From positions 1-37,227 of the forward strand of contig JAOQAG010000044.1 in the NCBI GenBank assembly GCA_025963715.1: a stretch of 37,227 bases of DNA. Direction: 5' to 3'. This stretch comes from Bacteroidota bacterium. Lineage in GTDB: Bacteria; Bacteroidota; Bacteroidia; 2-12-FULL-35-15. Each line of letters begins with the position of its first letter. Within the stretch, counting starts at the first letter, position 1. Both the position numbers and the translations under genes were made by a program. Below, piece after piece: positions 1 to 37,227 of this stretch. Below the pieces are notes generated by a model, which saw only the letters and a program-made list of their open reading frames with translations, did not search any database and had not been told where the DNA came from.

Positions 1-79
1 CCCGGGATCTGCCAATTAAAAACCGGGATCAACATTCTGCAAACATTTATAAGATCCCGGGTCAGGCCCGGGATGACAA
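1..79. repeat. Dispersed palindromic repeat (CCCGGG type), left window edge
   Basis: Positions 54-61 (ATCCCGGG) and 67-74 (CCCGGGAT) form a perfect 8-bp stem around the loop TCAGG. The first 23 bases match positions 32906-32928 with two differences, and the palindrome recurs at 32893-32913, so this is a repeat family with at least two copies here. It lies 3' of the gene ending at 172. It resembles REP-like intergenic palindromes; no coding capacity is seen. Confidence 0.7.
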
Positions 80-171
80 ATCGAAATGAAATATCAGGTA
101 AAATAAACATTTTCCTACAACATAACCATTCTTTTTATAGTGCAAAGTTCCGGATACTCATTGAATTTAAA

Positions 172-1839
172 TTAATCAATAAAGATCATTTTTTTTGTAA
201 TGGAAGTGTTGCCGGTTATCAATTTTATAAAATAAATTCCGGGAGATGGCGGTGTGTACTGGTATTGATGATCGCCTTTTTCCCGGAGCTCATTTTTTGA
301 GAAAGTATACATTAATTTTCCTAATTCATTATACACTGCAAGTGTTACATTTTGTTTTTCCGTAAGCGTATACATAACAGTTGTAGATGAAGCGGATGGA
401 TTCGGATAGGATATTAAATTGTTTTTTAAGTCGGTTGCTTCCTCCTGCACGTTTGTTGTAATATCGGTGATCTGCGCGATGAAAAGATCGCCTCCACCGG
501 TATTTGACAAACTGGTTGTGTCGAATGCAATTGTTGATGCCTGGTAAAAACCGCCGATGTACGAATTTCCATGATCATCAACAGTTATTGCATGCACATT
601 TATATTTCCGGTACCACCGCATTTTTGCGCCCACATAAAATTTCCGGAAGCATCGCATTGTGCAACAAATACTTTGCTGGGCGCTGCATTGGTGATTGAA
701 ATGGCATCGAAAGGAACGACAGGACTATCATAATATCCGGTTACATAAATATTGTTATAAACATCCGAAGCAATCCCATTTGCCTGCTCCGTACCGGTTC
801 CGCCAATGTTTTTTGCCCATAGGATGGTTCCCGCCGCGTTATATTTTACTATAAAAGCATCGTAGCCTCCTGAGCTTGTTAAGGTGATGCCGCTTACATT
901 GATCGTAGGACTTGAGAAATATCCCGTAGCGATCACATTGCTGTCAGCATCAATTGTTACGCCGGTAATTGCTTCATCTCCTGTATTTCCAAAGGATTTC
1001 CCCCAAATGATGCGACCTGAGGAATTATATTTTATTACATAAGCATCCAGTCCGCCATGATTGGCCAGCGGAATGGTGTCAAACAAAATGTTTGAGTTAT
1101 AAAAAAATCCTCCGACAACAGAATTTCCTGCCGGATCGGATTTAACAGAGTTCGTGCGTTTTGTACAGGTGCCGGTAGTGTAATTTGACCAGACGATGTT
1201 CCCTGCTGCATCGTATTTTACATTAAAAATAGCATCGGTTCCCATGCGCGTATAGGTAGACCCGCCTATGGTAAGGCTGATACTGTAAGACATGCCTGTT
1301 ACATACACGTTTTCTGCTGTATCGGCACTTACGGACATACCTGCATCAGTGGAAGTACCACCTGCTTCTTTAGCCCAAAGCACCGTTCCGGTAGAATCGT
1401 ATTTTACAATGTAGAAATTCCAGCTGGTGCCTCCTGTAACTGTATAGGAATCAAAATGCACGATCGCGCTTCCAACACTACCGGTCACATACACATTGCC
1501 ATGCGTGTCTGTTGTAATTGCCTGCCCTACATCCGATCCTTGTCCTCCTGCACTTTTCGCCCAGATCACGTTGCCGTTGATGTCGTATTTAACCACGTAA
1601 ATGGCGGTATGGCTGCCATCGGCCCAGGGATTAGTTAGTGTGATGGCTCCCAACGTGATGGAAGGACTGGTGTAATATCCGGTTGCATACACATTGCCGT
1701 TTGCATCGGTGGTAACGCCCATGCATTCCTCATTTGCAGTTCCACCGGCGTGTTGCAGCCAGCCCCAGTTTGCAGTTTGTGAAAAGCAATTGAGTGTGCT
1801 GAAAACAGCGAAGAGGGATGCTAGTAGTATTCTTATCAT
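172..1839 (-). CDS. Secreted SBBP-repeat beta-propeller protein with T9SS type A sorting tail
   Basis: This 555-aa protein is exported across the inner membrane (N-terminal MIRILLASLFAVFSTLNCFS, a Sec signal peptide) and probably secreted by the type IX system. I count seven SBBP-type blades of about 60 residues. Each starts with a W-x-K/Q-x-x-GG-like segment, continues with a D-x-x-G-N-x-Y-x-x-G motif and ends with an (I/V)-V-K-Y-D-x-x-G-like strand. The last ~80 residues, starting near LISYPNPS and ending in KKMIFID, have the form of a T9SS type A C-terminal sorting domain. Seven repeats suggest one closed propeller. A consensus -7 box lies 28 nt upstream of the ATG, so the gene is probably monocistronic. 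The ligand or surface role is unknown; the fold and export route are well supported. Confidence 0.9.
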   Translation of the reverse strand: MIRILLASLFAVFSTLNCFSQTANWGWLQHAGGTANEECMGVTTDANGNVYATGYYTSPSITLGAITLTNPWADGSHTAIYVVKYDINGNVIWAKSAGGQGSDVGQAITTDTHGNVYVTGSVGSAIVHFDSYTVTGGTSWNFYIVKYDSTGTVLWAKEAGGTSTDAGMSVSADTAENVYVTGMSYSISLTIGGSTYTRMGTDAIFNVKYDAAGNIVWSNYTTGTCTKRTNSVKSDPAGNSVVGGFFYNSNILFDTIPLANHGGLDAYVIKYNSSGRIIWGKSFGNTGDEAITGVTIDADSNVIATGYFSSPTINVSGITLTSSGGYDAFIVKYNAAGTILWAKNIGGTGTEQANGIASDVYNNIYVTGYYDSPVVPFDAISITNAAPSKVFVAQCDASGNFMWAQKCGGTGNINVHAITVDDHGNSYIGGFYQASTIAFDTTSLSNTGGGDLFIAQITDITTNVQEEATDLKNNLISYPNPSASSTTVMYTLTEKQNVTLAVYNELGKLMYTFSKNELREKGDHQYQYTPPSPGIYFIKLITGNTSITKKMIFID

Positions 1840-1867
1840 GATTATAAAATGTGCTGTTTATGTTTGT

Positions 1868-1875
1868 CAAAGATA
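1868..1875 (-). promoter_or_regulatory. Bacteroidota -7 promoter box for the SBBP gene
   Basis: Read on the minus strand this is TATCTTTG, a perfect match to TAnnTTTG, 28 nt upstream of the ATG at 1839. No clear TTTG is seen at the -33 position. It lies just after the stop of the small ORF at 1882, so the two are probably separate transcripts. Confidence 0.6.
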
Positions 1876-1881
1876 CATCTT

Positions 1882-2064
1882 TTACATCACTTTTTTGAAC
1901 CTGATCCTTCCGGGAAACAGCAGAGTGATCGCATTTTTGTGTTTGGTATCGAATACGAATGAAGCTCCGTCATCCGGATTTACAAACGTATCGTCCCCAA
2001 CCGGAAGCAGCTTGTACCGGTAGCCATGGTCGTTACCATATAATACCGGGCGGGTGCTTTTCAT
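1882..2064 (-). pseudogene. Orphan 60-aa ORF resembling a serine-hydrolase C-terminus
   Basis: The ORF begins at the ATG at 2064 and encodes about 60 residues. Its core (YKLLPVGDDTFVNPDDGA, then FVFD and KNAITLL) looks like the C-terminal segment of beta-lactamase-family serine hydrolases. That is recognition by eye and unconfirmed. No catalytic domain precedes it: the frame runs back into the divergent SET gene and its promoter, and no minus-strand -7 consensus is seen. I read it as a gene tail left after a deletion, though a small genuine gene with a peptide of this shape cannot be excluded. The reading frame is intact, which argues for recent loss or retained use. Confidence 0.4.
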
Positions 2065-2072
2065 TATTTTTG
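2065..2072 (+). promoter_or_regulatory. Bacteroidota -7 promoter box for the SET-domain gene
   Basis: TATTTTTG matches TAnnTTTG exactly and sits 14 nt before the ATG at 2087. This predicts a leader of roughly 10 nt and decides the start: an in-frame GTG at 2054 would lie upstream of the box. Confidence 0.6.
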
Positions 2073-2086
2073 TATCATTGTATAAA

Positions 2087-2503
2087 ATGGCACTACTAGT
2101 CAAAAAATCCCGGCTGCCGGGAGCAGGAAAAGGATTATATACTACCAAAGCTATCCGTAAGGAGGCGAAGATCATCGAATACCGCGGTGAAATTATCGGG
2201 TACAACGAGTATCGCCGCCGTGCGCGGAGAGAAGAAGATCAGTACCTGTTTTACCTGCGGCGCGAGCTCTGCATTGATGCCCTGTACACGCCGCAATACA
2301 AAGCCCGCTATGCGAATGATGCTGCAGGTATTACCCGTGTGAAAGGGATCCGTAACAATAGTGATTACATGATTTTTGGTGATAAATGTTTTATTGTGGC
2401 TTCGCGCGATATAAAAGCCGGAGAAGAAATTTTTGTGAATTATACCAAATTTTATTGGGATAGTATGCGGAAGCGAATGAGGAGAATGAAGCGTGGGCTT
2501 TGA
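2087..2503 (+). CDS. SET domain-containing protein (putative lysine methyltransferase)
   Basis: This 138-aa protein is a compact SET domain with little else. SET enzymes transfer a methyl group from S-adenosylmethionine to lysine side chains; the target here is unknown. Landmarks are KKSRLPGAGKGLYTTKAI near residues 6-23 (the usual GxG entry), IIEYRGEIIG, a central segment RYANDAAG in the place of the usual N-H-S-C-x-P-N loop, NSDYMIFGDKCFIVASRDI, and the closing GEEIFVNYTKFYW, which resembles the final E-L-x-x-x-Y. The histidine of the canonical loop is replaced, although Asn is kept. The C-terminus is very basic (RKRMRRMKRGL), which could bind nucleic acid. The start was chosen because a promoter box lies at 2065-2072. 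It is probably a cytoplasmic monocistronic gene. Confidence 0.85.
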   Translation: MALLVKKSRLPGAGKGLYTTKAIRKEAKIIEYRGEIIGYNEYRRRARREEDQYLFYLRRELCIDALYTPQYKARYANDAAGITRVKGIRNNSDYMIFGDKCFIVASRDIKAGEEIFVNYTKFYWDSMRKRMRRMKRGL

Positions 2504-2652
2504 TGTGTTTTTGCTGTTATATCCGGGATTTTGCACCAATTAATGCATATTGATATTTATGCTTTTACTTTTTGAAGGTAAAGGTCTTGCATTAGAAAAA
2601 TGTTGGTTTTTGTTTAAATCTTTAGAAGCATAAAATCGAATGGGGCTTCATT

Positions 2653-3058
2653 TTATCTTTTTTTCTTTTTGTCTTGAAACAAAAAGAAACAAAAAATTCA
2701 AGAACAATCCGCCGCGGTGGACCACGCACCACCTGACGCTTCCCCGCTACTTGTTCCGGCCACCGCGCCCTTCTGAATTTATTTTTCTTACTCCCTTCGG
2801 ATCGGTGTGAATTAAAATCGTACTCCGCTTCGCAAGCATGCTGCTGCCAATTAGTAAAAATAATAGAATACTCATTCTGCAGACTCTTTCGGCCTGTTCA
2901 GTAATAGCGGGAATGAGCGGCAGTAAAATTATAGCTGCGAAGCGATCAAGCGTATCCGCGAAATTAACCGCGGTTTTCCTGCAGCGCCAGCGGAAGGAAA
3001 AATTACCTTACAGGCCAGAAAAGGTTTTTGTTACTTTTTGCCTTCAAAAAGTAAAGGC
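2653..3058. repeat. Intergenic repeat element with hairpin ends
   Basis: The left end (2662-2689) is a perfect 11-bp stem, TTTCTTTTTGT/ACAAAAAGAAA, with the loop CTTGAA. The right end (3031-3054) is a perfect 10-bp stem, TTACTTTTTG/CAAAAAGTAA, with the loop CCTT. Between them lie GC-rich stretches (around 2710-2770 and 2960-3000) and no credible gene; a 74-codon ORF at 2838-3062 runs into the right hairpin and is probably spurious. The two ends are variants of the same CTTTTTG palindrome. Elements of this appearance are common between Bacteroidota genes, which is general recollection and was not searched. Confidence 0.5.
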
Positions 3059-3125
3059 ATAGATGAGTATGTTTGATTCTATAAAACCTGCATTTTCCTT
3101 ATGCACTCCCGCGGGAGATAAATGC

Positions 3126-3133
3126 TATCTTTG
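3126..3133 (+). promoter_or_regulatory. -7 promoter box for the zinc-ribbon (YjdM-like) gene
   Basis: TATCTTTG matches TAnnTTTG perfectly, 27 nt before the ATG at 3161. It makes the upstream in-frame start at 3122 impossible for this promoter and supports 3161. Confidence 0.6.
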
Positions 3134-3160
3134 AATGATCAAAACTTAATTTTACTTTAT

Positions 3161-3502
3161 ATGTCTGAATTTCCGCCATGCCCGAAATGCAAGTGCGAAT
3201 ACACGTATTCAAATGGAACCGAAACGGTTTGCCCTGAATGTTTTTATGAATGGAAGCCCGGAGAGCAGGTTGAAGCAGCAGAAGCATCCGAAAAAATAAT
3301 GGATGCCAACGGTAATGAGCTGCAAAACGGCGATACGGTGATCGTAGTGAAAGACCTGCCTGTAAAAGGTGCACCGAAACCGCTGAAAGCAGGAACCAAA
3401 GTAAAAAACATCCGCCTTACCAGCGGTGATCACAATATCAGCTGCAAGATTGAAGGCTTTGGAGCAATGGCGTTGAAATCGCAGTATGTGAAAAAAGCGT
3501 AA
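3161..3502 (+). CDS. Zinc-ribbon protein of the YjdM/PhnA family
   Basis: This 113-aa cytoplasmic protein begins [16 protein letters not shown]. Its N-terminus carries two CPxC pairs (C7/C10 and C24/C27) in the pattern of a zinc ribbon. The C-terminal part, from about residue 45 ([20 protein letters not shown] through [12 protein letters not shown]), is the SH3-like PhnA/YjdM domain. E. coli YjdM was once called PhnA, but it is not phosphonoacetate hydrolase and its function is unsettled, so I give no gene symbol. The length is close to the family's usual ~110 residues. The gene is monocistronic, with a promoter box at 3126 and an intrinsic terminator at 3573. Confidence 0.88.
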
Positions 3503-3572
3503 AGCAAGAGCAGGTAAAAAAACAAATGATCTGATCAGAAGACCTGATCAAAATTGTTCAATTTTATCCATC

Positions 3573-3603
3573 AAAAAGCCTCCCGGTTTATCAGGAGGTT
3601 TTT
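3573..3603 (+). terminator. Rho-independent terminator after the YjdM-like gene
   Basis: AAAAAGCCTCC (3573-3583) pairs with GGAGG followed by TTTTT (3594-3603), including one G-U pair, around a 10-nt loop. A T-rich tail follows. The A-run on the left means it could also serve the minus-strand gene that ends at 3637. Confidence 0.75.
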
Positions 3604-3636
3604 GGGTTTTGTAGGCCTAACGGAGATACTATGTTT

Positions 3637-4164
3637 TTAGAAAATCCGGTCAATAAAATTTTGATCTTTTTCAACATGCTGCCGTACTTGTAAGCTCCTT
3701 AATTTTTCTGCAATTGTTTTAAGTTGGCTGGTTTCCCAGGATATATTTACTTTAAAAGCAAGAAAATTCGCGGTTTCAATAAATACAGGCTGTCCAAGAG
3801 TGCCAATTATTTTTTTGTAAACTATTAATTCATCATGAAATTTAGTACTTACGATTGAGAATGCTAATGTTTGCAAATCGTAAGAGTGTATTTTGTTGTT
3901 ATTATCGGTTATGTCAATTGTATTATTATTTATAACTATAGTAGTGTAAAATCTTTTTTTTAAGATCCAGTAGTTCGGTAAGAAAATTAATACGACAAGA
4001 ATAACACAGTAAATAATAGAACCTTGCAATAAATTTTCCTGAAAATTGCCGTCATATTTACTTGTTCCATACAAAACGAAATACAAAAAAGACAAACCCA
4101 ATAAAAAATTGTACGCAATAAGCATTTTTATTTTAGTATGCTTTTTTGATTTATAGGTCATCAT
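3637..4164 (-). CDS. Small membrane protein of unknown function
   Basis: I do not recognise this 175-aa protein. It has a basic N-terminus (MMTYKSKKHTKIK), a first membrane segment near residues 14-33 (MLIAYNFLLGLSFLYFVLYG) and a second near 48-68 (SIIYCVILVVLIFLPNYWIL). A cytoplasmic domain of about 100 residues follows, with short beta-like stretches (TTIVINNNTIDITDNNNKI), recalling small two-helix membrane proteins with a PH-like domain. That comparison is weak. The gene is very AT-rich compared with its neighbours, which may mean transfer. A second ATG at 4161 is an equally good start. It converges on the YjdM-like gene. Confidence 0.6.
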   Translation of the reverse strand: MMTYKSKKHTKIKMLIAYNFLLGLSFLYFVLYGTSKYDGNFQENLLQGSIIYCVILVVLIFLPNYWILKKRFYTTIVINNNTIDITDNNNKIHSYDLQTLAFSIVSTKFHDELIVYKKIIGTLGQPVFIETANFLAFKVNISWETSQLKTIAEKLRSLQVRQHVEKDQNFIDRIF

Positions 4165-4262
4165 TCTCTAATGTTTTTTGATTTAGGAGATTATACTATT
4201 TATCTAAAAGTAAAATTAAATTTCGGAGAAAATGCTGATAGTCCGGATTTTTTTGGAACAAA

Positions 4263-4291
4263 AAATGCCCCCGTATATTGCAGAGGCATTT
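4263..4291 (-). terminator. Rho-independent terminator of a decayed gene
   Basis: On the minus strand AAATGCC (from 4291) pairs with GGCATTT (to 4263), followed by more T. It lies about 20 nt after two tandem TAA stops at 4309-4314, exactly where a terminator for the decayed reading frame at 4312-4551 should be. Confidence 0.6.
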
Positions 4292-4311
4292 CTTTTTTGA
4301 TCTTCTATTTA

Positions 4312-4551
4312 TTAAGCACGCAGTGCCGTAATTGAAAATACTTGGTTCATTACGCCAACCTGCTGTATCACCAATCACATTATATAACTTTGCATTTATA
4401 TTCTTCGGCAATTTTGCCCGTAGGGATCGACGTTACATCAAGGTACTTGCCACGCAGGAACCGGCCCAGTAATGCAAAACCATTGCCATCGTTATGGTCG
4501 GCATATAGGTCAGTCCTGCCCGATGGCCCTGATTAATTTGCATTTTATCAT
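4312..4551 (-). pseudogene. Decayed small gene with at least two frameshifts
   Basis: No single frame is open, but pieces in two frames look coding. From the ATG at 4551 one reads MIKCKLIRAIGQD and then a stop. A second frame carries TDLYADHNDGNGF, GKYLDVTSIPTGK and IAEEYKCKVI, ending at 4380. The first frame then resumes with LVIQQVGVMNQVFSITALRA and two TAA stops at 4309-4314, followed by a clean terminator. Two compensating frameshifts in an ~80-codon gene would explain this. I do not recognise the family. The alternative is chance, but residue composition and the matched terminator argue against it. A 71-codon ORF at 4196-4411 in the third frame runs through the terminator and looks spurious. 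Confidence 0.35.
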
Positions 4552-4584
4552 AAAAATTCCACCCTCATTCTTCCGAAAAAATAA

Positions 4585-4615
4585 TTGTTTAAACGCCTAT
4601 ATTTCAGTAAATTTG
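4585..4615 (+). promoter_or_regulatory. Complete Bacteroidota promoter for the CHU_C protein gene
   Basis: TTG at 4585-4587 is followed after 20 nt by TAAATTTG at 4608-4615, a perfect TAnnTTTG box. The box ends 19 nt before the ATG at 4635. Confidence 0.7.
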
Positions 4616-4634
4616 TAGTTATTACAAGTTAAGA

Positions 4635-7600
4635 ATGCGTAAAAAAATCATCCTGCTCCTCAGTCTCTTTTCTCTGCTTTTTACAAAAGCGGATGCATCT
4701 CATTTAATGGGCGGGGAAATTACCTGGGATTGTTTGGGCGGCGGCCAGTATGTATTTAACATGAAGCTGTACCGCGATTGCAACGGTGCTACTGTTCCTT
4801 CGAGCGTGGCATTGGCCGTTTCCAATTGTCCGGCACTTACGTCCATTACCTTAAATTTAATTTCCCAAACCGATATTTCACCGACCTGCAATGCGGCAGG
4901 CCCTGCAATTTCCTGCGCAGATGCAATGGCTGCACCGGGCTGGCCATCCAGCACATCGCCGATTGCGGGTGCTGTGCAGGAATCCACTTATCAATCGGTA
5001 CCTATAACCATTAGTGGCGTGCCGCCTGCTGCCGGTTGGGTATTTGCCTATGTTGGCTGTTGCCGGAATGCATCGGTTACTAATTTGGTAACACCAAGCT
5101 CTTACGGTTACACGCTGCGTGCGATCATGCATTCGTTCAGCGGACAAAATGCAAGCCCGTGTTTTGATTCTTCTCCTAAATTTTTAGAAAGTCCCAGCAG
5201 CGTTATTTGTTTGGGTACGCCATTTACTTACAATCACAATGCGTACGATCCGGAGCACGATTCTCTGAATTATTCCTTTGCCGAGCCGCTGGATGATTAT
5301 AATACAGGCACTTCCACATTCACGCCTTCCAACCCGGCGCCCATTCCGTTTGCCGGTGGATACAGCGCCAACAGCCCTTTACCGGGAACGGCACAAAATC
5401 CATCGAATGTACCGGCTACGATCAATTCGCGCACCGGTGAAATTTCGTTTACATCGCTTTCACAAGGAAATTTTGTAACGGTGGTAAAAGTAGAAGCCTG
5501 GAAATGCGGGCAGTTAGTGGCGGAGATCTATCGCGAAATGCAGATCGTATTGTTGCCCTGCGCATCTAATACAGTACCAACGGTAACGTATACCACTTAC
5601 AACGATACGGTAACAGCCGGACAATTAGTGAATTTTACACTGAATGCACACGACGGTGATTTTTTAGCGGATGGTGTAACACATCAGACATTAACGGTTA
5701 CTGCTACCGGCAACGAGTTTGGCGCCGGTTATACAAATGCTGCTTCGGGCTGCACCACGCCGCCCTGCGCTACATTATCATCACCGTCGCCGGTATCCGG
5801 ACAAAACGATGTGAGCACAACGTTTAACTGGCAAACCAGCTGCAATCACCTGTTATCAGGCAGTAATTGCAATCCCAATTCCAATACCTACACGTTTGTA
5901 TTTAAAGCAAAAGACGATTTTTGCCCGGCTCCTGCCGAAAGGATTTCCACGGTTTCGATCACGGTAAGAGCTGCGCCGTTGGTGCCGTCGCCGCAACCGC
6001 GCTGTGTGAGCGTATTGCCAAGCGGGGATGTAACGCTTACCTGGACGCCTTCAACGGATACTTCCGGAATTTTTAACGCGTACCTGGTCTATACTTCTAA
6101 TTCGGTGGGCGGCCCGTACACCTTGCTGGACAGTATTTTTACTATCGGGCAGAGTACTTATACGCATGCGGGCGCTAATGCGAATGTGGTTCCTGTTTTT
6201 TATTACATCGAAACACGTTCGGCTTGTCCGGGCCTGCAAATGGCACCAGCAGCCGATACGGTAAGAACCATGTTATTGAATGTAACCAATCCGGGGAACG
6301 GAACGGCGGTACTCACATGGCCGCCAATTGCAAGCCCGCTGATCAGCACATCTACCGGCATTTATAATGTTTACGAGGAATACCCGGCGGGTGTATGGAC
6401 CTTGACGGGAACAAAAACGAGCGTGAATTTTATTGATACTATTTTTATTTGCAACGCTGCCATCAATTACCGTGTGGAGATTGCGGATAATACAGGCTGT
6501 ACATCGGTTTCGTCGGTAGACGGCGGGATCTTCCAGAATACGATTGCGCCGGTATCGCCGCAGATAGATACGCTGAGTGTGGATGATAATAATCATGCGC
6601 TGATGAACTGGGGGCAAAGTCCTTCGTCCGATCTGGAAGGATACATTGTTTTCAGGCTGACCGGTGGAACATGGCAACCGGTGGATACTGTTTACGGACT
6701 TACAAATACGAGTTACCTGTACCCGGCTTCCACTGCCGGTGCCGGATCTGAACAATATGAATTAACGGGGATCGATAGCTGCGGTAATATCAGTCCGTTG
6801 GGAACTGCAGTAAAAACGATCTACTTAAATGCTACATCGGATATTTGTACACGCAGTGCTCTTCTAAGCTGGTCGGCGTACCCGCTGCTAGGGACCGGGC
6901 TTGCAGGATACCGCGTGTATATGACTACGACCGGGCCTGCGGGTCCGTATACGTATGTTGGAACAGCGGCTTCCACAGTAACAACGTACACTATACCGGG
7001 ATTAACTCCCGGCATTTATTATTATTTTAAAGTGCAGGCATTTGATGCATCGGGAACGGAAAGTGTATCCTCCAACAGGTATAAATTTTATTCTGCATCG
7101 CCGATCCCGGCAACGTTTTCTTATCTGAGAAAAGCAAGCGTGTCGGATCCAAATAAGGTAAACCTGACCTGCCATGTGGATGTTGCGGCTTCCACGCTGT
7201 CGTATAAAATCATGCGCTCGAACGATAATATAACGTACACGCACATTGCAACGATACCGCGCAGCGCTACATCGCCGATCACGTATACCGACCATAATGT
7301 ACTGACGGATGTGTACAGTTATTATTACAAGGTGATCAATGTGGACAGCTGCGGATACGATGGTTTGGAAACAAACATAGGGCATACGATGTTGCTGACG
7401 GCAATTGGAAATTCGAATGACAATACAAATACAATTACGTGGAATGATTATGAAACGTGGCTGGGAAATGTTACGTCGTACAATATTTACAGGGGAATTG
7501 ACGGGGTGATGGATCCAACGCCGATTGCGAATGTGCCGTTCACAGGATCGGGGACTAATTCTTTTACCGATTATATTTCCAGTATTCTGGAGGGACAGGG

Positions 7601-7970
7601 TGTGTTCAATTATTATGTGGAAGCGCTGGAAGGTATGGGAAATGTGTATGGTTTTAGTGATAACTGTACTTCCAACATCGCGGAAGCATACCAGGACCCG
7701 ATCGTATTTATTCCGAATGCATTTAAACCGGCGGGTGTGAACAGTGTTTTTATTCCGGTTACAACGTATGTGGGGATCAGCGAATATGAATTTGATGTAT
7801 TTAACCGCTGGGGATTAAAAGAATTTTCGACTACGGATATCAATGAAGGCTGGGACGGAACGCATGGCGGCACGAAAGCGGAATTTGGCGTGTACGTATA
7901 TTTAGTACGCTTTAAAACATCGAAAGGCGATTATGTGGAGCGGAAAGGAACGGTTACGCTGATCAGGTAA
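4635..7970 (+). CDS. Large secreted FN3-type protein with CHU_C (T9SS type B) tail
   Basis: This 1111-aa protein has a Sec signal peptide (residues 1-22, MRKKIILLLSLFSLLFTKADA) followed by SHLMGGEITWDCLGGG, an N-terminal motif often seen in large gliding-associated Bacteroidota surface proteins. The middle contains several fibronectin type III-like domains, for example from residue ~465 (SGDVTLTWTPSTDTSGIFNAY) and again around 755-795. The last ~90 residues, beginning VFIPNAFKPAG and containing FDVFNRWG and GWDGTHGG, are the gliding motility-associated CHU_C domain used as a type B sorting signal for T9SS. The protein is therefore expected on the cell surface or released, probably with an adhesive role. 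It has its own promoter and is monocistronic. Codon use is typical of the chromosome. The N-terminal part is cysteine-rich, compatible with disulfides outside the cell. Confidence 0.9.
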   Translation: MRKKIILLLSLFSLLFTKADASHLMGGEITWDCLGGGQYVFNMKLYRDCNGATVPSSVALAVSNCPALTSITLNLISQTDISPTCNAAGPAISCADAMAAPGWPSSTSPIAGAVQESTYQSVPITISGVPPAAGWVFAYVGCCRNASVTNLVTPSSYGYTLRAIMHSFSGQNASPCFDSSPKFLESPSSVICLGTPFTYNHNAYDPEHDSLNYSFAEPLDDYNTGTSTFTPSNPAPIPFAGGYSANSPLPGTAQNPSNVPATINSRTGEISFTSLSQGNFVTVVKVEAWKCGQLVAEIYREMQIVLLPCASNTVPTVTYTTYNDTVTAGQLVNFTLNAHDGDFLADGVTHQTLTVTATGNEFGAGYTNAASGCTTPPCATLSSPSPVSGQNDVSTTFNWQTSCNHLLSGSNCNPNSNTYTFVFKAKDDFCPAPAERISTVSITVRAAPLVPSPQPRCVSVLPSGDVTLTWTPSTDTSGIFNAYLVYTSNSVGGPYTLLDSIFTIGQSTYTHAGANANVVPVFYYIETRSACPGLQMAPAADTVRTMLLNVTNPGNGTAVLTWPPIASPLISTSTGIYNVYEEYPAGVWTLTGTKTSVNFIDTIFICNAAINYRVEIADNTGCTSVSSVDGGIFQNTIAPVSPQIDTLSVDDNNHALMNWGQSPSSDLEGYIVFRLTGGTWQPVDTVYGLTNTSYLYPASTAGAGSEQYELTGIDSCGNISPLGTAVKTIYLNATSDICTRSALLSWSAYPLLGTGLAGYRVYMTTTGPAGPYTYVGTAASTVTTYTIPGLTPGIYYYFKVQAFDASGTESVSSNRYKFYSASPIPATFSYLRKASVSDPNKVNLTCHVDVAASTLSYKIMRSNDNITYTHIATIPRSATSPITYTDHNVLTDVYSYYYKVINVDSCGYDGLETNIGHTMLLTAIGNSNDNTNTITWNDYETWLGNVTSYNIYRGIDGVMDPTPIANVPFTGSGTNSFTDYISSILEGQGVFNYYVEALEGMGNVYGFSDNCTSNIAEAYQDPIVFIPNAFKPAGVNSVFIPVTTYVGISEYEFDVFNRWGLKEFSTTDINEGWDGTHGGTKAEFGVYVYLVRFKTSKGDYVERKGTVTLIR

Positions 7971-8034
7971 TTATAAATGCTGGATTATAAATTATAAATG
8001 TGCTAAGCTTGAAATTCTAAATACTAAAAAAAGG

Positions 8035-8066
8035 GAACCACATAAGGCACAAAGAACACATAAGGC
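8035..8066 (+). repeat. Dispersed ACCACATAAGGCACA-type repeat, copy 1
   Basis: The 32 bases from GAACCACATAAGGCACA to CACATAAGGC match the reverse complement of 34488-34520 with a few differences and one length change. It is an intergenic repeat family and is non-coding. Confidence 0.5.
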
Positions 8067-8144
8067 TAGGCTCGTTGCTGTGTGGATAATAATTTTATTG
8101 AGCATCCGGGACTTTCCAGCATGAAAAGAAATTATTTTAAGAAC

Positions 8145-8234
8145 GTCATTGCGAGGGCTTTTCGCCCGAAGCAATCTCACACCAGTATATAATTTAGAAT
8201 GAGATTGCTTCGGGCGAAAAGCCCTCGCAATGAC
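8145..8234. repeat. Perfect 35-bp inverted repeat (GTCATTGCGAGG type)
   Basis: Positions 8145-8179 and 8200-8234 are exact reverse complements over 35 bases, separated by 20 nt. Each arm also contains the inner palindrome GGGCTTTTCGCCC. A related 27-base copy at 8364-8390 has the inner GGGCGAAAAGCCC replaced by TTC. GTCATTGCGAGG...GAAGCAATCTC repeats are a familiar REP-like class in many bacteria. Confidence 0.85.
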
Positions 8235-8310
8235 GCGCTGATTAAAAATTTTCCCAATAAAATAGCTATAGCTTGGTATAAATTTTCGATTTCAATTAAT
8301 TTTAAGGATA

Positions 8311-8343
8311 AAAAAATGCTGACAGATTCTGTCAGCATTTTTT
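8311..8343. terminator. Bidirectional Rho-independent terminator
   Basis: AAAAAATGCTGACAG (8311-8325) and CTGTCAGCATTTTTT (8329-8343) form a perfect 15-bp stem with a 3-nt loop. It lies between the convergent CHU_C gene and the SRPBCC gene, and can end transcription from both sides. Confidence 0.85.
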
Positions 8344-8480
8344 GCTTTGTTGTTAAGTTGGTGTGAGATTGCTTCGTTCCTCGCAATGACGATATATTTT
8401 ACTTTTTACATTCAGTATTTATAATTCCTTTTTAAAACACAGAAATTTATAATTTATAATTCAACATTTATAATTTTTCT

Positions 8481-8885
8481 TTACTTAATGTCTTTCATTT
8501 TTTGTGCAAGCATGTTAAAGAAATTACCGAGTGGTTTTTCTACCATCATTTTCAGCATGGGATTCATGTCGGATTCAAACGAAAGTTGTCCGATGCAGCT
8601 GTTTTCGCCGGTTTCGGTAATGAGTACAAATAATTTGAATTCGAATGGAACTTTTCCGTTGGAGATAATGCTGATCTTTGAATTGGGTGTTTTTTCGATG
8701 ATCTTCATGCCGATGGTGGCCATTCCGTTGATGGTGAAGGAACATTCGTCACTGCTTGCCTGCCAGTTGGTAACCTGCGGTGGCATTAGGGTTTCAAAGT
8801 TTTTGAAATCGCTCAGGTAGTTAAAAATATTTTGTGAAGCGTTATTGATCGCTACTTTTTCACTTTCTAATTTTAGGGATGACAT
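8481..8885 (-). CDS. SRPBCC (START-like) family protein
   Basis: This 134-aa cytoplasmic protein fits the SRPBCC/polyketide cyclase-like fold. It starts with MSSLKLESEKVAINNASQNI, in which the phrase V-x-I-x-x-(S/A)-x-x-I-(F/W)-x-(Y/F)-L begins the domain. It continues with alternating strands (SFTINGMATIGMKII, ISIISNGKVPFEFKLFVLI) and ends in the long C-terminal helix (NPMLKMMVEKPLGNFFNMLAQKMKDI). The fold makes a hydrophobic cavity that binds lipids or other small ligands; the ligand here is unknown. The gene starts 46 nt after pyrE on the same strand and has no promoter box of its own in that gap, so it is probably co-transcribed with pyrE. Confidence 0.85.
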   Translation of the reverse strand: MSSLKLESEKVAINNASQNIFNYLSDFKNFETLMPPQVTNWQASSDECSFTINGMATIGMKIIEKTPNSKISIISNGKVPFEFKLFVLITETGENSCIGQLSFESDMNPMLKMMVEKPLGNFFNMLAQKMKDIK

Positions 8886-8931
8886 ACGTTTTGATTTTTT
8901 TTGTGAAGACCGTTAAAAAAATAAGCCTGTA

Positions 8932-9573
8932 TTATTTTCCCCATTCTGAGGGATTGATACGCCATTCCTGTAAGGATTTCATGTCGTTTTGGGTAATGTA
9001 ATCCGACTGTAAGGCCTGTTTGATAAGTGTATCGTAGTTACTGAGTGTGAGCAAACTGCATTTTGCATTTTTGAAATTATCTTCTGCTGTTTGAAAATCG
9101 TAGGTAAAGATAGCGGCCATGCCTTTTACTTCACAACCTGATTCCCGCAAGGCTTCTACGGCTTTTAAGCTGCTTCCGCCTGTGGAAATAAGATCTTCGA
9201 TCACTACCACGGATTGTCCTTTTTCTACCACACCTTCGATCATGTTGGTCATGCCGTGTTTTTTCGCCTCCGAGCGGATATACACAAATGGTAAGCCCAG
9301 TTCCTGCGCTACCAAAGCGCCTTGCGCGATACCGCCTGTTGCAACACCTGCGATCACATCGGGTTTGGCAAATTTTTCGTTTATAGCATTTACAAATTGC
9401 TGACGGATATAAGTGCGTACCTTTGGATAGGACAAGGTTACACGGTTATCGCAGTAAATTGGAGATTTCCAACCGGAAGCCCATGTAAAAGGTTTATTAG
9501 GTTGTAATTTAATTGCTTTAATTTGTAGTAGGAATTCAGCAACTTTGAGAGCAGATTCATCGTTCAATATCAT
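8932..9573 (-). CDS. pyrE: Orotate phosphoribosyltransferase
   Basis: PyrE (213 aa) joins orotate to phosphoribosyl pyrophosphate to make orotidine 5'-phosphate, the fifth step of pyrimidine synthesis in the cytoplasm. The N-terminal FTWASGWKSPIYCDNR (residues 29-44) is the family's orotate-site signature. SVVVIEDLISTGGSSLKAVE (121-140) is the PRPP-binding loop, with the two acidic residues followed by T-G-G. The length is usual. The start MILNDESALKVAEFLLQIKA agrees with family N-termini, and no other ATG lies near. A TATATTTG box ends only 4 nt before the ATG, so the transcript may be leaderless. It probably forms an operon with the SRPBCC gene and is divergent from the NUDIX gene. Confidence 0.96.
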   Translation of the reverse strand: MILNDESALKVAEFLLQIKAIKLQPNKPFTWASGWKSPIYCDNRVTLSYPKVRTYIRQQFVNAINEKFAKPDVIAGVATGGIAQGALVAQELGLPFVYIRSEAKKHGMTNMIEGVVEKGQSVVVIEDLISTGGSSLKAVEALRESGCEVKGMAAIFTYDFQTAEDNFKNAKCSLLTLSNYDTLIKQALQSDYITQNDMKSLQEWRINPSEWGK

Positions 9574-9577
9574 AGCG

Positions 9578-9585
9578 CAAATATA
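9578..9585 (-). promoter_or_regulatory. -7 promoter box for pyrE, 4 nt from the start codon
   Basis: On the minus strand TATATTTG matches TAnnTTTG. Only four bases separate it from the ATG at 9573, so transcription should begin at or within a few bases of the start codon. The -33 position reads TGTG, one base off TTTG. Confidence 0.55.
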
Positions 9586-9633
9586 TTAAAACTAATAGAG
9601 TTTGCACACATAATTTAATTAACAAAATCAATT

Positions 9634-10239
9634 ATGATTAAAATATTTTCAGCAGGCAAAATCGTGCGTTTGGTCAATAGTCATCACTTGTTTGACCCGC
9701 AACCCGGCTCAATTCTACTTACAGTTTCATCGGCAACTGAAATGTCGGATTTTTACCACGAGCTGATCAGCAGCAAGGATATAAACGAGATCTGTTTTTG
9801 CAATTCCAATGAATTGTTTTTATTCGATAGTTTTAGCTCGATGTTTAAGCTGATCGAAGCGGCAGGCGGTTTGGTAAAAAACAACAAAGGCGACTATTTA
9901 TTTATTTTCAGAAAAGGAAAATGGGATCTGCCAAAAGGGAAGATCGAAAAAGATGAAGCGATCAGAACGGCCGCTGTGAGGGAAGTAGAGGAGGAGTGTG
10001 GCATTTCCGATTTAACGATCATTAAGGAAATTGATACCACGTATCATACCTATTTTATAAAAGAACAGGCGGTTTTAAAACCAACGTACTGGTTTGAAAT
10101 GACCAGCAGCGATGCTTCCGTATTGAAACCACAGCTGGAAGAAGGTATCACGGAAGTGCGCTGGATCGCGCCGAAAGATTTTAACATGGTGCGGGATAAT
10201 TCGTATGAATCGATCATGGATGTGATCGCGGAATTATAA
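9634..10239 (+). CDS. NUDIX hydrolase
   Basis: This 201-aa protein has an intact NUDIX box at residues 102-124: G102, E108, then R116-E-V-E-E-E-C-G-I124, which binds the metal and cleaves X-linked nucleoside diphosphates. The domain covers about residues 70-200. The preceding ~70 residues (MIKIFSAGKIVRLV onward) form a small extra domain seen in the Bacteroidota version of this protein. The WDLPKGKIEKDE segment resembles NUDIX enzymes acting on dinucleoside polyphosphates or ADP-sugars, but the substrate cannot be settled from sequence. It is divergent from pyrE, an arrangement I recall as common in Bacteroidota. It ends at a repeat-borne terminator at 10281. Confidence 0.9.
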   Translation: MIKIFSAGKIVRLVNSHHLFDPQPGSILLTVSSATEMSDFYHELISSKDINEICFCNSNELFLFDSFSSMFKLIEAAGGLVKNNKGDYLFIFRKGKWDLPKGKIEKDEAIRTAAVREVEEECGISDLTIIKEIDTTYHTYFIKEQAVLKPTYWFEMTSSDASVLKPQLEEGITEVRWIAPKDFNMVRDNSYESIMDVIAEL

Positions 10240-10272
10240 GTTCAAAGTTCAAAGTTCAAAAGTTTAAAGTTC
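10239..10272 (+). repeat. Short tandem repeat AGTTCAA
   Basis: About four imperfect copies of AGTTCAA(A) follow directly on the NUDIX stop codon. The run is non-coding and ends where the inverted-repeat element begins. Confidence 0.6.
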
Positions 10273-10280
10273 GCTGTGTG

Positions 10281-10301
10281 GCTGCTTTGCAGCGTTTTTT
10301 T
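10281..10301 (+). terminator. Terminator for the NUDIX gene, inside the repeat end
   Basis: GCTGC-TTT-GCAGC is followed by G and seven T. It is formed entirely by the left end of the inverted-repeat element and lies 41 nt after the NUDIX stop. Confidence 0.55.
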
Positions 10302-10518
10302 CTACCACAAAAGAAACAAAAGAATACAAAAGGCGTTGTCCGAATGCTGTGTTTTTTTGTTTTTCTTATTTGTTTTTTCTTTTTTCTTTGCTTATTGCAC
10401 ACTGTCTGTTGCCTGCTTTTTTCTTTGCTTGTCTACTTTTTTTGTTTACTGTCTACTTCCTTTTTGCCTTCTTCGTTTACTTCCCTTTTTTCTCCTTTTC
10501 CTTAGTGGCCTTAGTGGT

Positions 10519-10539
10519 AAAAAAAAACTGCAAAGCAGC
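10519..10539 (-). terminator. Minus-strand terminator from the right end of the repeat element
   Basis: Read on the minus strand, GGCTGCTTTGCAG is followed by nine T. It faces transcripts coming from the 2496-aa gene that ends at 10644, mirroring the terminator at the left end. Confidence 0.45.
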
Positions 10540-10559
10540 CACACAGTTTCCTAAAATGC

Positions 10560-10597
10560 AAAAAACTCAAAGCGAAGAAAATGATCTCCACTTTGAG
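10560..10597 (-). terminator. Possible terminator of the giant-protein operon
   Basis: On the minus strand CTCAAAG (10597-10591) pairs with CTTTGAG (10572-10566), followed by six T. The 18-nt loop is long. It is the first hairpin with a T-run after the stop at 10644. Confidence 0.4.
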
Positions 10598-10628
10598 CTT
10601 TCAAAATCTCCACTTTGAGCTTTCAAAC
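10585..10628. repeat. Two tandem copies of a 22-bp unit
   Basis: Positions 10585-10606 and 10607-10628 are the same 22-base unit (core CCACTTTGAGCTTTCAAA) except for the last base. They lie directly downstream of the 2496-aa gene and each carries one arm of the possible terminator. Confidence 0.7.
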
Positions 10629-10643
10629 TTTACAACTTATTAT

Positions 10644-13600
10644 CTACGCATATTTAATCGTATACGCATAGCTGGTACCGTTTGTACATAAATCAGTGTA
10701 CAATACAATGGTTACAAAATACGTACGGTAAGCTGTGCTTAAATCAAGCCCACCATCTCCATCGAGAAACTCATACGTATCTAATGATATGACTGAACTC
10801 AATATGTATGCGCCACCCAGGTCATCTTCCAGAATTACATCCATGTGATCAAATGTGTGTCCGGAAGGCAAACTGCCCGAGATCAGATCTGTTATGAAGA
10901 TCCTGACATTCGGATCGGTTGCCAGTGTGACCGTTGTATCTGCAATCGGGTTGATACTGGTGCTGTTGGCATCTTCGTAGGATGCAATGTTTGTTAATCC
11001 TGCCAGCTGATCACAAGGTGTGTACGTATACGTAATGCTGTAATCTTTTTGATAACCGGTAGTGCATTCGAGGCTGAATAATTTTACGTTCACTGTATAC
11101 GTAATGTTCGGATTAGCTGAACCTGTTGCAATGCCATCCGTATTATCGAATGTAACAAAATCCATTACACTCAGGATCTGTTTTGTAACAGGTGTACTGT
11201 TTACACTATCCGTTACCGTGATGTCGATGTGGCCAAACGTTTCACCAATCGCGGGCAGGTCTGTAATGTCCGTGAAGGTTAGCAGCGACGTATATGCCCC
11301 GCCATCATTGATGTAGCCGGATACAAACGGATTGATGGTGTGTGTATCATCATCATACTTCACAATATCGGTTACCTGTTGCAGATCATAACATGGGCCT
11401 GCAAGATAATTGATCGTGAATGTTTGTATGGCGCCGTTAGCAGGGAAGTTCGGTACAAAATCCGTAAAGGTATTGGTGGTCACGGTGTATTTTATGTTCG
11501 GACTGTTCAGCACCAATCCGGTTCCATCGCCGTTTGTAAACGTTGCAGTTGTGGCCGGGGCAACAATGCTGTGCGTAGCGGAATGTCCGAGATCATCGGC
11601 CATGGTAATGTCCACTTTTATAAATGTATTGTGGCCCGCCGGTAACGGATTGTCTAAATAAGTAAAGCTGATCGTATCCGGCTGACTGGAACCGGTAATA
11701 AAATCTTTGGAAACAAGCACCGGCAATGTGTGGGCGTGTGAATCCGCAAAACTTACCACGCTTGGAATTTCCTGCAGATCGGATGCGCCTTTTCCAAGTG
11801 TTAATTCATATTCGGTAAGGTTAAATAAGCCCGATGAATTTTCTACTTCTACGCGGAAGCGGTAATAGATCGGATTACCATCTGCATCAACTCTCGGCAG
11901 CGATTGCGTTTCCGGGTATGTTGTAAAATCAGGAAGCATGGTGCTCGGATCTATCGGCGGATATTGCATGCTGTCGTCTTTTACTTTGATGCTATAGATT
12001 TCCACCCAGTTGCCGCTTGTATTTAATTTTTGCAAACGGTAAGTCCCGTTGTAGCAGGTCGGGTCCCAGGTTAAAACTACATCCTGCAAAAGTGTAAGCG
12101 TGGACGTTCCATTTTCCGACATCAACACCGGTGGTTGCGGATTGATCACATCCACTACATTTGTTAATGCCGCATTGGATGGCAACGATAAAATATCTTC
12201 CGGCAATAATAATTCATTTTGGATTCTTCTTACCGCCACAATTTTGTAAAACAATGTTTCTCCATAAGGCGGGATCAGCAAGTCTGCAAAATCATCGATC
12301 ACCGGTTGGCCCACATCCACTTTTCTACCCAGTTTCATGGTGCGGATGTTACTTGCATCGGCAGCGTTGTATGCCCTGTAGATCCAGAATTGTGTAATGC
12401 CTTCGGTTTCGTTGAACGGTGTTAATTTAAATGAAACCGATGTTTCAATATTGTTGGCTGGATCTTCCAAAATGGTGATCACTTCACGGATTCCCGGCGC
12501 TTGTGCTGGCGCTGCATTTACCATTAACACCGGTGCTTTTACACCGCTTGGCGGACCAATTACCAGTTGGTTGGTGATCTCCCGCGAGTAATAAAAATAA
12601 AATGCAGTAGAAGCGCCATCCAGTGTATAATCCGTAAAACGAATGTAAAAATCATTGGTAGAAATGCTGTAACCCACGTCAGATGGCAGCAACGTAACGG
12701 TACCATTTTTTGCAAATTTTACTGCCATCGGATGCGGATCATAATTATCAGGATTATAACCCGGTGTTTCCGGCAGGATCGGCGTGATGATATCACCGTT
12801 ATACGTTCTGTAAATTGGTTTGCGTGGCGATGTGGTAATGCCGCCTTTTACATATTTGTAAATTACCGGTTGCTCTGTTAACGACAGGAATGAATCGAGG
12901 ACGGCCTGGCGCACAAGATCTTCCTGCCCCGCTACAAGCATTGATGTGGGCGTTGCAAACGGATGAACAATTACGGAACTGTCCCTGTTCGGAACAATGT
13001 AATCGCCATTATCCGGCAACGGAAAATCAAAAGATAAGCTATTGGCAGTAGACTGAAAATTACCGGTGGAAGGATCCACGGTCACATTCACTAAATTATA
13101 CAGCATGTCGTAATACGCAGCGGTATCGGTTACTTTCAGCTGTTTTACCGCAGTGAGAATTGTTGCCAGTGTTGTTTCATTGTAAAGCGTATCCAGTACT
13201 TTTATTTCGCTTCCGCGATACACCAGCACTCCGTATGGTTTACGGTCATCGGTAGTATTCAGTTTTATATCAACCGTGTAAGTCGATTTTTTATAAAAGT
13301 CGGGACGCGTTGCAAACAAAGGCCCGGCAAGCTCTGGTTTTTCGGGCGTTACAATTTCCTGTGCAAGCACCGGCACCAACGGCGCAATGTAAGAATCGTA
13401 TTCTACGATCACATTTGCCGGTTGTTCTTTTACATGATCGAGTGAACGGATACCGAGATAGGTAATTTTGCTGCCATCTCCTGGAGCCGGTAAAATGGTA
13501 ACGCCGTTAAACTGGTGTGTGCTGTCATTATTTCCCAACGAATTAAATTCCGCTTTCAGATACAAACGATACGAGGGATGAAAATTCACGTTGATGTTTG

Positions 13601-16600
13601 TTCCCGTTTTGATCGGGAACGGATCGGTAGCATACGCCGGATCATAAATAATAAGTTCCAGCGGAACAAGCGGCACGCCGCTTATATCTTTTTTAATTTC
13701 CCATACCTGTAATGCTTTGATCACGGCTTGCGGTACACCGGCAATGGTTGCGGTATTGGTATCCGAAATGCGCAGGGTTCCTTTGTACCATTCCACGCCC
13801 GGATCGATGTGCGGCAATAATGTGTAGGTATTGAACAATACATTGTACACGCCCGGAACGGCAACGGGAAGCCCTGTGATCGGATCGGGTGCCGTTACCT
13901 GCGTTACATGCGCCGGTTGGAAAATGCCGCCGTACGAAAATTTAGTTTCCGTGCTGTCATAATTTATTTTTGTTTCCACGTAAGGCGGAATGATCACGGA
14001 TGTTAAATTCCCTGCAACAGTCACCGTCTGCGTAAGCATATTGATGCCGGTAATGGTTGCTGTTTTTTCAATAGCCATGTATCCGAAGCTGGTAGTTGCA
14101 TCTGCAATTGGCCCGGTAACGGTAATTTCTGTATTGCCCGAAACAAATGCAGGTGTTCCGGAAATAGTATATTCTGCATCATTTGAATACGATGATCCGA
14201 ATACGCGTACAATTGTTAAGCCCGTTAAATCAGCGGTGATGTTACCGGCAATTTTTATTTTGCTGGTACCGGCATCAATGGAAATCATTGTGAATACTTT
14301 GTTGTAACGAATATTTCCGGCAACGGTGCTGCTTTTTAATTTGTCAAGCACTACAATTTCCGTATTGGAACCAACAGCGGTTACGTGTTCTATTTTATAC
14401 GTTCCATTATTAGCTGTTCCCGTAGCTTCCAGCGCGATGGTGAAATTCGTATGGAATTTTTCGAGGTATACGGTACGGTTTAAATGAGTGCTCCAGTTGG
14501 GATCCACCGCTAAATTTTCCACCACCAGGAAACGGTCGCCCACAGTTGGTTGCAGCCAGTTAACCAATGTGGTGAACTGGTTGTTGTTCAACGGATCGTA
14601 GGAAGATGTTTCCCTGATCTGGTTCAGCGTAAATTCCGGATAGGTTCCTGTATTATTAATGACTGTGATCGCAAATGCCTGCGATGCAGTTGCAAACGTG
14701 GAACCGATGTATTTACTTTCCTCTCCGGTTGGAATGGCCGGAGAAACCGTTTGAACAGGCGAAGTGCTCAGGATCGTCATGCTGGTTACTTTTACCAGCA
14801 CCTGGTGATTGGCAAGCTGTGTTATCGAAACAACTTGTCCGCTGATGGAATCCGGTGCAGTTTCCCTGTAAAATAATTGCGCACGTTCCGCATACTGGTA
14901 ATTTACATTGTGCGTATGATTCCATTCAAACGTGGCGCGCAGCAAGGTTTTATCTGCAGTTGCAATAGCGGCCAACGCCGTTTGTTCCCCTTGCGTGGTA
15001 AACATGATCGGCTGTTCCGGCTGGATCAGCTGAACTGCAAAGTTGGATGGCGGCATCAGGTTTTTTGCTTTCCTGAATTTTGTATAATCCGTGCATTCCT
15101 GGTTGCTTAACGGCGATATGCGCGAGAACCAGTTGATGGCATACAATGCATAACAATGAATCCCTTCTTCGCGTTCCTGGTGCGTATAAATATTTGTCTG
15201 GCCCTGCTCCGGAATCTCCACCACTTCGTTGTAACCGGCATAATCAAAATATTCTTCATCCTGTGTGATCTCCGGTTTGCGATACACCGATTCTGCAACT
15301 CCTTTGTAATCTATTCCGTACATCACAGGAATGGTTTCTTTGGAAAGATCGAATTCGGTGGTGTTGTAAAAAAAGCTTCCCCATGGAATTTCATAATCAA
15401 AGATCTCCCTGTTGATCTGCACAAAACGCACATCGTCATACGCCACATAACCATCCGCATCGGTGAGCTGGTTTATTTCGCCAATGCCATTGCTTACGCT
15501 CATGCCGTAGGTGATAAATTCCTGAATGGGCGCTGTCGGTAAGCGGTAATCTTCCAGCGTTGTAGGAAGCGTCATGTATAAATGGCTTTGCACGCGTGTG
15601 CTTGGATCGCCTGTTTCCAGCGCGCCGTGGCTGGTGTATACCATCAGGTGGACGTATGCGGTACCATCATTCGGAATTTCTGCATCAATCAAACCTAAAC
15701 CCATCATGCGTGCAATGTGATAATCAATGCCAACCAAACGTAAAATATCAAAATAGCTGATGTTGATCACCGCATCGTTGCCCGGATCGTCTTCCACCGG
15801 AACAGCAATTACTGCTTTTGGATCAGTTACGCTGTAGTTAAGGTATTGTTCAATTGTATTCTGGATTCCATCCGCCGCGATCGTATCCGGGTGTTCTGCA
15901 TCCGGAGCGGGATACCAGCGGTGCTGGTAATTTTCTACACGTATTTTAAATTCGCCGGTACTGGCATCGCTGTCATTGTATTTGTCCCAGGCTTTATCTA
16001 CTGCATATTTTTTTGCAGGAGAAACGTATGGATTGTTATCGTTCTCCAGCCGGTCGTATGCAAGCGGCGTTTGAAGCGTTAAAGCATAATCACCCATGAA
16101 AGCCCACAGATTCAGCGAATTGATGGTATTGATATAATCGTAATATGTTTCCAGAACAATTTCAGAAACATAAGCAATGGAATAATCCAGGCGGACTCCT
16201 GCCATGGTTTCGCCTTTGATGATGGCGCTTGCCAGCTGGGTTGGCCCGGTAAATGTTTTCCGTGCAGTAACAAAAGTAGTGGTGGTATCCATCGGATCGT
16301 TGTATGCGATTGATTCGGCGCGGATATAGGCACTGCTGGTAGATCCGGGATTGTAAAGTACATTGAACTGTATCGAGAAAATTGTTTTAGTATCGGCAGC
16401 TACGAGTATGATCCCGGTGTATTGTTTCATAAAATCTTCCGGGAGCAATGGCGACATGGTGGCGCGGATCGTATCATATTGTACCAGGTTGGAGAAGCGT
16501 ATAATAATGTTGGTGGTTCCAACACCGCTGTTGGTAAGGGTAATACCGTTATAATGCCATTCCCTGGTAGTTCCCGTGCTGATTTCGGTAGTAGGCAATA

Positions 16601-18134
16601 CGGCATTCTGAAATTTTACTTTCGCCTGGTAAGGCCCGCTGTAAGGAACTTTATAAATTTTCACATAATCATCCGGTGTACTAAATCCGACAGTGGTGTA
16701 ATACGGGCTCGAAGGATTTGCATACGGCCCTTTTGCAAAGTGATTATCACCCAATGATTTATTGAAGCGCCAGCGCAGATGAATTCCTTCCGATGAATGA
16801 TCCGAAACATCGGAACCGGCTGCCTGCATATAAATGTAAGGTGATTGTACAAGGCCGTCTAACGGAATGGTATCAGGTGCCGGGCAAATTTTGTGATCCG
16901 GGATCGGGTAGTGCGATACGATCGGTTCAATATCGGTAATGGGTGGCGTGTACTCTTTTGGAGTAAGTTTTGTAATGTTGGTAATGGTAAATGTATAGTT
17001 CGATTCCTCCGGATCCTGGCTAGTGGTCACACAGCTTGTAAAATCAGTATCGGTGCGTACGTTGAACGGTGATGTAAACGTACCGTTCTTCATCCAGCCA
17101 TCTATCACAATCTCGTCAGTATCGCTGTCATAGATCGCATCTGCTAAAAAATAAGTAATGCCTGTGCCAAGCGTTAAATTTCTCGACCATACAAGACTTA
17201 AGCTGGAATTATATTTTGCGGCATAACTTCCACCTGCTTTGTAACCGAACATGTAATAATTGCCATCGATCTCAAGCACTTTCCGCAGGCTCATATCTGT
17301 GCCTGTAAGCAGCGGAGAACTATTGGCTGTAACACTTGTGGAGCCGGAACTTATTTTTACAATGAATTGATTTTTGTTGCTTGCGGATGCGCCAAGGTCG
17401 CCGGTGAAAATAAACTCTCCGGCAGAAGGCCCCGGTGTGATCGATCGCAATTCGCTATACACAGTGGTTTTAATTACTTTTTTTGAAGCAATAACAAATG
17501 TTTTAGTTACGGAAATTACAAAACTATCATAGCCCGTTACAATGGTTGTACCGCCGTAAATAATTGCACCACCGCTGGCAGTTGGTGCCAGTCCTGCTGT
17601 TTGAATACTGGTGGATTGCAATCCGAAAATGGTGGATGCTTCCAGGTCACCATTCATATCCACACGCACTCCTTCAATGTCTTCAACCGATTTTGAAACG
17701 AATCGCTTGCTGATGAACATAAAGCTGTTGTAACGCTCTTCCCCGGCAGTATCCAGCGAAAGGATCATTTGCAGCGGGCGAATGGTGTTTCCATCACCGT
17801 AGGTTTTTGCCCAGATCACATTACCGGCAGAATCAATACGGATCAGCAAAGCAAGCACATTGGTGGTGGTTACCTGGTAGGCTCCGAATAAAATATAATC
17901 GCCCGGTTGCGTATGATCGTTAATATCTGCCGCACTGATAAAGGCGATCTTCGTTTCGTCTTCCAGTGTATATTCTGTTTGGCCAACAACGTTTCCATCT
18001 GCATCAACGGTAACGGTTAATCCCGTGCCGCTCATTCCGCCAACCAAAAATTTATTGTCGGTGCCGGTGATGGATACTAATCCCCCAAATCTTCCTGTGA
18101 TGGCAGGGTCGAATTCCTTAATGTATAGTGACAT
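10644..18134 (-). CDS. Giant 2496-aa protein of unknown function: propeller, FN3-like and C-terminal tandem repeats
   Basis: I cannot name a family. There is no signal peptide (MSLYIKEFDPAITGRFGGLV), no membrane segment and no T9SS tail. Residues ~1-400 look like SBBP-type propeller blades (AGNVIWAKTYGDG at 103-115). Residues ~424-455 hold a motif-like stretch, LDGLVQSPYIYMQAAGSD followed by GIHLRWRF. Near 805-820 is ARMMGLGLIDAE. Residues ~1241-1350 contain two copies of a ~38-residue unit (NNGTYKIEHV... and NDAEYTISGT...). FN3-like strands lie around 1880-2100. The last ~378 residues are three tandem repeats. Composition is Thr/Ser/Asn/Asp-rich and beta-like, as in structural or adhesive proteins. 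It is the last gene of the putative operon, 44 nt after the 2025-aa gene. GC is higher than in the first genes of the unit. A large cytoplasmic assembly or cargo of an unrecognised exporter are both possible. Confidence 0.75.
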   Translation of the reverse strand: MSLYIKEFDPAITGRFGGLVSITGTDNKFLVGGMSGTGLTVTVDADGNVVGQTEYTLEDETKIAFISAADINDHTQPGDYILFGAYQVTTTNVLALLIRIDSAGNVIWAKTYGDGNTIRPLQMILSLDTAGEERYNSFMFISKRFVSKSVEDIEGVRVDMNGDLEASTIFGLQSTSIQTAGLAPTASGGAIIYGGTTIVTGYDSFVISVTKTFVIASKKVIKTTVYSELRSITPGPSAGEFIFTGDLGASASNKNQFIVKISSGSTSVTANSSPLLTGTDMSLRKVLEIDGNYYMFGYKAGGSYAAKYNSSLSLVWSRNLTLGTGITYFLADAIYDSDTDEIVIDGWMKNGTFTSPFNVRTDTDFTSCVTTSQDPEESNYTFTITNITKLTPKEYTPPITDIEPIVSHYPIPDHKICPAPDTIPLDGLVQSPYIYMQAAGSDVSDHSSEGIHLRWRFNKSLGDNHFAKGPYANPSSPYYTTVGFSTPDDYVKIYKVPYSGPYQAKVKFQNAVLPTTEISTGTTREWHYNGITLTNSGVGTTNIIIRFSNLVQYDTIRATMSPLLPEDFMKQYTGIILVAADTKTIFSIQFNVLYNPGSTSSAYIRAESIAYNDPMDTTTTFVTARKTFTGPTQLASAIIKGETMAGVRLDYSIAYVSEIVLETYYDYINTINSLNLWAFMGDYALTLQTPLAYDRLENDNNPYVSPAKKYAVDKAWDKYNDSDASTGEFKIRVENYQHRWYPAPDAEHPDTIAADGIQNTIEQYLNYSVTDPKAVIAVPVEDDPGNDAVINISYFDILRLVGIDYHIARMMGLGLIDAEIPNDGTAYVHLMVYTSHGALETGDPSTRVQSHLYMTLPTTLEDYRLPTAPIQEFITYGMSVSNGIGEINQLTDADGYVAYDDVRFVQINREIFDYEIPWGSFFYNTTEFDLSKETIPVMYGIDYKGVAESVYRKPEITQDEEYFDYAGYNEVVEIPEQGQTNIYTHQEREEGIHCYALYAINWFSRISPLSNQECTDYTKFRKAKNLMPPSNFAVQLIQPEQPIMFTTQGEQTALAAIATADKTLLRATFEWNHTHNVNYQYAERAQLFYRETAPDSISGQVVSITQLANHQVLVKVTSMTILSTSPVQTVSPAIPTGEESKYIGSTFATASQAFAITVINNTGTYPEFTLNQIRETSSYDPLNNNQFTTLVNWLQPTVGDRFLVVENLAVDPNWSTHLNRTVYLEKFHTNFTIALEATGTANNGTYKIEHVTAVGSNTEIVVLDKLKSSTVAGNIRYNKVFTMISIDAGTSKIKIAGNITADLTGLTIVRVFGSSYSNDAEYTISGTPAFVSGNTEITVTGPIADATTSFGYMAIEKTATITGINMLTQTVTVAGNLTSVIIPPYVETKINYDSTETKFSYGGIFQPAHVTQVTAPDPITGLPVAVPGVYNVLFNTYTLLPHIDPGVEWYKGTLRISDTNTATIAGVPQAVIKALQVWEIKKDISGVPLVPLELIIYDPAYATDPFPIKTGTNINVNFHPSYRLYLKAEFNSLGNNDSTHQFNGVTILPAPGDGSKITYLGIRSLDHVKEQPANVIVEYDSYIAPLVPVLAQEIVTPEKPELAGPLFATRPDFYKKSTYTVDIKLNTTDDRKPYGVLVYRGSEIKVLDTLYNETTLATILTAVKQLKVTDTAAYYDMLYNLVNVTVDPSTGNFQSTANSLSFDFPLPDNGDYIVPNRDSSVIVHPFATPTSMLVAGQEDLVRQAVLDSFLSLTEQPVIYKYVKGGITTSPRKPIYRTYNGDIITPILPETPGYNPDNYDPHPMAVKFAKNGTVTLLPSDVGYSISTNDFYIRFTDYTLDGASTAFYFYYSREITNQLVIGPPSGVKAPVLMVNAAPAQAPGIREVITILEDPANNIETSVSFKLTPFNETEGITQFWIYRAYNAADASNIRTMKLGRKVDVGQPVIDDFADLLIPPYGETLFYKIVAVRRIQNELLLPEDILSLPSNAALTNVVDVINPQPPVLMSENGTSTLTLLQDVVLTWDPTCYNGTYRLQKLNTSGNWVEIYSIKVKDDSMQYPPIDPSTMLPDFTTYPETQSLPRVDADGNPIYYRFRVEVENSSGLFNLTEYELTLGKGASDLQEIPSVVSFADSHAHTLPVLVSKDFITGSSQPDTISFTYLDNPLPAGHNTFIKVDITMADDLGHSATHSIVAPATTATFTNGDGTGLVLNSPNIKYTVTTNTFTDFVPNFPANGAIQTFTINYLAGPCYDLQQVTDIVKYDDDTHTINPFVSGYINDGGAYTSLLTFTDITDLPAIGETFGHIDITVTDSVNSTPVTKQILSVMDFVTFDNTDGIATGSANPNITYTVNVKLFSLECTTGYQKDYSITYTYTPCDQLAGLTNIASYEDANSTSINPIADTTVTLATDPNVRIFITDLISGSLPSGHTFDHMDVILEDDLGGAYILSSVISLDTYEFLDGDGGLDLSTAYRTYFVTIVLYTDLCTNGTSYAYTIKYA
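10647..11780 (-). repeat. Three tandem ~120-130-aa repeats at the end of the 2496-aa protein
   Basis: The repeats cover residues about 2119-2249, 2250-2375 and 2376-2496. Each opens with a (D/Q)-L-x-x-(I/L/V) strand and a short D/H-rich turn (SFADSHAHTLP, KYDDDTHTINP, SYEDANSTSINP). Each has a G-(H/E)-x-F-x-x-(V/I/M)-D-(I/V) core (HNTFIKVDITM, ETFGHIDITV, HTFDHMDVIL) and ends in alternating Tyr/Thr strands. DNA identity between copies is low, so the duplication is old. Confidence 0.65.
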
Positions 18135-18178
18135 ATGAAATGTTTTTAATTTTTTTAATCTGTTACGTTAATCAATTT

Positions 18179-21100
18179 TTAGCTGACGCCGGAAAAATCG
18201 AGTGTGACTATTTCTGTTGCATTTACTACGTATGCATATCCATCGTATAATTTATACAGGAATGTAAACTGGTGCATCGCTTTCGGAACATTCATGGAAT
18301 GATCGCTGTTGGTAATAAATGCACTTGCCCTGTCTTTTGAATAATACGTAGTGTAGCTGCCGCCAAATCCGGAGCCTGTATCCACCAGCATTACCAGTGC
18401 ATCGTTCAATTCCGCAATTGGTATTTTCGGATCGTTGAACGGTTCCGGGTTGCGGATCAGGATCCCCAGTACATTGCTGCTGCCGGTATCGATCACTAAA
18501 TTGAATTGTACAAATTCCGCAGGCTCCAGTTCTTTGAATTCAAATAAGCGATCAACCAGCTTATCGAAATCAAGTGCCGCTTCCTGGTGCAATACGTCCG
18601 TTGCCGGTAATGTGCCTGCAATTACATCCTGTGCGCGTGTAAGTACAGTCGGACCGAATGCTTTATTCAATGCATACACCGCCAGTTTTGTCGGTAAGGT
18701 TGTTACAGGATCTCTCAGCAAAATATAACTGCTGATGTGCTCATTAAAATCTTTGTAACGCGATGTCTGGAATCCATAACGGTGCACTTCTCTTTTTTGC
18801 GGTGCCGTTAATCCCAGTGATGCCGGGTTGTACGACGCATTGTAAATGGCCGTGTACAATTTTAACGGTTCCAGCGGATCAGGCGAAACTACATTGTAAG
18901 TTCCCTGTGGCGTCATTGCCGTCATGCTTGGCACACATGGATTGCTTTCAGCAACGCCGTTTGTGATCATGTTGTTCAGCGCTGCAATATCCGGCGTAAT
19001 TGTAGGATGCGCGCTGGTGTGCCATTCGTTAAGCGATCCGTCGATCACGCTCGGGATCAATGGCCCGGTAGGATCTGCAGGATTTACTACCATCGGTACT
19101 TCTATCGGATCCTTGATGATCACTTCCAGTGAAGAATCCACTGCAGGCGCTCCGTTGTAGGAACCCCAGTTTTGATAAAACTGGTACACATGCGGGAAAA
19201 TATAGAAGAGCGATAATTTTGGATTTTGATAATACAATGGTTTGGAATTTAAAATACTTCCGTCTGCATTCGGATACGATTTTTTATAATCGATGTAATA
19301 TTTTAACACCGATAATTTATATTGATCCTGTTCATCTTTATTTACCAGGTCCGTGTATGCCGGTAATACATTGGAAGTGCCATCGCCGGTTGGGTATTCA
19401 TGGAAATGCCCGACAGGTCCTTTGGTCCGGAATGCCAGTACGAAACCATAAGCCGGTGAACTATGCGAGCTGCTTTCTTCAAAGATCGCATCCGAAAAAT
19501 TAACGCGTACCGCAAACGTAGTGTCCGGGCGCCATACAGGTGTGATCGTTTGATTGATCGCATTTACCATGCTGGTATTACTGTCTGTAACATCCGTAGT
19601 TGTTGGCAGCGATTGATTGTATTGATAATCCACCACGTTGATGTAACAGATCTGGTAAAAGAAATTAAAACATTCTTTATAACAGTAATAAGAAGGCATA
19701 CACCTGGATGAAGCACTGAGTGTGACCACCGAACCTGTATTAAGTACTACATCTACAAGGAAAGCGTAATTAATGCCGTTTACGGGAGAAATCGCAGGAT
19801 TCGGCCTTGGATTCTGGAAACGTATAACCGTTGTCCAGTCAATCGTAGTACCACCTGTTGTTGAAAAAGATACACCACAATTAAAACCGGTTATAGCAGA
19901 TGTAAAGATAGAATTGAGCAGTGTTGTTGTATGTGTTGGCTGGTATGTAAAATCGGATGGCAAAGGAACCGGGCCGAATATCATTGGTGCTACCAGCTCG
20001 GCATAAATGCTTGATGGCAAAATAATCGTGTCATAAATCTGGGTATTAACTATAATTGCGTTTAAGAAAGTGAGAATGTCAGTAATCTGCTCGCTAATGG
20101 AAGTATCGCAGGAAAGTCCGCTGGTAAGTGTACACACATCGCCGGTTACTTCAATTTTATCGATCGGGTTTGCCGGATCGGAATACAATACACCCAATGC
20201 CAGCTGGGAAGGTGTTTTTGTTACCGTCCCCACCAGGGTATAACCGTATACCGGATCGCCGCTTGGATTAAGGCCCACCTGTGTGCGTGAATAATAATTG
20301 AAGATCAATGCCGATGTTAATGTTTTAAACAGCATGGTTACTTCCGGCATTGCTTCCGGTAAATAAATTTCCAGCGTATCTGCAGCTTTAAACTGCAATG
20401 CGTTAATGATGCCTGCATACGGCTTATAAATTACAGAGCTGTCGTGCGTGGTTACACGGAACAATACACCTTTCTGCTGTAAGATTTCTCCTGCCGGAAT
20501 AGTTGTACCCGCAACTGCTACAGTTCCTGCGCTCAGCGCATTCATGTTCACGCAGGTTTTTTCTATGGCATCGGGCGGACAAAAGATCGCGTTGGTAACG
20601 CCCAGTTCTTCTGCAATGGTATCGCCGGTTCCCTGGTTTAAAAAACTCAATGGTGTTTGAGCAAGCAAACGCAGTTTTGTATAATTCCCCGGATTATCTA
20701 TTTGCCAGAAACCGAATTTAAGATCGTTCAGTACTGTTGTAGATACGCTGAACGGAGGTGCCGTTAACATATCAATTGCATTGTAAACATGATAGGGAAC
20801 CCAGGCACTGGTAGTAGGATTCCAGCTGAAAATTTCCACTTTATTCAAAAGAAAATCATGGCGTACACGATTTGATTTTCCTCTTTGCGGAGCAACGTAA
20901 ACTGAATAATTGGCTCCCGGGGTAACACCGCCGAAGCGTGCCAGTGAAGCATCCGGACCGTTTGGTCTTACAGGTTTACGGAATTCAATATCGATGAAGC
21001 TGTCCATTGGCAAAATATAATCGTCGATGTTTGTCCACACGCCACTGCCCGGAGTGAACGCCGGAATTGCACCGGCCACGTTTTCCAGGCACAGTACGTT

Positions 21101-24100
21101 CAATGTTTCCTGGCTCATCACGTTCAGTGATTTTACTGCACTTTGTAAATTAGTGCTTACACTTGGCGTGGATCCGCCTCCCAGTACGTTGGTTGATACA
21201 ATTGGAATTTCGCTGAAATCCAGCGTGTGCTCAAACGTCCAGGTGAAATCCAGGTCGATGCAATAATTTTTCTTTAAAATTTTCACACACACTTCCACCG
21301 AACCACTTACAATAAAAGGTTTCGGTGCTTCTGCAGCAAGTGATGCATCGGCAGTCAGGCTAAATCCTTTACCACATACTTTTATATCTACGCCGCCGCC
21401 AATATCAATGCTGCCGCCAATCTGGATCGGCTTGAATGCAAGGCGCGCGGCTGTATCCATGTAGGCATACAAACGCGCTTTGATCGGGCCGACTTTGTAA
21501 TTTTTTTCGAGTGATGCGCCTGCACCTGCACGGATGCCGGTTGCAGATAACATGAAATATGAATAGACATCAAACAGGTCGAAAATGCGGGCACGTACTC
21601 TTCTGTCGGCTGGCTGGTCGCGGCCGATGTTGAGATACCATGCCGATGAGTCGTGCCAGAAATAAGCCATCTCGATCAATGCATCTACCGTTGCAATTTT
21701 TCCGGTATCCGGAAACTTGTAATTAACGCCCAATCCGGCGCTGATGCTGTTCGGATCAATAGCGATGATGGCAAAGAACGGAGGATCGGTTTCATCCGAT
21801 AATCCGATGCGTTCTTTTAAGATCTGCGCTTGTCCCTGTAATAAAAATACTTCGGGCAGCGACAATAAGAAAAATAATTTACTGCTGAATGTTTTTCCAC
21901 CGTCGGCAGCAGTTGCCAGTGAAACGCCTGCTCCGAAAGAGAATCCCGGCAGGTTCGCCATTTTAGAATTTTGAATTCCTTCTTTGTAATCCGGTGTTAC
22001 TTTCTTTTTATAATATTGCCACCATTCGGCATCGGCCGGTAAGCTTACCGGCGCTTCGGTTTTGGAAACCACGTATTGTTTTCCGAACAGCGCCCTGAAA
22101 CCATAAATTCCCATACCGGTTGCACCGAGTACAATTGGTGTGCTCAGCTCCAGCGATACATCGATCAGGAAAGATGGAATTTTCGGGTTGTATTTCATGG
22201 CAGCGCTGCCGCCCATTTTTAATTTTGGTAATTTAAAATCAATACCACCGGCGTATTCCGTGCCTGCATCCGAATCCGGGTTGGTAGGCGGCCGCATGGA
22301 AAGATAACCGCTCAGTAATAACGTTGCCTGTTCCTTGCTTGCATTACCCGGGATGATCAGGTCGATGGAAATGCTTTGGATGCGTACAAAAATATCGATC
22401 GCGCCACCGTCAACACTAAAATAGATCTGGATCCCGTCACCGCGTGCATCCACACCACCCGGGTTTATACTGATCCCGGCGCTGAATTCCACGTATTTAT
22501 ATTTCCGCATGGAACCACCGTGCATGCGCTCGTAGCTACCCATGCCTATTGCAGTAACTGTTAATTTTACCGGGCCAATGTTTATTTTTACCGGATTACG
22601 CAATTCAATTGTTCCGCCTTCCAGCTCTATTTGCCCGTTTTCCCAGATCAGTAATTTCTGGATCTCGATATCTTTCGGTAATAAATTGGAGATAAACGAA
22701 TCGCCAGTTGGAAGGAAATCGAGGATACCGGAAAGTGCTAAAAAGAATTTATTGGATTTTCTTCCAATGGTAAGGCTTTTTAGTGTTACCGTAAAATAAC
22801 TCTGGAAATGCAACGGCAGCATAATACCGTCTTCATCGCTGGCGGTAACATAAAAATCACCATTGCCATCTATATGTACTTTTATACGGATTTTGTAATC
22901 AGGGTTTGTGCCATCGTGAACGCCGGGAATCGTGAGTGTTCCCTGTATGTCGGACGATATAATTGCATTTTGCTGAAAAGTAATGCTGAAGGTGTCTAAC
23001 GAGATCGCAAATTTATCTCCAAAACGTACGCTGATAAACGGAGAAGGATCACCGGATGTGAATGCTCTTAATCCAATGGTTCCGGAAATTCCGCCGGTAC
23101 CCGCAAGCAAATTGCTCACATATAATTCGCCGGTAGAAGGTGCTGAATCAGGCGGATTGTGATTCCAGTCAGCAGGGAAACCAATGGTGCCGTCTTTTAT
23201 ATAAACGCCGATGAAATCATCAGGACGGCCATCAGCGTCTGCTTCGGGAATATTTTTAGTACGGCTTAGATCCAGCTTCATATCATGAAGCTCAAGCGTG
23301 AATCTTGTACCGAGGATAAATGATTTTTGGAAATCGAAAGAGCTTTCGCCGGTAAATTCGTAGCCTTCTTCGGTACTGAAAGCAAGAGAACCAATATTGA
23401 ATTTTAATAATGTTTGATATGGCTCGGGAACAGGATCACCTAACGGCACACTTGTAGGATTGAATGTAGAAGTAGCTACCGGAACAAAAACATTCCTGGG
23501 AAATTCAATTCCCATTGACAGGTTCTCAATGCTTACTGCAGCTTGAGGAATAAGCATTTTTTTAAAATCTTCTACATCAAAACTTCCCAGCCATTTTTTG
23601 AAAAGGAGTTTTATGTTTTCAAAAATTTCATTAAACGAATTAAATGTATTAATATAATCTGAAAATAAAATAGAGATGGTATCAAAACTTTGGCTTTCTA
23701 TCTGGTTGATCAAATCTTCATACACATTAACATTGGGATTACTGGTAATAGCGATCGAAATAGCCGGGCTGTATTTTGTATTAAAATCAGTTACAAACTT
23801 TAGTATAGGATCACTGTCACTAATAAAAAGATTGATCACTTCTTCAATTAATTCGGAGTTATCGATATTCAGAATTTCGAGAAATAAATTATAAAAGGCA
23901 GCTGCATCTGCATTAAAAAATGCGTTTTCGAATTCACGGATATACTTTATTATTTCCCATTTATAGCTTAAGCTTATAGGAATCGGCGTAATCCCTGAAA
24001 GTGTATAAGTATCATCAGGGTTAAGTAAAATTGAAAGCCCTGTGCCAGGAATGTCAAAACCTATCCGGCCATAGGATAATAATGTAAGTTTATAATATCC

Positions 24101-24256
24101 CTGTTCACCTAAAGAGCTTTTCTCAACGATGAGATCTTTATAAAAGATCTTGTTGAAAATATTTTGAATTCCATCTTTTACAGGGCCTAGAGACGAAGGA
24201 ATATTCTCGATAGGGATAAGTTCTGATACAGCGGGATAAAAATTGCTAGTGGCCAT
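18179..24256 (-). CDS. Giant 2025-aa protein of unknown function with a long beta-rich core
   Basis: I cannot place this protein with confidence. It has no signal peptide or T9SS tail. Residues 1-240 are largely helical (for example IEEVINLFISDSDPILKFV). Residues ~245-1010 are a long run of amphipathic beta-like strands with alternating polar and hydrophobic residues (FTVTLKSLTIGRK, IQIYFSVDGGAIDIFVRI, GIYGFRALFGKQYVV, IQIGGSIDIGGGVDIKVC). This resembles large beta-groove or DUF6603-like proteins, which is a tentative comparison. Residues ~1050-2025 are a mixed domain with an IDIEFRKPVRP motif, a Cys-rich patch (CYKECFNFFYQIC, near 1500) and a C-terminal LYKLYDGYAYVVNATEIV. It starts 58 nt after the LRR/MORN gene and is followed after 44 nt by the 2496-aa gene. 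The first ~750 nt are visibly more AT-rich than the rest, so the N-terminal domain may have a separate origin. Confidence 0.75.
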   Translation of the reverse strand: MATSNFYPAVSELIPIENIPSSLGPVKDGIQNIFNKIFYKDLIVEKSSLGEQGYYKLTLLSYGRIGFDIPGTGLSILLNPDDTYTLSGITPIPISLSYKWEIIKYIREFENAFFNADAAAFYNLFLEILNIDNSELIEEVINLFISDSDPILKFVTDFNTKYSPAISIAITSNPNVNVYEDLINQIESQSFDTISILFSDYINTFNSFNEIFENIKLLFKKWLGSFDVEDFKKMLIPQAAVSIENLSMGIEFPRNVFVPVATSTFNPTSVPLGDPVPEPYQTLLKFNIGSLAFSTEEGYEFTGESSFDFQKSFILGTRFTLELHDMKLDLSRTKNIPEADADGRPDDFIGVYIKDGTIGFPADWNHNPPDSAPSTGELYVSNLLAGTGGISGTIGLRAFTSGDPSPFISVRFGDKFAISLDTFSITFQQNAIISSDIQGTLTIPGVHDGTNPDYKIRIKVHIDGNGDFYVTASDEDGIMLPLHFQSYFTVTLKSLTIGRKSNKFFLALSGILDFLPTGDSFISNLLPKDIEIQKLLIWENGQIELEGGTIELRNPVKINIGPVKLTVTAIGMGSYERMHGGSMRKYKYVEFSAGISINPGGVDARGDGIQIYFSVDGGAIDIFVRIQSISIDLIIPGNASKEQATLLLSGYLSMRPPTNPDSDAGTEYAGGIDFKLPKLKMGGSAAMKYNPKIPSFLIDVSLELSTPIVLGATGMGIYGFRALFGKQYVVSKTEAPVSLPADAEWWQYYKKKVTPDYKEGIQNSKMANLPGFSFGAGVSLATAADGGKTFSSKLFFLLSLPEVFLLQGQAQILKERIGLSDETDPPFFAIIAIDPNSISAGLGVNYKFPDTGKIATVDALIEMAYFWHDSSAWYLNIGRDQPADRRVRARIFDLFDVYSYFMLSATGIRAGAGASLEKNYKVGPIKARLYAYMDTAARLAFKPIQIGGSIDIGGGVDIKVCGKGFSLTADASLAAEAPKPFIVSGSVEVCVKILKKNYCIDLDFTWTFEHTLDFSEIPIVSTNVLGGGSTPSVSTNLQSAVKSLNVMSQETLNVLCLENVAGAIPAFTPGSGVWTNIDDYILPMDSFIDIEFRKPVRPNGPDASLARFGGVTPGANYSVYVAPQRGKSNRVRHDFLLNKVEIFSWNPTTSAWVPYHVYNAIDMLTAPPFSVSTTVLNDLKFGFWQIDNPGNYTKLRLLAQTPLSFLNQGTGDTIAEELGVTNAIFCPPDAIEKTCVNMNALSAGTVAVAGTTIPAGEILQQKGVLFRVTTHDSSVIYKPYAGIINALQFKAADTLEIYLPEAMPEVTMLFKTLTSALIFNYYSRTQVGLNPSGDPVYGYTLVGTVTKTPSQLALGVLYSDPANPIDKIEVTGDVCTLTSGLSCDTSISEQITDILTFLNAIIVNTQIYDTIILPSSIYAELVAPMIFGPVPLPSDFTYQPTHTTTLLNSIFTSAITGFNCGVSFSTTGGTTIDWTTVIRFQNPRPNPAISPVNGINYAFLVDVVLNTGSVVTLSASSRCMPSYYCYKECFNFFYQICYINVVDYQYNQSLPTTTDVTDSNTSMVNAINQTITPVWRPDTTFAVRVNFSDAIFEESSSHSSPAYGFVLAFRTKGPVGHFHEYPTGDGTSNVLPAYTDLVNKDEQDQYKLSVLKYYIDYKKSYPNADGSILNSKPLYYQNPKLSLFYIFPHVYQFYQNWGSYNGAPAVDSSLEVIIKDPIEVPMVVNPADPTGPLIPSVIDGSLNEWHTSAHPTITPDIAALNNMITNGVAESNPCVPSMTAMTPQGTYNVVSPDPLEPLKLYTAIYNASYNPASLGLTAPQKREVHRYGFQTSRYKDFNEHISSYILLRDPVTTLPTKLAVYALNKAFGPTVLTRAQDVIAGTLPATDVLHQEAALDFDKLVDRLFEFKELEPAEFVQFNLVIDTGSSNVLGILIRNPEPFNDPKIPIAELNDALVMLVDTGSGFGGSYTTYYSKDRASAFITNSDHSMNVPKAMHQFTFLYKLYDGYAYVVNATEIVTLDFSGVS

Positions 24257-24314
24257 GTTGATTATCTTATTAAAATATTTTTATAAATTTATTTAGTAAA
24301 CAAAACGGTAAATG

Positions 24315-25598
24315 TTACTTTTCTATTAATATTCCATTTGTATACAAGTTGATTCTTTGGATTGTGTTAGTAGAATCTCTGTATATTTCTTTGCCATTTA
24401 TTTTTCCGTTTTGATAATTTGCCTCGTAAGAAACAATCTGTGTTCCTCCGGTATTATTATAATAAAACCTGACAGGCCCATTTAGTAGATCATTTGAATA
24501 CGAAAATTCTGAGCTTACAATCCCTGTTTCATAATATGTTTTCCATATACCATCCGCCATATTATTTTTAAAAAAAGATTCCTTTCTTATTTTACCGTTT
24601 GCATAAAACCACACGAACCGGGTTAATACGCTTTCAAAAGATAAGCTGATCAATTTCGTTCCATAGGAGTCATAAATTGACCATATCCCGGTTTCTTTTC
24701 CAGAACGATAAAATCGTTCTTCTTTTAATTTACCATTATTATAATAAAAATTCCAGTTCCCATCCGGCTGATTCAACGAATCCAATTGTCCCGTAATACT
24801 TTTATTTCCGTTTGAAAAGGAGTCGCTGATTTTTTTTTCTACAGGTTTTAAATTACTGTTTGAAAAATCATGGAGATTGTTGGGACCCATTACTAAATCT
24901 GATTCAATGTTTATGTGCTGTGATTTTATAAAATCTTTTTCTTCTAAATTGTCACAGAGATCATTTGAAAAAACTGAATTATGCCTTTGATCTTCTGTTA
25001 TAACATCGAAGTTACAGGGCTCACTAATATTCAAATACCGTAACTGTGGTAAATATGCAATTGATACGGGTAATATTACCGGCCCCAGGTAAGCTTCCAG
25101 CTTAATGTACAATAGCTTTGATAATTTTGAGATCTTTTCCGGAATATATATTAAACCTGAAATGCCTTTTACTTCCAATACTTTTAAGTTAGCCAGGTCA
25201 TACAAGCCATCTGATAATGTTATTAAATTCGTATGCTCACAAGCATCGCTATTGCAGAGGTTTAATTTAAGTACCTGCAAGTTTTTAAATTCAAAGGCTT
25301 CAATAGGAAAATGAGAATAATCGCCATCTATCTGCAATTCCTGAAGATTTGGAAAATTTATAGCTTTGATCAAGATCAAATCGCTAAACTCTTTTTGTAT
25401 GCAAAGGCGATACACTTTTTTATTCACCTTATTAACATCGATCCCGTTTTTATTGCTTTGGGCCGACAGGTAATATATCTTCTGTTTGTTCAGCTCATCC
25501 AGCGATAAGACCTTGTCCAAAGCGAACGAAGATCCTGAGCAGAGTATTGAGCAGAAGAGTATAAGTATGCGGATCCTATTTAATAAAAATATTTTCAT
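24315..25598 (-). CDS. Exported LRR and MORN-like repeat protein
   Basis: This 427-aa protein has an N-terminal signal peptide (hydrophobic ILILFCSILCSGSSFA, residues ~11-26). Residues ~80-195 contain leucine-rich repeats (FPNLQELQIDGD, LQVLKLNLCNSD, LANLKVLEVKG, LSKLLYIKLEAYLG, LPQLRYLNISE). Residues ~279-427 carry five or six MORN_2-like units with the W-x-x-Y/F-Y-x-N-G-x-x-x-E pattern (GNWNFYYNNGKLKEE, GIWSIYDSYG, VWFYANGKIRKES, GIWKTYYETGIVSSE, GPVRFYYNN). MORN_2 repeats of this kind are often labelled YwqK-family antitoxin; nothing here supports a toxin-antitoxin role. It starts only 6 nt after the 787-aa gene, so it is probably translated from the same transcript, yet it is the only exported product of the unit. 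AT-rich like the two genes before it. Confidence 0.8.
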   Translation of the reverse strand: MKIFLLNRIRILILFCSILCSGSSFALDKVLSLDELNKQKIYYLSAQSNKNGIDVNKVNKKVYRLCIQKEFSDLILIKAINFPNLQELQIDGDYSHFPIEAFEFKNLQVLKLNLCNSDACEHTNLITLSDGLYDLANLKVLEVKGISGLIYIPEKISKLSKLLYIKLEAYLGPVILPVSIAYLPQLRYLNISEPCNFDVITEDQRHNSVFSNDLCDNLEEKDFIKSQHINIESDLVMGPNNLHDFSNSNLKPVEKKISDSFSNGNKSITGQLDSLNQPDGNWNFYYNNGKLKEERFYRSGKETGIWSIYDSYGTKLISLSFESVLTRFVWFYANGKIRKESFFKNNMADGIWKTYYETGIVSSEFSYSNDLLNGPVRFYYNNTGGTQIVSYEANYQNGKINGKEIYRDSTNTIQRINLYTNGILIEK

Positions 25599-25604
25599 CG
25601 CGAA

Positions 25605-27968
25605 TTAATATAAAAGCTGATCTGCAGCAGATGTATACCATTTTAAATCTTCATAAGTTGTATTAATAGCATAAAGAGGAGCGTTGGTTGGTATGCCGCT
25701 AATTTTAATTGTTTCGCATACAGCATTGTTTCTTAGCGTTAATAAATTGGTTGCTACATTCGTTGCTATTGTAGTTCCCTGCAATGCTGCTCTTGCATTT
25801 ATTCTATAGGCTAATGCTTCTAAAATGCCAAAGCATCTGAGCGTACTTAAAAGCTGATTGTATGAGGCAATTTTAGGATTGGTTGAGCTATTAAATGGCA
25901 GGGACTCATTTAACAGCAAATAAGCATCTGTCGAAGAGTTTGCGCCATACCAGGTTTGCGGCTGTAGGTCAGTATTGAATCTTGGTAAATTAACAGTAGT
26001 ATAGTCCCTGTAATCAAAAGGATTGGCAGGATCAGTAGGCGTGCCTGTTCCATCTAAATTAGGCCCCAACAAGCGTTTATCCAACCTGGATCTTAAAGGG
26101 CTTACATAAGATTCGATCCGTATTTCCAAATAAGTGCTGCTGTAGGTAACTGTTCCAAAGCTATATCTTAATTTTGGATATAATGTTTCATTATCAGAGC
26201 CCACAGCAGGTGGTAAATAATCTTCTTTTTTTACGGTGGTGCTCCTGAAAAGTGTATAGTCCGGATCCGCCATAACACCTGATGTACCGGGGCTGGAACT
26301 ACCCGGAACCTGCTTGCCTACAAATGCGCCATTTAAAAAAACAACGGGAACAACAGTTGGAGATGCCGCTTTTAAAATATCTACAAGCTTATCAAGTTTT
26401 GCGTCATAATCAGTTGCTGGCTGTAAAAAAACGGTGTCTTTTTGACTGGTTGTTAGTTCAAACCGGTCATCGTTGAATAAATTCTCCACAACAAAAGAAA
26501 ATTGTTCTGCTGTGTCTTTTACAACTACTGCTATAACTCCAACTTCTTCTGTTCCGCTATAGGACGTTATTTGTACATCACTCCCATCTGATGTAAAAAC
26601 TAATTCCTGTAAAGCAGTATTATAGGTTGCTATAATAGTATAAGGAGCGGATGCCTTATCGACAAAATAATAGATGCCCGGTAAAGGGGATTTAACAAAA
26701 GCAAGTGTTGTTGGAAAATCGGGGTTCATGATATTAAAAGTAGCTCCTGTGGGATCAAAAGGTGTAGGAACACTCCCGTTACCTATTGTCGGGCTTGTGC
26801 TAGCAATAAAATAACAGCCATATTTACCAACTTTAACGGCAAGATAGGAGGAGTCATCATCTAATCCAAAAACATCCAGGTGAACAACCGTGCGGCTGCC
26901 AGCTGTAGGTGACTTAAAAGATTTTATTTTTTGCGAACTCACTGTTTCAGAATTTCTGCTTCCATTTGTTTGCAGTTCAAAATCATATTCCAGGAACAGG
27001 AGCCCATAGTTGTTTTTACAGAGAATCCCCTGGCTAAATGATCCATTTCCAGAGGCAAGTATCATTCCGTCCGGTAGTTCTTTTCCGGGGATAATAGAAT
27101 TAAAAAGACATTTTACTAATTGTTGAATTATTAAATTTTTTTGAACATTCCATTCCGTGAAAATTTTTAATAGGACTTTGTTATATTCGTCCTGGAGGTA
27201 AAATGTAAGGTCGCTTCCCGAAGCTCCATTATTTGCCTTATTCTTATAAACGTTCATTACATTTGGATCCTTGAATTTAAAATGATCTTCATCAGGTAAA
27301 AGATTTGCCGGCGGAGTCGTAAATGGGACTTTAACCATATATGTAAACAGCTTTCCTTTGATCGTAGTTGTGCTTGTCGTATCTCCTTTGCCTCCAAAAG
27401 CTATGTTTGGCATCATCAGATCATTAAATGCAATTTTTTCAGAAGCTTTTTTTGGTAGTTGAAAACCATTGTCCAGCAATACCTGTTTTAATGCCTGGTA
27501 AATAACAGGTTGGCTGGTATCAGCAATTATCGCTTGTTTTGCTATTTCAGAAGTATTAGATGACAAGGTTGTATTCGTTGTAATTGTACCCTTTGTTATG
27601 AGCTGCAACTGTTTTGTTAAATGAAACATTACAACCATATATAATCCGGCGCTTAAGGCTCCTGCATCGATTTTAGTAGAATCAATAACAACAATGCTAT
27701 ATCCCGGTGAACTTGTACCTGTAACAGAAATTCCAGCTGGCGCAAATCCATTCTGGTATATTTTTGTAAGTTGCGGCGCAGGTGTAGTTGTTAAATTAAG
27801 ATTTGCAGGTGGTACTGTTGCCGGATTGCCGTCAATATAGTATAACACTTGTTGCAACGATTCAAGCAGGTCCTGAGGGATTGTTGCCGCAGTACAAAGT
27901 GGGCTGCTGAAAAAAGCAGCGAGTGTCGTTACAGGTATAGTTACCTTTTCATCTTTATATATTGGCAT
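25605..27968 (-). CDS. 787-aa protein of unknown function, second gene of the giant-protein unit
   Basis: I do not recognise this protein. It starts MPIYKDEKVTIPVTTLAAFF without a signal peptide, membrane segment or sorting tail. The N-terminal ~250 residues alternate Thr/Pro-rich and helical stretches. Around residues 260-300 is a helix with FYLQDEYNKVLLKIFTEW. Residues ~310-500 look like a beta-sandwich (GLLFLEYDFEL, TVVHLDVFGLDDDSSYLAVKV, GCYFIAS). The C-terminal part (from ~600: YLEIRIESYVSPLRSRL, YRDYTTVNLPRF, ILEALAYRINARA) is mixed. It follows the 697-aa gene with 3 nt between stop and start and precedes the LRR/MORN gene by 6 nt, so translational coupling is likely. AT-rich. Its place before two giant proteins suggests a joint role, unproven. 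Confidence 0.7.
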   Translation of the reverse strand: MPIYKDEKVTIPVTTLAAFFSSPLCTAATIPQDLLESLQQVLYYIDGNPATVPPANLNLTTTPAPQLTKIYQNGFAPAGISVTGTSSPGYSIVVIDSTKIDAGALSAGLYMVVMFHLTKQLQLITKGTITTNTTLSSNTSEIAKQAIIADTSQPVIYQALKQVLLDNGFQLPKKASEKIAFNDLMMPNIAFGGKGDTTSTTTIKGKLFTYMVKVPFTTPPANLLPDEDHFKFKDPNVMNVYKNKANNGASGSDLTFYLQDEYNKVLLKIFTEWNVQKNLIIQQLVKCLFNSIIPGKELPDGMILASGNGSFSQGILCKNNYGLLFLEYDFELQTNGSRNSETVSSQKIKSFKSPTAGSRTVVHLDVFGLDDDSSYLAVKVGKYGCYFIASTSPTIGNGSVPTPFDPTGATFNIMNPDFPTTLAFVKSPLPGIYYFVDKASAPYTIIATYNTALQELVFTSDGSDVQITSYSGTEEVGVIAVVVKDTAEQFSFVVENLFNDDRFELTTSQKDTVFLQPATDYDAKLDKLVDILKAASPTVVPVVFLNGAFVGKQVPGSSSPGTSGVMADPDYTLFRSTTVKKEDYLPPAVGSDNETLYPKLRYSFGTVTYSSTYLEIRIESYVSPLRSRLDKRLLGPNLDGTGTPTDPANPFDYRDYTTVNLPRFNTDLQPQTWYGANSSTDAYLLLNESLPFNSSTNPKIASYNQLLSTLRCFGILEALAYRINARAALQGTTIATNVATNLLTLRNNAVCETIKISGIPTNAPLYAINTTYEDLKWYTSAADQLLY

Positions 27969-27971
27969 GGC

Positions 27972-30065
27972 TTAGTTATATATGGTGTATGAATTTAATA
28001 AAACGTCTAGCGGCAGATATTCGGTAGCAGTTATGTTCCCTGAACCGTCAATGGTGAAACCTTTAAGCATAATATCATATCTGAAATATTTTATAGGAGG
28101 GTTGTCATTTGACTGATCATTCGCTGTAGTACCATCCCTATCATTCCTATTGGCAACACCCAAAAATATTTTGTAGTAGTTCGAAAGGCCTCCGAGAGTT
28201 ATTTTTATATCATCAAAAGCTGTTTTTTTGAAAATAATTGCAATAAACTGGGTTTCATAAAGCGGCACAGTAAACTTTTCAAGAAAAGAAGGATCGGCTG
28301 CTTCCATCTTTAGGGTTTGGATCTGAGGTGGTATAAGATAATTTAATGTGATCAGTGTTTCTGTAAGCTGGTTAAGCTTTTCGCGATTATCGGCATAGTT
28401 CATGAAAAAATCACTGTTGCTGTCGGTTTCTGAATTAAAAGAAATTTGATTGTGTGTTCTGAATAGCTGTGGATTTTTATGAATATCCTTTGCAAAAGCA
28501 AAAAGTGTAACGGTATCAGTGTCTACTGCTATTCCGATATCTGCAACAAAATCAATTCCCTGTTCATTAAGCCAATCCACATAAACCTCTTCATTATATA
28601 CTTTTACACGAACTTTTGGAAGTCCTGTAACAGTTGAAAATGGAAATGGAACTCCCATTTTTAACAAAGGAAATAAACTGTCCATAAAATCGGTTGAGCG
28701 AATTACTGTTCCCGAAGAGGTGGGTGGATCACCATTTTTTCTATTTAATTTTTTAAAATACCTTAATTTTATGATGCAGGAAATAACAGTGGTATCTGTG
28801 TTGCTATCCCTGTTTGGCGTAGCCAGCTCAATATCCGAAGTATAGCCCGTTGGAGTGGTAGGCTCTATAAACCGGTCTTTCCCTCTAAGCTGTTTTCTAA
28901 ATGAGAATAATTTGTTTTTATATCCTTGCGAAATATAAACAACTGGAAATTCATTATCCCCTATAGGTAAATTAATTTTAATTGTATTTTTTGATGATGT
29001 ATTTCCTGCTGGAAATAAAGGAGAACCACTAGAGTTAAGAATCAGGACCGGCCAGTTGTTCGTGTAATAATCACTGTTAACAATGGCTGCAGCCTGTAAT
29101 GAAATATTTATGAAATTGCCATAATTTTTATAATAATTAAACGACTGATTATGCTCATTCCTGATATCAAGAAACACACAATTCCGGTTATAAAAATTTC
29201 CGTTGGTAGCCGTTGTATGTTGCGTTCCCTTTAAAACTTTATCATAAATGTCGTTGCCTGATGTTTTATTAAACGTGCCGGAAGTCGTTTTTGCGCGGAT
29301 AGTATCAGCATAAAATGAACCGTAGAAAGCACCCGCGTCTATGAAATTCAAGATCTCTTCTTTGTCATGCCAATACTTAAAAATATCGGCATCCGTTGGA
29401 GTAGGAGTAGTTGGAAGTTGTGGAACCTTAATAAAGTTTTCTTGGTTACGGGTAAATTTTAATATAGGATCATACCCTACGCTTTCCGTTATAATTTCAA
29501 AGCCAAATCCTGCAGGATCAAAATTGCCAATATCCCATCCAGCTGTTACTTTCGGAAATTGGTAAGTAATTCCTTCTCTGTAAAATAAATTATCAATCAG
29601 GTCACTATCATCAAAGTTGGTAATTGTTGCATCAAGATCAATTCCCAAGGCTTTTTCAGAAGGCGGAACGGAGGCCTGCCCTGTAATAAAAAGAAATGCA
29701 TCCCATGAAGTTTTTACACTTCCTGTTAAATCATTATTGGATGTATTAAGAACATTGCCGCTCCCATCTAATAACGAGTTTTTTAAAATGCCTTTGTAAA
29801 TAATATACTTTATTGTGGCACAATTGATTCGGGGCTTATTTGATGGTTTTAAAATTAAATTTACCAGATTTGTATTTCCCTGATCTTGTTGAATACATAC
29901 CGTCCCATCACAAATTGCGTATGCCTTAGGAGTGCCCGTTGCTGTATGCAGGCTGGTAACTCTGAATTGCTCATCAGTACCCGAAATGCCTGCCGGTCCG
30001 TATGCCTGAGAAGAACTCTGAGAGTTCAGTAAATCAATATCCGTGAAGAAGAAAAAATCAGCCAT
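27972..30065 (-). CDS. 697-aa protein of unknown function, first gene of the giant-protein unit
   Basis: I do not recognise a named family. The protein begins MADFFFFTDIDLLNSQSSSQ with no signal peptide. Residues ~25-110 have a compact alternating pattern (QFRVTSLHTATGTPKAYAIC, CIQQD, NLVNLILKPS, INCATIKYIIYKGI) that looks like a conserved N-terminal domain. Later landmarks are NCVFLDIRNEHNQSFNYYKN (~300), PIGDNEFPVVYISQGYKNK (~365), RVKVYNEEVYVDWLNEQGID (~505) and a C-terminal sandwich ending EYLPLDVLLNSYTIYN. Aromatic and Asn residues are abundant. It leads the transcription unit: 351 nt of AT-rich non-coding DNA lie upstream, with a terminator of the neighbouring operon in it. I found no TAnnTTTG promoter there, so this unit may use an unusual promoter. 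Confidence 0.7.
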   Translation of the reverse strand: MADFFFFTDIDLLNSQSSSQAYGPAGISGTDEQFRVTSLHTATGTPKAYAICDGTVCIQQDQGNTNLVNLILKPSNKPRINCATIKYIIYKGILKNSLLDGSGNVLNTSNNDLTGSVKTSWDAFLFITGQASVPPSEKALGIDLDATITNFDDSDLIDNLFYREGITYQFPKVTAGWDIGNFDPAGFGFEIITESVGYDPILKFTRNQENFIKVPQLPTTPTPTDADIFKYWHDKEEILNFIDAGAFYGSFYADTIRAKTTSGTFNKTSGNDIYDKVLKGTQHTTATNGNFYNRNCVFLDIRNEHNQSFNYYKNYGNFINISLQAAAIVNSDYYTNNWPVLILNSSGSPLFPAGNTSSKNTIKINLPIGDNEFPVVYISQGYKNKLFSFRKQLRGKDRFIEPTTPTGYTSDIELATPNRDSNTDTTVISCIIKLRYFKKLNRKNGDPPTSSGTVIRSTDFMDSLFPLLKMGVPFPFSTVTGLPKVRVKVYNEEVYVDWLNEQGIDFVADIGIAVDTDTVTLFAFAKDIHKNPQLFRTHNQISFNSETDSNSDFFMNYADNREKLNQLTETLITLNYLIPPQIQTLKMEAADPSFLEKFTVPLYETQFIAIIFKKTAFDDIKITLGGLSNYYKIFLGVANRNDRDGTTANDQSNDNPPIKYFRYDIMLKGFTIDGSGNITATEYLPLDVLLNSYTIYN

Positions 30066-30310
30066 AATATTTATTTTTTAAAATATATAACGTATATACA
30101 AGTAAGAAGATACTTTAGAGGAGAGGAAATTTTAAAACGTATTTTAAAATTTTGAAAAGTATTTAAAAAAGCATTTAAAAGAACGGTATGGCTAATATAA
30201 ACCAAAAAAAATGGAACTTATTGCATCTGGAAAATGCCGGAGAAAAAATAAAAATAATTTGAAAAAACTTAAAATGCTGAATTATAGCTGATTATGTGGC
30301 GAGTGCAAAA
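30066..30310. other. Very AT-rich region upstream of the giant-protein unit
   Basis: No gene is seen. On the strand that would drive the 697-aa gene there is no exact TAnnTTTG box; TATCTTCT (30106-30113, minus) and TATATTTT near 30081 are near misses. The stretch consists largely of TTTTAAAA-like words. Any regulator site cannot be identified by eye. Confidence 0.4.
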
Positions 30311-30340
30311 AAAAAGACCCGTAAAAATACGGGTCTTTTT
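30311..30340 (-). terminator. Rho-independent terminator of the TlpA-like gene
   Basis: AAAAAGACCCGTA (30311-30323) and TACGGGTCTTTTT (30328-30340) form a perfect 13-bp stem with the loop AAAA. Read leftwards a long T-run follows (A-run from 30307). It lies 77 nt after the stop at 30417, and is symmetrical enough to work both ways. Confidence 0.85.
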
Positions 30341-30416
30341 AACAATTAAAAAACATTAAAATAATTTTGGCATATTTTTTAGTGAGTGTGTTTTTCCGAC
30401 ATCAGATGACAAAAAA

Positions 30417-31841
30417 CTATTGCTGATTTGTTTTATTTCCAACACCATGTAACTTGCTTTTTGCTTTTGTAAGATCGTAAAACACTTGCTCTATATCGCC
30501 AGCAGGGCTTTCTGCAGGCACCTGTATAAATTTACCATCCATACCGATCAGAAAATAAGCAGGCATTGCAGAAATTTCGTATTGTTTTTTTAATTCTCCT
30601 GCACTGTTATCATACAAAAATGTCCAATCGTATTTTGGGTTTTTTGCCTGGAATGCCTGCAGTTCCGCGTTTGTTTTATCCGTTGAAATGCTTACAAATT
30701 CGATCTTTGCGCCGTATACTTTTTTTAAGGACGGGATCACTTTCATTTGTTCCAGGCAAGCCGTACAATTGGCATCGTAAAACATTACGTATACATATTT
30801 TTTTGCACGCAGCTCATCAAGACTATGTGTAATGCCTGTTTTATCAGGTAATTCAAAGGCTGGTGCAAGTACGCCTTTTTGTAATTTTGAAAATGAATTC
30901 AGCATGTTTTGTGCAATCCGTTTGTGTTCTTCCACCTTGCTATCCGTGCTCATTTGTTTTAAGATCGCAACAATCCCGTCTCTTTTAAATGTTCCGTCGT
31001 AATACGATTCATACAAACCTTTCATCAATACCAGCTCGCAGATCGTATCATTCGGAATGTAGATATGGCGTTTCAAAGCGCTGGCAGCAGCAGGAAAGCT
31101 CCCGCGGTCGTTAATAATAAAATTAAGATCACTGCCTTGTTTACTCAATGCAAATGTTTGTAATTTTTGTTTGTAAAACGAGTTGAAAAAATTCATGTAC
31201 TCCGGATGGTTATATAAAATAGGCTTGTTGGCAATGTAGGTCATGAATAATTTTTTCTCGCTCATCTTTGTATTCTTTTCCATCGCCGCAATCGAGTAAT
31301 CTACATAGCCTGTAAAATAAGGGTTTGCTACCGTTGAGTAATAGCTGTGCATCGCTACTTTAAACGAATCGATCTTTACCTGCGGTGTGCGTCTTACAAA
31401 CTCTTTGTAATCCACCGATAAAAAATCATCAAAGCGTTTGTCGTAATCCATCGTCAGTGCATTGATCTCCACCTTACTTGTTTGTTTGATCGCAATTTTT
31501 ACATCGTGCTCAATGTTGGGGTTTTGGTAGGTGCCCGAATCCGGCGGCGAGATGATCACATCGTAATTCGCATTCGGCTGAATGTACATCGAAGCAATGT
31601 GTTTGTCGATCTTCAGGGTAACATACTGTATTTCCTTTGAATTGAATTCCAATGAAAAATTTCCTACGGAATCAATAGTGGTATATGTAATTTGTTTTTG
31701 TGTTTTGGAAATATAATCGTTATAGATCCACACACCAATTTCCTGCTCTTCATACGTTTTGGCAGTTCCCCTGATAGTCACCTTCTGCGAAAGCGAAAGT
31801 AAAGGGCTTAGTAAAATAAGGAGTAGGAGGAGTTTTTTCAT
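30417..31841 (-). CDS. Secreted TlpA-like thioredoxin-family protein with CTAC motif
   Basis: This 474-aa protein has a signal peptide (MKKLLLLLILLSPLLSLSQ) and should act in the periplasm. Residues ~20-115 form a beta-sandwich of the DUF4369-like kind often attached to Bacteroidota TlpA proteins. Residues ~120-310 are helical. The thioredoxin domain begins near 323 (GVLAPAFELPDKTG) with the redox pair C359-T-A-C362 in FYDANCTACLEQM and the cis-proline in SAMPAYFLIG (P427). Such proteins reduce or isomerise disulfides, or support cytochrome c maturation; the partner here is unknown. The first Cys of C-T-A-C is preceded by N rather than the usual W, so the redox potential may differ. The gene has a good terminator at 30311 and no clear promoter box. 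Confidence 0.88.
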   Translation of the reverse strand: MKKLLLLLILLSPLLSLSQKVTIRGTAKTYEEQEIGVWIYNDYISKTQKQITYTTIDSVGNFSLEFNSKEIQYVTLKIDKHIASMYIQPNANYDVIISPPDSGTYQNPNIEHDVKIAIKQTSKVEINALTMDYDKRFDDFLSVDYKEFVRRTPQVKIDSFKVAMHSYYSTVANPYFTGYVDYSIAAMEKNTKMSEKKLFMTYIANKPILYNHPEYMNFFNSFYKQKLQTFALSKQGSDLNFIINDRGSFPAAASALKRHIYIPNDTICELVLMKGLYESYYDGTFKRDGIVAILKQMSTDSKVEEHKRIAQNMLNSFSKLQKGVLAPAFELPDKTGITHSLDELRAKKYVYVMFYDANCTACLEQMKVIPSLKKVYGAKIEFVSISTDKTNAELQAFQAKNPKYDWTFLYDNSAGELKKQYEISAMPAYFLIGMDGKFIQVPAESPAGDIEQVFYDLTKAKSKLHGVGNKTNQQ

Positions 31842-32180
31842 AGTTACGGATAACGCCCGCCTGAACGATTCGGGCAGGAACAGAAACGAATTTTACGAAT
31901 CTGAGTTTATTACAAATTACGAATGAATACTAATTTACAAATCTGTGTGATCGCTTTACTAATATACTAATTGGTGTGTACTGTATTGTTTAAAGTATCG
32001 TTTGATTTTTTCCGCGATCGGTCGAAATGACAATTTAAAAGCGGTTCATCTAAAATTGTCATTTCGACCGGAGTCGAGAAACAGGCATTATAAAATTTGA
32101 ATTTATTGAATGTGTTAACATAAATCCATGTGACCAATTCAATTGAAAAACTGTTTTTTTAATTCCTTCTTTGCGCCTTC
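31842..32180. other. Intergenic DNA with a dispersed palindrome
   Basis: No gene is seen. It holds a small hairpin near 31857-31881 (GCCCG...CGGGC) and the 18-bp inverted repeat described separately. Short AT-rich stretches fill the rest. Confidence 0.4.
32019..32070. repeat. Inverted repeat of the GTCATTTCGACCG type
   Basis: CGGTCGAAATGACAATTT (32019-32036) and its exact reverse complement (32053-32070) flank a 16-nt loop. It is followed by GAGTCGAGAAAC. This is a familiar REP-like class in Bacteroidota; only one copy is in this window. Confidence 0.75.
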
Positions 32181-32223
32181 GTGCCTTAGTGGTAAAAAAA
32201 ACGCTGCGAAGCAGCCACACAGC
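32181..32223 (-). repeat. Half copy of the inverted-repeat element, acting as coaD terminator
   Basis: This matches the right end of the element at 10274-10546: CTTAGTGGTAAAAAAAA, then an end sequence with 18 of 19 bases identical. On the minus strand it reads GCTGC-TTC-GCAGC-G followed by eight T, an intrinsic terminator directly after the coaD stop at 32228. The other half of the element is absent. Confidence 0.65.
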
Positions 32224-32227
32224 AAAA

Positions 32228-32713
32228 TTAAACTTTGAACTGTTTTTCCGCTTCCTTCAAATCGATCGATACAGGAACAAAAGGAGAAGCATCGCCGTTA
32301 TTACGGATAATATCACGCACAATTGTCGAATTTATTGCAGAAAGTTCCGGAATTGGTAAAATAAAAACCGTTTCAATCTCCGGCGACATGATCTTATTAT
32401 TCTGGGCAATTGCTTTTTCAAATTCAAAATCCGCAGAAGTACGCAGTCCGCGCAGGATAAATTTTGCATTCATTTTTTTACAAAATTCGATCGTTAGGCC
32501 TGTATATGTTTCCACACGCACTTTGGGTTCATTGACAAACACCTGTTTGATCCATTTTTCGCGCTGCTCCAGTGTAAAAAAGCTTTGTTTGCTGCTGTTT
32601 TTTCCAATAGCAATAATTATTTCATCAAACAATGGCAATGCCCGTTGTAAAATATTTTCATGTCCTTTGGTGATCGGATCAAAGGAACCCGGAAAAATGG
32701 CAATTCTTTTCAT
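32228..32713 (-). CDS. coaD: Pantetheine-phosphate adenylyltransferase
   Basis: CoaD (161 aa) transfers AMP from ATP to 4'-phosphopantetheine, making dephospho-CoA in coenzyme A synthesis. The N-terminus MKRIAIFPGSFDPITKGHEN contains the nucleotidyltransferase T/HxGH motif (T15-K-G-H18). RGLRTSADFEFE (88-99) is the substrate-binding segment, and INSTIVRDI (127-135) corresponds to the ISSTxxR motif. The length is normal (150-165). A TATATTTG box lies 24 nt upstream of the ATG, and the gene ends at a repeat-borne terminator. Its plus-strand counterpart ORF is a shadow. Confidence 0.96.
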   Translation of the reverse strand: MKRIAIFPGSFDPITKGHENILQRALPLFDEIIIAIGKNSSKQSFFTLEQREKWIKQVFVNEPKVRVETYTGLTIEFCKKMNAKFILRGLRTSADFEFEKAIAQNNKIMSPEIETVFILPIPELSAINSTIVRDIIRNNGDASPFVPVSIDLKEAEKQFKV

Positions 32714-32737
32714 GGTTTGCGTATTTAGTGATTAATA

Positions 32738-32745
32738 CAAATATA
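32738..32745 (-). promoter_or_regulatory. -7 promoter box for coaD
   Basis: On the minus strand TATATTTG matches TAnnTTTG exactly, 24 nt upstream of the ATG at 32713. Confidence 0.55.
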
Positions 32746-32892
32746 CTTATTGGGAAACGAATAAAAAAACGTTGTGGAACTCTTTGAATTATCAGGTGCA
32801 GGATTTAGCTTGTTAATTGTCAGCATCTCTCTTTTTTGCGCTGTTATCCCGGCGTATCTTGATTGATTGTTCTCATTTCTCCCTGCGCTGTC

Positions 32893-32928
32893 ATCCCGGG
32901 CCTGACCCGGGATCTGTCAATTAAGAAC
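32893..32928. repeat. Dispersed CCCGGG palindrome, second copy
   Basis: ATCCCGGG (32893-32900) and CCCGGGAT (32906-32913) form an 8-bp stem. The following bases to 32928 match the start of the window (1-23) with two differences. It lies between rsmD and coaD, just 3' of rsmD. Confidence 0.75.
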
Positions 32929-32946
32929 TCCCAAACAACGTGTATA

Positions 32947-33480
32947 TTACATGCCGAAAATCGAAAAATTCACCGTACCGTATTTTCGTTTTTCTTTAAA
33001 ATGCGCTTGCTGGCTCAGGTCGGTCGTTTCGCCATGTTCAATGATCAGCCAGCCGTTTTCACGAAGTAGTTTTTTTTCAAAAATAAGCGGCGCTATCTGG
33101 TCGATCTTATCCAGGTTGTAAGGCGGATCGGCAAAAATAATATCGTACGTTTCAATATTGTTTTTCAAAAAAGAAAAAACATCCGCTTTCACCACGCGCG
33201 CTTTTGGAAGCTTAAAATCTTCGATCGTTTTTTTTACAAATGCGCAGCAATGAAAATTTTCATCCACTGCGATCAGGTCTTTGCATTCCCGTGATAAAAA
33301 TTCATAGGAAATGTTGCCCGTCCCGCAAAAAAGATCCGCCACTTTTAATTCGTCAAACTCAAAATGATTGTTGATGATGTTAAAAAGACTTTCTTTTGCA
33401 AAATCCGTGGTAGGCCTTACCGGCAAATTTTTTGGCGCAGTGATCACCCTGCTTCTGTGCGTTCCGCTAACAATGCGCAT
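32947..33480 (-). CDS. rsmD: 16S rRNA (guanine(966)-N(2))-methyltransferase
   Basis: RsmD (177 aa) methylates G966 of 16S rRNA in the small ribosomal subunit, using S-adenosylmethionine. The N-terminal RIVSGTHRSRVI and VRPTTDFAKESLFN are family signatures. The SAM-binding loop is DLFCGTGNIS (49-58) and the catalytic motif DPPY is at 118-121. The last residues (KYGTVNFSIFGM) match the usual end. The gene start overlaps the stop of the DUF3822 gene by one base (TAATG), so it is translationally coupled and shares the promoter at 34363. Confidence 0.94.
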   Translation of the reverse strand: MRIVSGTHRSRVITAPKNLPVRPTTDFAKESLFNIINNHFEFDELKVADLFCGTGNISYEFLSRECKDLIAVDENFHCCAFVKKTIEDFKLPKARVVKADVFSFLKNNIETYDIIFADPPYNLDKIDQIAPLIFEKKLLRENGWLIIEHGETTDLSQQAHFKEKRKYGTVNFSIFGM

Positions 33481-34355
33481 TACAGTAGGGAAGAATTAAA
33501 TAGTGAAAAATAAAAATGCTTTGGAAGCGTTTGTAATTGATAGCTAAAATCCGCGGTATCCCTGCGTTCCCCCAATTTTAACGTGCGGATGTATTTCTGT
33601 GTAAGCGTATAAATTTGTGATGTGCGTTCTATTTCACCGATAAAAAGCGTTTCGGTTGTTTCTGTGTTCAGGTGCAATTGTTCGCATACAAACAACAGGT
33701 AATACATAAAATCCTCCGCAGAATGATGCTGAAATGTATTGTAGAACAGTAATTTTTTTCCTTCGATCACGATCGCTTCAAAATGCGATGGCTGAATATG
33801 TACGATTAGTTTTTTGGTTGTCTGGTTTTTATTCTGCAGCAACAATCCTTCGATCAAACCGCTTGAAAAATGATGATAATTTACTTTGTTATACATATAA
33901 TCCAGCTTTGCTTTTAAGCTGAATGGAATGGCAAATACATTTTTTGCTTCCAGATTTTTCAGTTCATCCGTCAGCACCAGCTCATTCCCGTGTAACGTGG
34001 CATTGAACTTCAAATACATGGATTTTCGATCTTCCTCAAACAGTGCTGCAGGCACCAGCGTGGATAAATGATTGACCACCGAGCAGGATACCGTTTTGTA
34101 TTTCTGGTTGATGATCCTGCTTTCTTTTGCCGCAATTTCAAAGAGATCGGCCACCAGGTCAAAATCAAATACCTGTTGAAAGCTGTAATTTTCAAAGGCA
34201 ATGTATTTGTTCTTTTCCTTGTCAAAAACAGTTAGCAGCAAACCATCGTTACCCGCCTGGATAATCAAATGGAAATCTGATAACCGTTTGAGATCAAATG
34301 CCTCATCAATAAACGAATTTACCTGCGTGAGCTTATTTTTTAATTCGGTGGTCAT
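33480..34355 (-). CDS. DUF3822 family protein
   Basis: This 291-aa cytoplasmic protein matches what I know of the DUF3822 family, found in Bacteroidota next to rsmD. It has no signal peptide. Alternating strands and helices (FHLIIQAGNDGLLLTVFD, KLIVHIQPSHFEAIVIEGKKLLFYNTF, FLIGEIERTS-like end) suggest an actin/ASKHA-like two-lobed fold, but no ATP-binding motif is clear. Function is unknown. It is the first gene of a two-gene operon with rsmD. The promoter box ends 7 nt before the ATG, so its transcript is nearly leaderless. Confidence 0.8.
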   Translation of the reverse strand: MTTELKNKLTQVNSFIDEAFDLKRLSDFHLIIQAGNDGLLLTVFDKEKNKYIAFENYSFQQVFDFDLVADLFEIAAKESRIINQKYKTVSCSVVNHLSTLVPAALFEEDRKSMYLKFNATLHGNELVLTDELKNLEAKNVFAIPFSLKAKLDYMYNKVNYHHFSSGLIEGLLLQNKNQTTKKLIVHIQPSHFEAIVIEGKKLLFYNTFQHHSAEDFMYYLLFVCEQLHLNTETTETLFIGEIERTSQIYTLTQKYIRTLKLGERRDTADFSYQLQTLPKHFYFSLFNSSLL

Positions 34356-34362
34356 AGGGTAA

Positions 34363-34393
34363 CAAAGATATAAATTTTGTTGTTTCTCGCAAA
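34363..34393 (-). promoter_or_regulatory. Complete Bacteroidota promoter for DUF3822-rsmD
   Basis: On the minus strand TTTG (34393-34390), a 19-nt spacer and TATCTTTG (34370-34363) give an exact -33/-7 pair. Only 7 nt separate the box from the ATG at 34355. Confidence 0.75.
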
Positions 34394-34726
34394 GGCTTGT
34401 AATTAGTCTTTAGTCGTTAGTTTTTAGTAGCTGGAGCCGCTCGGTTTTACTGTTAGAATTAGTTTTTACGAAGCATTTCTACACATCGCCTTATGTGATC
34501 TTATGTGCTTTATGTGGTTCAAAAAACACACAGTAATAAATCTTTTGTCTTAGTGGTAAATACCTACAGCACTTCCGGATAAAGCCCTTTTGAGATCTTT
34601 GTTTTCTTTTGTGGTTCAAGATTCCACAGCAATAAATCTTTTGACTTTTTGCCTTAGCAGTAAAATAGCTACGGATCATAGCATTCCGTGTCCCTTTCGT
34701 CGCAAATTCCTTCGTATCTTCACCCC
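34394..34726. other. Intergenic DNA with short dispersed repeats
   Basis: No gene is seen; a 62-codon minus-strand ORF at 34491-34679 consists of repeat DNA. Positions 34488-34520 are a second copy of the ACCACATAAGGCACA-type repeat at 8035. Positions 34529-34547 and 34625-34643 are 19-base direct repeats (CACAG, T/C, AATAAATCTTTTG) with one difference, each followed by a CTTAG(T/C)(G/A)GTAAA word that also occurs in the element at 10274-10546. A weak -7-like box (TATCTTCA, 34715-34722) precedes the helicase gene. Confidence 0.5.
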
Positions 34727-36154
34727 GTGAATCAACAAGAATTTAGCAGCGTTTTATTAAAATTTTTTCCGTTCGAAACCACCCCCGGACAGCGCACCTT
34801 ATTGCACAAGCTGTCGGAGTTCATCCTTGGGAAAAATGCCGATCATATTTTTGTTATTAAAGGATATGCCGGAACCGGAAAAACAACGCTGGTAAGCTCA
34901 TTGGTAAAAGCAATGCCTGCACTCAACGGGAAAACCGTTTTGCTGGCGCCCACCGGGAGGGCTGCAAAAGTGCTTTCCAATTACACGCAAAAACAGGCGC
35001 TCACCATTCATAAAAAGATCTACATCCGCCGGCAAATGTCAGAAGGTGGTTTTGCGTTTCATCTACAGCAAAATCTCCATACGGATACCATTTTTATTGT
35101 GGATGAAGCATCCATGATCTCCAACACGGGCGGGCTGATCCACGGGAGTTTTGGCAGCGGCAGTTTGCTGGATGACCTGATCACATACGTTTTTAGCGGC
35201 ACCAACTGCAAGCTTATTTTTATCGGGGATACCGCACAGTTGCCGCCGGTAGGGCTGGATGTAAGCCCTGCGCTGGATACTGCATTTTTAAAAGCGTCCT
35301 ATTCCTTCCAGGTCGATTCGTTTGAGCTTACCGATGTGGTCCGCCAGACCAGCGATTCTGGCATTCTTACCAATGCAACTGCTTTGCGGAACCAGATCAA
35401 AGCAGCGCTGAAAACACAACCGCATTTTGATCTTTCCAATTTTAAAGACGTGGTGCGCATTGATGGAATGGAGCTGGAAGATGCGCTGAATGAAGCATAC
35501 AACAAATACGGAGCAGAAGATACCATGATCGTTTGCCGTTCCAATAAACGCGCAAACATCTACAACCAGCAAATCCGCGCCCGTATTCGCTGGCAGGAAA
35601 GCGAATTATCGGCTGGAGATTTTATGATGGTGGTCAAAAATAATTATTCATGGCTCCCCGATGAAAGCAAAGCCGGTTTTATTGCCAATGGCGATATCAT
35701 TGAGATCTCGCGGGTAGGGAAGATCCAGGAAATGCACGGTTACCGCTTTGCCGATGTGCGCATGCGCATGATCGATTATCCGGATGAACCCGAGCTGGAA
35801 GTGCGCCTGCTGCTGGATACCATCATGAGCGAATCGCCTGCCTTATCACAGGATGATAATAAAAAGCTGTTTGAGTCCGTAATGCAGGATTACAGCGATG
35901 TAGCGGACAGGAGAATGCGTTTGGAAAAAGTAAAAAAAGATCCGTTCTTTAATGCATTGCAGGTAAAATTTGCATACGCAGTTACGTGTCATAAGGCGCA
36001 GGGCGGACAGTGGCCCTGTGTGTTTGTGGAGCAGGGTTATTTAACGGACGATATGCTCAATGTGGAATATCTCCGGTGGCTGTATACTGCGTTAACGCGG
36101 GCTTCCGAAAAGCTATACGTTGTAAATTTCAATAAAGATTTTTTTGATCAGTAA
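34727..36154 (+). CDS. RecD-like superfamily 1 DNA helicase (AAA ATPase with UvrD-like C-terminus)
   Basis: This ~475-aa cytoplasmic protein has a Walker A motif IKGYAGTGKTTLVS (residues ~44-57), a second conserved segment LLAPTGRAAKVLSNYT, a Walker B IFIVDEASMIS, FIGDTAQLPPVG (motif III), and the SF1 C-terminal motifs VTCHKAQGGQWPCVFVEQGY and YTALTRASEKLYVV. These are RecD-like helicase features; it unwinds DNA using ATP, in repair or recombination. It is shorter than RecD2 and lacks its long N-terminal extension. Two GTG starts are possible. I chose 34727 because the N-terminus (MNQQEFSSVLLKFFPFE) fits the usual start of this family and a TATCTTCA box lies just upstream; the alternative GTG is at 34688. 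Its 3' end overlaps the next gene's by 7 nt. Confidence 0.88.
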   Translation: MNQQEFSSVLLKFFPFETTPGQRTLLHKLSEFILGKNADHIFVIKGYAGTGKTTLVSSLVKAMPALNGKTVLLAPTGRAAKVLSNYTQKQALTIHKKIYIRRQMSEGGFAFHLQQNLHTDTIFIVDEASMISNTGGLIHGSFGSGSLLDDLITYVFSGTNCKLIFIGDTAQLPPVGLDVSPALDTAFLKASYSFQVDSFELTDVVRQTSDSGILTNATALRNQIKAALKTQPHFDLSNFKDVVRIDGMELEDALNEAYNKYGAEDTMIVCRSNKRANIYNQQIRARIRWQESELSAGDFMMVVKNNYSWLPDESKAGFIANGDIIEISRVGKIQEMHGYRFADVRMRMIDYPDEPELEVRLLLDTIMSESPALSQDDNKKLFESVMQDYSDVADRRMRLEKVKKDPFFNALQVKFAYAVTCHKAQGGQWPCVFVEQGYLTDDMLNVEYLRWLYTALTRASEKLYVVNFNKDFFDQ

Positions 36155-36567
36155 TCGTTTTGCTCCCGCGAAAAGCCCGCCTGGTATTTAAAATCGGGAA
36201 GTGATACAACCGTACCATCTTTTTCTTTCGCTTTTATATTCGAGAACATATACACGATAATGCCATCCATGCGGCTCAGTCGCTGTTGCATGGTTTTAGA
36301 GATAAAGCAGCCCGCATCTTTTTCAGCATAAGCAATTCCTTTGATCGTTACATTCAGGTCAAACGCCACCACCGCCGTATCAATAATATTTCCATATACA
36401 TCCTTGCACACCAGCCTGAAATTTACATCATCATACAAAACTGAATGCAGACGTCCTTTTTTCTGAACGGTAATGGTCCCGCGGGTAGGAGTGTTTTCGG
36501 TTGCTTCCTGCGCAATGCTGCAAAGAGAAAGAAGGAATAAAAAAAAGAAGAGCAGATTTTTTTTCAT
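36148..36567 (-). CDS. Small secreted protein of unknown function
   Basis: This 139-aa protein has a clear signal peptide (MKKNLLFFFLFLLSLCSIAQ). The mature part is a single beta-rich domain: TRGTITVQKKGRLHSVLYDD, NFRLVCKDVYGNIIDTAVVAF, then FSNIKAKEKDGTVVSLPDF. The last phrase recalls the C-terminal domain of GldM-like proteins, a weak similarity that would fit a periplasmic binding domain. I do not assign a function. A TATATTTG box lies 15 nt upstream. It converges on the helicase gene and overlaps its end by 7 nt. Confidence 0.7.
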   Translation of the reverse strand: MKKNLLFFFLFLLSLCSIAQEATENTPTRGTITVQKKGRLHSVLYDDVNFRLVCKDVYGNIIDTAVVAFDLNVTIKGIAYAEKDAGCFISKTMQQRLSRMDGIIVYMFSNIKAKEKDGTVVSLPDFKYQAGFSREQNDY

Positions 36568-36582
36568 GATCGTTTACACCGG

Positions 36583-36590
36583 CAAATATA
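36583..36590 (-). promoter_or_regulatory. -7 promoter box for the small secreted protein gene
   Basis: On the minus strand TATATTTG matches TAnnTTTG exactly, 15 nt upstream of the ATG at 36567. Confidence 0.55.
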
Positions 36591-36607
36591 AGGCCATCCC
36601 GTTAATT

Positions 36608-36886
36608 TTATTTCCAGTTCCACCATTTTAATTTTTCAGGATCGTGTTTTGTTTCCGTTGCATAATACACCGCGCATTTAAAAACATACAACAGGCAGCG
36701 GTCCTGAACCACACCTGCATATTGATTCGATAAAAAATACAACTCTTCCGGATCCCTGTTTTTTAAATGTTCAACGGAAGTGATCCCGATGTTGATCAGG
36801 TCATCTGCAATGGAAACGCCAACACCCGGAATTTGTTTTAATTCCTTTACCTGCTTTTTATAAATTTTCGCCAGATCCGTATTCAT
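36608..36886 (-). CDS. Helix-hairpin-helix protein (Cdd1-like)
   Basis: This 92-aa cytoplasmic protein has a helix-hairpin-helix motif, LKQIPGVGVSIADDLINIGI (residues 16-35), followed by SVEHLKNRDPEELYFL. Its C-terminus, with DRCLLYVFKCAVYYAT and KWWNWK, fits the Cdd1 (pathogenicity-locus) family. Such motifs bind the DNA backbone without sequence preference; the cellular role of this family is not established and the name does not imply virulence. The length is usual. A near-consensus box (TATCTTTA) lies 5 nt upstream of the ATG. Confidence 0.85.
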   Translation of the reverse strand: MNTDLAKIYKKQVKELKQIPGVGVSIADDLINIGITSVEHLKNRDPEELYFLSNQYAGVVQDRCLLYVFKCAVYYATETKHDPEKLKWWNWK

Positions 36887-37227
36887 AAATTAAAGATACT
36901 AAATACAAAACTAATAATGTTTTCTGTGTGTCGGTACGCAGATTAAAAATGATCGTTACGATGTTAAAAAAAGATCGCCTGTGGCGCTTATGATTTGTTA
37001 TGATCTGATTAGAGTACAAATTGATCAAAGAGCTTTTTATTATGAGTTATTACAGGCAGCAAACACACAGCAAAAAATCACAATTAAAAACACTAAACAT
37101 CCGGGTAGACGTTTTTGATCTTGTGCAGCGATAGCGGGAATAATTGCCCCTGGTGTTATGTTGTGTGTGAAAAGTTTAATTAGTATCAAATCAAGGGAAA
37201 AGAACTAATGGCAATTATTAGCCGTGG
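36887..37227. other. Right-edge DNA without a confident gene
   Basis: No complete gene is seen. On the minus strand about 20 codons (37096-37155) read HQGQLFPLSLHKIKNVYPDV and then a stop, which looks like a gene end but has a stop shortly before it. It may be a remnant or chance. The surroundings are AT-rich. Confidence 0.3.

What the first reader, a model, noticed from the sequence alone, without database searches (positions are those of the whole stretch)
10644..30065. Five-gene ~19.4-kb unit of giant signal-less proteins: candidate undescribed system
Five minus-strand genes follow each other with gaps of 3, 6, 58 and 44 nt and no terminator in the gaps. Products of 697, 787, 2025 and 2496 aa lack signal peptides, T9SS tails and recognisable enzyme motifs. 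The third product (427 aa) is exported. Together ~6 kaa are encoded, a large cost for a cell. Tight spacing and shared Thr/Ser/Asn-rich, beta-rich style suggest that they build one object, such as a cytoplasmic or surface assembly, or cargo for an unrecognised exporter. That they act together is inference.
Basis: partly seen in the sequence, partly recalled or inferred. Interest (0 to 1): 0.8.

Follow-up and report, generated by a model that had tools for sequence, protein, structure and literature searches.

The report
Giant carrier with swappable enzyme cargo
Five neighbouring genes form a real, shared but undescribed unit in which a constant pair of giant proteins travels with interchangeable enzyme-and-protector genes, which looks like a new kind of bacterial weapon kit, though nothing has been tested at the bench.

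Summary
Gene A (697 aa) and the giants D (2025) and E (2496) recur in this order on one strand in 11 genomes of the window's class, window included; four further loci pair A with a shorter D. The window's flank genes match none of the other regions' flanks. B (787) and C (427) hold the variable places. Elsewhere unrelated cargo stands there or is fused to A: subtilase by Pfam; LAS-peptidase-, zincin- and hydrolase-like by motif only. C usually carries an export or membrane signal (12 of 13 loci); A, B, D and E do not. Four loci with homologous cargo have homologous C genes. A and D trees conflict, and A-B-C is GC-poorer than D-E at 14 of 15 loci: the cassette moves apart from the giants. Best reading: a polymorphic effector-immunity cassette served by an undescribed giant leaderless assembly (D is DUF6603-related). 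Toxicity, immunity and any delivery by D-E are inferred; structure predictions failed. DUF6603 giants beside enzyme genes also occur in Mycetohabitans and a haloarchaeon.

The parts
27972..30065 (-). Gene A: ~655-residue conserved adaptor-like module, without cargo extension in the window
   Evidence: 16 homologues, 9 with a C-terminal extension over 100 aa and 7 without; 15 of 395 class genomes
25605..27968 (-). Gene B: putative separate cargo (effector), no recognised motif
   Evidence: homologue only in G019 among the loci read, 24% identity, E 3.6e-13; place taken by other families elsewhere
24315..25598 (-). Gene C: exported LRR + MORN_2 protein, putative immunity gene
   Evidence: Pfam MORN_2 4.1e-13; N-terminal hydrophobic segment 2.83; related gene before a D stub in G158, E 5e-4
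18179..24256 (-). Gene D: giant leaderless protein related to DUF6603
   Evidence: 25.8 bits against cut-off 27; 27% identity over residues 250-1006 to an annotated DUF6603 protein; 19 of 395 class genomes
10644..18134 (-). Gene E: giant leaderless protein; residues 1-422 are absent from G075 E
   Evidence: directly after D at 11 of 11 long-type loci; alignments; long matches in 11 of 395 class genomes
30307..30340 (-). terminator between the upstream thioredoxin-like gene and A
   Evidence: perfect stem GACCCGTA/TACGGGTC followed by T9
10561..10602 (-). terminator-like hairpin after E
   Evidence: 18 pairs, the longest of the scan

Best explanation
The unit is a polymorphic effector-immunity system. 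A is a conserved adaptor module made without an export signal; it comes with an enzyme, fused to it or encoded next door (B in the window), that is meant to act outside the producing cell's cytoplasm, in the envelope of a neighbour or on an extracellular target. C is an exported lipoprotein, secreted or membrane protein that shields the producer and its kin from that enzyme. D and E are giant leaderless proteins that form the constant assembly which holds, releases or delivers A plus cargo. A-B-C is a swappable cassette, D-E the backbone. Shown by sequence: kept order, variable cargo and C, export signals on C, C family following cargo family at four loci, recombination between A and D, composition step. 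Inferred: toxicity, immunity, the role of D-E, and how anything leaves the cell.
For: Order A-[cargo]-[C]-D-E on one strand at 11 of 11 long-type loci, D-E gap 9-120 nt; A-[cargo]-[C]-D'-X at 4 short-type loci. No window flank gene matches a flank gene of the other 13 regions. A in 15 and D in 19 of the same 395 class genomes, together in 14 (Fisher p 8e-21). D in only 2 of 36 genomes of the window's genus, own included. Cargo fused to A in 9 of 16, separate in 7. Cargo types: subtilase in G258 (Pfam 2.5e-22); by motif only LAS-type peptidase in 4 (HVNGxAxD and HLH in 4 of 4), HEWGHVLGLSD zincin, GHSRG hydrolase. C: 11 of 13 with an N-terminal hydrophobic segment of 2.35 or more and one with an internal TM stretch, against 0 of 56 A/B/D/X/E/Z proteins above 1.8; six lipobox-like. 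The four homologous LAS cargoes sit with four homologous C proteins, and the 4 C-C matches found are all of this kind (placing four C relatives on these four loci by chance 1/715). G374 has an LAS-type A on a long D: A rejects the long-D clade (AU p 6.5e-7), D rejects the LAS clade (p 1.9e-99). A-B-C lower in GC than D-E at 14 of 15 loci (p 1.8e-4). Stubs: C homologue plus D 1-~175 in G158; A-B-C plus D 1-~250 in G175. A zincin-type A (E 7e-48) plus lipoprotein gene on a mobilizable Chryseobacterium plasmid that has no tblastn match to D or E.
Against: No toxicity or immunity data exist. B has no recognisable catalytic motif. G338 and G258, both with protease-like cargo, have no C; the C candidate of G403 has no export signal; G133 offers three candidates. 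The homologous B proteins of G110 and G359 (E 5e-11) have C genes that phmmer does not join, nor does it join those of G000 and G019. Pfam gives no M15 hit for the two LAS-type parts tested and no peptidase hit for the G338 one. The 1/715 and AU values were computed after the pattern had been seen, and two of the four LAS loci lie in one genome. Nothing shows that D and E leave the cell or bind A; both structure predictions failed.
Confidence: 0.6

Rival explanations
1. [quoted passage not shown]
For: CIS_TMP over its cut-off in 7 of 14 A+D carriers against 41 of the other 381 class genomes (p 4.5e-4); phage-sheath hits (E<=0.001) in 7 of 15 carriers, 4 over the cut-off; the own genome has an eCIS with a protein that shares a repeat with E.
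Against: Half of the carriers, most of them near-complete, have no CIS_TMP hit; the eCIS lies on another contig in the own genome; no CIS domain in A-E; families rich in eCIS may be rich in the unit for other reasons; the shared repeat is absent from some E proteins (gaps).
Confidence: 0.15
2. The giants form a cytoplasmic or surface complex that organises hydrolases for nutrition or envelope work; C is an envelope partner, not an immunity protein.
For: Hydrolase-type cargo and neighbours (S8, PhoD, PLD, metallo-beta-lactamase fold); two protease loci without C; DUF6603 clusters outside Bacteroidota without a known immunity gene.
Against: Leaderless carriers; cargo swapping with matched C in the LAS group; tree conflict and GC step are the marks of conflict genes.
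Confidence: 0.15
3. An anti-phage or other intracellular defence island.
For: Patchy spread, variable parts, mobile-element neighbours.
Against: PADLOC: no hit for A-E; exported C proteins do not suit an effector that acts in the producer's cytoplasm.
Confidence: 0.05
4. Chance neighbours without joint function.
For: Each gene alone lacks annotation.
Against: Kept order in 11 genomes with differing flanks and A-D co-occurrence p 8e-21.
Confidence: 0.01

Closest known systems
TANFOR polymorphic toxins of Bacteroidetes (PMC7073777: outline and passages seen)
   Same: Bacteroidota; constant N-terminal part, variable C-terminal toxin, downstream immunity gene
   Different: No TIGR02542 hit in A-E or in 14 carrier genomes (no positive control rang); most TANFOR toxins have a signal peptide (paper), A, D and E do not; no giant D-E partners in the passages seen
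Polymorphic toxin systems in general (PMC3482391: passages seen)
   Same: Exchange of toxin cassettes while the trafficking part stays; adjacent immunity genes
   Different: A, D and E match no trafficking part in the libraries searched
eCIS / Photorhabdus virulence cassette toxins (PMC8213781: passages seen)
   Same: Diverse enzymes as cargo, some with immunity genes
   Different: No sheath, tube, baseplate or DUF4157 domain in A-E; 7 of 14 carriers have no CIS_TMP hit
DUF6603 (PF20248) clusters of giant hypothetical proteins
   Same: D is homologous (27% identity over residues 250-1006 to a Mycetohabitans DUF6603 protein); there an enzyme gene and an E-like giant are neighbours
   Different: Window D is just under the cut-off; no A in the Mycetohabitans, haloarchaeal, Paenibacillus, Streptomyces and Paracoccus loci scanned; small exported genes were not looked for there
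Tc toxin complexes (recalled; no dedicated search)
   Same: Giant leaderless proteins plus a part with variable toxic C-terminus
   Different: No Tc, RHS or YD family among the Pfam hits of A-E at E<=1

Membership tests
Polymorphic toxin system | Constant carrier part joined to variable toxin-like parts | tested here: met
   9 of 16 A proteins have C-terminal extensions of several families, 7 have a separate next gene; that these are toxins is not tested
Polymorphic toxin system | Adjacent immunity gene that follows the toxin family | tested here: inconclusive
   C at 13 of 15 loci; follows cargo in the four LAS loci, not detectably for G110/G359 and G000/G019
Polymorphic toxin system | Cassette exchange by recombination | tested here: met
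   A-D tree conflict, GC step, D 5' stubs
Polymorphic toxin system | Toxic activity neutralised by the immunity protein | not testable with these tools
   needs expression tests
Polymorphic toxin system | A known trafficking or secretion domain | tested here: not met
   none for A, B, D, E in Pfam and NCBIfam
TANFOR toxins | TANFOR domain TIGR02542 | tested here: not met
   not among NCBIfam hits of A-E at E<=1; 0 of 14 carrier genomes, but no control genome rang
T6SS effectors | T6SS in the same genome (VipB sheath, PF05943) | tested here: not met
   0 of 15 carriers; of 14 control genomes E. coli rang
eCIS cargo | eCIS in the same genome | tested here: inconclusive
   CIS_TMP in 7 of 14 carriers against 41 of 381; sheath hits in 7 of 15
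eCIS cargo | Linked to eCIS genes or bearing DUF4157 | tested here: not met
   no DUF4157 or CIS part in A-E; own eCIS on another contig
DUF6603 (PF20248) | Score over the gathering cut-off | tested here: not met
   25.8 bits for the window, 26.3 for L003, cut-off 27; homology to annotated members by tblastn
T9SS substrates | N-terminal signal peptide plus C-terminal sorting domain | tested here: not met
   no Por_Secre_tail hit in A-E; no N-terminal hydrophobic segment in A, D, E

The most novel reading that the evidence does not exclude
D-E, and D'-X-E'-Z in the short form, is an unrecognised delivery or release machine without sheath, built of giant leaderless proteins and carrying interchangeable hydrolases; its D component (DUF6603) is spread over Bacteroidota, Burkholderiales, Bacilli, actinomycetes and haloarchaea, and the A adaptor with exported immunity proteins is its antibacterial Bacteroidota branch.
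Probability: 0.3. Interest if true: 0.93.

Novelty: new variant of a known kind. Interest (0 to 1): 0.78.

Why it matters
If right, it adds a class of polymorphic effectors with an adaptor module and giant partners that the domain libraries used here do not hold, and a ready list of candidate effector-immunity pairs. It gives a first testable setting for DUF6603, whose name and accession occur in no paper of the held library although members lie in several bacterial phyla and haloarchaea. And it asks how about 4,500 residues of leaderless protein serve to move one enzyme.

Tried and rejected
Structure prediction of A (3-sequence alignment, mean pLDDT 29.1) and of D residues 230-1030 (32.6) gave unusable models, so no fold search was run. 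PDB searches with profiles of A, D, E, X and Z and with B alone gave nothing of weight. Phage records: no match for D or A. IMG/VR: four pattern matches, none a relative of D. PHROGs: one marginal hit, for C. PADLOC: none. Papers: none with DUF6603 or PF20248; the term searches listed no paper whose title or abstract start describes such a unit (listings only; the three papers cited were seen as passages, one also as outline). Plasmids: no match for E.

An early note grouped the short-type 1588-2695-aa genes with E; hhalign gives no relation (0.2% probability), and the link was a repeat at the C-terminus of one protein, so they are called E' here. T6SS was dropped (0 of 15). eCIS was lowered to a rival. 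The weak D hits in G239 (4.8e-7) and G319 (5.5e-5) are not taken as members: the G239 stretch did not match the D profile, G319 was not looked at.

Counts: L003 is the G019 locus and L004 the G075 locus, each counted once. Left out of the 15 loci as broken or cut: G175 (A and a D stub on one contig, D end and E on another), G158, G204, G144, G248. The E of G110 is cut by the contig end. Three extra small ORFs (one in G075, two in G133; none with an N-terminal hydrophobic segment) are outside the 13 C and the 56 others. The 15 loci were chosen by D hits, so A next to D is partly selected; the separate A search added only G248, a fragment. ORFs come from a longest-ORF script, so some starts are guesses (for instance D of one G297 locus).
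Full report
OBSERVATION. A terminator at 30307-30340 closes the upstream thioredoxin-like gene and a hairpin at 10561-10602 follows the last gene, so the five look like one transcription unit; no promoter was pinned down. I call them A (697 aa), B (787), C (427), D (2025) and E (2496) in order of transcription. The window is the whole contig C14 of a draft genome.

CONSERVED UNIT. D is found in 2 of the 36 genomes of the window's genus, own included (single-protein search), and with a 3-row profile in 19 of 395 genomes of its class; A in 15 and E in 18 of the same 395. 14 genomes have both A and D (Fisher p 8e-21). Of the 18 E genomes 11 have long matches, and all 11 have A and D; G248 and G333 have fragments; G010, G047, G100, G143 and G174 match only over about 90-145 residues of the repeat part of E, which in G000 and G010 lies in a 1604- or 1575-aa protein that in G000 belongs to an injection-system cluster. 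Of the five D-only genomes G158 holds a D stub after a C homologue, G144 and G204 hold the D N-terminal part in another protein, G239 and G319 are weak hits. I read up to 40 kb around the hits. At 11 loci (G000, G019, G075, G193, G338, G110, G258, G374, G403, G257, G133) the order is A-[cargo]-[C]-D-E, all on one strand, D-E gap 9-120 nt. At 4 loci (G297 twice, G111, G359) it is A-[cargo]-[C]-D'-X, with E' at three and Z at two. Transposase-type ORFs stand between C and D in G403 and in one G297 locus. D' corresponds to residues 9-1093 of D (hhalign probability 100); X, E' and Z show no relation to D's rest or to E. No window flank gene matches a flank gene of the other 13 regions at E<1e-5; 9 of the 91 pairs of regions share at least one flank family, and the 14 regions hold 199 flank ORFs of 150 aa or more.

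VARIABLE PART. A is a module of about 655 residues. In 9 of 16 homologues it continues into a C-terminal part of more than 100 residues; in 7 a separate gene follows. Cargo seen: a subtilase domain in front of the A module in G258 (Pfam 2.5e-22); four LAS-like zinc peptidases (G374, G111, G297 twice) with HVNGxAxD and LHxxHLH conserved in 4 of 4 but no Pfam hit for the two tested; HEWGHVLGLSD in G338, without a Pfam peptidase hit; GHSRG in G075, with only a weak Chlorophyllase hit (0.0043); the rest unknown. The motif names are mine, from reading the sequences. B of the window is matched only by G019 among the loci read (24% identity) and has no recognised motif.

EXPORTED PARTNER. Between cargo and D, 13 of 15 loci hold a small gene C; G338 and G258 do not. 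11 of the 13 have an N-terminal hydrophobic segment and one (G133) an internal one; G403 has none. Among 56 A, B, D, X, E and Z proteins none passes 1.8 on the same scale, the window's B being highest at 1.76. Six C proteins have a lipobox-like start. The window's C has LRR and MORN_2 repeats, that of G075 WG repeats. The only C-C matches found, four, join the four LAS loci, whose cargoes are homologous. Two pairs of loci with homologous B (G000/G019, G110/G359) have C genes that phmmer does not join, a result against strict matching.

CASSETTE MOVEMENT. In the A tree G374 groups with the short-type LAS loci (98/97) and G359 with long-type loci (100/99); in the D tree long and short types part cleanly (100/100). 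AU tests reject the D-type grouping on A (p 6.5e-7) and the LAS grouping on D (p 1.9e-99); the groups were named after seeing identity tables, so these p-values are optimistic. A-B-C is poorer in GC than D-E at 14 of 15 loci (window 36.4 against 44.3%; p 1.8e-4); the exception is G258 (for GC3 it is G374). G158 has a transposase, an LRR-MORN gene related to the window's C (5e-4) and then only about the first 175 residues of D; G175 has A-B-C followed by only about 250 residues of D. A mobilizable Chryseobacterium plasmid bears a 1134-aa A homologue (E 7e-48, two stretches) ending in an HExxH region and a following lipoprotein gene of about 270 aa; tblastn finds no D or E on it.

WIDER RELATIVES OF D. 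D aligns at 27% identity with DUF6603 proteins on Mycetohabitans plasmids, where the order is E-like giant (profile E 1e-9), phospholipase D (Pfam 1e-16), DUF6603 giant. In two haloarchaeal plasmids the order is a variable gene (PhoD-like 2.3e-10 in one, not related in the other), D', X, E'-like giant. In Paenibacillus and Streptomyces DUF6603 stands with two other large genes. DUF6603 itself was over its cut-off in 5 of 99 phylum genomes and 0 of 14 controls. In G142 and G465, which have DUF6603 but no A in the stretch read, the gene beside the giants is a subtilase (5.5e-42) or has a metallo-beta-lactamase domain (3e-8).

MECHANISM. The simplest account is an effector-immunity cassette with an adaptor on a constant giant backbone. 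Exported C proteins suggest that the cargo does its harm outside the cytoplasm, probably in the envelope of kin cells. As A, B, D and E show no export signal, release must come by lysis or an unknown path. That D-E deliver the cargo is inference from linkage, not shown. A link to eCIS is possible: CIS_TMP in 7 of 14 carriers against 41 of 381 (p 4.5e-4), but taxonomy may cause this and half the carriers have no hit. T6SS is not supported (0 of 15).

NOVELTY. Pfam, NCBIfam, PHROGs, PADLOC and PDB searches identify none of A, B and E, and no held paper names DUF6603 or PF20248. The logic (cassette plus immunity) is known; the adaptor and the giant backbone are not described in anything I searched. 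I file it as a new variant of a known kind, with a categorically new delivery assembly as the bold case.

Noticed in passing
G000 contig C2, locus L104:1491-16798: The window's genome carries an extracellular contractile injection system (Baseplate_J, CIS_TMP); its 1604-aa protein has a ~145-residue repeat also found in E.
   Followed up: partly
L123:9013-11955 (G144) and L076:6468-8045 (G204): About the first 318 residues of D also occur at the end of other proteins; in G144 behind a propeller-like part with an N-terminal hydrophobic stretch, so this is a module of its own.
   Followed up: partly
L111:9-4219 (Chryseobacterium sp. plasmid NZ_CP044508.1): Orphan zincin-type A gene with a downstream lipoprotein gene on a mobilizable plasmid.
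   Followed up: partly
L110:9152-22173 and L112:6161-18705 (Mycetohabitans plasmids): Fungal endosymbionts carry an E-like giant, a phospholipase D and a DUF6603 giant side by side; a eukaryotic target is thinkable.
   Followed up: no
window 10584-10624: Two direct copies of a 19-bp unit (GAAAGCTCAAAGTGGAGAT on the minus strand) just after E, followed by an A/G-rich low-complexity stretch.
   Followed up: no
window 10644-30065: Composition step inside the unit: A, B, C 33-38.5% GC, D and E 43-45%.
   Followed up: yes
L105:9299-11526 (G248): Broken locus: a 131-residue A fragment and a ~345-residue E fragment with a transposase-like ORF between them.
   Followed up: partly
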